Shown piece by piece: positions 1-54,947 of a stretch of 54,947 bases of DNA (positions within the stretch are counted from its first letter, which is position 1; the number at the start of each line of letters is the position of its first letter). Source of the DNA: Xinfangfangia pollutisoli (GTDB lineage Bacteria > Pseudomonadota > Alphaproteobacteria > Rhodobacterales > Rhodobacteraceae). The notes under the pieces are model-generated. The model saw only the letters and a list, made by a program, of their open reading frames with translations. It was not told the origin of the DNA and made no database searches. A program made the translations under genes and the position numbers. Where the stretch lies: positions 1-54,947 of the forward strand of contig NZ_JAICBZ010000015.1 in the NCBI RefSeq assembly GCF_020179405.1. Direction: 5' to 3'.

Positions 1-219
<219 letters not shown>

Positions 220-242
<23 letters not shown>

Positions 243-858
243 CTACGGGCTTCTCGGTCGGTTGGACGCGATCACCAATCCCGACGGCCGGGTCACGACC
301 TTCACTTACGACGACGAGGCCGGAGCGCTCGCCAGCATTACCGAACCTTCGCCGGAGAGCGGAACGGTAAGCTTCGGCTACGATGAAAACGGCCGCCTGA
401 TCTCGACCACCAACCAGAATGGCAACACCACCGTTTACAGCTATGACGCGACGGGCAGGCTGGGCGGCTCGAACCTGCCAGACGGCTCCTCCACGGCTGT
501 TGCTGAGGGAGTGTTTGGATTGACCGGCTACATTGTGGGAGCACTTGCCTTCGCGGAAACGGACATTGATGCTATACTTGAGGCAAACAGGGGCGGCCCG
601 ATCAACAAGCACCATTGCTATCCAAAGTACATGAGCGGCGATGCAAGGATCGGACACCTCAAGGATTTAGACAAAAAAGCGCACCAGTTCGTTCACAAGG
701 CCATGCAGGAATACACAAGCGTCTTCAACCTGCGTTGGATTTCGAAAAGGGGCGGCAATATGATACAACGCGATTACTCCCAGGCCTATATGCAGCGCGT
801 GGCCAGGAACTTCTATGACGATATGTATAGTTATTTTAAGCTTTCTATTGGATGTTGA
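220..858 (+). CDS. Truncated RHS/YD-repeat protein with C-terminal nuclease-like toxin domain
   Basis: Residues about 8-80 carry three YD/RHS repeats (GRLDAITNPDG, FGYDENGRLIS, YSYDATGRL). They are followed directly, without the usual RHS-associated core, by a short hydrophobic stretch and a toxin-like tip. The tip has NKHHCYPKYMSGD and then KKAHQFVHKAM, a His-rich pattern like the HNH/EndoVII-type nuclease tips of polymorphic toxins. The only start is a GTG at 220 without a clear ribosome site, 25 nt after an in-frame stop, so the large N-terminal part and delivery region are lost. The tip is less GC-rich than the repeats, suggesting foreign origin. It ends 13 nt before its probable immunity gene. 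Whether the fragment is expressed is unknown. Confidence 0.6.
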
Positions 859-871
859 AAGAGAGGGCAGA

Positions 872-1399
872 ATGCCGGTAATTCTGGAATGCGAAGGGAA
901 CTACAATAACATGCGGGGCGGCGATCCGAAATTGCCTATGTGCCCAACCTGTAAGGTATTCTTCGATCCATATAGAAGCGGCTTCCCAGGGCGAGTAAAG
1001 TCAAAATATGATATTTCGATAACTTCCGAACACATGCATTTGGCATCTCCGCGCCTGAAGGAATTTCTGGACGAAACGTGCACGAGTCCGATCGAGTATT
1101 TTGAAACCGGCGGTGGTTATTTCGTTTTGCGTCCTAAGCGTGAAATAGTCTTGGACATGCGGGGATTTATGATTGATGGGACAGCATTGTGTAAGACTTG
1201 CGGGGAGCCAAACGGTGTTTACTCGGATATACAAGGGGAAGTCAAAATTCTTGCGGGGCGGCAACCAGTTGGCCCACTCGAAATGGTGCGCAGCCGGCAG
1301 CGCTTTGGAGAACGCCGCCAAAGAGACTTCCTCATCATCATTGGGGATCAGTTGGCGGAGAGTTTGTGCAGGGGGAAATTCACCGGCCTCAGCATTTAA
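872..1399 (+). CDS. Probable immunity protein, double-CXXCG (SitI2-like) family
   Basis: A 175-residue protein with two Cys pairs, CPTC near residue 24 and CKTCGE near residue 107, the arrangement of the double-CXXCG family that includes the Myxococcus SitI immunity proteins. The C-terminus ends in GKFTGLSI, resembling the tail of that family. I place the start at ATG 872 because GAGAGG lies just upstream and the longer frame overlaps the toxin gene. It directly follows the RHS toxin tip, the usual toxin-immunity order. Base composition is clearly more AT-rich than the rest of the window. Function is inferred from family and position; it probably binds the toxin tip in the cytoplasm. Confidence 0.6.
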   Translation: MPVILECEGNYNNMRGGDPKLPMCPTCKVFFDPYRSGFPGRVKSKYDISITSEHMHLASPRLKEFLDETCTSPIEYFETGGGYFVLRPKREIVLDMRGFMIDGTALCKTCGEPNGVYSDIQGEVKILAGRQPVGPLEMVRSRQRFGERRQRDFLIIIGDQLAESLCRGKFTGLSI

Positions 1400-1470
1400 C
1401 CCGTGAATAGGGCGGTTATCGGCTCTGATGATGGGTTGGGTACCTGCGTGTCGCCAGGCGCCCGGCGGCG

Positions 1471-2232
1471 TCAGCTTTCGCTGCGCTGCTGGGCCACCTC
1501 AAGTGCCGCAAGAACGCGGTCGGTCGTGCGCTGGATATGGGCGCAGCTGACTTCGATCGCGCGCGGAACGTTGCGATCCATGGCCGAGTCGAACAGCGCC
1601 CGGTGTTCGTCATGCACGTCGCGCGACAAGGCAGGGCGGCTGCGGGACAGCTGGCGGTAGCGTTCGTGATGCTTGTACATCATGGCCCGGATCCGCAACA
1701 GCCAGACCGAATGCGCCGCCCCCACCAGCGCCTCGTGGAACTCGGTGTTCAGCCCCTCCCATTCGGTCAGGTCGCGCGGCTCGGCGCTGCGTTCCATCCG
1801 CTCCAGCCGATACCAGGCCGAGATCAGCCGCTCTTCCCAGGCCCGGTCGCCACGCGGCAGCGATTGGGCGATGGCCTCGGCCTCAAGCTGCTTGCGCAAC
1901 TCGCCGATCTCGCGCGCGTCCTGCGCCGACAGCGGCGCAACCACGCAGCCGCGCTGGCCCAGCAGGGTGACCAGATGGTCGCCCGACAGCCGCGCCAGCG
2001 CCTCGCGCAGCGGGCCCGCGCCCAGGCCGTAGCGGTCGCGCAGCATGTCGATCTTCAGCTTCAGCCCCGGCGCCAGCCGGCCCGCCACGATATCCTCGCG
2101 CAAAAGCCGATAGGCCTTTTCGGCCAGGGTCTTGTCGCTGGCGTCGAAGGCATCGGGGGAAAGTAGGATGGTCTGCTGCATGCGGGCTGCCAGGGTTGAG
2201 GGGCGGGCTGCTTTGCCTTGGATCATAGGCAT
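1471..2232 (-). CDS. GntR-family regulator with FCD domain
   Basis: A 253-residue regulator. A winged helix occupies about residues 32-100, with GPLREALARL in the recognition-helix region. An all-helical FCD ligand domain follows, with His residues in FHEAL, VHDEHRALF and CAHIQ, as in metal-binding FCD proteins that sense carboxylic acids. It is divergent from the TRAP/aromatic operon, with 72 bp between the starts, so it most likely controls that operon and itself. The start at 2232 has a weak ribosome site; a second Met two codons later or one near residue 18 is possible. The effector is probably the imported aromatic acid or an intermediate (inference). Confidence 0.85.
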   Translation of the reverse strand: MPMIQGKAARPSTLAARMQQTILLSPDAFDASDKTLAEKAYRLLREDIVAGRLAPGLKLKIDMLRDRYGLGAGPLREALARLSGDHLVTLLGQRGCVVAPLSAQDAREIGELRKQLEAEAIAQSLPRGDRAWEERLISAWYRLERMERSAEPRDLTEWEGLNTEFHEALVGAAHSVWLLRIRAMMYKHHERYRQLSRSRPALSRDVHDEHRALFDSAMDRNVPRAIEVSCAHIQRTTDRVLAALEVAQQRSES

Positions 2233-2245
2233 TCACCCAGTAAAA

Positions 2246-2304
2246 TCAAATTTTAGTTTGACATCGCGATAATATCAATATTTTCTGCGCGGCGGGAGGA
2301 ATAT
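2246..2304 (+). promoter_or_regulatory. Divergent promoter/operator of the TRAP operon
   Basis: This AT-rich island holds a -35-like TTGACA at 2258-2263, a -10-like TATTTT at 2279-2284 (15 bp spacing), an inverted repeat TCAAA-N6-TTTGA (2246-2261) overlapping the -35, and a palindrome AATAT-CA-ATATT (2271-2282) over the -10. GGGAGGA lies at 2294-2300. Repression by the adjacent GntR is likely. Confidence 0.5.
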
Positions 2305-2895
2305 ATGGAAAACGCTCTAGAGTCACCCGGAGCGGGCGCGGCCATGCCTCGACGCTCGATGCTGGCACGGGTCAGCACCGCCATCGCGCGCGCCGAGATT
2401 CTTCTGGCCGCCGTCCTGACATTCGTTCTTTTCGCGCTTCTGCTGGCGAATGTGACCTCGCGCTTCTTCGGGCGGCCGCTGATCTGGGTGGATGAGCTGG
2501 CGGTCTATCTGATGGTGATCGCGGCCTTCCTGGCGGCGGCCGCGGCGATCGACGCGCGCCAGCATATCTCGGTCACGCTTCTTCCCGACATGCTGTCGCC
2601 CCGCAACGCGGCCATCCTGCGGCTGCTGGCCGATCTGATCCTGCTGGGCTTCATGCTGCTGCTGAGCTGGATGGTCTGGGTCTGGTTCGATCCGCTGACC
2701 GCCAGCGCGGCGGAATCGCTTGATGCCTTTGCGGCGCAGACCTTCAACTTCATCTATCAGGAACCGACCGTGACGCTGGGCCTGCAAAAGGTGTGGTTCT
2801 GGCTGGTCATGCCGGTCTTCGCCATCGCCGCGACGGTGCATTGCCTGGCGCAGATCGAGGCGGACCTGAAACACCTGGGAAATCTTGCGAAATGA
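2305..2895 (+). CDS. TRAP transporter small permease (DctQ family)
   Basis: A 196-residue inner-membrane protein with four predicted helices: about 29-52, 65-87, 108-130 and 155-176. The family signature between helices 1 and 2, ANVTSRFF...WVDELAVYL, is present. It pairs with the large permease to form the sodium-coupled TRAP membrane component. The N-terminal 25 residues are an extra hydrophilic stretch. The ATG has a strong GGGAGGA five bases upstream. The gene opens the aromatic operon, and its stop overlaps the next start (ATGA). Confidence 0.9.
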   Translation: MENALESPGAGAAMPRRSMLARVSTAIARAEILLAAVLTFVLFALLLANVTSRFFGRPLIWVDELAVYLMVIAAFLAAAAAIDARQHISVTLLPDMLSPRNAAILRLLADLILLGFMLLLSWMVWVWFDPLTASAAESLDAFAAQTFNFIYQEPTVTLGLQKVWFWLVMPVFAIAATVHCLAQIEADLKHLGNLAK

Positions 2896-4163
2896 TCGTC
2901 GGCAGCAGCTTCCTCGGACTTGTGGTCCTGTCGGTGCCGATCGCCTTCGTTCTGGCGATCTGTGCGCTGATCTACATCTTCGCCAGCGGCAATACCGTTC
3001 TGCTGATGTCCTTCCCGCAGCAATTGTTCGGCGGGCTGGAAAATTACGGCCTTCTGTCGCTGCCGCTGTTCATCCTGCTGGGCGAGTTCATGAATGTGGG
3101 CGGCATCGGCCGGCGGCTGATGGCTTTGGCCATGGCGGTTCTGGGGTCGGTCAAGGGCGGGCTGGCCTATGTGAACCTGGGCGCCAACATGATGATGGCG
3201 GCGATCCTGGGGTCGACCGTGGCGCAGATCACCATCATGTCGCGCCTGGCCGTGCCCGAGATGGAAAAGCAGGGCTATCCGCGCGATGTCTCGGTTGCGA
3301 TCACAGCGGCGGGTGGGCTTCTGGCGCCGATCATTCCGCCGTCGATGCTGTTCATCATTTATGGCGTCATCGCGCAGCTTCCGATCGGCGATCTGTTCAT
3401 CGCGGGCATCGTGCCGGGCATTCTGATCTTCGTGGCCTTCCTGGCCGTCATCGGCTGGCTGGGCAAGAAGCACGATTTCCCGCGCAGTGAAACGCTGCCG
3501 TTCCGGGCGCGCCTGCGGGCCATCGCCGATGCGCTGCCGGCGGCACTGATTCCGGCCACGATCATCGGCACGATCCTGGGCGGCGTGGCCCATCCCACCG
3601 AAAGCGCGGCCTTGGGCAGCATCGCGACGATCCTTGTCGGCGCCTTCATCTACCGCGAGCTGAAATTCCGCGACATTCTTCTGGCCTTCGCCAATGCCGC
3701 GCGGTCATCGGCCATCGTGATGTTCCTGATCGCGACCGCCACGGTGTTTTCCTGGGTCATCACCTTCGAGAACGTGCCGGCCCAGGTCGCGGCGGCGATG
3801 CAGGCGATGACCGCCTCGCCCCTGGTCTTCATGCTGATGCTGAACGTCCTGCTTCTGCTGATCGGCATGGTGACGGATCCCATTCCCGCGATCATCCTGA
3901 TCGTCCCGGTTCTGCTGCCGGTCGCCACGGGCGTCTACGGGATCGACCCGGTCTTCTTCGGCGTCGTCGTCTGCGTGAACCTGACGCTGGGGCTGCTGAC
4001 GCCTCCGGTGGGCACGGGCCTGTTCACCGCGGCGCTGATGGGTGGCGTCAAGGCGGAACGGCTGGCCGTGCTGCTGCTGCCCTTCTTCGTGGCAGTGCTG
4101 GCGGTGATCCTGCTGATGGTCTGCTTCCCGCAGATGGTCACCTTCCTGCCCGAGTTGCTGTGA
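2892..4163 (+). CDS. TRAP transporter large permease (DctM family)
   Basis: A 423-residue polytopic protein with about 12 hydrophobic segments. It has the family hallmarks: an N-terminal scaffold helix, PLFILLGEFMNVGGIG, GSTVAQITIMSRLAVPEM, APIIPPSMLFIIYG and a C-terminal NLTLGLLTPPVGTGLF. It carries substrate and sodium across the inner membrane. The ATG at 2892 overlaps the dctQ stop by four bases; a longer in-frame start upstream lies inside dctQ and was not chosen. The periplasmic binding protein is two genes downstream rather than adjacent. Confidence 0.93.
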   Translation: MIVGSSFLGLVVLSVPIAFVLAICALIYIFASGNTVLLMSFPQQLFGGLENYGLLSLPLFILLGEFMNVGGIGRRLMALAMAVLGSVKGGLAYVNLGANMMMAAILGSTVAQITIMSRLAVPEMEKQGYPRDVSVAITAAGGLLAPIIPPSMLFIIYGVIAQLPIGDLFIAGIVPGILIFVAFLAVIGWLGKKHDFPRSETLPFRARLRAIADALPAALIPATIIGTILGGVAHPTESAALGSIATILVGAFIYRELKFRDILLAFANAARSSAIVMFLIATATVFSWVITFENVPAQVAAAMQAMTASPLVFMLMLNVLLLLIGMVTDPIPAIILIVPVLLPVATGVYGIDPVFFGVVVCVNLTLGLLTPPVGTGLFTAALMGGVKAERLAVLLLPFFVAVLAVILLMVCFPQMVTFLPELL

Positions 4164-5074
4164 TGGCGGTCGTCTGGGTTCTGGGCGGCGGGCTGATCGG
4201 GGCGGGCTGGGCGGCGGCCTTCGGGCTGGCCGGTCATGCGGTGCAGGTGATCGACCCCGACCGGGCAGCGGCGCAGGCGCGGCTGGACGAGGTCTGGGCC
4301 CGCGCGACGGCGGCAAGGGGCGACACCGGGGCGCTTCGGCCGGTCATCCTGGCCGCAGCCGAAGGGCCCGCCCCGGCCCTGGTGCAGGAATGCCTGCCCG
4401 AGCGGCTGGATCTGAAACGCGCGGCGCTGGCCGCGATCCTGCCGCTTCTGGATGAGAAGACGCTGATCGCCTCGTCCTCGTCGGGCCTGTCGCCCGATGA
4501 TCTGCAACAGGGGCTTGACGGGGCAGGGCGCCTGTTCATCGCGCATCCCTGCAATCCGCCCTGGTTGATGCCGGTGGTGGAACTGTCGGGCGGCGCCGCA
4601 ACCCTGCCCGAGGTGCTGGACCGGGCCCGCGCCTTCTATGAAGGTCTGGGCAAGCGCGTCTTGACCCTGGCCAAGCCGATGCCCGGCCATCTGGTCAACC
4701 GGCTGCAAGCCGCGCTGTGGCGCGAGGCGGTGCATCTGGTGCGCGAAGGCGTGGCCTCGCTGGCCGATGTCGAAGATGCGGTGACGCTGGGCCTGGCGCC
4801 GCGCTGGTGCCTGATGGGGCCTTCGGCAGTGTTCCATGTCTCGGGCGGGCCGCGCGGGTTCGAGGGGTTCTTCGACGCGCTGGCCCCCGAATTCGAACGC
4901 TGGTGGGACACGCTGGGGGCGCCGCGCTTCGATGCCGAAACCCGCGCCGCACTGGTGCGGGGCATGGCACAGGCCGATCCGCGCAGCGTGGCCGAGATCG
5001 GCGCCGCGCGCGACCGGCGCCTGCCCGAGATCTTGACGTTTCTGGAGGAACAGGCCCGCGCTGACGGGCTCTGA
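4163..5074 (+). CDS. 3-hydroxyacyl-CoA dehydrogenase-family oxidoreductase (gulonate dehydrogenase-like)
   Basis: A 303-residue NAD-dependent dehydrogenase. The N-terminal Rossmann motif is GGGLIGAGWA, with Asp at the end of strand 2 (VIDPD). The catalytic region has SSSSGL and IAHPCNPP, containing the active-site His. The helical C-terminal domain has GHLVNRLQAALWREA and GLAPRW, typical of the lambda-crystallin/L-gulonate 3-dehydrogenase branch rather than of fatty-acid enzymes. It probably oxidises a 3-hydroxy acid made from, or fed into, the imported substrate. The ATG at 4163 shares one base with the dctM stop; GTG at 4160 is an alternative. It sits between TRAP permease and binding protein, so co-expression with transport is clear. 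Confidence 0.8.
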   Translation: MAVVWVLGGGLIGAGWAAAFGLAGHAVQVIDPDRAAAQARLDEVWARATAARGDTGALRPVILAAAEGPAPALVQECLPERLDLKRAALAAILPLLDEKTLIASSSSGLSPDDLQQGLDGAGRLFIAHPCNPPWLMPVVELSGGAATLPEVLDRARAFYEGLGKRVLTLAKPMPGHLVNRLQAALWREAVHLVREGVASLADVEDAVTLGLAPRWCLMGPSAVFHVSGGPRGFEGFFDALAPEFERWWDTLGAPRFDAETRAALVRGMAQADPRSVAEIGAARDRRLPEILTFLEEQARADGL

Positions 5075-5089
5075 GGGAGGAATACGAGG

Positions 5090-6058
5090 ATGTTGTTGAA
5101 AAAGATCGGATTGGCGGCGGGGCTGGCGCTTCTGCTGTCGGGCGGCATGGCCGCGGCGGAACAGTACCGGCTGGGCCTGATCACCCCGCCCTCGCATCAA
5201 TGGAGCGTCCATGCCCAGCTGGCGGCGGATGCGATCAAGGAAAAGACCGAGGGCCGGGTCGAGATCAGCCTTTTCCCCTCGGGCCAGCTGGGATCTGAGG
5301 CGCAGATGCTGCAGCAGCTGCAGACCGGCGCGCTGGATTTCGCCTTCCTGACCGTGGGCGAGTTCGCCAATCGCGATCCGAATTACGGCGTCTTCCTGGC
5401 CCCCTATCTGGTCAGCGACATCGAGGGCGCGAAGAAGGCCCTGGGCGGCGCGACCGCGGGCAAGCTGCTGGAGGGCATGAACAAGTTCGGCGTCGTGGGC
5501 CTGGGCTGGAGCTCGGCCGGCATGCGCACCGTCGTGATGCGCGGCACCATTGCCACGGTGGGCGATCTGGCGGGCAAGAAGATCCGCACCGTGCCGAACG
5601 CGCCCGAACTGGATTTCTGGACCCTGCTGGGCGCCACCCCCACGCCGATGCCGCTGCCGGCGCTGTATGACGCCTTGGCCAATGGCCAGGTCGATGGCGC
5701 GCAGCTGGACCATGAAGGCACCTGGAACACCAAGTATTACGACCACGCCGGCACGATCATCGACTCGCGCCACATGATGTTCCCGATGGTCGCCGTGGCC
5801 TCGGGCCGCAAGTGGCAGGCGATTTCCGAAGCAGACCGCGCCGCGATCCAGGAGATCATGACCGCGAATTTCGCCGCGATCGTGGATGCCTATGGCGCGC
5901 TGGACAACAAATACATGGAAGACCTGAAGACCACGCCCGTGACGGTCATGACGGTGGACCGGGCCTGGTTCGGCCCGGCGGTCGACAAATGGTATGAAGA
6001 CTGGCGGGTGAAGGCGCCGGTTCTGGTCGAGCTGGAAGCCGAGATGGCGGCCAACTGA
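5090..6058 (+). CDS. TRAP transporter periplasmic solute-binding protein (DctP family)
   Basis: A 322-residue protein with a Sec signal peptide (about 1-23, ending GGMAAAE). Family motifs are present: HQWSVHAQLAADAI, LFPSGQLGSE, and the carboxylate-binding Arg in GKKIRTVPNAPELDF. It delivers an organic acid to the DctQM pair. The context of ring-cleavage and O-demethylase genes suggests an aromatic or lignin-derived acid (inference). GGGAGG and GAGG precede the ATG. A short hairpin (6076-6096) follows the stop and may set a lower level for downstream genes. Confidence 0.9.
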   Translation: MLLKKIGLAAGLALLLSGGMAAAEQYRLGLITPPSHQWSVHAQLAADAIKEKTEGRVEISLFPSGQLGSEAQMLQQLQTGALDFAFLTVGEFANRDPNYGVFLAPYLVSDIEGAKKALGGATAGKLLEGMNKFGVVGLGWSSAGMRTVVMRGTIATVGDLAGKKIRTVPNAPELDFWTLLGATPTPMPLPALYDALANGQVDGAQLDHEGTWNTKYYDHAGTIIDSRHMMFPMVAVASGRKWQAISEADRAAIQEIMTANFAAIVDAYGALDNKYMEDLKTTPVTVMTVDRAWFGPAVDKWYEDWRVKAPVLVELEAEMAAN

Positions 6059-6123
6059 CCTGACGAAAACGCGGGCCGGGCGCCCTGTGTGCCCGGACCC
6101 CGGCAAGATTTGCGGAGACGAAG

Positions 6124-6984
6124 ATGACCTATCGTGACCTGCGCTATCTGCGCGTCGATGTCGAAGACCTTGATGCGGCGCATGCCTTCGCCGCCGGCGT
6201 CTTCGCGCTGATGCCGATGGACCGTGACGAGACCCGCGCCCTGTTCCGCTCGGACGCGCGCAATTATGCGCTGTGCTGTGCGCGGGGCGAGGGCCAGGCT
6301 GTGGCGCTGACCGTGGCGCGGCCCGAAGATCTGGACGCGCTGGCCGACCGGCTGGCGGCGTATGGTCATCCGGCCACCCGGCTTTCGCCCGAGGCCTGCG
6401 CGGCCCGGCAGGTCAAGCAGGCGCTGGCGGTGGCCGCGCCGAATGGCGTGACGGTGGAACTGGTCTGGCGGCCCCTGACCTCGGGCTGGCCCTATCACGG
6501 CGGGCGCGATGCCGGGATCAGCGATTTTGCCGCCGTCTCGCTGTGCTGCCGCGACATCGCCGCGAACGAGGCTTTCTGGGTCAAGGGCCTGGGTCTGCGC
6601 ATCAGCGATTATGCGGGCGACGCGGTCTTCCTGGCGCTGGACGAGGCGCATCACCGCATCGCTCTATACCCTTCGGACCGCGATGGCATTCTGGGCGCCA
6701 GCTGGGAAGTCGCCACCCGCGATCACATCATGCGCAACTGGTATCACTTCCAGAAGCTGCAACTGCCCGTCGTGGCCGGCCCCGGCCGCCAACCCACATC
6801 GGGCGCCAGTTTCGTGACCACGCGCGGCCCCGGCGGGATTCTGTTCTCGTACATCCACGGCATGGAGAAGGGACCGCAGATCGAAGCCCGCGGCCCGCGC
6901 CAATTCGCCGACACCGCCCGGTCGCATTGCGCCTGGGGCTCGTCCAGCACGCAGCCGGAATTTCAGGGAAGGATCGAAGGATGA
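6124..6984 (+). CDS. Extradiol-dioxygenase-fold (VOC) protein lacking all metal ligands
   Basis: A 286-residue protein with two VOC domains, clearly paralogous to the next gene over its whole length. Aligned to that neighbour and to BphC-type extradiol dioxygenases, the three iron ligands His-His-Glu are replaced by Ala137 (in FAAVSL), Trp194 (in ASWEVA) and Ser242 (in LFSYIHG). One second-sphere His is Gln223 (in GRQP), while the catalytic-pair His177 (HHRIALY) is kept. It therefore cannot bind iron in the usual way. It may be a structural or regulatory partner of the active paralogue, or bind ligand without catalysis. Its stop overlaps the next ATG, so the two are made together. GGAG lies six bases before the ATG. 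Confidence 0.85.
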   Translation: MTYRDLRYLRVDVEDLDAAHAFAAGVFALMPMDRDETRALFRSDARNYALCCARGEGQAVALTVARPEDLDALADRLAAYGHPATRLSPEACAARQVKQALAVAAPNGVTVELVWRPLTSGWPYHGGRDAGISDFAAVSLCCRDIAANEAFWVKGLGLRISDYAGDAVFLALDEAHHRIALYPSDRDGILGASWEVATRDHIMRNWYHFQKLQLPVVAGPGRQPTSGASFVTTRGPGGILFSYIHGMEKGPQIEARGPRQFADTARSHCAWGSSSTQPEFQGRIEG

Positions 6985-7838
6985 TCGAACTTCGCGATGT
7001 CGTCTATTGCCGCCTGGGCACCACCGATCTGGCCGGGGCCGAATGGTATGCGGTCAATATCCTGGGCCTTGAAGTGGCCGAGCGGCGCAAGGGCGCGGTC
7101 TATTTCAAATCCGATGCCCGCGCCCATACTTTGTGCTATTTCGAGGGCGATCCGACCGATCAGATGACCGCCTTCGAAATCGGCACGGCGCAGGATCTGC
7201 ACACCGCCGGTGCCACGCTCGAATCCCTGGGGCATGATGTCTATTACGGCACCCGCGCGGAATGCGAAGCGCGGATGGTGCGCGAATTCATCCGCTTCCG
7301 CGATCCGACCGGCAATGTGATCGAATTCGTGCTGCGGCCGGAAACCACCGGGCTTGATTACCACGGCAGCCGCAATGCCGGGATCACCGGCTTCTCGCAT
7401 GTGGGCCTGTGTTCGTCAGACCTGGCCCGCGACGAGCATTTCTGGACCTCGGTCTGCAATGCCCGGGTGTCGGACCGGATCGGCGATGCGCCCCTGATGC
7501 GGCTGGGCACGATCCACCATTCCATCGCGCTGTTTCCCTATCACCGCGCGGGCATCCAGCACATCAACCACCAGGTCGGCTCGACCGATGACATCCAGCG
7601 CTCGTTCCATTTCGTGCGCGAGAACCAGGTGAACATCACCTTCGGCCCCGGCGCGCATCCGACCTCTTCGGCGGAATTCCTGTATTTCACCGGGCCCGAG
7701 GGCATGACCTTCGAATATTCCACCGGCGTGCGCGAGATCCATGACGAACCGGCCTGGCGCGACCGCCAGTTCCATTTCGAGCCGAAGGGCTTCTGCCACT
7801 GGGGCGCCGCCCCGCAAATCGCGGCGTTCAAGAAGTGA
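6981..7838 (+). CDS. Type I extradiol ring-cleavage dioxygenase (VOC family)
   Basis: A 285-residue two-domain VOC enzyme with the complete 2-His-1-Glu iron site: His140 (FSHVGLC), His197 (HINHQV) and Glu245 (TFEYSTG). The second-sphere His180 (IHHSIAL) and His226 (GAHP) are also present. Spacing fits BphC/catechol 2,3-dioxygenase enzymes. It should open a catecholic ring next to the hydroxyls with O2, giving a yellow semialdehyde for the downstream dehydrogenase. The start is the ATG overlapping the previous stop (ATGA). The exact catechol is unknown; HpaI- and LigM-type neighbours suggest a carboxylated or methoxylated catechol. Confidence 0.85.
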   Translation: MIELRDVVYCRLGTTDLAGAEWYAVNILGLEVAERRKGAVYFKSDARAHTLCYFEGDPTDQMTAFEIGTAQDLHTAGATLESLGHDVYYGTRAECEARMVREFIRFRDPTGNVIEFVLRPETTGLDYHGSRNAGITGFSHVGLCSSDLARDEHFWTSVCNARVSDRIGDAPLMRLGTIHHSIALFPYHRAGIQHINHQVGSTDDIQRSFHFVRENQVNITFGPGAHPTSSAEFLYFTGPEGMTFEYSTGVREIHDEPAWRDRQFHFEPKGFCHWGAAPQIAAFKK

Positions 7839-8551
7839 CGGCGGTGCCGACAGAAACGCTGGCCCGCACCGTGCGGATCGCGGCGCGGGCCCTGGGGCGG
7901 GCCGGGCTGGTCCATGCCTATGGCCATTGTTCGGCCCGGATCGACGCCGACCATTTCCTGGTCGCGCCGTCGAAACCCCTGGGCCATGTCCGCCCGGGAG
8001 AGGCCTGCACCCTGGTGCCCGTCCATGGCCCCCTGCCCGAGGGCGTGCTGGGCGAGGTGCGGCTGCACCAGCGGATTTATGCGCTGCGGCCCGATGCGGC
8101 CGGCGTGATCCGCTTCATGTCGCCCCAGGCGATGGCGCTGGCGGCGCTGGGCCGCGTGCCCGCGATGCGGCATGGCTTTGGCACCTATTTCGCCCCGCGC
8201 GTCGGGCTGTGGGATGACCCGCAGCTGGTGCGCGACGATGCCAGGGCCCAGGGCGCGATTGCCGCAATGGGCGACAGCCGCGGCCTGCTGATGCGCGGCA
8301 ATGGCGCGGTGGTGGCGGGCGACAGTCTGGAAGAAGCGCTGGGCTTGGCCTTCTACCTGGAAGATGCCTGCCGGATCGAACTGGCGGCGCTGGCCTCGGG
8401 CCTTGCCGATGCCCCGGTGATCGGCCCCGAAGCGGCGTCCGAACGGGCGACCAAGGCCGGACGGATTTTTGAACGGATGTGGGACTTCCTGACCGAAGGC
8501 GACCCCGAAGGTGCCCGGCAAGCAGGTCCGCAAGGAGAGCGTGATGACTGA
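7835..8551 (+). CDS. Class II aldolase/adducin-fold protein without zinc histidines
   Basis: A 238-residue class II aldolase/adducin-family protein. The fold signature is retained, including Glu74 in GEVRLHQRIYALRPD and SLEEALGLAFYLEDAC. The zinc-binding HxH after the RPD segment is instead Arg93-Phe-Met95 (VIRFMSP), and the third His (in the usual GHGxVV) is Asn156 (GNGAVVAG). A standard metal-dependent aldol or decarboxylase reaction is therefore unlikely. The start is GTG 7835, overlapping the dioxygenase stop (GTGA). In aromatic clusters this fold includes decarboxylases, and the pathway here lacks a recognisable decarboxylase, so a changed activity is possible (inference). Confidence 0.75.
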   Translation: MTAVPTETLARTVRIAARALGRAGLVHAYGHCSARIDADHFLVAPSKPLGHVRPGEACTLVPVHGPLPEGVLGEVRLHQRIYALRPDAAGVIRFMSPQAMALAALGRVPAMRHGFGTYFAPRVGLWDDPQLVRDDARAQGAIAAMGDSRGLLMRGNGAVVAGDSLEEALGLAFYLEDACRIELAALASGLADAPVIGPEAASERATKAGRIFERMWDFLTEGDPEGARQAGPQGERDD

Positions 8552-9998
8552 GTTTCTGAATTTCATCGACGGGCGTTTCGTCCCCGGCCGGGCCGAAGCC
8601 TTCGCCAACCACTTCCCCTCGACGGGCGAAGTGCTGGGTGAAGTGCGCGCCGCCGACCGCGACCAGGTCGACGAGGCGGTGGGCGCGGCGCAACGGGCGC
8701 TGAAAGGCCCCTGGGGCCGGATGGCGCTGGCCGAACGGGTGGCCCTGCTGCGCAAGGTCGCCGACGGGATCAACGCCCGCTTCGACGAATTCCTGGCGGC
8801 CGAGATCCGCGACACCGGCAAGCCGCGCTCGATCGCCAGCCATATCGACATCCCGCGCGGGGCGGCGAATTTCAACGTCTTCGCCGATCAGGTGATGACG
8901 CTGTCGAACGAAAGCTTCGAGATGGCCACGCCCGATGGCACCGGCGCGCTGAACTATGCCGTGCGGGGCCCTCGCGGCGTGATCGCGGTGGTCTGCCCCT
9001 GGAACCTGCCGCTTCTGCTGATGACCTGGAAAGTCGCGCCCGCGCTGGCCTGCGGCAATACGGTCGTCGTGAAACCGTCCGAGGAAACCCCGGCCACCGC
9101 CACGCTTCTGGGCGAGGTGATGAATGCCGCCGGCATTCCGGCCGGCGTCTATAACGTGGTGCATGGCCACGGCCCCGGCTCGGCCGGTGAATTCCTGACC
9201 CGGCATCCCGGCGTGAACGGCATCACCTTCACCGGCGAAACCACCACCGGCGAGGCGATCATGGCGGCCTCGTCCAAGGGGGTGCGGCCGGTGTCGCTGG
9301 AACTGGGCGGCAAGAATGCGGGGATCATCTTTGACGATGCCGATTTCGACAAGACGATGGAAGGCATCGGGCGGGCCTGTTTCGCCAATACCGGGCAGGT
9401 CTGCCTGGGCACCGAACGCATCTATGTGCAGCGCGGCATCTTCGACCGCGTGGCCGAAGGCCTGGCCGCCAAGGCGCGCGCCTATCGCTTCGGCGACCCC
9501 TTCGATCCGGCCACCACCATGGGCCCGGTGATCTCGGCCGAACACCGCGTCAAGGTGCTGTCCTATTACGACCGCGCCGCCAAGGGCGGGGCTCAGGTTC
9601 TGGCGGGCGGCGGCGTGCCGGCGATTCAGGGCTATGAGGGCGGCTATTGGGTGGAACCCACGGTCTGGACCGGCCTGTCGGAAGACAGCCCGGTGATCCG
9701 CGAGGAAATCTTCGGTCCCTGCACCCATCTGCAACCCTTCGACACCGAGGACGAGGCCATCGCCCTGGCCAACAACTCGCCCTACGGGCTTGCCACCACG
9801 ATCTGGACCGAAAGTCTGGGCCGCGCTCATCGCGTCGCCCGCCAGGTCGAGGTCGGGATTTCCTGGGTGAATTGCTGGTTCCTGCGCGACCTGCGCACGC
9901 CCTTCGGCGGCGCCAAGGCCTCGGGCATCGGGCGCGAGGGCGGGGTCCATTCGATGGAGTTCTATACCGAACTTCGCAACATCTGCATCAAGCTTTAA
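8544..9998 (+). CDS. Aldehyde dehydrogenase, 2-hydroxymuconate-semialdehyde/CHMS dehydrogenase type
   Basis: A 484-residue NAD-dependent ALDH. Key elements are VVCPWNLPLLLMTWK (substrate/cofactor channel), the catalytic Glu in LELGGKNAGIIF, the catalytic Cys in GQVCLGTERI, and EEIFGPC. The LELGGKNA motif and PFGGAKASGIGREGG end are typical of the HpaE/XylG group that oxidises ring-cleavage semialdehydes. I place the start at ATG 8544 (AAGGAG at 8532-8537), overlapping the previous stop; GTG 8541 is an alternative. It should convert the dioxygenase product into a dicarboxylic muconate. Confidence 0.88.
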   Translation: MTEFLNFIDGRFVPGRAEAFANHFPSTGEVLGEVRAADRDQVDEAVGAAQRALKGPWGRMALAERVALLRKVADGINARFDEFLAAEIRDTGKPRSIASHIDIPRGAANFNVFADQVMTLSNESFEMATPDGTGALNYAVRGPRGVIAVVCPWNLPLLLMTWKVAPALACGNTVVVKPSEETPATATLLGEVMNAAGIPAGVYNVVHGHGPGSAGEFLTRHPGVNGITFTGETTTGEAIMAASSKGVRPVSLELGGKNAGIIFDDADFDKTMEGIGRACFANTGQVCLGTERIYVQRGIFDRVAEGLAAKARAYRFGDPFDPATTMGPVISAEHRVKVLSYYDRAAKGGAQVLAGGGVPAIQGYEGGYWVEPTVWTGLSEDSPVIREEIFGPCTHLQPFDTEDEAIALANNSPYGLATTIWTESLGRAHRVARQVEVGISWVNCWFLRDLRTPFGGAKASGIGREGGVHSMEFYTELRNICIKL

Positions 9999-10008
9999 GG
10001 AAAGCCCC

Positions 10009-10791
10009 ATGTTGACCGAAGACCAGCGGGCGGAATGCGTCGCCTCGCTTCTGGAAAGCCACCGCACCAAGGTGCAGGGCCTGCGCCCCTCGGAACGCTT
10101 TCCGCAGATTGAACTGGAAGACAGCTATGCGATCTCCTCGGCCGTGGCCGAAGCCAAGGTAAAGGCCGGCGCGCGGATCATCGGCCACAAGATCGGCCTG
10201 ACCTCGAAGGCGATGCAGGCGGCGTCCAAGATCGACGAGCCGGATTTCGGCTATATGTTCGACGACCTGATCCTGAACGATGGCGCCAAGGTGCCCTTCG
10301 ACAGTTTCTGCGTGCCGCGGGTCGAGCCCGAGCTGACCTTCATCCTGAAAGAGCCGCTGAAAGGCCCGGGCATCGGGCTGATCGACGTGATGCGGGCCAC
10401 CGAATGGGTCGTGCCCTCGATCGAGATCATCGACGCCCGCGTGACCGAACCGCGGCGGATCTTCGACACCGTGGCCGATAATGGCGCGGCGGCGGGCATC
10501 ATCCTGGGCGGCCGCCCGGTGCGGCCCACCGATGTGGACCTGCGCTGGGTCGGCGCGATCTTCTATCGCAATTCGGAAATCGAAGAGACCGGGCTTGCGG
10601 CGGGCGTTCTGGGCCATCCGGCGATGGCGATTGCCTGGCTGGCGAACAAGGTCGGGCAATATGGCACGGTGCTGGAACCCGGCCACATGATGCTGTCGGG
10701 CAGCTTCACCCGCCCCGTCCATGCGAAAAAGGGCGATACGCTGCATGCCGATTTCGGCCCGCTCGGCTCGGTCTCGGTGCAGTTCACATGA
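10009..10791 (+). CDS. hpaH: 2-oxo-hepta-3-ene-1,7-dioate / 2-hydroxypentadienoate hydratase-like enzyme
   Basis: A 260-residue member of the hydratase/decarboxylase family of meta-cleavage pathways (FAH-like fold). Motifs include GHKIGLTSKAMQ, DEPDFGYMFDD, and the metal-site segments VEPELTFIL and PSIEIIDAR. Resemblance is closer to HpaH than to XylJ by the SKIDEPDFG block. The same family includes 4-oxalocrotonate decarboxylases, so a decarboxylase role cannot be excluded from sequence alone. It is followed with a four-base overlap by the aldolase that would use its product. Confidence 0.8.
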   Translation: MLTEDQRAECVASLLESHRTKVQGLRPSERFPQIELEDSYAISSAVAEAKVKAGARIIGHKIGLTSKAMQAASKIDEPDFGYMFDDLILNDGAKVPFDSFCVPRVEPELTFILKEPLKGPGIGLIDVMRATEWVVPSIEIIDARVTEPRRIFDTVADNGAAAGIILGGRPVRPTDVDLRWVGAIFYRNSEIEETGLAAGVLGHPAMAIAWLANKVGQYGTVLEPGHMMLSGSFTRPVHAKKGDTLHADFGPLGSVSVQFT

Positions 10792-11594
10792 CCGGCCTGC
10801 CGCATCACCCGCTGACCACCGGCCCGGTTTCGGCCCCCCGCAACGCCTTCAAGGCGCGGCTTGCGGCGGGCGAGGCTTTGCATGGGCTTTGGCTGTCGAT
10901 CCCCAATGCGGTGACCGCCGAGGCGCTAAGCCTTCTGGGCTTCGACTGGCTGTTGTTCGACACCGAACATGCCGCGGTCGATCTGGCCGATCTGCAACCC
11001 CTGCTGCAGGCGGCCTCGGCCGGGCCCTCGGCGCATGTGCTGCGCCCGGCCTGGAATGACAAGGTGCTGATCAAGCGCGCGCTGGACATGGGGGCGCAGA
11101 CCCTGCTGGTGCCCTTTGTCCAGACCGCGGACGAGGCCGCGGCGGCGGTCGCGGCCTGTCTTTACCCACCGCATGGGGTGCGCGGCGTGGCGGGCGGCAC
11201 GCGGGCCAGCCGCTACGGCCAGACCGCGGATTACTTCCGCGTCGCCAATGACGAGATCTGCCTGCTGGTGCAGATCGAAACGGGCGAGGCGCTGGGGCGT
11301 CTGGAAGAGATCGCCTCGGTTCCGGGCGTGGATGGCGTGTTCATCGGCCCCTCGGACCTTGCGGCCTCGATGGGGCATCTGGGCAATCCGGCCCATCCGG
11401 ACGTGCAGGCGGCGCTGCAAGACGCCATCGCGCGGCTGCAGAAACTGGGCAAGCCGGGCGGCATTCTGGCCACCAACCCGGCCGATGCGCGGCGCTACCT
11501 GTCCTGGGGCTATGCTTTCGTCGCCGGAAGCGTCGATCTGGGCCTGCTGGTCGCCGCCGCGAAGGCTGTGCGCGACGCGCTGCGCGAGGCGTAA
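10788..11594 (+). CDS. hpaI: 4-hydroxy-2-oxoheptanedioate aldolase (HpaI/HpcH family)
   Basis: A 268-residue class II pyruvate aldolase. The catalytic His is in LLFDTEHAAVD, the pyruvate-binding Arg in VLRPAWND, and the metal ligands Glu and Asp in LVQIETGEAL and GVFIGPSDLAASMG. The enzyme splits 4-hydroxy-2-oxo acids into pyruvate and an aldehyde (succinate semialdehyde for the C7 substrate). The ATG overlaps the hydratase stop (ATGA). It is the last gene of the TRAP-to-aldolase operon. Confidence 0.9.
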   Translation: MTGLPHHPLTTGPVSAPRNAFKARLAAGEALHGLWLSIPNAVTAEALSLLGFDWLLFDTEHAAVDLADLQPLLQAASAGPSAHVLRPAWNDKVLIKRALDMGAQTLLVPFVQTADEAAAAVAACLYPPHGVRGVAGGTRASRYGQTADYFRVANDEICLLVQIETGEALGRLEEIASVPGVDGVFIGPSDLAASMGHLGNPAHPDVQAALQDAIARLQKLGKPGGILATNPADARRYLSWGYAFVAGSVDLGLLVAAAKAVRDALREA

Positions 11595-11640
11595 GGACGC
11601 GGTTCAGGTCGGCCGGCCCCATCCCGGGCCCGGATCCCAA

Positions 11641-11699
11641 CTTGCCCGTCGACGGGGCCGCCCTGTCCCGCTAGGCAGGGGCAGGGCGGCTTCGGCAAG
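11641..11699 (+). other. GC-rich long hairpin between the aldolase and tetR
   Basis: Arms 11657-11669 and 11678-11690 pair over 13 bp with one mismatch. Outer arms CTTGCC (11641-11646) and GGCAAG (11694-11699) extend it. There is no T run, so it may be a Rho-type or attenuating end of the operon. It stops 12 bases before the tetR start. Confidence 0.45.
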
Positions 11700-11710
11700 G
11701 GGCGGGACAC

Positions 11711-12331
11711 ATGGCGGCAGCAGCGGGGCGCAAGCGGCGCACGCAGGGCGAACGGCGCGAGGCGACGCAGGCCGCGGTTCTGGACACCGCGCTGCAGATC
11801 CTTGCCACCGAGGGCTATGTCGCCTTCGCCTCAAGCGGGGTGGCGGCGCGGGCCGGAATTTCCCGCGGCGCGCTGGAGCATTACTACCCCAAGAAGATCG
11901 ACCTCATCGCCGCTGCCTGCCATCACGCCATCGAACGCTCGGTCGCCGAGGCGCGCGAGGCCGCCGCCAGCCCCGACATGGCGGGCGATCCGGTCGGCAC
12001 CTTCCTTGCCGCCTCGGAACGCTTCTTCTTCGCCCCCGCCTATGCGGCACAGATCGAACTTCTTATCGCGGCGCGCGCCGACAAGGCGCTGGCCGAGGTG
12101 ATCCACCCGATCATCACCGATGCGCGCCGGCGGCTGGACGATGTCTGGACCGAGGTTCTGGCCCGTCTGGGCCAGGGCGACGCCGCCGCCCGGCGCTATG
12201 TCGACCTGTCGCATGTGCTGATGCGCGGTCTCTACCTGTCCGAAACCTGGCTGCCGCAGGGGGCCGAGCGGGAAAAGATCATCGCCCAATGGCGCGACGC
12301 CTCGCGCGAGCTGCTGTTCGCAGGCCCGTAA
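11711..12331 (+). CDS. TetR/AcrR-family regulator
   Basis: A 206-residue regulator. The N-terminal HTH has VAARAGISRGALEHYYPKK, the standard TetR recognition region (LEHYY for the usual LYHYF), with a basic GRKRRTQGERR start. The C-terminal domain is helical. It lies between the ring-cleavage operon and the O-demethylase gene; the palindrome at 12393-12410 before the latter is its best candidate site. GGGGCGGG upstream is a poor ribosome site. The ligand is unknown, possibly a methoxylated aromatic acid or its CoA ester (inference). Confidence 0.85.
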   Translation: MAAAAGRKRRTQGERREATQAAVLDTALQILATEGYVAFASSGVAARAGISRGALEHYYPKKIDLIAAACHHAIERSVAEAREAAASPDMAGDPVGTFLAASERFFFAPAYAAQIELLIAARADKALAEVIHPIITDARRRLDDVWTEVLARLGQGDAAARRYVDLSHVLMRGLYLSETWLPQGAEREKIIAQWRDASRELLFAGP

Positions 12332-12392
12332 GGCACTGAAAATCAGAACAATTGATCGGACATTTCCCCCGATCTTCTGCGGGCATCAAAAA

Positions 12393-12442
12393 ACAAGGAG
12401 TGATCCTTGTAAGTTGCATTTCAAACCGGATCGCCCTAGGCT
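12393..12442 (+). promoter_or_regulatory. Candidate promoter with perfect 7-4-7 palindromic operator before the O-demethylase gene
   Basis: ACAAGGA-GTGA-TCCTTGT (12393-12410) is a perfect palindrome. It ends four bases before a -35-like TTGCAT (12414-12419), which has 17 bp to TAGGCT (12437-12442). The size and symmetry suit a TetR dimer. The rest of the 245-bp gap is GC-rich leader without a recognised feature. Confidence 0.5.
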
Positions 12443-12576
12443 CGACTCGCGATATCCCGGGTGCCCGCCGCTTGGAGGAGGGGCGGCGCCAAGGCCGGAA
12501 CGCGCCGCGCCGCAGGGCGGGGCGCGGCCCGAGACGCATCCCGAAACCTGTCCCACACCCATGCGCGGAGCCGAAG

Positions 12577-13974
12577 ATGAAGACGCTTCAGGACCTGATC
12601 GACCAGACCCCCGATCTGGTCGACCATCTCTACAACGACACGATCTCGCAGTATCACAAATCGCGGACCAGCCTGTTCGCCACGCTGATCGCCCCCGAAT
12701 ACACGACCTGGCGCGAAGAGCAGCGCGCCTGGCGCGAAACGGCGGTGCTGTTCAACCAGTCGCATCACATGCCGGTCCTGTTCGTCAAAGGCCCCGACGC
12801 GCGCAGGCTGCTGGAATATCTCAGCCCCTGCAGCTTCTCGAACCTGTCGACCGACCGCGCGAAGCAGTATTTCTGCGTCACGCCCCGCGGCCATCATGTC
12901 GGCGACTGCGTGCTGAACTATTATGGCGAGACGGACGGCTTCGAACTGATCTCGGGCATGCCGGTGCTGAACTGGGTCCGCTTCCATGGCGAGACCGGCG
13001 GCTATGACGTGCAGATGCGCTTCGACCCGACCACGCCCTATGCCAAGGACGGCAAGCGCGAGAAATACCGCTTCCAGCTGGAAGGCCCCAGGGCCCGCGC
13101 CATCCTGGACGAGATCTGCGAAGGCGGCTGGCCCGAGATCAGGTTCTTCCACACCGCCTATGTGACCATTGCCGGCTGCCGGGTGCATGTGCTGCGCCAT
13201 GGCATGGCCGGTCATGCGGGGGCGGAAATCTCGGGGCCCTTCGCTGAACTCGACCGGGTGCGCGACGCGATTCTGGCGGCGGGCGAAAAGCATGGGCTGC
13301 GTCAGGCGGGCACCCGGACCTACTATTCCACCCCGCTGGAAGACGGCTGGATCCCCTATCCGCTGCCCGGCATCTATACCGGCGAAGAGTTGCGGCCCTA
13401 TCGCGCGTGGCTGCCTGCCGACAGCTGGGAGGCGAACATGCAGCTGGGCGGCAGTCTCTACAGCAAGAACATCGAGGATTACTACTGGACGCCCTCGGCG
13501 CTGGGCTACGAGAAATTCGTCAAGTTCGACCATGATTTCATCGGCAGCGCCGCGCTAAAGGCGCAGATGCAGGCCCCGCGCCGCGTCAAGCGCGTGCTGC
13601 GCTGGCACCATGACGATGTGGCCAGGATCTTCGCGTCTCAGACCGGCGATGGGCCGATCTACAAGGCGATCGACATGCCCACATCCTATTACGGCTGGCC
13701 GCAGGCCGATGAGGTCCGCAGCACCGACGGCGCCCTGATCGGCATGTCGCAATATTGCGGCTACAACATCAACGAGCGCGAATTCCTGTCGCTGGCCTGT
13801 CTTGACGAAGCGGCAGCCGAACCCGGAACCGAAGTCGTGCTGACCTGGGGCGAGGTGGGCGGCGGGTCGCGCAAGCCGCATGTGGAACGCCACGACCAGA
13901 CCACGATCCGCGCGACCGTGCATCTGGCCCCGTTCTCGAAGGCGGCCCAGGAAAAGCTGCGCGCGGTGATCTGA
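12577..13974 (+). CDS. Tetrahydrofolate-dependent aromatic O-demethylase (LigM/GcvT-like)
   Basis: A 465-residue aminomethyltransferase-fold protein of the length of Sphingobium LigM (vanillate/3-O-methylgallate O-demethylase), much longer than GcvT or DmdA. The N-terminal segment TTWREEQRAWRETAVLFNQS and the block YCGYNINEREFLSLACLDE near the C-terminus are typical of that group. The enzyme would move the methyl of a methoxy-aromatic acid to tetrahydrofolate, exposing a catechol for the upstream extradiol enzyme. I chose ATG 12577 (GGAG six bases upstream) over a longer in-frame start that would run through the promoter. No folate-recycling genes (metF, ligH) are in the window. Confidence 0.82.
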   Translation: MKTLQDLIDQTPDLVDHLYNDTISQYHKSRTSLFATLIAPEYTTWREEQRAWRETAVLFNQSHHMPVLFVKGPDARRLLEYLSPCSFSNLSTDRAKQYFCVTPRGHHVGDCVLNYYGETDGFELISGMPVLNWVRFHGETGGYDVQMRFDPTTPYAKDGKREKYRFQLEGPRARAILDEICEGGWPEIRFFHTAYVTIAGCRVHVLRHGMAGHAGAEISGPFAELDRVRDAILAAGEKHGLRQAGTRTYYSTPLEDGWIPYPLPGIYTGEELRPYRAWLPADSWEANMQLGGSLYSKNIEDYYWTPSALGYEKFVKFDHDFIGSAALKAQMQAPRRVKRVLRWHHDDVARIFASQTGDGPIYKAIDMPTSYYGWPQADEVRSTDGALIGMSQYCGYNINEREFLSLACLDEAAAEPGTEVVLTWGEVGGGSRKPHVERHDQTTIRATVHLAPFSKAAQEKLRAVI

Positions 13975-14161
13975 CGGGGCCTTGCGGGTCCATATATCGC
14001 CGTCGCCACGCCTGTCACGGGTGAAGCTGCTTCACCAAAGTGGCGCGCCTGAAGGCGAAAATCTCCACCCTTGCCGCGCAGGCAAGGGCGGGCAACCCCG
14101 CGTGATCCGGTCCGTCAGCCAAAGCTTCGATCACCGCGGGGCGCGCGCGCAAGGCCCGCCC
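13975..14161. other. Convergent intergenic region with three inverted repeats
   Basis: GGTGAAG-CTG-CTTCACC (14020-14036), CCCTTGCC-GCGCA-GGCAAGGG (14068-14088), and a wide pair 14096-14107 with 14129-14141 (one bulge). None has a T run. Together they probably end transcription from both sides. No gene was seen here. Confidence 0.5.
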
Positions 14162-14392
14162 CTAACGCCCGTTGCGCATCAGGAACCTGCCGAAATAGCG
14201 GTGGATCGCGGGCAGCAGTCCCCAGACCATCAGGAGGACCATGGCCGGCGTCAGGACAAGGGTCGTCAGCCAGATCGGCCAGCCGGCGCTGATCGGGCGG
14301 ATCAGGTACAGAAGGGCGGTGATGATCGGCCAGACGCCGATCCCGATCAGCAGCGCAAGGCGGGGCCTGGAAGGGCGAGGGGGCATGTGCAT
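14162..14392 (-). CDS. Small two-helix membrane protein
   Basis: A 76-residue protein with a basic, Pro-rich N-terminus and two hydrophobic segments (about 12-30 and 39-60), ending in basic residues. The layout resembles DUF2798-type proteins, but I cannot assign a family firmly. It lies 14 bases after the ABC ATPase gene on the same strand, so it may be the last gene of the receptor/ABC operon. Role unknown; a membrane accessory of the importer is one possibility. Confidence 0.5.
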   Translation of the reverse strand: MHMPPRPSRPRLALLIGIGVWPIITALLYLIRPISAGWPIWLTTLVLTPAMVLLMVWGLLPAIHRYFGRFLMRNGR

Positions 14393-14406
14393 GGGCAGTC
14401 CTTTCT

Positions 14407-14988
14407 TCAGGTAAGGCAGATCGCCGGGGCTTCCGGCACGATCAGCCGGGCGGGATCATGGCTGATCTCGACCAGCGCAAAACCATCTTGGGCGCGCTGC
14501 TGGCAGATCAGGTCGCGGGCACGGGTCCAGGCCGGGCGATCAAGCCCGCCCAGCGCTTCGTCCAGCAGCAGGATCTCGGGGCGGATCAGCAGGGCGCGGA
14601 TCAGCGCCACGCGCTGGGCCTGGCCCTTCGACAGGCTGGCGGCACGGGCGCCCTGCAGGGCCTGCATCTCCAGCGCGGCCAGCATCGCGTCGGCCTGGTG
14701 GCGGGCCTTCGGGGCGATGAACAGAAGGTTCTCCAGCACCGAAAGATGCGGCAGCAGCCGCGGCTCGGCAAAGGCCATGCCGACCCGGCGCGGCAGGATC
14801 AGGCCGCGGCCCGCGCTGGGGCGCTGCAGCCCGGCGATCACGCGCATCAGGCTGGTCTTGCCCGCCCCGCTGGGCCCGGTCAGGCGCAGGCTTTCGCCGC
14901 GGCGCAGGGTCAGCGACAGGTCGCGGAACAGCGGGCCGGGGCGGCCCGGGTAGCGCAGGCTGATGCTGTCGGCCGAAAACAGGATCAT
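14407..14988 (-). CDS. ABC importer ATPase, NitT/TauT type
   Basis: A 193-residue ATPase, short for the SsuB/TauB group (usually about 250). Walker A is GPSGAGKTS, the Q-loop region is FAEPRLLPHLSV, the signature is LSKGQAQRVA, Walker B is ILLLDEALGGLD, and the switch His is in EISHD. FAEP replaces the common FQ-rich Q-loop, as in NitT-like relatives. The ATG overlaps the permease stop (ATGA). It powers the importer formed with the next two genes. Confidence 0.85.
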   Translation of the reverse strand: MILFSADSISLRYPGRPGPLFRDLSLTLRRGESLRLTGPSGAGKTSLMRVIAGLQRPSAGRGLILPRRVGMAFAEPRLLPHLSVLENLLFIAPKARHQADAMLAALEMQALQGARAASLSKGQAQRVALIRALLIRPEILLLDEALGGLDRPAWTRARDLICQQRAQDGFALVEISHDPARLIVPEAPAICLT

Positions 14989-15719
14989 CGCCGCCGCCTG
15001 TCTCGGGTCAGGGCGGAAAGTCCGGCCTCGGCCAGTCCGATCAGCGCCAGAATCACAAGGACCAGCGCGAACAGCCGGTCGGTCTGCAGCCAGCCCTGCG
15101 CGCGCTGCACCGCGGCCCCCAGACCCTCGGCCCCCGACAGAAGTTCGGTCAGCAGCGTGACCCGGATCGCATTGGCAACGGCGATGCGCAAGGCGGGCCC
15201 CAGCGCCGTCCACAGGGCCGGGCCGATGATCCGGTGCAGCCGGCGCCGCAGCGGCAGGCGGAACAGCCGTGCCATCTCGTCCAGCTGCGGGTCGACCGCG
15301 CCCATGCCCTGGCCGATCGCGATCTGGAAGACCGGCACCAGCAGCGCCGCGACGGTCAGGATCGCCGTCGTGCTGCCGCCGTCGAACCACAGGATGCACA
15401 GGATCGCCAGGACAGGCGCGGGCAGGCCCATCAGGATCAGCCGCGCCGGGGCCAGCAGCGCCGTCACGACCGGCCAGCGCCAGCCCGCAAGGCCAAGCGG
15501 CGCGCCGATGGCGAAGGCCAGCACCAGGCCGGCGGTGGCCCGGCCCAGGCTGGGCAGCAGGGTGACGGACCAGAAGGCCGGATCGGTGGCCAATTGGCCA
15601 AGCGCGATTGCAACCGCCCCCGGCCCGGGCAGCACCGCGGGCAGGTTCGCGCCCGCGGCAAGCGACCAAAGCAGCACAATCGCCGCAAGGCCGACCAGAA
15701 AGGCCAGTTTCGCGCTCAT
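14985..15719 (-). CDS. ABC importer permease, NitT/TauT type
   Basis: A 244-residue permease with about six helices and the BPD-transport EAA-like loop (EMARLFRLPLRRRLHRIIGP). The N-terminal LPAVLPGPGAV resembles the LPSPxxV segment of SsuC/TauC proteins. It is translationally coupled on both sides (ATGA overlaps). Confidence 0.87.
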   Translation of the reverse strand: MSAKLAFLVGLAAIVLLWSLAAGANLPAVLPGPGAVAIALGQLATDPAFWSVTLLPSLGRATAGLVLAFAIGAPLGLAGWRWPVVTALLAPARLILMGLPAPVLAILCILWFDGGSTTAILTVAALLVPVFQIAIGQGMGAVDPQLDEMARLFRLPLRRRLHRIIGPALWTALGPALRIAVANAIRVTLLTELLSGAEGLGAAVQRAQGWLQTDRLFALVLVILALIGLAEAGLSALTRDRRRR

Positions 15720-16618
15720 TTCCCGTAGAAGTCCGGGCCCGGCAGCGCGCCGCCGATGGCGGCGGGTTCGATCGCAAGGATCTCGGCATAGAACCCTTCC
15801 AGAACAGCGGCGTGTTCGGGCAGCGGAAGGTCGATGGCATGAAGGCGGCTGAACCCTTCGCCGGCCTGCGCCAGATCGGGGAAATGGGCGGCCAGCAGCC
15901 GGGCGGCCTGGCCCGGATCGGCCGCAAGATCGGCGAAAGCCGCATGATAGGCGGCCAGGATCGCGGGCCGGTCGGCGAAGGCGGGATTGACGATCACCAC
16001 CCCTGCGGGCGGGCAATCGGCCAGCGCCGTCGCACCTTGCCACAAGACGCAGATCTCGGCCCGGCGGCTCAGCCCCGGGTCTTGCGCCAGGGCCAGCGTG
16101 GCCAGGGGCTCGGCCAGCAGCGCCGTCTCGACCTGATCGGCCAGCAACAGCTGCAGCCCGGCAACCAGGCTGCCGGTATAGCGCGGCGTCCAGTTGTGAT
16201 CGCCGGGCGCAGCGATGCGGCGCATCAGCAGATCCGGCAGATAGCCCTTGAACGGCAGCGCCACGGCCGTCCCCTGCAGATCGGCCAGATCCCCGATTGC
16301 AGCCCCGCGCCCGACCAGCGCCAGGCTGCCTTCGGTGATCGTGGCCGAGACCGCCCGCACCCCCATTCCGGTCGCATCGAAGATCGCCGCCGTGGGCGCG
16401 GGCGCGACCGCCATCAGCGGCGCCTCTGCCGTGATCCGCTTGCGCAGATCCTCGGGGCTGGTCCAGGGGGCGAAGGTGAAGGTCACGCCCTCGACCGGCT
16501 GGCGATCGGCCAGCGCGATCAGCGGCGCGCTTTCCCAGATCGGCGGGCCGGAAAGCAGGATGTCTTCCGCCAGGGCGGGCAGCGGCATCAGGGCTAGGAA
16601 GAAGGGCAGGGCGCGCAT
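15716..16618 (-). CDS. ABC substrate-binding protein, NitT/TauT (NMT1-like) type
   Basis: A 300-residue protein with a Sec signal (MRALPFFLALMPLPALAED). The body follows the NMT1/SsuA pattern: SPEDLRKRITAEAPLMAVAP, LADLQGTAVALPFKGYLPDLL and a C-terminal GFYAEILAIEP. Ligands of this type include sulfonates, nitrate, pyrimidine precursors and some metal chelates. Here a TonB receptor in the same operon implies a ligand too large or too rare for porins. It starts one base from the methyltransferase stop. Confidence 0.82.
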   Translation of the reverse strand: MRALPFFLALMPLPALAEDILLSGPPIWESAPLIALADRQPVEGVTFTFAPWTSPEDLRKRITAEAPLMAVAPAPTAAIFDATGMGVRAVSATITEGSLALVGRGAAIGDLADLQGTAVALPFKGYLPDLLMRRIAAPGDHNWTPRYTGSLVAGLQLLLADQVETALLAEPLATLALAQDPGLSRRAEICVLWQGATALADCPPAGVVIVNPAFADRPAILAAYHAAFADLAADPGQAARLLAAHFPDLAQAGEGFSRLHAIDLPLPEHAAVLEGFYAEILAIEPAAIGGALPGPDFYGK

Positions 16619-16619
16619 G

Positions 16620-17624
16620 TCAGGCCTCTTTGCGGGCGGCATCCAGACGGAGACTTCCAAAGGGGGTGGAAAGCAGTTGCGATGTCGCCTGCACCAGCCC
16701 GGCACCGGCCATGGCTTCGGCGATCTCGCCCTCGGCGAAGGACACATCGCCCTGCCGCAGCGCCGGCATCAGCCGGCCCAGCACATGTTCGGGCGGGGCG
16801 CAGCGCTGATCGGTCAGGTCTTCGTGGAAACTGACCAGAACCCCGCCCGGCGCCAGCCGATCCGCCAGCCGCGCGACCAGATCGGGCAGGCCGCGGTCGT
16901 GGAAATACAGCGCCATCGAACACCAGATGATGTCAAAGGGGCCCTCGGGCAGGGCCTGGGTGTAATCGCCCGACAGAACGGTCACCGGCAGATCGGCGGC
17001 TTCGGCGCGGATCCGCCGGGCCACCGGCGGCAGGTCGAACAGCGTGATCTGCAGATCGGGGCGACAGTCCAGCAGCCGCGCCGCCAGGGCCGAAGACCCG
17101 GGGCCGATCTCCAGCAGGGTTCGGGCGCGGGGCCATTCCGGCAGGCCGGTCAGGCAGGGCGCCGTCGCCTCGGCGGCGACCGCCCGGTGGAAGGCGGCCA
17201 GCGAGCGGTGATGGGCATCCCAATGCGCCGCATCGAACAGCCGCGCGCCCGGGGCGACACCGGCGCCCGCGATCAGCGCGCCCAACTGGTCAAGGCCCGC
17301 GTGCCGGGTGCGTGCCATCATGCGCAAGGTCTCAACCATATTGCGCGGGCTGGCGGCCGCGACGAAGGGCAGGATGCCGGGCGCGGTGCGAAAGCCCGCA
17401 TCGCACCGCTCCATGAAGCCCGCCGCGACCAGCGCGCGCAGCGCAAGCGTCAGCGGGCCGACCGGCAGATCCATCCGCTGGCCCAGAAGATCGGGCGGCT
17501 GGGGCGTTTCGCACAGGTCGAACACCCCGCTTTCCAGCGCCCAGTCCAGCAGCGCATGGCGGATCGGGCCTTCCAGCGTCTGCAAAAGCAAACCCGCGCC
17601 CGACAGGGGGGCCGGGGCTACCAC
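16620..17624 (-). CDS. SAM-dependent O-methyltransferase (Methyltransf_2-like)
   Basis: A 334-residue enzyme. The N-terminal dimerisation/winged-helix-like domain (about 1-110) has a DLLGQRMDLPVGPLTLALRALVAAGF pattern split over helices. The SAM domain carries LLEIGPGSSALAARLL, followed by LQITLFDLPPV with the acidic residue and DLP typical of hydroxyindole/caffeate-type O-methyltransferases. The start at GTG 17624 overlaps the receptor gene by seven bases; earlier starts lie inside it. Placed between receptor and binding protein, it may modify the imported ligand or make a chelator; its substrate is unknown. Confidence 0.75.
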   Translation of the reverse strand: MVAPAPLSGAGLLLQTLEGPIRHALLDWALESGVFDLCETPQPPDLLGQRMDLPVGPLTLALRALVAAGFMERCDAGFRTAPGILPFVAAASPRNMVETLRMMARTRHAGLDQLGALIAGAGVAPGARLFDAAHWDAHHRSLAAFHRAVAAEATAPCLTGLPEWPRARTLLEIGPGSSALAARLLDCRPDLQITLFDLPPVARRIRAEAADLPVTVLSGDYTQALPEGPFDIIWCSMALYFHDRGLPDLVARLADRLAPGGVLVSFHEDLTDQRCAPPEHVLGRLMPALRQGDVSFAEGEIAEAMAGAGLVQATSQLLSTPFGSLRLDAARKEA

Positions 17625-19714
17625 GTCATCTTCCAGTTCAGGCCGATCGTGCGCGGGCTGCCATCTTCCACCACCACACCGCGGATCGTGGCGGCGGCGG
17701 CGCTGTAATAGTCTTCGTCTAGCAGGTTCTTCGCCCAAAGCGTCACCTCGCCCGCCCCGACTGTGCGCGAGAGCTCGGCATCCAGCGTCATGAAGCCCTT
17801 TTGCCGCACGGTATTGCCGGGATCGAACCAGAACCCGCCCGACCCCTGCAAGCCGACCCGGCCGCGCCAGACCGGACCGTCATGCGACAGGGCAAGGCCC
17901 CAGCTGGTGTCCGGCGCCATCGGCAGCGCATTGCCCGACCAGTCGACCGCAACCAGGGACCCGCTGGTCAGATCCATCGCCGAAGTGCGGAACGAGGTTG
18001 CCCTTGCGCGCTGCCATCCGGCATTGGCCGCGATCTGCCAGCCGCCGCCCAGGGGGGCGGTCAGTTCCGCCTCGATCCCATAGCTTTTCGCGCGGCCCGC
18101 GTTCGAGATGTATTGCGCGGCGCCAGGGATGGTTTCGGTGATCTGCTTGTCCTTCACCGTGGTATGGAATGCGGCAAGGTTCAGCGTGGCGCCCCCGGCG
18201 AAGGCGTGCTTCACCCCGATCTCGGCATTCCAGCTGGTTTCGGCGGCATAGGTCAGGCTGTCGGCGCTGTTGGCGAAGCCGTAATTGTAGCCCGCCGGCA
18301 TATAGCCGCGCGCATAGCTGCCATGAAGCGTGGTGGCGTCGGACAGGTCATAGGCCAGCGTCAGTTTCGGCAGCACCGTGGTCGATCTGTCGCTGCCCTC
18401 GTAGCGCAGGCTTGCCAGGGGCGAGGCGAAGCTTTGCCAGGCCTCAGATGCGATATGGTCGACCCGCAGCCCGGCGCCCAGCCGGAACCGGTCGCTTGGC
18501 GCATATTCGGCAAAGCCATAGATCGCCGCGCCGGTCTGGTCGATCTCGGTATGGCGGTCGGTCGACAGGGCGCCCAGGTTGAAATCGGCATCGGTGCTTT
18601 GCCGGAAGACATTGACGCCCAGCACCCATTTCAGCGGCCCTTCCGTGGTCGAGGTCAGGCGGATCTCTTGCGACAGGCTGCGGTCGCGCAGATCCAGCCC
18701 GGTGACGCCAAGGGGCAGGGGCGAGCCGTCGAAATCCAGCACGAAATCGCGGGCGAACGTGGCAAGGCCGGTGATCGCGGTCAGGTCGAAGCCGTCGAAG
18801 CTGGTGCCGTATTCCAGCGCGGTGACCGTGCTGCGCCGCCGTTCCCAGGACGGGTCGGAATAGACGCTTTCATAGCGCCCGGTGGCCAGCGGACCCGAGA
18901 TGTAGCGGAACTGTTCCTTGTTGAACTTCTGGTCCTCGGCCAGCGTGGTCAGGCGCAGGGAACCGCCCTCCTGCAGATCCCATTCCGCCGCCGCAAAGCC
19001 GGTCATGCGGCGGGATTTGCCGCCATCTTCTGCGCCGGTCACCGGGTTTGCGATCACGCCCGGATCGCGGGCGAATTCCAGCCCGAAGGCAAGGGCGGGG
19101 CCGCGATCCGCCTGACCCGACCACAGGATCGACCCGTTTCCGCCCAGCGGCGCCGCCCCGGCATCCGATCCCGACAGGCCCAGGTTGATCTCGCCCCCCG
19201 TTCGGCTGCCGGGCCGGATCGTGTCGAAGGCCAGAAGCCCGGCTTCCGAATTGCGCCCGAAGGTGGTGCCCTGCGGCCCCTTCAGCAGCGTCACGGTTTC
19301 GGCTCCGAAGAAATGCGGCAATTGGATCGTGCCCATCGGCAGCGCGACGCCGTTCACCAGATAGCCGACCGGATCGGACAGCGCATTGTCGAAGGCCGAC
19401 ATGCCGCGCACCACCAGCCGCTCTTGCGAATTCGCGCGCTGGAAGACGGTATTGGCCGAACGCCCGGCCAGAATGCCCAGATCGGCCGCGACGGGCCGCG
19501 CCAGATCGCCTGCCTCCAGCACCGTCGCGGTGGCTGCGGATTTCCGGGCCAGTTCTTCCCATAAATTGCTGAACAGCGTGATCTGGCCCAGATGCAGCGG
19601 CGCCTCGTCTTGGGCGAGGGCCAGGCCAGGGGGCAGGCCGGTGGCCAGGGCGGTGGACAGGCTGCACAGCGCGATGCGGCGCAGGACCCGTTGGGGGGAA
19701 GAGGTTCGGAACAT
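17618..19714 (-). CDS. TonB-dependent outer-membrane receptor
   Basis: A 698-residue receptor with signal peptide (about 1-35, ALAQDE). The plug domain has QERLVVRGMSAFDNAL and VTLLKGPQGTTFGRN, and the barrel ends in the aromatic C-terminal NWKMTW expected for outer-membrane insertion. Late motifs (YARGYMPAGYN, AETSWNAEIGVKH) resemble siderophore-type receptors such as FyuA relatives. No clear TonB box was found. AAGGAGG lies six bases before the ATG. It begins the operon with methyltransferase and ABC genes and is preceded by a motif shared with the araC promoter. Confidence 0.9.
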   Translation of the reverse strand: MFRTSSPQRVLRRIALCSLSTALATGLPPGLALAQDEAPLHLGQITLFSNLWEELARKSAATATVLEAGDLARPVAADLGILAGRSANTVFQRANSQERLVVRGMSAFDNALSDPVGYLVNGVALPMGTIQLPHFFGAETVTLLKGPQGTTFGRNSEAGLLAFDTIRPGSRTGGEINLGLSGSDAGAAPLGGNGSILWSGQADRGPALAFGLEFARDPGVIANPVTGAEDGGKSRRMTGFAAAEWDLQEGGSLRLTTLAEDQKFNKEQFRYISGPLATGRYESVYSDPSWERRRSTVTALEYGTSFDGFDLTAITGLATFARDFVLDFDGSPLPLGVTGLDLRDRSLSQEIRLTSTTEGPLKWVLGVNVFRQSTDADFNLGALSTDRHTEIDQTGAAIYGFAEYAPSDRFRLGAGLRVDHIASEAWQSFASPLASLRYEGSDRSTTVLPKLTLAYDLSDATTLHGSYARGYMPAGYNYGFANSADSLTYAAETSWNAEIGVKHAFAGGATLNLAAFHTTVKDKQITETIPGAAQYISNAGRAKSYGIEAELTAPLGGGWQIAANAGWQRARATSFRTSAMDLTSGSLVAVDWSGNALPMAPDTSWGLALSHDGPVWRGRVGLQGSGGFWFDPGNTVRQKGFMTLDAELSRTVGAGEVTLWAKNLLDEDYYSAAAATIRGVVVEDGSPRTIGLNWKMTW

Positions 19715-19764
19715 GGCAGGCCTCCTTTTCAGGGGCTGGTGCCATGGCGGGCGGCGGGATTCTT

Positions 19765-19782
19765 GTAACTGACGAAAATACT
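19765..19782 (-). promoter_or_regulatory. Candidate AraC-family box upstream of the TonB receptor
   Basis: The plus-strand sequence GTAACTGACGAAAATACT matches the araC promoter (20783-20800) at TAACTGA-N4-AATA-N-T. It lies 51 bp before the receptor ATG, in the gap after araC. Confidence 0.5.
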
Positions 19783-19803
19783 CTTGAATTTGCCGAAGCC
19801 GGG

Positions 19804-20724
19804 TCAGGTTTTTTCCCTTGCCTGCCGCCGCCAGTCGGTTGCCGTCATGCCGTGGCGCCGGCGGAAGGCGTTCGACAGGTGGCTTGCATCGGAAAAGCCG
19901 CAATCCGCGGCAATTTCGGTGAAGCTGCGCTCGGTGTGGCGGATCAGCCCTTCGGCCGCTGTCAGCCGCAGCTGGCGCAGATGTTCGAACACCGTCATGC
20001 CGGTCGCCGCGCGATAGATCTGGTTCAGCGTGACATGGCTCATCCCGGCTTCCTGCGCGATCTCGGACATGGTGACCGGCTGGGCCAGCCGCTCGGACAG
20101 AAAGGCCTGCAGGCGGGCGATCAGCAGATCATGATCGCCGCCCGGCTGGCCGTTGGCCGGCGCGGCGGCGATCTCTTCCAGCGCATGGCCGATCAGCGCC
20201 AGGCACTGGCCTTCCTTGCGCAACAGCGCCGCCGGATCGCTGCGCCCGTCCAGCAAGGTTTGCAGCGTCGCCGTTCCGGGCACGGGCAGGCGCAGACGGC
20301 GGAAGGGGGCCGAGGGCGGCAGCAAAGGCGCCAGCATCGCCGCCAGGGCCGGGGAAAGCCCCGAAACCGACAGTGCGATGACAAGGTTCGAGCAGCCCTC
20401 GCCCTTCTCGACGATCCGCTGCAGCCGCCTGCCGCCCGACCGGATGATCCAGCCCTCGCCGCCGGTCATCGCATGCGCCTTTCCCTGCGGGTCGATCAGC
20501 AGCATGCGGCCCGACAGGTTGAAGGCCAGGATCAGCTGATCCTCGGGGCGGCGGATGTCGTCATCATGGCGGATCGCGGCCGAGAAATGGCTGTGGGCCA
20601 GCACCAGCCCCGGATTGATCCGCATCACATCGACATGCGTGCTGCGGTTCAGCCCCGGCAGGGTGACCGAGGTCGGGCTGCCCGTCTCGTGCGGGGTGAA
20701 GCGATGCGGTTCGATCAGGTTCAT
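19804..20724 (-). CDS. AraC-family regulator (PchR-like layout)
   Basis: A 306-residue regulator with an N-terminal ligand domain and a C-terminal double HTH (about 200-300). The first HTH is SEIAQEAGMSHVTLNQIY, the second FTEIAADCGFSDASHLSNAF. The overall shape matches regulators of siderophore receptors such as PchR. It lies directly upstream of the TonB receptor on the same strand, so it probably activates that operon when the ligand is present and controls itself (shared motif). Its own promoter region is AT-rich, with a -35-like TTGACT on the minus strand near 20797-20802. Confidence 0.85.
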   Translation of the reverse strand: MNLIEPHRFTPHETGSPTSVTLPGLNRSTHVDVMRINPGLVLAHSHFSAAIRHDDDIRRPEDQLILAFNLSGRMLLIDPQGKAHAMTGGEGWIIRSGGRRLQRIVEKGEGCSNLVIALSVSGLSPALAAMLAPLLPPSAPFRRLRLPVPGTATLQTLLDGRSDPAALLRKEGQCLALIGHALEEIAAAPANGQPGGDHDLLIARLQAFLSERLAQPVTMSEIAQEAGMSHVTLNQIYRAATGMTVFEHLRQLRLTAAEGLIRHTERSFTEIAADCGFSDASHLSNAFRRRHGMTATDWRRQAREKT

Positions 20725-20782
20725 TTCTGCCCCGCGGCGGGTTTGGACGGGGGCGGCCCGCGCTGCCGGATGGGACAGAATA

Positions 20783-20800
20783 ATAACTGATTGGAATAGT
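20783..20800 (-). promoter_or_regulatory. Candidate AraC-family box in the araC promoter
   Basis: ATAACTGATTGGAATAGT shares 12 identical positions in the same spacing with the site at 19765-19782. It overlaps the presumed -35/-10 region of araC, suggesting self-control. Confidence 0.5.
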
Positions 20801-20907
20801 CAAGAATACGCCGCCCGGCCCGGGTCCGGTGTTCCGGGTTCCGGGTTCCGGGTCGCGCGGCGCGAGCGGCAGCGCGCCCGGTGCTGACCGGGCGCGCCCA
20901 AATCTGC

Positions 20908-22353
20908 TCAGCTGCCGAAGCGCACGCAGATGTTCTTGATCTGCTGATAGGTGGCAATCGCCTCCAGCCCCTTCTCGCGGCCAAAGCCCGACAGCTTGTA
21001 GCCGCCGAAGGGGAACTCGACATCCAGCCCGATCCCGAAGGCATTCACCCAGACCTGACCCACGCGCAGATCCTGCGCCAGTCGCATGGCATGGTCGATC
21101 GAGCCGGTATGAATCCCCGCCACCAGGCCGAAATCGGAATCATTGGCCATCGCGATCGCCTCGTCCGGCGTGTCGAAGGGAATGACGCTGAGGATCGGGC
21201 CAAAGATCTCCTCACGCGCGATCCGGGCCTGATTGGTCACGCCCACCACCAGCGCCGGGCGCACATAGGCGCCGTTCTGCAAGGCCGGATCCTGAGGCAG
21301 CTCGGCGCCCATCAGCAGCTCGCCCTCGCTTTGCGCCAGGTCGTAGAACCGTTCGACATCGGCCTTGTGACCGGCATTGATCACCGGCCCCATGTCGGGA
21401 TCCTGGGTCGCCTGGCCCAGGCGCAGGCCCTTGATATGGTCATGCAGCCGCGCGACCACCGCGTCATGGGCGCGGCGTTCGACCAAAAGCCGCGTGCCCG
21501 CATTGCAGACCTGCCCGGCATGGGTCAGGAACCCGCCGGCAATGATCGGCAGCGCCTTGTCCATATCCGCATCGGCAAACAGGATCTGCGGCGACTTGCC
21601 GCCCAGTTCCATGCTGCAGGGAATGGCATGCGTCGCCGCCGCCTGCAGCACCCGCGTGCCGGTCGGGACCGAGCCGGTGAAGGTGATCTGGTCGACGCCC
21701 CGGTGCCGGGCCAGCGCATCGCCGATCACCGAGCCGCGGCCGTTTACCAGGTTCACCTGGCCGTCGGGCAGGCCGGCCTCGCGGCAGATCTTCACGAATT
21801 CATAGGCGCTCATCGGCGTGTCGCTGGCGGGCTTGATCACCACCGCGCAGCCCGCGGTCAGGGCGGGCGCCACGCCGCGCGCGATCAGCTGGAACGGATA
21901 GTTCCACGGAATGATCTGCAGCGAGACGCCGATCGCATCGCGCACCGTCCAGTCCATGATGCCGCGGCCCAGCGGGATCGAGCTGCCATGCTGCTTGTCG
22001 GCCACGCCGGCGTAATACTCGAAGAACCGCGCCGAACAGTCGACTTCCCAATAGGCATCGCGCAGGGGCTTGCCGCTGTCGCGGCTTTCCAGCCGGGCGA
22101 TGTCATCGCGCCGTTCCAGCATCAATTCCCCGATCCGGCGCAGGATGCGGGCCCGTTCGAAGGGGCGCATGCGCAGCCAGGGGCCCGCGTCAAAGGCCTG
22201 GCGCGCCGCCGAGACGGCCAGATCGACCTCGGTCAGCCCGGCCCGCGCATAGCTGCCGATCGCGCTTCCGGTCGAGGGATCAAAGGATTCGGCGGCGCCG
22301 TCCGAGGCCTCTGCGATCTCTTTGCCGCCGATGACCAGTGGAATGTGTTGCAT
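20908..22353 (-). CDS. NAD(P)-dependent aldehyde dehydrogenase
   Basis: A 481-residue ALDH with complete motifs: PWNYPFQLIARGV, the cofactor loop ITFTGSVPTGT, the catalytic Glu in MELGGKSPQILF, the catalytic Cys in GQVCNAG, and EEIFGPILSV. It is nearest the broad betaine/gamma-aminobutyraldehyde/aryl-aldehyde group; the substrate cannot be read from sequence. AGGAGA lies eight bases before the ATG. It is divergent from the SDR operon and shares its two-palindrome control region, so it belongs to the same response. Confidence 0.88.
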   Translation of the reverse strand: MQHIPLVIGGKEIAEASDGAAESFDPSTGSAIGSYARAGLTEVDLAVSAARQAFDAGPWLRMRPFERARILRRIGELMLERRDDIARLESRDSGKPLRDAYWEVDCSARFFEYYAGVADKQHGSSIPLGRGIMDWTVRDAIGVSLQIIPWNYPFQLIARGVAPALTAGCAVVIKPASDTPMSAYEFVKICREAGLPDGQVNLVNGRGSVIGDALARHRGVDQITFTGSVPTGTRVLQAAATHAIPCSMELGGKSPQILFADADMDKALPIIAGGFLTHAGQVCNAGTRLLVERRAHDAVVARLHDHIKGLRLGQATQDPDMGPVINAGHKADVERFYDLAQSEGELLMGAELPQDPALQNGAYVRPALVVGVTNQARIAREEIFGPILSVIPFDTPDEAIAMANDSDFGLVAGIHTGSIDHAMRLAQDLRVGQVWVNAFGIGLDVEFPFGGYKLSGFGREKGLEAIATYQQIKNICVRFGS

Positions 22354-22382
22354 CTGGGTATCTCCTGTCGAACAGTGTCAAT

Positions 22383-22422
22383 GTGTATACAGTTACGCCG
22401 TACTTGTCGACAAGAATTGACT
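22383..22422. promoter_or_regulatory. Paired GntR/FCD-type operators between ALDH and SDR
   Basis: GTGTATACAG (22383-22392) and TTGTCGACAA (22404-22413) are palindromes with centres exactly 21 bp apart. The second adjoins a -35-like TTGACT at 22417-22422 facing the SDR operon. TTGTNNACAA-type sites are typical of FCD GntR proteins; one is encoded in this operon. Confidence 0.6.
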
Positions 22423-22469
22423 TTGTGTGTGAGATGTGGGTTAAGCTGCGGCAAGCTTAGGGAGACCAA

Positions 22470-23258
22470 ATGAAAACCGGACTGAATGGGAAGGCGGCCC
22501 TTGTCACCGCCGGCGCACGCGGGCTTGGCCGGGCTTCGGCCTTCGCGCTGGCGGAAGAGGGCGCAAGAATTGCCGTGGCCGGCCGCGATCTGCAGCGGAT
22601 GGCCGGGCTGGAAGCCGAATTGCGGGCCGCCGGCGCGGCCGATGTGCGCCTGGTGCGGATCGACCTGGCCGAGCGCGCCTCGATCGCGGCGGGGGTGGAA
22701 GAGGTGGTCCAGGCCTTTGGCGGGCTGGATGTCCTGGTCGCCAATACCGGCGGTCCCTCGTCGGGTCCGTTCATGGATTTCGACCGGGACGCCTGGCAAT
22801 CGGCGCTGGATGAAACCTTCCTGCCGCTGGTCGATCTGTGCCGGGCCGCGCTGCCCGCGCTTGCCCGCTCGGGCCGGGGCCGGATCATCTTTGTCACCAC
22901 GGTGGGCGTCAAAGTCGTGCAGCCGAACATGGTGCTGTCGGATTCGATCCGGCTTGCCACCGTCGGCATGGCGAAATCGCTGTCGATCGAATTCGCGGCC
23001 GAAGGCGTGACCGTCAACTGCCTGTGCCCCGGTCCCTTCGGCACCGACCGGATGGAATACCTCGTCACCTCCTCGATGCAGCGCGACGGGCTGGACCGCA
23101 AGGCGGCCGAGGCGCTGTGGCTGGGCGAGGTGCCCGTGGGCAAATTCGGCGATCCCCAGGATTTCGGCGCCATGGTCGCCTTCCTTGCCTCGGATCGCGG
23201 CTCTTTCATCACCGGCACGGCCATCGCGCTCGATGGCGGCAAGTCCCGCGCCTATTAA
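22470..23258 (+). CDS. Atypical short-chain dehydrogenase/reductase-like protein
   Basis: A 262-residue SDR fold with a VTAGARGLG nucleotide loop (Ala where the first Gly is usual), the NAG-like ANTGGP, and the C-terminal VNCLCPGPFGTDRM. The catalytic Tyr-x3-Lys is replaced by Ser157-x3-Arg161 (VLSDSIR), and the catalytic Ser by Thr. This matches the FabG-like subgroup known to depart from the SDR tetrad, so it is probably stable and functional, but with a different or no redox chemistry. GGGAG lies seven bases before the ATG. First gene of an operon with a ThDP enzyme, a cupin and GntR. Confidence 0.85.
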   Translation: MKTGLNGKAALVTAGARGLGRASAFALAEEGARIAVAGRDLQRMAGLEAELRAAGAADVRLVRIDLAERASIAAGVEEVVQAFGGLDVLVANTGGPSSGPFMDFDRDAWQSALDETFLPLVDLCRAALPALARSGRGRIIFVTTVGVKVVQPNMVLSDSIRLATVGMAKSLSIEFAAEGVTVNCLCPGPFGTDRMEYLVTSSMQRDGLDRKAAEALWLGEVPVGKFGDPQDFGAMVAFLASDRGSFITGTAIALDGGKSRAY

Positions 23259-23273
23259 GAACTGGATCGTCCC

Positions 23274-24923
23274 ATGCTTGACAATTTTCCCGCCGCCGAT
23301 GGTGGCACCGCCCTGGTCGCCTGGCTGAAATCCGCCGGGACGGAACATGTGTTTTCCGTCTCGGGCGGGCCGATCAACCCGGTCTATCGCGCCTGCGCCG
23401 AGTTGGGCGTTCAGCTTGTGCATTGCCGCCACGAGGCCGCCGCCTGCTATATGGCCGAGGCCCGCGCCCGGGTGAATGGCAAGCTGGGCGTGGCGATGGT
23501 GACCCTGGGGCCGGGCGTCACCAATGCGGCGACCCCGGCGATCGTGTCCAGTCTTGGCGGCACGCCGCTTCTGATCATCGGCGCGCAATCCAGCACGGCG
23601 GTCACCGATCGCGGCGCGGGCATGACCTTCGACGTGCTGCCCGCGATGCGCGCGGTCACGAAATGGGCCGGCCGTTGCACCGATCCGCGCCGCCTGCAGG
23701 AATATCTGGACATGGCCTGGCGCCATATCTGGGCCGGGCGCCCGGGGCCGGTCTTCCTGGAAGTGCCGACCGACATCCTGCATGCGCCGATCGAGGACCA
23801 TTACCGCAGCCAGCTGCCGCCGCCGCCGGCGAAACCCGGTCTGCCCGGCATCTGCGCCGGCGACCGGCAGGCGTTCGAGACGCTGCTGGCCGATGCCAGG
23901 CGCCCGATCCTGCTTCTGGGCGACGATGTATTCTTCAATCCCAGCGACCGGCTGGCCGAAGCGGTGGAGAAGCACCATCTGCCCTTCTTCACCCTGCGCC
24001 TTGCGCGCGGCGCGCTGGATGAACGCCACCCGCTTTGCGCGGGGCCCGGCTATGTGCCCTGCAATGCCGCGCTGAAGCGCGCGCTGGCGGAATCGGATCT
24101 GGTCATTCTGGTCGGCCACCATTTCGAATTCGATCTGGGTTTTGGCGCCGGGCTGGGCGAGGCGACCAAAGTGGTGCAGGTCGCCACCGATGCGGTTCTG
24201 CTGCATCGCAACCGCCGGGCCGACATCGCCTTCAACACCAGCGCCTTCCACTTCCTCTGGCTTCTGGCCGAGGCCGCGGCGGCGCCCTCTGACCGGGCCT
24301 GGGGCCAGGCGCTGGTTGCCGAATGGCAGGCCGAGCGGGCCGCCCAGGCCGGCGAGAACGGGCCCGAGGGGCTGCATCCGATCAATGCCATCGATGCCGT
24401 GACCGACGCCGCGCCCGAGGACACGATCTTTGTCACCTCGCATGGCAATGTGGATTTCTGGGCCGATGGGCGCATCCAGGTGAAGGCCCCGGGCCGCTAT
24501 CTGCGCGCCGGCCAGTCGGGCACGCTGGGCGCCGAGGTGCCCTATGGGCCGGGCGCGCGCTTTGCCGATGGCAAGGCGCCGGTCGTCGTGTTCGTGGGCG
24601 ATGGCGGCGTGGGCTTCCATGTGACCGAACTGGACACGGCCGAGCGCTACGACGCGCCGGTGATCATCGTCGTCCTGGATGACGAGATGTGGGCCGCGAT
24701 CTCTTTGCCGCAGGAAATGACCTATGGCACGACCTGGGAAATGAACCTGCCCCGCCGCGACTGGGCAGGGGTGGCGCGGGCGCTGGGCGGCAAGGGCTGG
24801 CTGGCGCGCAGCGAGACCGAAATCGCCGAGGCGCTGCGCGCGGCCATTGCCTCGGGCAAACCCGCGATCATCCAGGTGCCGGTCCGCAGCGTGATCAGCC
24901 CCTATATGAAATCCATTTCCTGA
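23274..24923 (+). CDS. ThDP-dependent enzyme (acetolactate synthase/benzoylformate decarboxylase superfamily)
   Basis: A 549-residue enzyme with the three-domain layout of the family. The activating Glu54 is in CRHEAAACYM, and the central domain has the usual Rossmann-like region. The ThDP/Mg motif begins FVGDGGVGF but closes with LDDEMW, where most members have NN; the Asn that binds Mg is therefore Asp. It probably decarboxylates or ligates a 2-oxo acid. Regulation with an ALDH suggests an aldehyde product (inference). It starts 15 bases after the SDR gene. Confidence 0.83.
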   Translation: MLDNFPAADGGTALVAWLKSAGTEHVFSVSGGPINPVYRACAELGVQLVHCRHEAAACYMAEARARVNGKLGVAMVTLGPGVTNAATPAIVSSLGGTPLLIIGAQSSTAVTDRGAGMTFDVLPAMRAVTKWAGRCTDPRRLQEYLDMAWRHIWAGRPGPVFLEVPTDILHAPIEDHYRSQLPPPPAKPGLPGICAGDRQAFETLLADARRPILLLGDDVFFNPSDRLAEAVEKHHLPFFTLRLARGALDERHPLCAGPGYVPCNAALKRALAESDLVILVGHHFEFDLGFGAGLGEATKVVQVATDAVLLHRNRRADIAFNTSAFHFLWLLAEAAAAPSDRAWGQALVAEWQAERAAQAGENGPEGLHPINAIDAVTDAAPEDTIFVTSHGNVDFWADGRIQVKAPGRYLRAGQSGTLGAEVPYGPGARFADGKAPVVVFVGDGGVGFHVTELDTAERYDAPVIIVVLDDEMWAAISLPQEMTYGTTWEMNLPRRDWAGVARALGGKGWLARSETEIAEALRAAIASGKPAIIQVPVRSVISPYMKSIS

Positions 24924-24937
24924 GCAGGGAGAAGACA

Positions 24938-25270
24938 ATGCAGATCTGGAAAGACGGCGCAGCCGAAGGCGTGGTGCCTCCGAACCATTTCGGGAATTTG
25001 CGGACCCTGGACGTGGTGCCGTTCAAGGGCCGGAATTTCGCGGTTCAACTGTCGCGCGCGCCCAAGGGCGGCGGGGGCGAGTTGCACAGCCATCCCGACT
25101 GGTCACAGGTGTTTTTCGTCATGAAAGGCGCGCTGACATTCGATACCGGCGCCGAGCGTTTCACCCTGACCGCCGGAGAAGCGGTGCTTTTCGAGCCCAA
25201 TGATCCACACTATACCATCAATGAGGCCGACGAAGAGTCCGTCAGCCTTGTGATCACGGTGCAACAATAG
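24938..25270 (+). CDS. Small cupin-domain protein
   Basis: A 110-residue single-cupin protein. Motif 1 is GGELHSHPDWSQVFFVMKG, with two His and Gln at the usual Glu position; motif 2 is GEAVLFEPNDPHYTIN, with the third His. It may be a small metal-dependent isomerase or dioxygenase, or a ligand sensor. AGGGAGAAG precedes ATG 24938; a longer in-frame start would lie inside the ThDP gene. A six-bp hairpin with a CGAA loop (25275-25290) separates it from gntR. Confidence 0.8.
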   Translation: MQIWKDGAAEGVVPPNHFGNLRTLDVVPFKGRNFAVQLSRAPKGGGGELHSHPDWSQVFFVMKGALTFDTGAERFTLTAGEAVLFEPNDPHYTINEADEESVSLVITVQQ

Positions 25271-25330
25271 TCGCCAGGCCCGAAGGCCTGCCCCGACAAG
25301 ATCAGAAACGCGTCAGTTCAGTGAGGCAAC

Positions 25331-26023
25331 TTGACTTTGCACGAGAAAGCCGGAGCCAAGGCGTCATCCGAGGAAATCGTCCAGATCCTTGAAGACGATA
25401 TTCTGAACGGGCGTTTGCCGCCTGGGACGAAGCTTGACGAGCAGGCGCTCGCCAATCGGTTCAACGTCTCGCGCACCCCCGTGCGCGAGGCGATCCGGGA
25501 ATTGTCGGCCAACAACCTGGTCGAGGTGCGCCGCAATCTTGGCGCAACGGTCAAGACCCTGACCGCGGCCGAGGTGATCGACATGTTTCTGGTGCTGGCC
25601 GAGCTGGAAGGCCTGGCCGCCCGGCTGTGCGCGCGGCGGATGTCGATCGAAGAGATCGAAGAGGCCCGCGCCTGCAACCGGGCCTGTGCCGAGGCCGCGG
25701 CCAACAATGACTATGCCGGGTTCCTGGCCGCGAATGCCGAATTGCATGCGCTGATCCAGCGCGGCGCGCGCAGCCAGTTTCTGGCGACCGAAGCCGCGAA
25801 ACTTGGCAAAAGGCTGGCCGGCTATCGCCGGGCGATCACCCATCCGCGCCAGATGGCCAGCTCGCTTGACGTGCATGAACGCATCCTCAGCGCGATCTCG
25901 GCCGGGGATGAGGCGGCGGCGCAATCGGCGATGCGGGCGCATGTCGATGTGATCGCCGGATCGGCGGCCGATATCGTCATGGCGCTGGGCAATGCGCCCA
26001 CGGCCAAGCGCGACATCGGCTAG
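25331..26023 (+). CDS. GntR-family regulator with FCD domain (local regulon candidate)
   Basis: A 230-residue regulator starting at TTG 25331 (TGAGG six bases upstream). The winged helix has ALANRFNVSRTPVREAIREL (about 41-60), the full FCD-type recognition pattern. The FCD domain carries the His positions in AELHALIQ, DVHERIL and MRAHVDV. It is fourth in the SDR-ThDP-cupin operon, whose promoter has two TTGTNNACAA-type sites. The same spaced sites occur before the CoxMSL/TRAP and Pot operons, making it the best candidate controller of all three (inference). Confidence 0.87.
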   Translation: MTLHEKAGAKASSEEIVQILEDDILNGRLPPGTKLDEQALANRFNVSRTPVREAIRELSANNLVEVRRNLGATVKTLTAAEVIDMFLVLAELEGLAARLCARRMSIEEIEEARACNRACAEAAANNDYAGFLAANAELHALIQRGARSQFLATEAAKLGKRLAGYRRAITHPRQMASSLDVHERILSAISAGDEAAAQSAMRAHVDVIAGSAADIVMALGNAPTAKRDIG

Positions 26024-26106
26024 GCGGACCTTCCGCAAGCGACAGGACAAGAAGCCGGCGGGGCTGCCCTCGCCGGGTGGTGAGATGCATTCCTATGGAC
26101 AGAGCC

Positions 26107-27288
26107 ATGACCGGATCCCGACTGATTTCCAACACCATGCCCGAACACGGCCAGCCCCTGACCGAAACCGAAAGCCAGATCGCCGGCAAGGCCGGTCCGG
26201 CGCGGGTGCGGGTGATGCTGGGCGCCTTTCCCGATTACGCCCCCACGCCGCTGGTCGACCTGCCCGACAGCGCCTCGCGCTTCCGGGTTGGCGCGGTGAT
26301 GCTGAAGGATGAAAGCGGCCGCTACGGTCTGGGCAGCTTCAAGGCGCTGGGCGGGGCCTATGCCGTCGCGCGGCTACTGCAGGCGCAGCTGTCGGACCAG
26401 CTGGGCCGCATGGTGGCGCCGGAAGAGCTGTTGACGCCCGAGATCCGCGCGCTTGCCGCCAGGATCACCGTCTGCTGCGCCACCGATGGCAATCACGGCC
26501 GCTCGGTCGCGCGGGGGGCCAGCCTGTTCGGCTGCCGCTGCGTTATCTATCTGCATGCCGGCGTCAGCACGGGCCGCGAGGCGGCCATCGCGCAATTCGG
26601 CGCCGAAATGCGCCGGGTTCCGGGCAATTACGACGATTCCGTCGCCGAGGCGCGCCGGGTGGCCGAGGCCGAAGGCTGGCTGCTGGTGTCGGATTTCTCG
26701 TCGGAAGGCTATGAAGAGATCCCGGGCCTGGTGATGCAGGGCTACACGATCATGATGGACGAGATCCTGGCCGAAGCCCCCGCGCCCTTCACCCATGTCT
26801 TCGTCCAGGCGGGCGTCGGCGGGCTGGCGGGCGTGGTCTGCGGCTATTTCCACGATGTGCTGGGCGCCAGCCGCCCGCGCACCATCGTGGTCGAGCCGGA
26901 TCTTGCGCCCTGTCTGCAGGCCAGTGCGGCGGCGGGCCGTCTGGTTTCGGTGCCGGCGGGCGCACCCACCGTCATGGCGATGCTGGAATGTTACGAGCCT
27001 TCGCTGGCCGCCTGGCGGATCGTCGCGAAAAGCGCCGATGATTTCCTGCTGATCAGCGATGCCGAGGCGGTGGCCGGGCTGCGCCGGCTGGCGGGCGAAA
27101 AGGCCGGCGACCGCGGGCTGGTGATCGGCGAGTCGGGCGCTTCGGGCTATGCCGCGCTGCAGGTGGCGGCCGATGACCCGGATCTGCGGGCGCGACTGGG
27201 GCTGGACCGCACGTCCAGGGTCTTGCTGATCGGCACCGAAGGCGCCACCGACCCCGAAGTCTATCAGGCGCTGCTGGGCCAGGCCTGA
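26107..27288 (+). CDS. dpaL: Diaminopropionate ammonia-lyase
   Basis: A 393-residue PLP enzyme closely following E. coli YgeX/DpaL. It has YAPTPLVDLP, KDESGRYGLGSFKALGGAYA with PLP Lys79, TDGNHGRSVA, QAGVGGLAG, and IGESGASGY near the end. It turns 2,3-diaminopropionate (either enantiomer, in known members) into pyruvate and two ammonia. The start is uncertain: ATG 26107 gives the best family length, with ATG 26098 and GTG 26077 as alternatives. It follows gntR by 83 bases. It implies that the pathway releases, or the cell imports, diaminopropionate or a related amino acid. Confidence 0.9.
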   Translation: MTGSRLISNTMPEHGQPLTETESQIAGKAGPARVRVMLGAFPDYAPTPLVDLPDSASRFRVGAVMLKDESGRYGLGSFKALGGAYAVARLLQAQLSDQLGRMVAPEELLTPEIRALAARITVCCATDGNHGRSVARGASLFGCRCVIYLHAGVSTGREAAIAQFGAEMRRVPGNYDDSVAEARRVAEAEGWLLVSDFSSEGYEEIPGLVMQGYTIMMDEILAEAPAPFTHVFVQAGVGGLAGVVCGYFHDVLGASRPRTIVVEPDLAPCLQASAAAGRLVSVPAGAPTVMAMLECYEPSLAAWRIVAKSADDFLLISDAEAVAGLRRLAGEKAGDRGLVIGESGASGYAALQVAADDPDLRARLGLDRTSRVLLIGTEGATDPEVYQALLGQA

Positions 27289-27326
27289 TCCGGCAGCGGG
27301 CGGCCCGCGCGCCCGGGCCCCATGGG

Positions 27327-28253
27327 CTAGATCCCGGCCGGCGGCGCCGTGCTGCCGGTCGGCTGAAAGAACCCGGTCACGAAGCTGTGGAAGGCCTGGG
27401 CCGGCGGCCGCAGGCTTTGACCGCGCAGATGCAGGGCGCAGATGCTGACCGGCGCCAGCGTTTCGCGGATCGGTCGGGCAATGACCTGGCGCCCGTCATA
27501 GGTTGCCGAAGTGTCGGGCAGCGCGTTGTGGATGGTATAGCCGCGACCCTGCCCGACCAGGCCCCGGATCAGTTCGAACGAGGTTGATCTGTAGGCGATG
27601 GCCGGGGTGATGCCCGCGGCCTTGAACAGCGACAGGAAGTAGTCGCGGGTGATCGGCAGGTCGAGCAGCAGATAGGGCGCCTCGGCCAAGTCGGCCAGGC
27701 TGACCGAAGGCGCCGCCGCCAGCGGATGCGAGGCCGGCAGCAGGACGCAGGGCGGCAGCGCCTTGAGGCGGGTGGCGGCGATCTCGGGCGGAAGCCCGTA
27801 ATCGTAGCCGATCGCAATCTCGTGCCGGCCTTGCAGCAGCCCGTCCAGAATCCCCGCCTGGCTGGCCTCGTCCAGCCGGACCGTCAGCGCCGGCAGGCGT
27901 TCCGAAACCTCGGCCAGCAGGCGCGGCAGATAGCGCAGCGCCAATGTGCCAAGACAGCCCACGCGCACCTCGCCCCGGGTCTCGGGCCCGATCTGCCCGA
28001 CCCGGTCCTGGAACTGGCGGACATGCCCCATCAGGACCTCGCATTCCGCAATGAAGCGGCGGCCGGCGGCGCTGAGCGTCACGCCCCTGGCGTGATGGCG
28101 GATGAACAGCTTCGCCCCGACCGCGTGTTCCAGATCGGTAATCGCGGCGGAAAGCGAGGGCTGGGATATTCCCAGATCGCGCGCCGCCTGGGTGATGTTT
28201 CCGAATTCGGAAACCGCAATCGCATAGCGCAGCGCCCGGAATGAAAGATGCAT
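27327..28253 (-). CDS. LysR-family regulator
   Basis: A 308-residue LysR protein. The HTH is at about 4-60 (ITQAARDLGISQPSLSAAITDLEHAVG), and the periplasmic-binding-like effector domain starts near residue 90. It is divergent from the 2-hydroxyacid dehydrogenase gene and probably controls it. The 255-bp gap holds a GGCCC-N5-GGGCC repeat at 28298-28312 and otherwise GC-rich sequence without a recognised feature. It is convergent with dpaL. Confidence 0.88.
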   Translation of the reverse strand: MHLSFRALRYAIAVSEFGNITQAARDLGISQPSLSAAITDLEHAVGAKLFIRHHARGVTLSAAGRRFIAECEVLMGHVRQFQDRVGQIGPETRGEVRVGCLGTLALRYLPRLLAEVSERLPALTVRLDEASQAGILDGLLQGRHEIAIGYDYGLPPEIAATRLKALPPCVLLPASHPLAAAPSVSLADLAEAPYLLLDLPITRDYFLSLFKAAGITPAIAYRSTSFELIRGLVGQGRGYTIHNALPDTSATYDGRQVIARPIRETLAPVSICALHLRGQSLRPPAQAFHSFVTGFFQPTGSTAPPAGI

Positions 28254-28508
28254 TGGCCTTCCCGATCTTTGGCATAGGCAAGAAGTATTTTAGCTGGGGC
28301 CCGGTTTGGGCCAACATGGCGTGGCAGTTCGAAAACCTGCGCGGCCGCGGCGATGTGTCAGGGCCCGGGCCTGAAGCGCGATTGCGCGGCGCCGGGCCGG
28401 GCGCAACCGCGGCAGACCCCGGCGCCCTGGCCCGGCCCCGCCCCTCTGTGCCCGGCGCCTTCGCCCCGCCGCGGGCGGCGATCCTTCCTTGACTGAATGA
28501 GAGACCGC

Positions 28509-29474
28509 ATGACTGATCCTTCCCCATCCCCGACTGATGCCGCCCCCGGCGCGCTGGTCTTCTATTCTGAATTCGACGACCCCGAAGAGTGGCGCGCGGC
28601 GCTGCTGGCGCAGATGCCCGATCTGGATTTCCGGGTCTGGCCCGATATCGGCAACCCCGACGAGGTGCGCACGGTTTTCGCCTGGCTGCCGCCGAAAGGC
28701 TTTTTCAGCCAGTTCCGCAACCTGACCCAGGTCATCAATCTGGGCGCGGGTGTCGATGCGCTGGTCGGGCGCGATGACCTGCCGGATCTGCCGATCTCGC
28801 GCCTGTCCGATCCGGGCATGGTGCGGCTGATGTGTTCCTATGTCGCCTTCGGCGTTCTGCGCTTTGCCCGCGACATGGACGATTTCGAAGCGGCCAAGAA
28901 GCGGCGCGCCTGGCATTACATCCATCCGCGGCCCCTGCACCGGATCAAGGTTGGCGTGATCGGGCTGGGGGCGCTGGGCGCCTCGGTCGCGCGGGCGATT
29001 GCCGATCTGGGCTTTGCGGTCACCGGCTGGGATATCGCGCCGAAAGCGCTGCCGAATGTCACCTGCCTTAGCGGAGAGGCGGGCCGGCTGCAGGTTCTGG
29101 GCGGATCCGAGATCGTGGTGAACATGCTGCCCCTGACCCCGCAGACGCGCGGGGCGCTGGATGCTGCGGCCTTCGGCGCCATGGCGCAGGGGACGAAATT
29201 CATCAATGCCTCGCGCGGGGCGGTGGTGGTCGAGCGCGATCTGATCGCGGCGCTGCAATCTGGCCATCTGGGCGGCGCCCTGCTGGACGTGTTCGAGACC
29301 GAGCCCCTGCCGCAGGACCACCCGTTCTGGGACATGGACAATGTCTTCATCACCCCGCATCTGGCCAGCATCACCGTGCCCGAAACCGCGGCGCGCGACG
29401 TGGCCGAAAGCATCCGCCGGGTGGCCCGCGGCGAGGCGCCGCTGAACCAGATCAATCCGCGCAACGGGTTCTGA
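28509..29474 (+). CDS. D-2-hydroxyacid dehydrogenase (glyoxylate/hydroxypyruvate reductase A-like)
   Basis: A 321-residue NAD(P)-dependent reductase of the GhrA branch. The nucleotide motif is VGVIGLGALGASVA; catalytic Arg is in NASRGAVVVE, Glu in DVFETEPLP, and His in ITPHLAS. GhrA-type enzymes reduce glyoxylate or hydroxypyruvate and are about this length, shorter than classical D-lactate-type members. ATG 28509 has GAGAG just upstream; ATG 28497 is also possible. The gene ends at a strong bidirectional terminator. Confidence 0.87.
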   Translation: MTDPSPSPTDAAPGALVFYSEFDDPEEWRAALLAQMPDLDFRVWPDIGNPDEVRTVFAWLPPKGFFSQFRNLTQVINLGAGVDALVGRDDLPDLPISRLSDPGMVRLMCSYVAFGVLRFARDMDDFEAAKKRRAWHYIHPRPLHRIKVGVIGLGALGASVARAIADLGFAVTGWDIAPKALPNVTCLSGEAGRLQVLGGSEIVVNMLPLTPQTRGALDAAAFGAMAQGTKFINASRGAVVVERDLIAALQSGHLGGALLDVFETEPLPQDHPFWDMDNVFITPHLASITVPETAARDVAESIRRVARGEAPLNQINPRNGF

Positions 29475-29491
29475 GGGCTGCAGAAAAAGCG

Positions 29492-29523
29492 AAGGGGGCG
29501 CGTGGCCTGCGCGCCCCCTTTCT
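29492..29523. terminator. Bidirectional terminator between convergent genes
   Basis: A perfect 11-bp stem (29492-29502 with 29510-29520), loop TGGCCTG, is followed by T on the plus strand; the stem's leading A's are preceded by CAGAAAAAGC, giving a T-rich tail on the minus strand. It ends both the reductase gene and the molybdenum hydroxylase operon. Confidence 0.85.
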
Positions 29524-29543
29524 GCCGTTCGGCCGCGGCGCAT

Positions 29544-31883
29544 TCAGCCGCCTTCCCGCGCCGTCTTCGCCAGATGCCACAGGACGCTGGCCGTCAGCGG
29601 CGTGCCCGTCACCCCGATATCCAGCGCATGGGTCACGGCATTGGCAATCGCCGCCGGCGGCCCGATCGCCCCGCCTTCGCCCAGGCCCTTGGCGCCCAGC
29701 GGGGTCAGGCTGGTCGGGGTTTCGAAATGATGCACCTCGATCATCGGGATCTCGGGCGCCTGCGGCATCAGGTAATCGGCGAAGCTGGTGGTCAGGGGCT
29801 GGCCTTCCGCGTCATAGACGAAATGCTCCCACAGGGCCGAGCCGATGCCCTGCACCACGCCGCCCCGCACCTGGCCGTCGACGACCAGCGGGTTCAGGAT
29901 GGTGCCGCAATCCTCGACCACCACATAGCGCAGCAGTTTCAGCTTGCCGGTGCGCAGGTCGATATCCACCACCGCGGCATGGACGGCATTGGAATAGCTG
30001 CCATCCTTCGGCCCGTCGACGCTGGCCTCGGCCGCAAGCCCCGGCGCCATGCCTTCGGGCAGCCGGTCGACATTGCGCAGGGCCGAGCGGGCGACATAGG
30101 CAAGATCGACGAAACGGTCGGGCTGGTCCGAGACGAAGGCCTTGTTGTCGCCCAGCTGCACGCTGCCCACCGGGGCCTGCAGCAGATGCGCCGCGATGGC
30201 GCGCATCTTGCCGGCGATTTCGGTCGCGGCAAGATGCACCGCGCCGCCGCCCAAGGGGCCGCCGCGGCTGCCCCAGGTGCCCACGGAATAGGGCGCGCTG
30301 GTATCGCCGTGCCGGACATAGATCCGGTCGGGGGTGATGCCCAGCGCATCCGAGGCGACCTGCGCCATGGTGGTTTCCAGCCCCTGGCCGTGATTTTGCA
30401 GCCCCAGGTCGATCAGCACATGGCCATCGGTCATCACCTCCAGCCGCGCCGCGATATAGCCGGTTTCGATCGGCACCCGCCTGCGGGTGAAATCGGGCGT
30501 GCCATGCGCCGTCTGCTCGATGAAACAGGCGATGCCGACGCCGATCCGCCGGTTGGGATCGCCCGCGGTCGCGCTGGCACGGGCAAAGTCGGGCGCCAGC
30601 AGTTCGCGGGTCTTTTCCAGCGATTCCACGTAAGAGCCGGGGTCGTAGCTGAAGCCCAGCACATTGCGATAGGGGAAGGTCCGGATGATGTTCTTCAGCC
30701 GGAAGGCGATGGGGTCCATGCCGATTTCCCGCGCGATATCGTCCATCAGCCGTTCCTGCGAGAACACGGCCGAGGGACGGGCGACGCCGCGATAGGTGCC
30801 ATTGGGGCATTTGTTGGTGGCAAGGCTGCGGAAGGTCGCCTCATAGGCCTGGAAGTCATAGGGCCCCGGCATCACCTTCGCCGCCATGCCGGATTCGCCG
30901 GCCGCCGAGAAGGGATAGGTGGAATAGGCGCCGATATCGACGGTGATATCGGCCTTCAGCCCCAGAAGCCGGCCCTCGGCCGAGACATAGGCCTCAAGCG
31001 TGTGGCGATGGTCGCGGGCATGGATCGAGGCCATCAGGTTTTCCCGCCGATCCTCGATCCATTTCACCGGCCGGCCGGTCTGGATCGCGCACCAGGCGAC
31101 CAGCACCTCTTCGCCGAAGACCTGGCCCTTCACCCCGAAACCGCCGCCGACATCGGGCGCGATCACACGGATGCGGCTTTCGGGCAGGCCCAGTTCCTCG
31201 GCGATATAGGTCCGCACCAGATGCGGCATCTGGGTCGAGGACCAGACGGTCAGGAAGCGCTGGCCCGGATCGTATTCGGCCACCACCCCGCGGCCTTCCA
31301 TCGGCACGCCGGTATGGCGCTGATTGGTATAGGTGCGGCGGATGACATGGGCGGCGGCGGCGCGGGCGGCCTGCAGATCGCCGCCCTTCATCTGCCGTTC
31401 CACCCAGGTGTTGTTCTTCCAATGGTCGAACAGCGGCTGGACGGCCGGGTCCAGCGCCTGTTCCATCGTGGTGACCGGATCGAGGAAGTCGAAATCGGCA
31501 AACACCATCTCGGCCGCATCCTCGGCCAGATAGGCATCTTCGGCCAGCACCGCCGCGATCGGCTCGCCCACGAAGCGCACCCGGCCCTGGGCCAGAAGCG
31601 GCTGTTCGGCATATTGCATCTCGGGGTAGTCCTGATGCGACTTCATCGACAGTTTGCCGATATCCTTGCCGGTGAAGACGGTCACCGCCGGCTCAAGATC
31701 GGCCAGCATCGAGGTGTCGACGTCCAGCAGCCGCGCATGCGCGACCTGGGCGCGGACGAATTTCAGATGCAGGCAATTGGCCGGCCGGATGTCGTCGATA
31801 TAGCGGGCGCGACCCGACAGCAGGCGCGGATCTTCCAGCCGCAGGACACGGGCGCCGATCTGGCGTGGCGTTTCGGCTTTCAC
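29544..31883 (-). CDS. Molybdenum hydroxylase large subunit (CoxL-like, form II)
   Basis: A 779-residue subunit of the xanthine-oxidase family. It has DVGGGFGVKG, a TYRGVARPSA segment where form II CoxL proteins have AYRGAGR (not the AYRCSFR of true CO dehydrogenases), and the C-terminal GLGEGGAIGPPAAIANAV with the catalytic Glu. It therefore probably hydroxylates an N-heterocycle or aldehyde rather than CO. Start GTG 31883 overlaps the small-subunit stop (GTGA). It is last of the FAD-FeS-Mo operon. No Mo-cofactor insertion (coxDEF/xdhC) genes are in the window; only coxG is, across the divergent operon. Confidence 0.9.
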   Translation of the reverse strand: MKAETPRQIGARVLRLEDPRLLSGRARYIDDIRPANCLHLKFVRAQVAHARLLDVDTSMLADLEPAVTVFTGKDIGKLSMKSHQDYPEMQYAEQPLLAQGRVRFVGEPIAAVLAEDAYLAEDAAEMVFADFDFLDPVTTMEQALDPAVQPLFDHWKNNTWVERQMKGGDLQAARAAAAHVIRRTYTNQRHTGVPMEGRGVVAEYDPGQRFLTVWSSTQMPHLVRTYIAEELGLPESRIRVIAPDVGGGFGVKGQVFGEEVLVAWCAIQTGRPVKWIEDRRENLMASIHARDHRHTLEAYVSAEGRLLGLKADITVDIGAYSTYPFSAAGESGMAAKVMPGPYDFQAYEATFRSLATNKCPNGTYRGVARPSAVFSQERLMDDIAREIGMDPIAFRLKNIIRTFPYRNVLGFSYDPGSYVESLEKTRELLAPDFARASATAGDPNRRIGVGIACFIEQTAHGTPDFTRRRVPIETGYIAARLEVMTDGHVLIDLGLQNHGQGLETTMAQVASDALGITPDRIYVRHGDTSAPYSVGTWGSRGGPLGGGAVHLAATEIAGKMRAIAAHLLQAPVGSVQLGDNKAFVSDQPDRFVDLAYVARSALRNVDRLPEGMAPGLAAEASVDGPKDGSYSNAVHAAVVDIDLRTGKLKLLRYVVVEDCGTILNPLVVDGQVRGGVVQGIGSALWEHFVYDAEGQPLTTSFADYLMPQAPEIPMIEVHHFETPTSLTPLGAKGLGEGGAIGPPAAIANAVTHALDIGVTGTPLTASVLWHLAKTAREGG

Positions 31884-32380
31884 TGCGCGGCCTCCGTTTT
31901 GGCGGCCAGGGCGTCGCCGATGGTTTCGCGCACCGCCTCGACGATGCCCTGATAGCCGGTGCACCGGCAGATGTTCCCGCTCATCGCCTCGCGGATCTCG
32001 TCGTCATCGGGCATCTGGCCGGCGCTGACCTGGGCCTCGACAAAGGGCAGAAGCGCCATCAGGAAGCCCGGCGTGCAATAGCCGCATTGCAGCGCGTGAT
32101 TGCGGCGGAAGGCCTGCTGCAGCGGATGGGTCGCCTCGGTGCCGCCCAGATCCTCGACGGTGCGGATCGCCCGGCCGTCCATCTGCACGGCGAAGGTCAG
32201 GCAGGACAGGCGCGGGCTGCCGTCGACATGCACGGTGCAGCAGCCGCAGGCGCCATGGGCGCAGCCGATATGCACGCCGGTCAGGCCGCAGTCCTCGCGC
32301 AGGACATCGGCCAGAAGCCGGCGCGGTTCGGCCTCTACCACATGTTTCCTGCCGTTCACGGTCAATGTGATCCTGGTCAT
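31880..32380 (-). CDS. Molybdenum hydroxylase [2Fe-2S] subunit (CoxS-like)
   Basis: A 166-residue electron-transfer subunit. Plant-type ferredoxin cysteines are C40, C45, C48 and C60; the second cluster has C99, C102, C138 and C140 (QCGYCTPG and CRCTGY). All eight ligands are present. It passes electrons from the Mo site to the FAD subunit. The start ATG is eight bases after the FAD-subunit stop. Confidence 0.95.
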   Translation of the reverse strand: MTRITLTVNGRKHVVEAEPRRLLADVLREDCGLTGVHIGCAHGACGCCTVHVDGSPRLSCLTFAVQMDGRAIRTVEDLGGTEATHPLQQAFRRNHALQCGYCTPGFLMALLPFVEAQVSAGQMPDDDEIREAMSGNICRCTGYQGIVEAVRETIGDALAAKTEAAQ

Positions 32381-32387
32381 CTTTTCC

Positions 32388-33260
32388 TCACGGCTGTGCG
32401 TTCAGCGCAATGTCACGGGCGCGCTGCAGGGCGCGGCCGGCCAGTTCTCCGATCAGGGCGCGGCGATACTCGGCGCTGACCTGAAAATCCCCGGCGGGCG
32501 CGATCAGCCCGGTCACCCTGTCGCCCAGGGCGGCGGCATCCAGCCCGGCCAGGGTCTGGCCCTGCAGGGCGGCTTCGATCTCGGGCAGGCGGATCGGCGT
32601 CATCTTCGCCCCGCCGCAGACGGTGGCGGCCCGGCGGATCACGCCGCCTTCATGTTCCAGCACCACCCCGAACGACCCCATCGCGAAATCGCCCAGCCGC
32701 TCGCCCAGCTCTTCGAAGGCGCCGCTATGGGCGCCTTGCGGGCAGGGAAAGATCACCGAGACCAGCATTTCGCCGGGCTGCACATCGGTCATATAGGCGC
32801 CCTTGAAGAAGTCGCAGGCCGCCACTTCCCGCCGCCCCGCGGTCGAGGCCAGAACGATCCGCGCCCCGTGCAGCACCGCCATGGCCGGCAGTTCCGCGGT
32901 GGGATCGGCATGGCACAGGCTGCCGCCAAGGGTGCCGTTGCGCCGGATCGTCGGGTGGCCGATCCAGTGAACCGCCTCAAGCAAGGCCGGAAGGTGCCGG
33001 CGGATCAGCGGGTCGGTCAGATAGCGCTCGTGGCGCACCATCGCGCCGACATGCAGCGCGCCCGCCTCTTCCCGGATCTCGTCCAGGCCAAGGTCATTCA
33101 CATCGACAAGGTGATCGGGCCGGGCCAGGCGCAGGTTCATCATCGGCACCAGGCTTTGCCCGCCCGAGATCGGACGCGCCTCTTCGCCATGTTCGGCCAG
33201 CAGCGCCAGGGCATGATCCAGGTCTCGGGCCCGGTGATAGACGAACTCTTTCGGCCGCAT
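32388..33260 (-). CDS. Molybdenum hydroxylase FAD subunit (CoxM-like)
   Basis: A 290-residue FAD-binding protein with both flavin motifs, PISGGQSLVPMMNLRLARP and TIRRNGTLGGSLCHADP, and a CO-dehydrogenase-type C-terminal domain. ATG 33260 is chosen (GAGAGGAG upstream) over a start ten codons earlier. It is the first gene of the operon, 70-100 bp from the paired operators of the divergent promoter. Confidence 0.93.
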   Translation of the reverse strand: MRPKEFVYHRARDLDHALALLAEHGEEARPISGGQSLVPMMNLRLARPDHLVDVNDLGLDEIREEAGALHVGAMVRHERYLTDPLIRRHLPALLEAVHWIGHPTIRRNGTLGGSLCHADPTAELPAMAVLHGARIVLASTAGRREVAACDFFKGAYMTDVQPGEMLVSVIFPCPQGAHSGAFEELGERLGDFAMGSFGVVLEHEGGVIRRAATVCGGAKMTPIRLPEIEAALQGQTLAGLDAAALGDRVTGLIAPAGDFQVSAEYRRALIGELAGRALQRARDIALNAQP

Positions 33261-33329
33261 TGCCGCTCCTCTCTGCTGCTGCGGGGTCATCGCCCGCTGG
33301 CTGTCGGATCAGGTTAGGTCGAGGTCAAA

Positions 33330-33380
33330 TTGTATGCAACATAAAAAACTTTGTAGACACATGCGGGGAATGGGTATTAC
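33330..33380. promoter_or_regulatory. Paired operators and promoter between Mo-hydroxylase and TRAP operons
   Basis: TTGTATGCAA (33330-33339) and TTGTAGACAC (33351-33360) have centres 21 bp apart, as at 22383-22413. The second overlaps a -35-like TTGTAG, with 18 bp to TATTAC (33375-33380) facing the TRAP operon. Confidence 0.6.
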
Positions 33381-33431
33381 GCTACCGGCAAGGCGGCACG
33401 AGGCCGCCCGCTGAATAACAGGGAGCGCAAC

Positions 33432-34433
33432 ATGCGTATACGAACAACGCTGACGGGCGGAATCCTCGCCCTGGTCCTGACCGCCGTGGCTGCGCAGGCG
33501 GAAGTCCAGTTGCGGATGGTGGGCGCCTGGGCGCCCGGATTCTCGCCCACGGCCGAGATCGGCAAAAGCTTTATGGAGAACGTCAACCGGCTGGGCGAGG
33601 GCAAGGTTTCGATCCAGTTCATCGGCGCCGATGACGTGATGCCGCCGCTGGATCAGCCCGAGGCGCTGGTGAATGGCGTCTTCGACGTCTGGTATGGCGC
33701 GCCGAATTACTGGGCCGGCGTGGTGCCGGGCGGCGACATCACCGAATTGTCGCCGGCCAAGATCCCCGATGGCGGCCCCGGCACGCCACTGTACGATTTC
33801 CTGGTCGAGGCCTTTGCCGCCAAGGGCGTGCGCTATCTGGGCCATGCCGCGGGCGTGCCGGGCGTTGGCGCGCATTACATGACGACGCGCTTCCCGCTGA
33901 CCTCGATCGACGATCTGAAGGGCCACCCGGTCCGCGTCACCCCGCTGTCGCGGCATTTCGTGCAGAAGGCCGGCGCCGAGTCGATCACCCTGCCGCCGTC
34001 GGAAATCTTCCTGGCGCTGGATCGCGGCACAGTCGATGCGATGACCTGGCCGATCGCCGATGCCTATACCCGCTATGGCTGGCAGGATGTGACCAAATAT
34101 CTGGTCGATCAGCCGATGTATCGCAGCGGCGGCGGGCTGGCGATGAACCTGGACAAATGGAACGCGCTGGAGCCGGAAATCCAGCAGATCCTGCTGGACA
34201 GCGTGAAAGAGACCCAGCTGTTCGCCCAGACCTGGTTTGCCGACAATCAGGATGAGCAGGTCGGGCTGATGAAGGCCGCCGGCATGGAGGTGATCACCCT
34301 TGATCCCGCCGAAGCCGAACGCTGGAACCAGGTCGTGGTCGATGCGCTTTGGGCCTATTACGACACGATCTATTCGCCCGAGCAGATCGCCACGATCAAG
34401 GATCTGTTCGCAGCGGCCGCCCAAGCCGACTGA
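33432..34433 (+). CDS. TRAP transporter periplasmic solute-binding protein (DctP family)
   Basis: A 333-residue protein with signal peptide (about 1-23, AAQAE). It has LVNGVFDVWYGAPNYWAG, the binding Arg in GHPVRVTPLSRHF, and ALDRGTVDAMTWP. The N-terminus is unlike the first DctP in the window, so the two TRAP systems have different ligands. GGGAGC precedes the ATG. Divergence from the Mo hydroxylase suggests the ligand is that enzyme's substrate or a relative (inference). A GC-rich imperfect hairpin follows the stop. Confidence 0.9.
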   Translation: MRIRTTLTGGILALVLTAVAAQAEVQLRMVGAWAPGFSPTAEIGKSFMENVNRLGEGKVSIQFIGADDVMPPLDQPEALVNGVFDVWYGAPNYWAGVVPGGDITELSPAKIPDGGPGTPLYDFLVEAFAAKGVRYLGHAAGVPGVGAHYMTTRFPLTSIDDLKGHPVRVTPLSRHFVQKAGAESITLPPSEIFLALDRGTVDAMTWPIADAYTRYGWQDVTKYLVDQPMYRSGGGLAMNLDKWNALEPEIQQILLDSVKETQLFAQTWFADNQDEQVGLMKAAGMEVITLDPAEAERWNQVVVDALWAYYDTIYSPEQIATIKDLFAAAAQAD

Positions 34434-34493
34434 CGCAGCCGCGGCAGCGGCCCCGCGCTGCTGCCCATCCCCTTCATACAGTCGGACATCGAA

Positions 34494-35003
34494 ATGCGAA
34501 CTCCGCTGCGGGTATTTGACCTGCTTATCACACTCATGGCCTGGATGGCGGCCCTGCTGCTTCTGACATTGATGCTGGCGACCGTCGCGAAGGTCGGGCT
34601 GCGGGCCACCACGGGCTACGGGCTTCTGGGCATTGATCAGCTGAGCGGGCTGATCATGGTCTGGATGACCTTCCTGGGCGCGCCCTGGGTTCTGCGCGAA
34701 GGCGGCCATGTCGTGGTCGACCTGCTGATCCTGAACCTGCGCGGACGCAGCGCCCAGGTCTTTGCGGTCGTCGCGGCCCTGCTGGGCGCGATCGTCTGCC
34801 TGACCATCGCCTGGTTCGGCCTGCAGGCCGTTCTCACCTCGTTGCGGCGCGGCATCCTGGTTGCGGCCGAGCTGGAAATTCCCCGTGCCGTCAATATCGC
34901 GCCCATTCCGCTGGGGATGCTGTTCCTCGGGCTGGAATTCCTGCGGCGGGCGGCAACAGCGCTGTCCGGCGGCACGGTCGTGACGCAAGGCGAAGGACAT
35001 TAA
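34494..35003 (+). CDS. TRAP transporter small permease (DctQ family)
   Basis: A 169-residue four-helix membrane protein. It has the variant family segment LLGIDQLSGLIMVWMTFLG, with GGHVVVDLL following. It is shorter at the N-terminus than the first DctQ. No strong ribosome site is visible before the ATG. It directly precedes the large permease, with one base between them. Confidence 0.88.
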   Translation: MRTPLRVFDLLITLMAWMAALLLLTLMLATVAKVGLRATTGYGLLGIDQLSGLIMVWMTFLGAPWVLREGGHVVVDLLILNLRGRSAQVFAVVAALLGAIVCLTIAWFGLQAVLTSLRRGILVAAELEIPRAVNIAPIPLGMLFLGLEFLRRAATALSGGTVVTQGEGH

Positions 35004-35004
35004 G

Positions 35005-36315
35005 ATGGAATGGTGGGTCTTTCTTTCGACGTTCTTCCTGGGCCTGACCGGGCTGATGCTGATCGGTCTGCCCGTCGCCTTCGCCTTTCTCGCGGTCAAC
35101 ATGATCGGGGTCTATCTGCTGTGGGGCGGCTTCAACGGCTTCAACCAGCTGGTCCTGTCGATCGACAGCTCGATCTCGACCTTCATCCTGGTGCCGATCC
35201 CGATGTTCATCCTGATGGGCTCGGTGATGTTCCATGCCGGCATCGCCGAGCGGATGATCCGGGTGATCGACCAGTGGCTGGGCTTCATCTCGGGCCGGCT
35301 GGCCGTGCTGACGGTGGGCGCCGGCGCGGTTCTGTCGACGCTGACCGGCGTTGCCATGGGCTCGGTCGCGATGCTGGGCGGCACGCTGACCCCCGAGATG
35401 GAGCGGCGGGGCTATGCGCGTACGCTGGCGATCGGGCCGGTCTTGGGCAGCGGGGCGCTGGCGATCCTGATCCCGCCCAGCACGCTGGCGATCGTGCTGG
35501 CCAGCGTGGGCGGCTTCTCGGTGGCCAAGATGCTGATCGCGATCATCCTGCCGGGGATCCTGCTGGCGATCATGTATGTGATCTACATCCTGATCCGGGT
35601 GAAGCTGCGCCCGCAGGATGCGCCGGCCTATGAGGTGCCTTCGGTGCCCCTGTCGGTAAAGCTGCGCGACACGGCGCTGTATCTGGTGCCGCCGGTCATG
35701 GTCGTGGTGATGATTGTCGTCTGCATCTTCACCGGCCTGGCCACGCCGACCGAATCCGCCGCCATCGGCACGTTCATCACCTTCTTCCTGGCGGCGGCCT
35801 ATGGCGATCTGAGCCTGGCCAAGCTGAAACACGCGCTGCTGTCTTCGACCAAGCTGTCGGTGATGATCCTGATCATCATGACCGGCTCGGCCAGCTTCAG
35901 CCAGTTGCTCAGCTTCTCGGGCGCGACCGGCGCGATCACCACCTGGGCCACGGCGCTGGATGTCTCAAGCATCACGCTGATGCTGATGATGATGGCGCTG
36001 GTGCTGATCGTGGGCATGTTCATCGAACAGACCTCGATCGTGCTGATCACCATGCCGATCTTCCTGCCGATCATCGGCGCCATGGGCTGGGATCCGATCT
36101 GGTTCGCCGTGGTGATGATGGTCAATCTGGAACTGGCCACCATCACCCCACCCGCCGGCCTGTCGCTGTTCGTGATGAAAGGCGTCGCGGTGCCCGGAAC
36201 CACCATGGGGCAGATCTACCGCGCGGCGCTTCCCTTCATCCTGATCAACATCTTGCTGATGTTGATCCTGATCCTCTGGCCCGCGCTGGCGCTTTGGCTG
36301 CCCTCGCTGATGTAG
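35005..36315 (+). CDS. TRAP transporter large permease (DctM family)
   Basis: A 436-residue permease with about 12 helices. Family motifs include PMFILMGSVMFHAGIAERM, GSVAMLGGTLTPEMERRGY, ILIPPSTLAIVLASVGG and NLELATITPPAGLSLFVMK. GAAGGA lies ten bases before ATG 35005. With its two upstream partners it completes a second TRAP system, placed ahead of a deacylase gene. Confidence 0.93.
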   Translation: MEWWVFLSTFFLGLTGLMLIGLPVAFAFLAVNMIGVYLLWGGFNGFNQLVLSIDSSISTFILVPIPMFILMGSVMFHAGIAERMIRVIDQWLGFISGRLAVLTVGAGAVLSTLTGVAMGSVAMLGGTLTPEMERRGYARTLAIGPVLGSGALAILIPPSTLAIVLASVGGFSVAKMLIAIILPGILLAIMYVIYILIRVKLRPQDAPAYEVPSVPLSVKLRDTALYLVPPVMVVVMIVVCIFTGLATPTESAAIGTFITFFLAAAYGDLSLAKLKHALLSSTKLSVMILIIMTGSASFSQLLSFSGATGAITTWATALDVSSITLMLMMMALVLIVGMFIEQTSIVLITMPIFLPIIGAMGWDPIWFAVVMMVNLELATITPPAGLSLFVMKGVAVPGTTMGQIYRAALPFILINILLMLILILWPALALWLPSLM

Positions 36316-36344
36316 GCCCGGCCTGACTTTCAAGGAGAGTTCAA

Positions 36345-37616
36345 ATGACTGACACAACGAGAGAAAAGCTGCTCTCGACCATCGAGGCCAAGCGCGATCA
36401 TGCCATCGGCTTCCTGCAGGATCTGGTGCGCATCCCTTCGGTCACCGGCGACGAGGCGGCGGTGCAGAAATTCGTGTCCGATTACATGGCCGGCCTCGGG
36501 CTTGATGTCGACATGTGGGAAACCGACTGGGAGGCGCTGAAGCGCCATCCCGGCTATCGCCCGGTCGCGCGCGGCTATGAGGGCCGGCCGAACATCGTGG
36601 CCACGCGCAAGGGCACGGGCGGCGGGCGGTCGCTGTTGTTGAACGGCCATACCGACGTGATCCCGGTCGGCAATGGCGAAGGCTGGACCGATGATCCCTG
36701 GTCGGCGCTGATCAAGGATGGCCGGATCTATGGCCGCGGCGCCTGCGACATGAAAAGCGGTGTCGCAAGCCATATCCTGGCGCTGGAATACATCGCCGCG
36801 GCCGGGATCCGGCTGAAGGGCGATGTGCTGGTGAATGTGGTGATCGACGAGGAAGTGTCGGGCCATGGCACCCTGGATACGGTGATCCGCGGCTACAAGG
36901 CCGATGCGGGCATTTCGGGCGAGACCAGCGATCTGGCGGTGCAGCCGGCCTGCATCGGGCGGATCTGGTTCGAGATCGCCGTGCAAGGCAAGCCCGCGGG
37001 CATTCAGCAGCGCTATCTGGGCATCTCGGCGATCGAGCTTGGCAACAAGGTCGTCCAGGCGGTGAAAGAGCTGGAAGACCATCGCGTCGCCACCGTCACC
37101 CATCCGCTGTATCCCAATGCGCTGGATTCGCTGCCCTGCATGATCGGCAGCTTCCAGGCCGGCAATTACCCCAGCGCCTTCCCCGACACGGCGCTGCTGA
37201 AGGGCAGCATCGGCACGGTTCCGGGCGAAGATCATGAAGGCGTCAAGCAAAGCCTGCGCGACAAGATCGCAGCGCTTGCCGCCTCGGACCCCTGGATGCG
37301 CGATCACCCGCCGGTGGTGAAATTCGTCGGCTATGACGCCGAAGCCTCGGAGATCCCGGTGGCGCATCCGATCGTGCAACTGCTGTCGCAGGTTCATACC
37401 GAGATCACCGGCAAGGCGCCGGTGATCAGCGGGCGGCAGGGGGCGGCCGATACACGGTTCCTGAATTCCTACGGGGCGACGCCGACGGTGATCTACGGGC
37501 CCGGATCGACGGCCGTGATGCATTCGAATGACGAATATGTCTCGATCGAGGATTACCTCACCGCGATCAAGGTCATGGCGGTCTGCATCTGCGACTGGTG
37601 CGGCATCGACGCCTAA
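36345..37616 (+). CDS. M20-family amidohydrolase/deacylase (ArgE/DapE type)
   Basis: A 423-residue zinc hydrolase. The metal-site motifs are LLLNGHTDVIPVG, GRGACDMKSG and VIDEEVSGHGTL, with a C-terminal VMHSNDEYVSIED. It should release an acyl or similar group from an amino compound in the cytoplasm. AAGGAGAG precedes the ATG. Following a TRAP system and preceding CoxG, it probably works on the imported compound or on the product of Mo-dependent hydroxylation. It is ArgE/DapE-like rather than YgeY-like, although E. coli also places an M20 gene beside ygeX and xdh. Confidence 0.87.
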   Translation: MTDTTREKLLSTIEAKRDHAIGFLQDLVRIPSVTGDEAAVQKFVSDYMAGLGLDVDMWETDWEALKRHPGYRPVARGYEGRPNIVATRKGTGGGRSLLLNGHTDVIPVGNGEGWTDDPWSALIKDGRIYGRGACDMKSGVASHILALEYIAAAGIRLKGDVLVNVVIDEEVSGHGTLDTVIRGYKADAGISGETSDLAVQPACIGRIWFEIAVQGKPAGIQQRYLGISAIELGNKVVQAVKELEDHRVATVTHPLYPNALDSLPCMIGSFQAGNYPSAFPDTALLKGSIGTVPGEDHEGVKQSLRDKIAALAASDPWMRDHPPVVKFVGYDAEASEIPVAHPIVQLLSQVHTEITGKAPVISGRQGAADTRFLNSYGATPTVIYGPGSTAVMHSNDEYVSIEDYLTAIKVMAVCICDWCGIDA

Positions 37617-37681
37617 GCCAAAGCCGGGCCCCCCGGACCCCTGGGGTGCCCGATCATGAACCTGCCGGGGCGGAAGTGAAT

Positions 37682-38290
37682 ATGCCTGTAATCAAACAAA
37701 AATTCGACGTGAACCATCCAAGGCCGGTGGTCTGGGACATGCTTCAGGACATCCCGCGGGTCGTGGGCTGCGTGCCGGGGGCCGCGCTGGATGGCCCGCT
37801 GGACGGCGACAAGGCCAAGGGCCGGGTCACGGTGAAGCTGGGCCCGGTCAAGGCCAATTTCGGCGGCGAGGCGACGATCAGCGCCGACCGCGCCGACTGG
37901 AGCGCGAAGATCGCCGGTGTCGGCGTTGACAAAAGCCATGCCTCGCGGGCGAAGGGCGATGTGTCCTATCGGCTGCTCAGCCCGCAGCCCGGGGTGACCA
38001 CGGTCGAGGTCGAGGTGGATTACGCGCTGTCGGGCTCGCTGGCGCAGGTGGCGCGCGGCGGCATCGTCGAGGCGGTGGCCGAACAGATCTGCGCCGATTT
38101 CGCCGCCAATCTGGAAGCCGAGATCGCCGCCGAAGCCACCCCCGCCGCCCCGCAGACCCCGGCCGATCCCGCCGCGCCGCCCCTGGCCGAGGCGCCGCGT
38201 CCGGTGGCGCGGGCAAGCGAGCTGAACATGGTGCAGATCATGCTGCGGGTGGTCCGGCGCAAGATCGCGCGGCTGTTCGGGCGCGGCTGA
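37682..38290 (+). CDS. coxG: CoxG-like SRPBCC-family protein
   Basis: A 202-residue protein with an SRPBCC/CoxG domain (about 1-145): VWDMLQDIPRVVGCVPGAAL, GPVKANFGGEA and a C-terminal BARGG-like stretch (LAQVARGGIVEAV). A Pro/Ala linker (about 152-176) and a basic amphipathic end, VRRKIARLFGRG, follow. CoxG proteins accompany Mo hydroxylases and help them attach to the membrane. Its place across the divergent promoter from the CoxMSL-like genes ties the two operons together. ATG 37682 has GGAAG upstream. Confidence 0.87.
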   Translation: MPVIKQKFDVNHPRPVVWDMLQDIPRVVGCVPGAALDGPLDGDKAKGRVTVKLGPVKANFGGEATISADRADWSAKIAGVGVDKSHASRAKGDVSYRLLSPQPGVTTVEVEVDYALSGSLAQVARGGIVEAVAEQICADFAANLEAEIAAEATPAAPQTPADPAAPPLAEAPRPVARASELNMVQIMLRVVRRKIARLFGRG

Positions 38291-38319
38291 TCGCGCCGGC
38301 CCTTGCTGATCCCGGATCC

Positions 38320-38349
38320 GGCCCGCAGCCTTGCCGCTGCGGGCCTTTT
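38320..38349 (+). terminator. Rho-independent terminator after coxG
   Basis: A perfect 10-bp stem GGCCCGCAGC/GCTGCGGGCC (38320-38329 with 38336-38345), loop CTTGCC, then TTTT. Confidence 0.85.
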
Positions 38350-38360
38350 CCGTGCAGCCC

Positions 38361-38388
38361 GGCCGTCAGGTGCTGGCCGTCAGGTGCT
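38361..38388 (+). repeat. 14-bp tandem duplication at the end of the oxidase gene
   Basis: GGCCGTCAGGTGCT occurs twice in direct succession (38361-38374 and 38375-38388), then GGCC. The second copy contains the stop codon of the minus-strand oxidase; the first is an untranslated copy just past it. Confidence 0.9.
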
Positions 38389-39615
38389 GGCCGGCGCCGC
38401 GCGCTGGCTGGCGCCGTGGTCTTTCAGCGCGGCGATGTTGACCGCGCCCGCCTGGGCCATCACGCCGCGCAATTCGTTGCGGAAGATCGCCATCAGGTGA
38501 TCCGGCCCCCGCGCGCCCATCGCCGCGACCGAGGCCAGGAAGGGGCGCCCGGCAAAGACGAAATCGGCGCCCAGCACCAGGGCCTTCAGAATGTCCAGCC
38601 CCGACAGGATCGCGCCATCGACCATCAGCTTGATCCGCTCGCCCACCAGCGGCCGGATCTGCGGCAGCAGGCTGACCGCGGCCGGGGCGGCATCGAACTG
38701 GCGGCCGCCATGGTTGGACAGGATCACCCCATCCACCCCCAGCGCCACGGCCTGCAGCACATCCTGCGGATGCTGGATCCCCTTCAGCACCAGTTGCCCC
38801 GGCCACAGATCGCGCAGCCGCGCGATCAGCGCCCAGGTGAAGGCGCCCGACATCTCTTTGTCGACATAGGCCGCGACCTGGGCCGCCGACGCGCGCGCCC
38901 CGGCATAGGCCTTGAAATTCGAGAACTCGGGCTGGCCATGGCGCAGCATCGCCCAGGCCCAGGCCGGGGCGGCAGCAACCTGGCGCACCGTCGTCAGGCT
39001 GGGGCGGAAAGGCACGGTCAGCCCGTTGCGCAGGTCGCGCAGCCGCTTCTGGCGCATCGGCGTGTCCAGCGTCAGCACCAGCGTGCGCACCCCGCAGCGC
39101 TGCGCCCGCGCGGCCAGATCGAAGGTCGCGTGGACATCGTCCTTGGGCACGCAATACAGCTGCATCCAGCTGTGAGGCGCCAGCGCCATCGCGGTTTCGA
39201 TGTCGATATTCGCCACCATCGACAGCACGAACCCCACCCGCTCCCGCGCCGCGGCCAGGGCCAGGTGACGGTCGGCCTGCGGCCAGACCAGACCCGAAAG
39301 CCCCATCGGCGCAACGCCCAGCGGCAGGGCATAGCTTTGCCCGAAAAGCTGGGTCTCGGTCGAGGTGTCGCGGATTTCAACCCCGTAGCGCGGCAGGATC
39401 TCGATCCGGTCCAGCGCCTGGCGGTTGCGCGCCAGGCCCAGTTCCTGGCCGACCCCGCCTTCCAGATAGTCCCAGGCAAAGCCCGGAACCCGCCGCCGCG
39501 CCCGCGCCAGCAGCGCCAGGCTGTCGGGCAGGCGGCGCAGCGCCTTCGCCTCGGCCGAGGTGGCCGCCCCCGCCCCCCAGCCGGATCCGGCGGGGCGCTT
39601 CTGTGCATCTGTCAT
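38380..39615 (-). CDS. FMN-dependent alpha-hydroxy-acid oxidase/dehydrogenase (LldD family)
   Basis: A 411-residue flavoenzyme, TIM-barrel type. The segment PMGLSGLVWPQAD holds the FMN-binding start, LVLKGI the FMN Lys, and SNHGGRQFD the catalytic His. The C-terminal phosphate loop is VDGAILSGLDILKAL...GADFVFAGRPFL, with Ala in place of the usual second Gly. It oxidises an L-2-hydroxy acid (lactate, mandelate or similar) to a 2-oxo acid, a fitting substrate for the ThDP enzyme of the same putative regulon (inference). It is the last gene of the Pot-type ABC operon, 15 bases after the ATPase gene. Confidence 0.88.
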   Translation of the reverse strand: MTDAQKRPAGSGWGAGAATSAEAKALRRLPDSLALLARARRRVPGFAWDYLEGGVGQELGLARNRQALDRIEILPRYGVEIRDTSTETQLFGQSYALPLGVAPMGLSGLVWPQADRHLALAAARERVGFVLSMVANIDIETAMALAPHSWMQLYCVPKDDVHATFDLAARAQRCGVRTLVLTLDTPMRQKRLRDLRNGLTVPFRPSLTTVRQVAAAPAWAWAMLRHGQPEFSNFKAYAGARASAAQVAAYVDKEMSGAFTWALIARLRDLWPGQLVLKGIQHPQDVLQAVALGVDGVILSNHGGRQFDAAPAAVSLLPQIRPLVGERIKLMVDGAILSGLDILKALVLGADFVFAGRPFLASVAAMGARGPDHLMAIFRNELRGVMAQAGAVNIAALKDHGASQRAAPAST

Positions 39616-39630
39616 CGCGGGCTCCGGTTC

Positions 39631-40713
39631 TTAGGCAGAGGGGAAGGCGCGCAGGTTCTTCGGGTCGCAATGCAGCCCGATCTGGCGCCCGGGTTCGGCC
39701 TGTGCCGCCTGTTCGCGGTCGGTCAGCCGCAACAGGATATGGCCGCCGACCGCCCCCGGATGATCGACCAGAATGTCGAAATGCCCGCCCTGATAGATCC
39801 GCATCGCGACCGTGCCGCGCAGCATGGCCGGCTGGCCGTCGGGCACCAGGGTCAGATGCTCGGGGCGGATGAAGACCTCGCAATCCTGACCCAGAACCAG
39901 ATCGGCCTGGGCTTCGGGCAAGCGCAGCGGCCCGGCCTCGGTCAGGATCACCGCCGCGCCGCCCCGGATTTCGGTCAGCCGCCCGAAGATGCGTGTGACA
40001 TCGCCCAGGAACGAGGCGACGAAGCCGTCGCTTGGCCGTTCATAAACCTCGTCCGGGGTGCCGACCTGCCGCACCCGGCCTTCCGACATCACCGCGATGC
40101 GATCCGACATGCTCAGCGCCTCGGCCTGATCATGGGTGACGAAGACCGTGGTGATGCCCAGGCGCTGCTGAATCTCCTTGATCTCGACCTGCATCGAGCC
40201 GCGCAGGTTCTTGTCCAGCGCAGAAAGCGGCTCGTCCAGCAGCAGAACCTGCGGATTGGTGATCACCGCCCGCCCGATCGCGACCCGCTGCTGCTGGCCG
40301 CCCGACAGCTGGCGCGGATGGCGGTCGGCGAATTTCGTCAGCTTGATCACCTCAAGCGTGCGCGCGACCTGCGCGCGGATCTCGGCTTTCGGCAGCTTCT
40401 GCATCTTCAGCCCATAGGCCAGATTGTCGGCCACCGTCATATGCGGGAACAGCGCATAGTTCTGGAACACCATGCCGATCTTGCGCCGGTAGGGCGGCAG
40501 GCGGGTGACATCGGCCCCCGCCATCCTGATCGCGCCGGAGCTGGGCGTGACAAAGCCCGCGATCATGTTCAGAAGCGTGCTTTTCCCGCAGCCCGACGGA
40601 CCCAGCAGGGTCATGAACTCGCCCTGCCGGATTTCCATGTCGATGGGCGCCAGCGCGATGTGGCTGCCGAATGTCTTGCCGGCCTGGACGATGTCGACCG
40701 AAGCGCTTTGCAT
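39631..40713 (-). CDS. ABC importer ATPase, PotA type
   Basis: A 360-residue ATPase. Walker A is [10 protein letters not shown], the signature [14 protein letters not shown], Walker [13 protein letters not shown], and the switch His is in [12 protein letters not shown]-terminal TOBE domain (about 275-355) is present, as in spermidine/putrescine and iron importers. It energises the two permeases upstream in the operon. Confidence 0.93.
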
Positions 40714-40723
40714 GATGTGGCCC

Positions 40724-41533
40724 TCAGTGATCTTGGGATTTGATGGCCAGGATCCGCCCCAGATCCATCAGCCAGTTGGTCAGTGCCAGAACGACGGTGA
40801 TCATCACGAAGAACATCACCGACAGCGCCGCCATCGACGGATCGGCATATTCCCGGACGTAATTGTACATGGCGACGGGCAGGGTCTGGGTCGCCTGGGC
40901 CGAGACGAACAGCGTCGCGGTGAATTCGTTGAACGACAGGATCGCGGCAAACAGCAGGCCCGAGAACAGCCCCGGCACCATCAGCGGAAGGGTGATGGTG
41001 CGCAGCACCGCCCAGGGCCCGGCGCCGAGGCTGGCCGCCGCCCGTTCCAGGCTGGGGTCGATGCTGCGCAGCGAGACGAAGACCGCGCGCATCACGAAGG
41101 GCAGAACCAGGATGACATGGGTCACGATCACCACGGCGAAGCTGCGGTTCATCGCGACCTGATTGGCCAGGATCAGAAAGCCGATGCCGATGGTGAAGGA
41201 CGGGATCAGCAGCGACGAGGTCAGCAGCCCTTCCAGCAGCCGCTTGCCGGGAAAGTCGCAGCGGTCGATCACCCAGGCGAAGGCGCCGCCGATGCTGACC
41301 GCGAAGACCGAGGTCCACAGCATGACGATCACGCTGTTCCACAGGCCGCGCTGGAAATCGCGATAGGTCAGCGCGCGTTCGAACCAGCGCAGCGACCAGT
41401 CCTTGGGTGGGAAGGTGATGACCGCGCCGGCGTTGAAGGCAACGATCGCGGTCACCACGGCGGGCAGCAGCACGAAGCCGATCAGCAGTGAAACCAGAAG
41501 CCAGAAGGCGATGCTGTGAAAGTTCAGACGCAT
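40724..41533 (-). CDS. ABC importer permease, PotC type
   Basis: A 269-residue permease with six helices. The EAA-type loop is SLERAAASLGAGPWAVLRTITLP split around the coupling helix, and the N-terminal FNAGAVITFPPKDWSLRWF is typical of PotC proteins. It pairs with the PotB-type permease ending five bases upstream. Confidence 0.92.
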   Translation of the reverse strand: MRLNFHSIAFWLLVSLLIGFVLLPAVVTAIVAFNAGAVITFPPKDWSLRWFERALTYRDFQRGLWNSVIVMLWTSVFAVSIGGAFAWVIDRCDFPGKRLLEGLLTSSLLIPSFTIGIGFLILANQVAMNRSFAVVIVTHVILVLPFVMRAVFVSLRSIDPSLERAAASLGAGPWAVLRTITLPLMVPGLFSGLLFAAILSFNEFTATLFVSAQATQTLPVAMYNYVREYADPSMAALSVMFFVMITVVLALTNWLMDLGRILAIKSQDH

Positions 41534-41537
41534 GCGC

Positions 41538-42389
41538 TTACCCGACCCGGATATGGTCCAGCGGGCGCAGCGCGAAACGCATCAGGCCGACCAGGACGAT
41601 GGTGAAAAGGACGCCCGCCAGGCTCAGCACCGCGGCCAGCGGGAAGTTGAAGCTGGAAATGCCGATCTGGTAGACGACATTGCCGATCATGTTCACCTTG
41701 CCGCCGCCGATCAGCTGCGGGGTGGCGAAGGCGCTGAAGGTCCAGGCAAAGCAGGTGATGATCCCGGCGATCAGCCCCGGCGCCGACAGCGGCAGGGTCA
41801 CATGCCAGAAGCTGCGCAGCGGCCCCGCCCCCAGGCTTTCCGAGGCCTTGGTATAGGCCGGGTCGATCTGGCTGATCGCGGTCGCCAGGATGATGACCAT
41901 GATCGGCAGGGTGAAATGGACCAGGACCAGCACCACCGCGGGCAGGGTGAACATCATCTGCACCGGCTCGGCGATCAGGCCCAGCTGCAGCAGGGCGGCA
42001 TTGATGAAGCCGGAATTGCCCAGGACCAGCAGCCAGGAATAGGTGCGGGTGATCTCGCCTGTGAACATCGGCGTGATGGCGATGATCAGGATCGTCGCCC
42101 GCAGGAAGGAACTGCGCACCCGCACCAGCGCATAGGCGATGGGATAGCCGACCAGCAGGGTGGCCAGCGCGGTCAGCAGGCAGATCAGCGCCGTGTCCGA
42201 GAAGACGGCGATCAGCAGCGGGCGCAGCAGGAACGAGAAATTCTCGACCGTCCAGCCGCCGACGACCAGGCTGCCCGGCACATGTTCGCGCAGGCTGAAG
42301 ACCAGGATGCAGGACAGGGCGGCCGCGTAAAGCAGGGCCAGAAGGATGGCCGGCGTGACAAACCAGTAGAAGATCGAGCTTCGGGTCAT
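41538..42389 (-). CDS. ABC importer permease, PotB type
   Basis: A 283-residue permease with six helices and the coupling loop AYTKASESLGAGPLRSFWHV. ATG 42389 (AAAGG upstream) is preferred to a start 13 codons earlier. It stands between the binding-protein gene and the PotC-type gene. Confidence 0.92.
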   Translation of the reverse strand: MTRSSIFYWFVTPAILLALLYAAALSCILVFSLREHVPGSLVVGGWTVENFSFLLRPLLIAVFSDTALICLLTALATLLVGYPIAYALVRVRSSFLRATILIIAITPMFTGEITRTYSWLLVLGNSGFINAALLQLGLIAEPVQMMFTLPAVVLVLVHFTLPIMVIILATAISQIDPAYTKASESLGAGPLRSFWHVTLPLSAPGLIAGIITCFAWTFSAFATPQLIGGGKVNMIGNVVYQIGISSFNFPLAAVLSLAGVLFTIVLVGLMRFALRPLDHIRVG

Positions 42390-42518
42390 GGATCGCCTTT
42401 CAGGGTCCGTTGGGCGAGGCGCAGGCAACAGCGATGCGGGCGGTCCGGATCGGACGGACCGCTTGTCATGGGTCTGACCCTGCGCCCGGACCGGCCGGGC
42501 GCAGGGGCCTGTGGAAAC

Positions 42519-43550
42519 TCAGTTGGCGATCATCTCTTCCGAGAACCAGGTCCGCCATTCCGTCAGCTTTTCGGCGCGCAGTTGCGGGTCGACATAGATC
42601 GCCTCGCTTTGCCATTGCTCGGGCGTCAGGAACACGCCGGGCAGGGCGGCGACTTCGGGCGGCACCTCGACGCCCTCGACCGTGGCGCCGCCTTTCTTGA
42701 TCGCCACGATCTTGGCCTGGACCTCGGGGTCCAGTGCGGCGTCGATGAAGGCATAGGCCAGGTCCAGCTTGTCGGTGCCCTTCATGATGCCGATGGCATC
42801 CATGTTCAGCACCGCGCCCTCTTTCGGAATCACGATCTCAAGGTCGATGCCCTGATCGCGCAGCTGATGCGCCATCATCGACAGCATGACCTGCACCGGG
42901 GTTTCCCCGGTCGAGATCAGCTGCTCGCTGGCCGCATCCGAGGGGAAATAGGCGCGCACATTCGGCTTCAGCGCCTTCAGCTTGTCGGTGGCCTGGCGCC
43001 AGTCCTCGATGCCCAGCCCTTCCATCTTCGCAGTGGCGGCGATGATCGACGAGGGATCGAAGTCGGACAGCCCGATCTTGCCGGCCAGCGCGGGCGACCA
43101 CAGATCGGCCCAGCTGTCAAAGCGGACATCGGGCACCAGGTCGGGCACATAGACGATGGTATAGACATAGGACCAGACGCCGACATGGCCCGGGCTGATC
43201 TTGGCCTGGTCGAACAGCTTGTCGGCATTCGACAGGCGCGACATGTCCAGGGGCTCGAACAGGCCGGAATTCTGGTACAGCCAGCCGACATGCGCCGTGG
43301 TGAAGGTCACGTCGCTTTCCGGCGCGCCGGCGGCAAGCTGCGCCTGGTTCAGCCGGTCGATGGTGCCGCCGGTGATGAACTCGACCTCGGCGCCGGTGTT
43401 TTCGGTGAATTTCGCAGCGATGGTTTCGGCGATCAGATCGCGCCAACCTCCTCCCCAGGAGCTGATGCGAAGCACCTCTTGCGCAAGCGAGACACCCGAA
43501 GATGCCAGCAGGATCAATGCGGTGGTGCCGGATAGTGCAAGCCTAGACAT
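42519..43550 (-). CDS. ABC importer periplasmic binding protein, PotD type
   Basis: A 343-residue protein with signal peptide (1-23, GVSLAQE). It has the PotD-like LRISSWGGGWRDLIAETIAA split by the first strand, GLFEPLDMSRL, WSYVYTIVYVPDLV and GAVLNMDAIGIMKGT. The Asp/Trp pattern that holds polyamine in PotD is not obvious, so the ligand may be another small cation or carboxylate. GGGAGGAA precedes the ATG. A series of spaced operators lies 17-90 bp upstream. It heads the operon that ends with the 2-hydroxyacid oxidase. Confidence 0.9.
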   Translation of the reverse strand: MSRLALSGTTALILLASSGVSLAQEVLRISSWGGGWRDLIAETIAAKFTENTGAEVEFITGGTIDRLNQAQLAAGAPESDVTFTTAHVGWLYQNSGLFEPLDMSRLSNADKLFDQAKISPGHVGVWSYVYTIVYVPDLVPDVRFDSWADLWSPALAGKIGLSDFDPSSIIAATAKMEGLGIEDWRQATDKLKALKPNVRAYFPSDAASEQLISTGETPVQVMLSMMAHQLRDQGIDLEIVIPKEGAVLNMDAIGIMKGTDKLDLAYAFIDAALDPEVQAKIVAIKKGGATVEGVEVPPEVAALPGVFLTPEQWQSEAIYVDPQLRAEKLTEWRTWFSEEMIAN

Positions 43551-43566
43551 GCGTTTCCTCCCTAGA

Positions 43567-43639
43567 ATGCATGCAATGGTAGCAGCGGTGTTTTAAGTAT
43601 GAATCTTTATGTATGCAATAATAAACAACGTGCATGCGA
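43567..43639 (-). promoter_or_regulatory. Three phased operators upstream of the PotD-type gene
   Basis: ATGCATGCAA (43567-43576), ATGTATGCAA (43609-43618) and GTGCATGCGA (43630-43639) have centres at 0, +42 and +63 bp, all multiples of 21. A weaker match, GTGTTTTAAG, sits at +21. The rest of the 262-bp gap to 43812 is GC-rich and holds one hairpin. Confidence 0.55.
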
Positions 43640-43743
43640 TATGCCTGCCGCCGCACCGGCTGCCAAAGGCAGAGGCGGCCCGCCAAAGCCCAGGGCGGGA
43701 AGCGGGGGGAAGGGTAGGGGGCGAAGGGGGGAACAGCCCGCCG

Positions 43744-43764
43744 CCCCGCCCGAAGCGGGCGGGG
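43744..43764 (-). terminator. Possible terminator of the GNAT gene
   Basis: A perfect 9-bp stem CCCCGCCCG/CGGGCGGGG with an AAG loop lies 48 bases past the GNAT stop on the minus strand. There is no proper T run. Confidence 0.4.
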
Positions 43765-43812
43765 GCAGGTCAGACGGCGGCGCGGGGCCGACGGACGCGG
43801 AAGGCCGCGGGT

Positions 43813-44481
43813 TCAGGCGCCGAAATGATAGGTGGATGTCGCCGGATCGAAGCCGACGATCGACAGGCCGGCCTCGAACCGCGCCAGCATCGCGGCCCGG
43901 CTTTCGGCCCGCGCGGCCTGGGCCTTTGCGCCGGCCTGGCGCACCAGCATGTGGAAATCCGGCACCACAGCCACCTGGTCGCGGATCTGCATCTGGGGCC
44001 GGCCATCGACATGCAGCTCGGCCACGACGCGGTCGCTTTCGACGCCGCCCTGATAACTGCCTTCGGCGCCGTAGTAATTCACCAGATAGCGCGTGCCGAT
44101 CGCGCCCAGATTGTTGATGTTCAGATTGGCATTGCGGGTCATCAGCGGATCATAGGTCCAGCGGATCCGCCTTATGCCGCGGGCCCGGCACCAGTCGCGC
44201 TGATAGGATTTCAGCGCCGCCCCCAACCCGCGGCCGCGATAGGCCGGCAGCACCGCCAGCCGGTGGCTGTGCTGCACTTCGGGGTCGGCGGTGGGAAAGC
44301 CGAAGACATAGCCCGCCAGCATCGCGCCATCAAAGGCGCCGGCGACGATGCCGCCCTCGGCCTGGATCACCATCAGCAGATCCGGCGGATCGGCCTGGTC
44401 ATCGTCCCCCCAGACGGCATGCTGCATCGCATAGGCGGCGCGGAACTCGGCAAGGCCCTTCAGGTCGCGGCAGACGATCAT
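43813..44481 (-). CDS. GNAT-family N-acyltransferase, probable partner of NSAR
   Basis: A 222-residue GNAT protein. The acyl-CoA loop is LAVLPAYRGRGLGAALK, followed by W-T-Y-D and a C-terminal half with NNLGAIGTRYLVNYYG. That block is typical of the GNAT proteins encoded beside OSBS/N-succinylamino acid racemases, which succinylate D-amino acids in Geobacillus. Its ATG overlaps the racemase stop (ATGA), so the two are made together. Likely role: put a succinyl group on a D-amino acid for racemisation (from family and context). The acyl group and amino acid are not shown by sequence. Confidence 0.82.
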   Translation of the reverse strand: MIVCRDLKGLAEFRAAYAMQHAVWGDDDQADPPDLLMVIQAEGGIVAGAFDGAMLAGYVFGFPTADPEVQHSHRLAVLPAYRGRGLGAALKSYQRDWCRARGIRRIRWTYDPLMTRNANLNINNLGAIGTRYLVNYYGAEGSYQGGVESDRVVAELHVDGRPQMQIRDQVAVVPDFHMLVRQAGAKAQAARAESRAAMLARFEAGLSIVGFDPATSTYHFGA

Positions 44482-45611
44482 GGCCGGATCGTCTCGACCG
44501 AGGTGGAGATCGTCTCCAGGAAATCCCAGTCCATGGTCACGCCGATGCCGGCGCCATTGGCGGGGATGGGCATCAGCCCGTCGCTGGTTTCCAGCTTCTC
44601 GACCACGATGTCGCGGGCGAAGTAGCGCGACGAGGACGAGGTGTCGCCAGGGCGCGAGAATTGCTCCAGCGTGCAGAGATGGATGTTATGCGCCCGGCCG
44701 ATCCCGGCCTCCAGCATGCCGCCGCACCAGACCGGCACGTCATGCGCCAGGCAAAGGTCGTGGACCTGCTTGGCCACGACATGGCCACCCAGCCGCCCGA
44801 CCTTGATGTTGATCACCCGCCCCGCATCGCTGGCCAGCGCCTTGCGGCAATCGGGCAGGCTGCGGATGCATTCGTCCAGGCACAGCGGCGTGGCCAGCAG
44901 GGATTGCAGCCGCACATGGTCATGCAGGTCGTTCCAGGCCAGCGGCTGCTCGATGTAATCCAGCCCGTAGCCGTCCATCGCGCGCAGCACCGGCAGATCG
45001 GCCAGCGTGTAGCAGCAATTCGCATCCACTGTCAGATGGGTATCGGGAAACTCGGCCCGCACCGCATCCAGCAGCTTCAGATCATGCCCCGGCATCACCT
45101 TCAGCTTGATGCGCCGATAGCCCTGCGCCACATGCAGCCGCACATCGTCCAGCGTGTCGGGGATCGGCTTGATCCCCAGCGAGACGCCCACTTCCACCTG
45201 ATCGCGCGTGCCGCCCAGCACCTGCCACAGCGGCAGGCCCTGCACCTTGGCCCAAAGGTCCCAGAACGCCATCTCGACCGCGGCCTTGGCCATCTGGTGA
45301 TCGCGCCAGGGCCGGAACAGCCGCTCGATCTCATGCGGATTGGCGAAGGCGCGGCCCACCATCTGCGGCAGAAACACCTCGCGCATCATCATCATCGACG
45401 AGACGATGGTCTCGGGCAGGTAGTCGGGCAGCACATCGGCCACGCCCTCGGCATAGCCTTCCTGCCCGCCGCCCCGCAGCACCACGATCGGCATCACCTT
45501 GCGGTACATCGTGCCCGTCGCGATGCGAAACGGGTGCAGCAGCGGCAGTTCGATCAGCCGCAATTCGGCGGATTCGATCACCAGCGGGTCGCGCAGCGGC
45601 GCAAGGGCCAT
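44478..45611 (-). CDS. Enolase-superfamily OSBS / N-succinylamino acid racemase
   Basis: A 377-residue enzyme. The KxK motif is Lys169-x-Lys171 (RIKLKVMPG); metal ligands are Asp196 (VDAN), Glu221 (YIEQPL) and Asp246 (CLDE); the opposite-face base is Lys270 (INIKVGRLGG). The C-terminal GGMLEAGIGRAHN is the hallmark of the OSBS/NSAR family. No menaquinone genes are near, while a GNAT is fused to it by overlap, favouring racemisation of N-acyl amino acids over menaquinone synthesis. ATG 45611 has AAAGGA upstream. Divergent from an RpiR regulator. Confidence 0.85.
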   Translation of the reverse strand: MALAPLRDPLVIESAELRLIELPLLHPFRIATGTMYRKVMPIVVLRGGGQEGYAEGVADVLPDYLPETIVSSMMMMREVFLPQMVGRAFANPHEIERLFRPWRDHQMAKAAVEMAFWDLWAKVQGLPLWQVLGGTRDQVEVGVSLGIKPIPDTLDDVRLHVAQGYRRIKLKVMPGHDLKLLDAVRAEFPDTHLTVDANCCYTLADLPVLRAMDGYGLDYIEQPLAWNDLHDHVRLQSLLATPLCLDECIRSLPDCRKALASDAGRVINIKVGRLGGHVVAKQVHDLCLAHDVPVWCGGMLEAGIGRAHNIHLCTLEQFSRPGDTSSSSRYFARDIVVEKLETSDGLMPIPANGAGIGVTMDWDFLETISTSVETIRP

Positions 45612-45700
45612 GGGGTTTCCTTTGCAAAACATTCGGATGACCCGATCTGCGGATGAAAGATCGGGCAGCCTGCGGGTCCGGGGCAGGGAAGGGCTTTTTT

Positions 45701-45740
45701 AGTTTACAGTCAAGATTGACTTGATGTTAGGTTACTGTCA
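45701..45740. promoter_or_regulatory. Divergent control region of racemase and RpiR/Dpp genes
   Basis: An AT-rich island in GC-rich surroundings. It holds the perfect inverted repeat GTCAA-GA-TTGAC (45709-45720), and ACAGT (45706-45710) opposed by ACTGT (45734-45738). It is likely the RpiR site controlling both directions. Confidence 0.45.
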
Positions 45741-45819
45741 GCGTTCGGGACAGGCCGCAGACGCTGCCATCCGGGCTCTTTGGGAGAGGGGGCCGGTGCA
45801 GATCGGGGAAGGGGAAGCG

Positions 45820-46746
45820 ATGCAATCAGCCGGGGATGACACAGGCCTTCACGCCCGCCTTCGGGCGATTCTGGTCGAAGGCACCCCGGTCGAGCGCGCG
45901 ATTTCGGCCTATCTTCTGGACCATATCGTCGACCTGCCCTTCGAGACGGCGGCCTCGCTGGCCGCGCGGATCCAGGTGTCCGAAGTGTCGGTCGGGCGGC
46001 TGGCGCGGACGCTGGGCTATCGCAACCTGAAGGAAATGAAAGAGGCGCTGAAGGCCGAGGCCGATCTGCAGGCGATCGCGGCAGTGGGCGACAGCCCCTG
46101 GCTGAACGGCGCGGCCCTGGCCGAACGTTTCGCGCATCGCCAGGGCGGAGGCGCCGGCGGCGTTCCGGCGGGGGGGCGCGCCGAGGCGCCCAATCTGGCG
46201 CTGGAGCTGGAAATCCGCGCGGTGATGCGCAATCACGAACTGGCCGCCAGCCCCGAATTCCTGCGCTGCGCCCGGCGCCTGGCCACGGCGCGGCAAGTGC
46301 ATGTCGCGGGTTTCCAGACCGAACGCGGCCTGGCGCAATACATGGCGCATAACCTGGCCTATCTGCGGCCCGGCGTGCAATCCGTGGCGCTGGACAGCGG
46401 GCATTTCGCCGAAATCCTGCTGGACGATCCGGCCGGCGCCGCGCTGGTCATCATCGAGATCCGCCGCTATTCGCGCCTGGCGCATGCCCTGGCCAGCAAG
46501 GCCCGCGCGGCGGGCATTCCGGTGACGGTGATCACCGATCCCTATTGCGGCTGGGCCCCCGCCATCGCCGACGAGGTGCTGCGCGTCGATACCGACTTCA
46601 ACCATTTCTGGGACGCCTCGGGCCAGATGGCCGGGCTGATCAACCTGCTGGTCAACCGCGTCTTCGAAGAGATCGGCCCCGGGATCGAGACCCGGCTGAA
46701 CGCCATTTCCGCAAGCTACGGCCAGTTCGTCGGCCATCACCGCTGA
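45820..46746 (+). CDS. RpiR/MurR-family regulator (HTH-SIS)
   Basis: A 308-residue regulator. The N-terminal HTH_6 (about 15-80) contains SLAARIQVSEVSVGRLARTLGY, and the C-terminal SIS domain starts near 130 (RQVHVAGFQTERGLAQYMAHNLAY). A Gly-rich insert, RQGGGAGGVPAGG, lies in the linker between them. ATG 45820 has AAGGGG upstream; a start 33 codons earlier would begin within the operator. It is the first gene before the Dpp transporter and divergent from the racemase, so it probably controls both. Confidence 0.85.
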   Translation: MQSAGDDTGLHARLRAILVEGTPVERAISAYLLDHIVDLPFETAASLAARIQVSEVSVGRLARTLGYRNLKEMKEALKAEADLQAIAAVGDSPWLNGAALAERFAHRQGGGAGGVPAGGRAEAPNLALELEIRAVMRNHELAASPEFLRCARRLATARQVHVAGFQTERGLAQYMAHNLAYLRPGVQSVALDSGHFAEILLDDPAGAALVIIEIRRYSRLAHALASKARAAGIPVTVITDPYCGWAPAIADEVLRVDTDFNHFWDASGQMAGLINLLVNRVFEEIGPGIETRLNAISASYGQFVGHHR

Positions 46747-46820
46747 CGCCCCGCCCCGACCATTCCTGCAGAAGACCACAACAACAGCCCCGAACAGGGC
46801 ATCCAACCGGAAGGAACATC

Positions 46821-48383
46821 ATGAAGACGATCCGCTCGCTTCTCCTTGGCACGGCTCTGGCCGGGGGCGCGCTTCTGCCGGCCCAGGCGCAGGACGTGAC
46901 CGTGGTCATGTCGCAAAACGAGGTGGGCGCCACCTCGTACAATCCGATCACCGCGCAGCTGCTGTCGGTCGGCGCCTGGCTGATCTACGACCGGCTGGTC
47001 GCCAAGGACGAGAAGCTGCAATACGTGCCGCAGCTGGCCGAAAGCTGGGAAGAGGCGCCCGATGGGATGAGCTGGACCTTCAAGCTGAAGCCCGGCGTCA
47101 CCTTCCACAACGGCACCCCCTTCACCGCCCAGACCGTGGTCGACTGGCTGCCGCTGTATAAGGGCACCGAGAACGAATATCTGTTCGACGCGATCGACCA
47201 TGCCGAAGCCGTGTCGGACACCGAAGTGCGCTTCGTGATGAAGCGGCCCGAGCCGAACCTGCTGTACAACCTGTCCACCGTTTACGGCTCGATCCCCGAT
47301 CCGGCCGTGTTCGCCGAACTGGGCGAGGATTTCGGCGTGGTCGAGGCCGTGGGAACCGGCCCCTTCAAGCTGGAAAGCTTCGAGATCGGCAACCAGACCG
47401 TGCTGGTGCGCAATGACGATTACGCCTGGGGGCCGGGCGCGGCGACCGGGCGTCCGGCCAAGATCGAGACGCTGACCCTGCGCGAGATCGCCGAAGCCTC
47501 GACCGCGTTTCTGGAATTGAAGACCGGCGGCGTCGACATGCTGATGAACGTGCCGACCGATTTCGTCGGCGAAGTGACGGGCACCGACAATCTGAAGCTG
47601 CTGGAACTGCCCGGCACCGATCTGATCTATATGCCGATCAACGTCACCAAGCCGCCCTTCGACGATGTGAAGGTGCGCGAAGGCGTGGCTTTCGCGATCA
47701 ACCAGCAGGAAATCGTCGATGCGGTGTTTGACGGGCGCGGCAAGGCGGCGGACGGGTTCCTGATCTCGGCCCTGCCGGAATCGCAGACCGCGCCGGAATT
47801 CCGCATCAGCTATGACCCCGACCGCGCCAATGCCGCGCTTGAGGCCGCGGGCTGGGTCAAGGGCGCCGATGGCATTCGCGAAAAAGACGGCCAGCGGCTG
47901 TCGGTGACGCTGTGGACCCAGTCCGACAGCATCTTCCGCCGCCTGTCGGAAGTGGTGCAGGCCCAGCTGAAGGCCGTGGGCGTCGAGGCCGAGATCCTGA
48001 CCTTCGACAGCGCCGCGATCCGCGACCAGTACAAGACCGGCGAGCAGCAGCTGGCAGTGCGCACCTATCTTTGGGACAATGCCGATATCCTGGAATGGTT
48101 CTTCGGCGGCGACCGTCTGTATTACCCCAACATCTCGATGCTGAACGATCCCAAGGCCGAAGAGCTGAAGGCGGCGGCGATGACCGGGGCGAAGACGGCG
48201 GCCGAGCGCGAGGCGAATTTCATCGCCTATCACCAGTATATCAACTCGCTGTATCCCTATGCGCCGATCTACGAGCCGGTGCAGCTGATCGGCTACAATG
48301 CCGAGCGCCTCTCGCTGCCCGAGCCGCTGCAGGCCGCGCGGTTCAACACGCTGGGCTTCCTTGAACTTGACGTGAAAGAGTAA
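46821..48383 (+). CDS. Dipeptide/oligopeptide ABC binding protein (SBP family 5)
   Basis: A 520-residue periplasmic protein with signal peptide (1-23, PAQAQD). Family-5 motifs are present: LAESWEEAPDGMSWTFKLK split by the turn, FHNGTPFTAQTVV, GTGPFKLESF and VREGVAFAINQQEIV. It captures peptides or related amides. GGAAGGAAC precedes the ATG. With an M81 peptidase and an amino-acid racemase nearby, D-amino-acid peptides are plausible ligands (inference). Confidence 0.93.
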   Translation: MKTIRSLLLGTALAGGALLPAQAQDVTVVMSQNEVGATSYNPITAQLLSVGAWLIYDRLVAKDEKLQYVPQLAESWEEAPDGMSWTFKLKPGVTFHNGTPFTAQTVVDWLPLYKGTENEYLFDAIDHAEAVSDTEVRFVMKRPEPNLLYNLSTVYGSIPDPAVFAELGEDFGVVEAVGTGPFKLESFEIGNQTVLVRNDDYAWGPGAATGRPAKIETLTLREIAEASTAFLELKTGGVDMLMNVPTDFVGEVTGTDNLKLLELPGTDLIYMPINVTKPPFDDVKVREGVAFAINQQEIVDAVFDGRGKAADGFLISALPESQTAPEFRISYDPDRANAALEAAGWVKGADGIREKDGQRLSVTLWTQSDSIFRRLSEVVQAQLKAVGVEAEILTFDSAAIRDQYKTGEQQLAVRTYLWDNADILEWFFGGDRLYYPNISMLNDPKAEELKAAAMTGAKTAAEREANFIAYHQYINSLYPYAPIYEPVQLIGYNAERLSLPEPLQAARFNTLGFLELDVKE

Positions 48384-48387
48384 GCCA

Positions 48388-49314
48388 TTGCTGGGCTTCG
48401 CCATTCGCCGCATCCTGATGCTGGTGCCGGTCTTTCTGGCCGTGTCGGTGATCATCTTCCTGATGATCCACCTTCTGCCGGGCGATCCGATCGACAATCT
48501 GCTCAAGATCGGGGCGGGGCCCGAACAGCGGGCGGCGCTGACCGCGAAATACGGTCTGGACCGCCCGCTTTACGAACAATACGCGCTGTGGCTGGGCAAT
48601 GTGCTGCAGGGCGATTTCGGCACGGCCATCGTGCAGCGCCGCCCGGTGGCCAGCCTGATCGGCCAGGCGCTGCCCTATTCGCTGGCGCTGGGCGGGCTGG
48701 CGCTGGTTATGTCGACCGTGCTGGGCGTGACGGTCGGCGTCATCGCGGCCAGCGCCAAGGGCAGCTGGCTGGATCAGGGGCTGATGGGCGGGGTCCTGTT
48801 CGGCTCGATGTTGCCGAATTTCTGGATCGGCCTGCTGCTGATCCTGATCTTCTCGGTCAGCCTGGGCTGGACGCCGGTCTCGGGCGCGCGGGGCTGGGAA
48901 AGCCTGATCCTGCCGGTGGTGACCATCGGCCTTGGCGGCACGGCCCTGGTCGCCCGGGTGACGCGGGTGGCGATGATCGACGCGCAAAGCCGCGATTTCG
49001 TGATGCTGCTGCATGCCAAGGGCGTGCATCCGGTGGTGATCCAGCTGCGCCATGTGCTGCGCCATGCGCTGATCCCGGTGGTCACCATCCTGGCGCTGCG
49101 GATCGGCTGGATCCTGGGCGGCGCGGTGACGGTCGAGGTGGTTTTCGCGCGGCCGGGCCTGGGGTCTTTGCTGATCAAATCGCTGAACCAGCACGATTAC
49201 CCGGTGGTGCAGGCCTCGCTGCTGATCCTGGCGATGGCGGTCCTCCTGGGCACGCTCTTGGGCGATCTGCTGCAGGCGGCGATGGATCCGCGCATTCGGG
49301 ATGGGCTGAAATGA
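48388..49314 (+). CDS. Dipeptide ABC permease, DppB type
   Basis: A 308-residue permease with six helices: the N-terminal LLGFAIRRILMLVPVFLAVS, the periplasmic domain with YGLDRPLYEQYALWLGN, and the C-terminal VEVVFARPGLGSLL. The start is TTG 48388, with only AAGAG upstream, four bases after the binding-protein stop; weak initiation may lower permease level relative to the binding protein. Confidence 0.93.
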   Translation: MLGFAIRRILMLVPVFLAVSVIIFLMIHLLPGDPIDNLLKIGAGPEQRAALTAKYGLDRPLYEQYALWLGNVLQGDFGTAIVQRRPVASLIGQALPYSLALGGLALVMSTVLGVTVGVIAASAKGSWLDQGLMGGVLFGSMLPNFWIGLLLILIFSVSLGWTPVSGARGWESLILPVVTIGLGGTALVARVTRVAMIDAQSRDFVMLLHAKGVHPVVIQLRHVLRHALIPVVTILALRIGWILGGAVTVEVVFARPGLGSLLIKSLNQHDYPVVQASLLILAMAVLLGTLLGDLLQAAMDPRIRDGLK

Positions 49315-50192
49315 CCGCCGCCGCCCCCCGTCCGGGCCTGCTGCCCGCTGTGCTGCGATCGGCCCCCGTTCTGGCCTTCACCAGCTGGAAGGGCGCCATC
49401 GCCGGCAGCTTCCTGCTGCTTCTGATCCTGGGCGCGCTGCTGGCGCCCTGGCTGACGCCCTATGAGTATGACGTGCAGAACCTGCCGGGCGCCTTCCAGC
49501 CGCCAAGCCTGGCCCATCCGATGGGCACAGACGAATTCGGCCGCGATCTGCTGACCCGCATCCTTTACGGCGCGCGCACCTCGCTGTCGGTTTCGGGCGT
49601 GGCGATCGCGATCTCGCTGTTCTGCGGCATGGTGCTGGGGGCCAGCGCCGGCTATCTGGGCGGGCGCTTCGACCGCGCGGTGATGGTTGTCGTCGACCTG
49701 ACCTGGGCCTTCCCCGAGATCCTGGTGGCGCTGATGCTGGTGGCGATCATCGGCCCCGGCACCACCGGCACGCTGGTCGCGATCTGCGTGGCCTATCTGG
49801 CGCAGTTCACCCGGCTGACCCGGGCGCAGGTGATGTCGCTGAAATCGGAAACCTTCGTCGAGGCCGCCCGCGGCATGGGCGCGTCTGGGACCGCGATCCT
49901 GTTCCGCCATCTGCTGCCCAATTGCTTGGGCCCGGTCCTGGTGGCGGGCATGCTGGCCACGGGCGATGCGATCATTCTTGAGGCGACGCTGGGCTTCTTT
50001 GGCCTCGGCGCGCAGCCGCCGACCCCGTCCTGGGGCGGCATGATGTCCTCGGGCTCGGGCCTGTTGTTCAAGGGGCCCTGGATCATCCTGTTTCCCGGCC
50101 TGTGCATCGCGCTGACGGTGGTGGCAATCAACCTGTTCGGCGATGCGCTGCTGCACAAGCTGGACATCCGCGAAAGGGTGAGGTCGGCCTGA
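49311..50192 (+). CDS. Dipeptide ABC permease, DppC type
   Basis: A 293-residue permease. It has HPMGTDEFGRDLLTRILYGAR, the DppC signature, and the coupling loop FVEAARGMGASGTAILFRH. Its ATG overlaps the DppB-type stop (ATGA). Confidence 0.94.
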   Translation: MTAAAPRPGLLPAVLRSAPVLAFTSWKGAIAGSFLLLLILGALLAPWLTPYEYDVQNLPGAFQPPSLAHPMGTDEFGRDLLTRILYGARTSLSVSGVAIAISLFCGMVLGASAGYLGGRFDRAVMVVVDLTWAFPEILVALMLVAIIGPGTTGTLVAICVAYLAQFTRLTRAQVMSLKSETFVEAARGMGASGTAILFRHLLPNCLGPVLVAGMLATGDAIILEATLGFFGLGAQPPTPSWGGMMSSGSGLLFKGPWIILFPGLCIALTVVAINLFGDALLHKLDIRERVRSA

Positions 50193-51172
50193 TGCTGCTT
50201 GAGGTGAAGGACCTGTCGCTGAGCATCGGCATCCTGCGGCTGCTGGACCGCGTCAGCTTTGCCGTTGATCGCGGCCAGGTGCTGGGGCTGGTCGGCGAAA
50301 GCGGCTCGGGCAAGTCCCTGACCGCGCTGGCGCTGACCGGGCTGGTGCGGCGGATCGGCGGGGTGGTGACCGGCGGGGTGATCCTGTTCGACGGCCAGGA
50401 TCTGGCCGGCCTGCCCGAGCCGGCGCTGCGCCGCCTGCGCGGCAAGCGCATCGCCTTCATCACCCAGAACCCGATGTCGGCGCTGGATGCGCTGAAGACC
50501 ATCGGCGATCAGGTCGATCAGGTCGCGCGGCTGCATCTGGGCCTGTCGCGCCGCGCCGCCCGCGCCCGCACGGTCGAGATCCTGACCCGGCTGCGCATTC
50601 CCGATGCCGCCCAGGTGGCGCGCGCCTATCCGCATCAGCTGTCGGGCGGAATGAAGCAACGGGTGGTGATCGCCATGGCGCTGGCCGCCGATGCCGAGCT
50701 GATCATCGCCGACGAGCCGACAACGGCGCTGGATGTGACGGTGCAGGCGCAGATCGTGATGATCCTGGCCGATCTGGTGCGGCAACGGCAGATCGGGCTG
50801 ATCCTGATCACCCATGACATGGGCGTCGTGGCGCAGATCTGCGATCTGGTCTGCGTGCTTTATGCCGGGCGCGTGGCCGAAAGCGGGCCGGTCGAGACCT
50901 TGTTCGCCGCGCCGCGCCATCCCTATTCGGCCGCGCTGATCGGCTGCATCCCGCGCGAGGGCATGGCGCCCGGCGCGCTGAAGGGCATTCCCGGCGGCGT
51001 GCCCTCGGCCGCGGCCTATGGCGATGCCTGCTGCCGTTTTGCCGAACGCTGCCCGCGCGCCGATGCGCTGTGCCGCAGAACCCGCCCGCCCGAGCGGATC
51101 GAGGGCGGCATGACGGTCGCCTGCCACCATCCGCTGCCGCTGCTTTCTGCCGCGCCCGAGGTTGCCCGATGA
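50192..51172 (+). CDS. Dipeptide ABC ATPase, DppD type
   Basis: A 326-residue ATPase. Walker A is GESGSGKSLT, the signature LSGGMKQRVVIAMA, Walker B LIIADEPTTALD. The C-terminal oligopeptide extension has HPYSAALIGCIP and cysteines in ACCRFAERCPRADALC that may hold the Fe-S-like site seen in DppD. It shares one base with the previous stop. Confidence 0.94.
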   Translation: MLLEVKDLSLSIGILRLLDRVSFAVDRGQVLGLVGESGSGKSLTALALTGLVRRIGGVVTGGVILFDGQDLAGLPEPALRRLRGKRIAFITQNPMSALDALKTIGDQVDQVARLHLGLSRRAARARTVEILTRLRIPDAAQVARAYPHQLSGGMKQRVVIAMALAADAELIIADEPTTALDVTVQAQIVMILADLVRQRQIGLILITHDMGVVAQICDLVCVLYAGRVAESGPVETLFAAPRHPYSAALIGCIPREGMAPGALKGIPGGVPSAAAYGDACCRFAERCPRADALCRRTRPPERIEGGMTVACHHPLPLLSAAPEVAR

Positions 51173-52149
51173 CAAAAGCCGCAGAGCCCTCCGCCGGGGC
51201 CGATCCCATCCTCGCGCTCAGCGGTCTGACGCGGCGCTTCCAGTCGGGCGGCGGCTTCCTGCGCCCGGCCCGCAGCATGACGGCGGTGCGCGACCTGGAT
51301 CTGACGGTGGCGCGCGGTGACTGTGTCGGCGTGGTCGGCGAAAGCGGCTGCGGCAAGTCCACCCTGGCGCGGCTGGCGATGCGGCTGATCGAACCCAGCG
51401 CCGGCCGGATCCTGTTCGAAGGCGCCGACGTGACCCATATTCGCGGCCGGCGGTTGCGGGCGCTGCGCAAGAAGCTGCAGATGGTGTTCCAGGATCCCTA
51501 CGCCTCGCTGGACCCGCGCTATACGGTGCGCGACTGCCTTGAGGAACCCTTCCGCGCGCTGGGCGAGAAGGTGCCCGCCGGCCGGGTCGAGCAATTGCTG
51601 GATCAGGTCGGCCTGCCGCGCGCCTTTGCCGGCAATTACCCGCATCAGATGTCGGGCGGCCAGCGACAGCGGGTGGGCATCGCGCGCGCGCTGGCCTATC
51701 GCCCCGATCTGATCGTGCTGGACGAGCCGACCGCCTCGCTGGACGTGTCGATCCAGGCCCAGATCATCGCGCTTCTGCAGGATCTGCAGCGCCAGCACGG
51801 GCTGACCTACCTGTTCATCAGCCACGACCTGGGTCTGGTGCGCTATTTCTGCAGCCGGATCGTCGTCATGTATCTGGGCTCGGTGGTCGAGGTGCTGGAA
51901 GACCCGCAGGCGGCGCCCGCCCATCCCTATACCGCGGCGCTGATGGCATCGTCCTTCACCCCCGACCCGACGGCGCGCGCCACCATCGCGCCGATGGAGG
52001 GCGAGATCCCCTCGCCCTTCGCGCTGCCTCCGGGCTGTCCCTTCGCGCCGCGCTGCCCGCGCGCGCTGGACCGCTGCCGCAGCGCCTATCCGCCGACCGT
52101 CCCCACCGCGCGGGGCCGTGTCGCCTGTTTCAATCCGATAGAGGCCTGA
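51169..52149 (+). CDS. Dipeptide ABC ATPase, DppF type
   Basis: A 326-residue ATPase. Walker A is [11 protein letters not shown], the Q-loop MVFQDPYASLDPR, the signature MSGGQRQRVGIARA, and Walker B LIVLDEPTASLD. The C-terminal Cys segment is GCPFAPRCPRALDRC. Its start overlaps the DppD-type stop (ATGA), completing a five-gene importer. Confidence 0.94.
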   Translation: MTKAAEPSAGADPILALSGLTRRFQSGGGFLRPARSMTAVRDLDLTVARGDCVGVVGESGCGKSTLARLAMRLIEPSAGRILFEGADVTHIRGRRLRALRKKLQMVFQDPYASLDPRYTVRDCLEEPFRALGEKVPAGRVEQLLDQVGLPRAFAGNYPHQMSGGQRQRVGIARALAYRPDLIVLDEPTASLDVSIQAQIIALLQDLQRQHGLTYLFISHDLGLVRYFCSRIVVMYLGSVVEVLEDPQAAPAHPYTAALMASSFTPDPTARATIAPMEGEIPSPFALPPGCPFAPRCPRALDRCRSAYPPTVPTARGRVACFNPIEA

Positions 52150-52152
52150 TCC

Positions 52153-53682
52153 ATGTCCTTCCACGTCCTGACCGCCGAACTGATCCAGGAATGCAGCACC
52201 TTCAACAAGGGCCGCACCGGGCTGGACGAATACCGGGTCGAGATCCTGGAAACCGGTGCCGCCGCCATCGCGCAGCGGCGCGAGGCGCGGGCCGAGCTGA
52301 AGGGCTTTCTCGACGTGGCTGAGGCCGAGGGCTGGCGGGTAACTCATGCGCTTTCGGCCACCGCAACGCCCGGCCCGATCGTCACGGCCGAGGCGTTTGA
52401 ACATCTTCTGGGCATCATCACCGATGCGGCGGCGGCGCAGAAAGACAGTCTCGACGGGGTTCTTCTGGCGCTGCATGGCGCCATGGCGGCCGAGGGCTGC
52501 GATGACCCCGAAGGCGAATTGCTGACCCGGCTGCGCGCGATTCTGGGCCCTGATCTGCCGATCGGCATCACCTTGGATCTGCACACCAACACCACGCCGG
52601 AAATGGCGGCGGGGGCGAATGTGGCGGTGTCGTTCAAGACCTACCCGCATGTCGACCATGTCGAAACCGCCAGCCATGCCGCGCGGGTGATGCAGCGGCT
52701 GATGGAAGGCCGGGCCCGCGGGCGCACGCTGCGGCTGAAGCTGCCGATGCTGGACGAGGCGAATGGCGGCCGCTCGGATGTGATGCCGACCATGGCCTAT
52801 TACGACCGCGCCCGCGCCCATGAGACCGAGCCGGGCATTCTGGCCGTGTCGGTCAATTCGGGCTTTGCCGATGCCGATGTGCTGGAAAGCGGCCCCTCGA
52901 TCCTGGTCAGCTACGATCTGCTGACCGAAGGCGCCGCCGCCCGGGCCGAGCAGATCGCCCGCGACCTGGCCGGGTCGATCTGGGCAGATCGGGATGCCTG
53001 CGCGAACCGCTTTCTGTCGGTGGCTGAAACCTGCGCCTATGTGCAGGGCTTTCAGCCGAAACGTCCGGGCCCGCTGGTGATTTCCGACTTTTCCGACAAT
53101 CCGGGCGCCGGCGCCTATGGCGATGCCACCAACCTTCTGGCCGGGCTTTTGGAGTTGAACCTGCAGAATGCGGGCTTCGGCCCGCTGATCGACCCGGAAG
53201 CCGCCGCCACCCTGCACGGCCATGCGCTGGGCGAAACCGTGACCCTGCCCGTCGGCGGCAAATGCGATCCGCGCTATGGCGGGGCGCCGCTGATGCTGAC
53301 CGGCGAGATCCGGCATCTGTCGGCCGAGGGGCTGCTGGTCGGCGACGGCCCCGTGATCGGCGGCATCACCTTCCGCTTCGGCAAGACCGCGGTGCTGCGG
53401 GTGAACGGGATCGACATTCTGATCGTCACCGAACGCGGCCAGGCCTATGACCTGCAGCAGTTCAAGGCTTTCGGCATCCAACCCGAAACGCTGTCGGTGC
53501 TGGGGCTGAAATCGCAGCAGCATTTCCGCGCCGCCTTTGAACCGATCGCGGCCGAGGTGATCGTCTGCGATTGCGGCGCCTTGGCCTCGCCCAATTACCG
53601 GATCCGCGACTATTTCAAACTGCGCCGGCCGATCTGGCCGCTGGACGAGATCGCGGGCGCGCCGGACTTCCTGATCAGCTGA
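52153..53682 (+). CDS. M81-family metallopeptidase (MlrC-like)
   Basis: A 509-residue protein of the microcystinase C family. It has QECSTFNKGRT near the N-terminus (usual HETNTF region), His108 in ALHGAM, and the metal pair Asp142/His144 in ITLDLHTNTT. The C-terminal MlrC_C domain includes FSDNPGAGAYGDAT and GLKSQQHFRAAFEPIA. MlrC cleaves linearised microcystin, a D-amino-acid peptide. It starts four bases after the ATPase gene, so it very likely acts on the imported ligand. Confidence 0.9.
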   Translation: MSFHVLTAELIQECSTFNKGRTGLDEYRVEILETGAAAIAQRREARAELKGFLDVAEAEGWRVTHALSATATPGPIVTAEAFEHLLGIITDAAAAQKDSLDGVLLALHGAMAAEGCDDPEGELLTRLRAILGPDLPIGITLDLHTNTTPEMAAGANVAVSFKTYPHVDHVETASHAARVMQRLMEGRARGRTLRLKLPMLDEANGGRSDVMPTMAYYDRARAHETEPGILAVSVNSGFADADVLESGPSILVSYDLLTEGAAARAEQIARDLAGSIWADRDACANRFLSVAETCAYVQGFQPKRPGPLVISDFSDNPGAGAYGDATNLLAGLLELNLQNAGFGPLIDPEAAATLHGHALGETVTLPVGGKCDPRYGGAPLMLTGEIRHLSAEGLLVGDGPVIGGITFRFGKTAVLRVNGIDILIVTERGQAYDLQQFKAFGIQPETLSVLGLKSQQHFRAAFEPIAAEVIVCDCGALASPNYRIRDYFKLRRPIWPLDEIAGAPDFLIS

Positions 53683-53696
53683 CCGGCGGCGCCGGG

Positions 53697-54470
53697 TCAG
53701 GGCGTGGACAGCGGAATGTCGTATGACAGGGTGAACAGTTCCGACGGGGTCTGCGTCACCGTGACCTCGACCGGATATTTCCGGTCGCGCGTCATATAGA
53801 CCATTTCCGTCGTCATCAGCGCACTGCCCGGGGCGATCGACAGTGCCCGCGCGGTCTTCTTGCCGGCAATCTCGGCCCGGACCGAGATCAGCACCCGCTC
53901 GATCGTCAGGCTGAGGCAGCGTTCGACATTGCGGAAGATCAGCACATCCGAGAAATCGGCGATCCGCAGCTTGTCGCCGATCTCGGGCGGGAAATAGGTG
54001 GTGACGATCGTGCGCACCTGATCGCCGGCCACCAATTGGCCGCGCAGGCACCAGCCATCCTGATCCTTGGCCAGACCGAAGTATTTCTCGATCGCCGGGC
54101 CGCGGATCCGGTCATAGGACTCGACGACCAGCTGTCCGCCCCGGGTGAAATCGGTCAGATCCTCATAGGCCATGAACCGCGTGCCGCCCCGCTGGGTGGG
54201 CGTGCTGGCAGTGACGCGGGCGGGCTTGGCCGAGCGTTTCTGGATCAGGCCCAGATCCTCAAGCTCGCGCAGGCCGCGGCGCACGGTGATAAGGCTGACG
54301 CCCAGATGCTCTTCCAGCTCGGCCTCTTTCGGCAGGTCCGTGCCCACTTCCAGCCGGCCCGTCGCGATCATGTCGCGGATCAGATCGGCAAGCTGCTTGT
54401 AAAGCGGGCCATCGGCGCGCGACAGGGTGCGGCGCGGAAACAGGTCGATCGGAGCGCTGGTTTCCACCAT
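53697..54470 (-). CDS. GntR-family regulator with UTRA domain (HutC type)
   Basis: A 257-residue regulator. The winged helix (about 20-85) has ELEEHLGVSLITVRRGLRELEDLGLI, and the UTRA ligand domain (about 105-250) has GKKTARALSI and PVEVTVTQTP. It is convergent with the M81 gene, with 14 bases between the stops. Its targets are probably upstream, beyond the window edge, or the Dpp operon. The 137-bp gap before it is mixed, with TATTAG at a possible -10 and one GC hairpin. Confidence 0.87.
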   Translation of the reverse strand: MVETSAPIDLFPRRTLSRADGPLYKQLADLIRDMIATGRLEVGTDLPKEAELEEHLGVSLITVRRGLRELEDLGLIQKRSAKPARVTASTPTQRGGTRFMAYEDLTDFTRGGQLVVESYDRIRGPAIEKYFGLAKDQDGWCLRGQLVAGDQVRTIVTTYFPPEIGDKLRIADFSDVLIFRNVERCLSLTIERVLISVRAEIAGKKTARALSIAPGSALMTTEMVYMTRDRKYPVEVTVTQTPSELFTLSYDIPLSTP

Positions 54471-54573
54471 CGTCGGGGCCCGTCAGGTTGCTTGGACAAG
54501 ATGCTAATATCACAGTTCCGCCGGTTGAAAAGCCGAAGGGGGCAAATCGACCGATTGCGGGTACCACGACCTT

Positions 54574-54597
54574 CCGCCCCCGATGCGCCGGGGGCGG
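54574..54597. other. GC-rich hairpin between gntR and the partial gene
   Basis: A 9-bp perfect stem CCGCCCCCG/CGGGGGCGG with a 6-nt loop lies 11 bases past the stop of the partial minus-strand gene. It has no T run, so terminator function is uncertain. Confidence 0.4.
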
Positions 54598-54607
54598 GCG
54601 GCGCCGG

Positions 54608-54947
54608 TCAGGCCAGCAGCGCCAGCGGCATTTCCAGCGTTTCGGCAAAGCCTTCCAGAAAGGCCGCCGCCTGATCGTCGGGCACGAGATCGGGGTCGGA
54701 ACACAGAAGCGCCGACAGAAGGTCGCCGCCCTCGGCCGCGCTGAGCCGCAGCCGCAGGGCCCGGCCCGGCAGAAGCGGCATCAGCACCGGCGCGACCCGC
54801 CCGCTGGCGAAGAACTGCACCGACAGCGCCGCCGCGGCGCCGGCATCGTCGCGGCCACTGTCGAGTGCGGCGTCCCGGGCGCGGCGCTGGCTGCCGACCG
54901 ACAGCCCGGCCCCGCCGCCCAGCAGGATCTGCCTTCCGTCCTGCTCC
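54608..54947 (-). CDS. Partial gene of unknown function (C-terminal part)
   Basis: The frame is open from the window edge to a TGA at 54608-54610, giving at least 112 residues. It begins EQDGRQILLGGGAG and continues through RRARDAALDSG to the end EGFAETLEMPLALLA. Codon use matches the surrounding genes, so it is probably real and its start lies outside. I recognise no family. A GTG at 54818-54820 could start a shorter form but lacks a ribosome site. Confidence 0.55.
   Translation of the reverse strand, partial: EQDGRQILLGGGAGLSVGSQRRARDAALDSGRDDAGAAAALSVQFFASGRVAPVLMPLLPGRALRLRLSAAEGGDLLSALLCSDPDLVPDDQAAAFLEGFAETLEMPLALLA

Follow-up and report, generated by a model that had tools for sequence, protein, structure and literature searches.

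The window, meaning the whole 54,947-nucleotide stretch of Xinfangfangia pollutisoli DNA analyzed here (contig NZ_JAICBZ010000015.1), carries an island of enzyme and transporter genes, a GntR regulator of the FCD type (P0001), and three promoter regions (P1, P2, and P3) holding short palindromes in 21-bp steps. In the feature list below, percentages give identity to the ortholog in G238, another genome of the order, and Pfam is named where it supports the assignment.

1471–2232, minus strand: second FCD-GntR gene of the window, outside the P0001 clade
20908–22353, minus strand: aldehyde dehydrogenase (ALDH), proposed P1 target (Pfam; 85%)
22384–22412: P1, putative operator pair between the divergent ALDH and SDR genes, TGTATACA at 22384–22391 and TGTCGACA at 22405–22412 (centres 22387.5 and 22408.5)
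22426–22433: weak third P1 site, the half-match TGTGTGAG, in phase; its G238 counterpart in the same phase is the half-match TGTGTTAA
22470–23258, plus strand: SDR dehydrogenase, heading the gene run that holds the GntR gene (Pfam; 84%)
23274–24923, plus strand: thiamine-pyrophosphate (TPP) enzyme (86%)
25331–26023, plus strand: GntR-FCD regulator P0001, proposed repressor (Pfam GntR 4.4e-20, FCD 2.4e-21; 69%)
26077–27288, plus strand: diaminopropionate ammonia-lyase-like PLP enzyme (NF006058, 463 bits, cut-off 276; 76%)
27327–28253, minus strand: LysR-type gene, divergent from a 2-hydroxyacid dehydrogenase gene
29544–33290, minus strand: molybdenum hydroxylase CoxL/S/M-like genes, proposed P2 target (Pfam; 71–82%)
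32388–33290, minus strand: CoxM-like gene, adjoining P2
33331–33359: P2, putative operator pair between the CoxM-like and TRAP genes, TGTATGCA at 33331–33338 and TGTAGACA at 33352–33359 (centres 33334.5 and 33355.5)
33432–38290, plus strand: TRAP transporter P/Q/M, M20 deacylase, and CoxG-like genes, proposed P2 target (Pfam; 65–90%)
33432–34433, plus strand: TRAP dctP gene, adjoining P2
38380–43550, minus strand: ABC transporter (binding protein, two permeases, ATPase) and FMN-dependent 2-hydroxyacid dehydrogenase, proposed P3 target (Pfam)
42519–43550, minus strand: ABC binding-protein (SBP) gene, downstream of P3
43568–43638: P3, putative array upstream of the ABC operon, with TGCATGCA at 43568–43575, the half-match TGTTTTAA at 43589–43596, TGTATGCA at 43610–43617, and TGCATGCG at 43631–43638

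Judging from family names only, the island may encode a pathway in which an imported acyl-amino acid is deacylated by the M20 enzyme, processed by the lyase and by TPP-dependent cleavage, and completed by aldehyde oxidation through ALDH and the molybdenum hydroxylase. The LysR gene and its divergent neighbor, a 2-hydroxyacid dehydrogenase gene on the plus strand (PF02826), together span 27327–29474. To the right of the island, a separate block (45721–54470) contains an RpiR-type regulator, an oligopeptide-type ABC transporter, an MlrC-like M81 peptidase, and a HutC-like GntR gene.

Direct reading of the sequence located palindromes at all seven positions proposed by the sequence-only reading, at the distances of 21, 21, 42, and 21 bp that it had given. 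Six of the seven fit its TGYNNRCA core, and the seventh, TGCATGCG (43631–43638, centre 43634.5), is one base away from it. The first pair, described as lying before ALDH and SDR, occupies more exactly the intergenic stretch between the divergent ALDH (minus) and SDR (plus) genes. Because the half-match at 43589–43596 extends the phase, P3 can be read as four positions at 21-bp steps. P2 and P3 have both TGTATGCAA and the 21-bp phase in common. The putative operators lie approximately 21–98 bp upstream of the listed gene starts. A scan for the sigma-70 consensus returned one match at P2, on the minus strand (33357–33329) and overlapping both palindromes, and no promoter-like match at P1 or P3.

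These phased pairs are rare. The window contains 29 strict TGYNNRCA matches, which form three pairs within 60 bp, at spacings of 21, 21, and 42. Sites within two mismatches of TTGTATACAA number five in the window, all of them inside the three promoters, and 53 in a genome sample of 100 stretches (1,569,383 bases, 36% of the genome outside the window), equivalent to 1.86 per window length. The 830 single TGYNNRCA matches of this sample gave a mean of 0.67 pairs per spacing, with one strict pair at 21 (TTGCCAGCAT/TTGCCAGCAC, L088) and none at 42. At scores of at least 22.5, the sample had no pair at 21 or 42, while the window had two at 21, one at 42, and none at the other 89 spacings tested. 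A looser score of 20.5 admitted two pairs at 21 and one at 42 in the sample; in the window, it admitted three at 21 (43613.5/43634.5 barely attaining it), one at 42, and five in all over the other 89 spacings. No 21-bp pair matching P1 or P2 in strength was present in the 1.57 Mb sampled, so that the concern that spaced pairs might be common elsewhere in the genome was not borne out in this 36%. Since the sample yielded no further strong target, the regulon looks local. When the three intergenic stretches were dinucleotide-shuffled 5000 times, no shuffle contained six sites, none contained two pairs at 21, and none contained three phased pairs.

The gene at 25331–26023 had been read as encoding an FCD-type GntR protein, and the domain search agrees, with an N-terminal GntR HTH (PF00392) and a C-terminal FCD domain (PF07729) both over cut-off. 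P0001 also matches PDB 6z74 (E 1.1e-12), which we take to be Atu1419. A palindrome with a GT-N2/3-AC core is present near its own operon, namely the P1 pair, which precedes the SDR gene at the head of the GntR gene run. The genome contains 26 FCD genes, 25 besides P0001, and only P0001 and 1471–2232 lie on this contig, which ends 11 kb past P3. A tree of these 26 proteins and 32 homologs places P0001 as the sole FCD protein of this genome (1 of 26) within a clade of 31 homologs (support 99/97). As the homologs were picked by similarity to P0001, that choice partly accounts for their grouping with it, and the exclusion of the other 25 proteins is the mainly informative part of the tree. Two homologs near contig ends were affected by a misread offset; as a result, L046 was excluded from the tree and L054 falls outside the clade.

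Conservation of the arrangement is documented by one distant genome. A DctP search of 379 other genomes of the order found a single ortholog (78%), in G238, and a P0001 ortholog (69% identical) lies 5 kb from it. The G238 island includes orthologs, 65–90% identical, of ALDH, SDR, the TPP enzyme, the cupin, the lyase, CoxL/S/M, TRAP P/Q/M, M20, and CoxG. The 80 kb of G238 examined contain only two strict pairs spaced by 21 bp, both at orthologous promoters: 64109.5/64130.5 on G238:C10, between DctP and CoxM (ortholog of P2), and 72908.5/72929.5, between SDR and ALDH (ortholog of P1). Four other pairs within 65 bp have spacings of 47, 4, 40, and 36, and all are to the right of the island. Identity with G238 is 29 of 31 bp across the P2 pair and 30 of 79 in the flanking sequence; at P1, the spacing is kept and the intervening sequence has changed. 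The two regulators share 49 of 62 residues in the HTH and 92 of 143 in the FCD part.

This conservation bears on whether the 21-bp spacing arose by chance among AT-richer promoters. The core invites such doubt, being just 8 bp long with two free and two half-free positions, but both pairs are kept in G238, the 5000 shuffles produced nothing comparable, and the genome sample held no pair so strong at 21. On these three grounds, chance spacing was rejected, and its probability is close to nil. Because G238 retains the proposed repressor gene together with the pairs at both shared promoters, much of the island is probably under the control of a single local switch of the GntR type. The 80 kb examined in G238 contain no counterpart of P3 and no LysR ortholog at E 1e-15; the SBP, the permeases, and the FMN enzyme have no match there at the same threshold, and the ATPase has only paralogs of 26–39%. 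Matches to P0001 at E 1e-55 were absent from 124 other genomes of G238's genus, and plasmid searches for DctP, SDR, and the TPP enzyme gave matches below 60% or none.

More distant relatives of P0001 display the same spacing. In 148 other genomes of the family, the best match by E-value was 41% identical, with none above 43% among the matches listed, and the matches listed by a class-level search were likewise distant. A site within one mismatch of TTGTATACAA occurs at 25 of 31 homolog loci, and strict 21-bp pairs at 5 of 33 (L037, L042, L046, L051, and L068). Companion offsets were also ranked in the direction of the GntR gene, each being compared with all the others. This search was confined to the region upstream of each GntR gene, which yielded fewer anchors than unoriented scoring, and it allowed anchors at most one mismatch in set 1 and two in the remaining two sets. 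For set 1, where 29 loci gave 23 anchors, +21 was the top offset (z 6.5), all 23 anchors having at least a half-site and seven a full one, and −21 ranked second (z 3.2). In an independent set 2, drawn from other families and giving 12 anchors at 29 loci, +21 again came first (z 5.6; 10 half-sites, two full); 17 of its 29 loci had no oriented anchor at two mismatches or fewer, and −21 was absent from the top five offsets. Outside the main clade (seven anchors from 10 loci), +21 led narrowly (z 2.9; five half-sites, no full ones) over −21 (z 2.7) and −87 (z 2.5). Strict in-phase spacing has therefore been kept over evolution, with 21 bp at both G238 promoters and as the top offset in homologs. 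Unoriented scoring showed recurring 21-bp companions as well and, with one far anchor of L068 left out, placed offsets of −22, +20, and +22 well below background; these low scores point to an exact spacing, from which we infer contact between neighboring dimers.

The gene neighborhoods of the homologs partly resemble the island. A DctP-like neighbor was judged by eye to be present in 7 of the 20 loci printed, the automatic pick often being in the wrong frame. The Sinorhizobium medicae homolog faces a TRAP dctP gene, and a malonyl-CoA decarboxylase is annotated there. The two nearest sister regulators adjoin an SDR gene (L035, 28%) or an ALDH gene (L052, 32%), and the sister L113 has a palindrome pair at 23 bp rather than 21. 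Other arrangements were also observed. Upstream of an ALDH-GntR pair that includes a P0001 sister (L112:7899–8018, G123:C1), two TGGTATACCA palindromes stand 110 bp apart, possibly a looping arrangement like that of Atu1419. Near another P0001 homolog, identical TTGCATGCAA palindromes occur 4 kb apart (L114:9386 and 13385, G135:C7), suggesting further multi-promoter local regulons. At L071:4141–4181 (G000:C1), GGGAACACAA, TTGTAGACAG, and CTGTATACAA follow one another at 21 and 10 bp, forming a candidate operator cluster approximately 4 kb from another FCD gene (C1:8074).

The sequence-only reading had assigned all three promoters to the 25331 GntR protein. For P1 and P2, this assignment gains from the GntR ortholog and both 21-bp pairs kept in G238, from the P0001 clade, and from the companion sites; P3 is linked by motif and phase only. 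The ABC operon downstream of P3 has a history of its own. Among 389 other genomes of the order, four encode an ortholog of its binding protein, and these four have no close P0001 ortholog (41% at most). None of 12 further genomes in the window's genus has the binding protein at E 1e-30, and a single scan of genome contigs returned one locus, without gain. On plasmids, 138 records match the gene at E 1e-20, 103 of them from Klebsiella. Five plasmid regions were read (L063–L067, from Rhizobium, Roseivivax, Roseinatronobacter, Pantoea, and Klebsiella), and in all five the SBP gene has LysR, RidA, DUF1028, ArgE, GST, quinone oxidoreductase, type II dehydroquinase, and hydroxypyruvate reductase neighbors. 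The Klebsiella cluster, the only one read from that genus, has IS elements on either side. A 10-mer within two mismatches of TTGTATACAA is absent upstream of nine orthologous SBP genes (L061 and L062, among the loci compared, being near-copies), which rules out the P3 sites as a generic feature of such ABC promoters. Five of the nine lie in annotated clusters, each holding a LysR gene. The absence of sites from these nine promoters and of a P3 counterpart from G238 makes P3 look recruited. The LysR of the window shares 45% identity with the one that accompanies the ABC operon ortholog in Rhizobium bangladeshense, so a LysR-ABC-hydroxypyruvate reductase module may have entered the GntR island by insertion. 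By motif and phase only, it looks as though the ABC-FMN dehydrogenase operon changed hands and joined the regulon.

The same identity raises the question of whether the LysR-type protein at 27327–28253 reads the palindromes, all the more as LysR tetramers, too, bind pairs of sites roughly two helical turns from each other. This is very improbable: the nine orthologous SBP promoters have no such site even though five stand in LysR-holding clusters, and G238 keeps the P1 and P2 arrays with no LysR ortholog in its 80 kb. LysR was rejected as the reader on both counts. It is less improbable, though still unlikely, that P1 and P2 belong to P0001 while P3 is read by another GntR protein of similar motif, for example the FCD protein of L008, in which case the three promoters would not form one regulon. 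With 26 FCD genes, the genome offers candidates, and L008 has TTGTATACAT near its own gene; the P3 sites use TGCATGCA centres, the G238 stretch has no P3 counterpart, and the HutC-like GntR gene (53697–54470) is 10 kb from P3. Against a separate reader, P2 and P3 share TGTATGCAA and the 21-bp phase, L008 falls outside the P0001 clade, and the contig has no FCD gene other than P0001 and 1471–2232. In HutC-type sites, GT and AC are mostly separated by 4 nt (PMC4494728), compared with 2 here.

Cooperative in-phase operators, packed dimers, and two-site tetramers are already known, from AraR, NanR, and Atu1419. AraR of Bacillus subtilis has another effector domain and a larger operator spacing than that found here. 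It is comparable in its GntR-type HTH and in cooperative binding that needs in-phase, properly spaced operators, a cooperativity that would be expected at this island as well, and it differs in forming a small DNA loop between sites (PMC4218819). NanR of Escherichia coli is likewise a GntR-type repressor with three target operons, three dimers packing cooperatively on one operator, but it binds GGTATA repeats and its dimers make contact through an N-terminal extension, in contrast to the separate 21-bp palindromes seen here (PMC8012715). Atu1419 of Agrobacterium fabrum, a VanR-group FCD GntR protein, represses a catabolic cluster and itself, as proposed for P0001, and recognizes a 10-bp palindrome, ATGTATACAT, with an essential G3 and, as here, more than one site per region (PMC7797058). 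There, a tetramer loops the DNA to bridge palindromes separated by 190 bp, and a degenerate palindrome lies at a distance of 109 bp (PMC7797058), whereas those of the island stand side by side in 21-bp phase.

The MatR/MdcY type shares with P0001 the position of homologs beside dctP and a TTGTATACAA motif with 21-bp companions, and differs in that P0001 is about 40% identical. MatR is a malonate-type GntR regulator. No malonate uptake or decarboxylation gene was named among the window proteins scanned, and the TRAP DctP of the window shares only 23% identity with the single homologous DctP recovered (L053). The 2015 GntR motif survey of Suvorova et al. lists MdcY with the groups whose GT and AC are 2 nt apart, and describes extra half-sites 7–12 nt from the centre and double sites at constant distance in divergons (PMC4494728). 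Its control boxes at −20/−21 are near zero on average over 23 groups, although they are measured from the site, a register unlike that of a palindrome centre at 21 (PMC4494728). These values argue against a feature of all GntR proteins, and since −20/−21 served as control positions, the survey may have missed 21-bp companions. No paper describing a 21-bp grammar was found in the open-licence literature.

Taken together, it is quite likely that the palindromes are operators of the 25331–26023 FCD GntR protein, whose dimers would bind cooperatively at 21-bp spacing to repress a local regulon. Each palindrome would bind one P0001 dimer, and the exact spacing would set neighboring dimers on one DNA face, close enough to touch, so that cooperative binding blocks the promoters until a pathway intermediate releases them. 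Repression is favored over activation because the operators lie near gene starts and because of the known FCD relatives. The core of this regulon would be two divergent promoters, one serving ALDH and the probable SDR-TPP-cupin-GntR-lyase run and the other the molybdenum hydroxylase and TRAP-M20-CoxG genes. With the GntR gene inside its own P1-controlled run, P0001 would be autoregulated. The ABC transporter-FMN dehydrogenase operon, with its own phased array, has probably joined it here, providing a case in which an operon accompanied elsewhere by LysR was apparently brought under a local GntR switch. The island also illustrates how a spacing pattern noticed by eye can be checked through conservation in one distant island. 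Beyond it, Alphaproteobacterial FCD GntR proteins of this clade may follow one grammar, in which a strong TTGTATACAA is accompanied on one or both sides by weaker 21-bp companions, read by a row of dimers in contact, and in which the growth of a phased array can draw unrelated transporter operons into the regulon; we regard this generalization as evenly poised. It would offer a testable rule for the targets of this regulator clade: a palindrome, 21 bp, and a companion.
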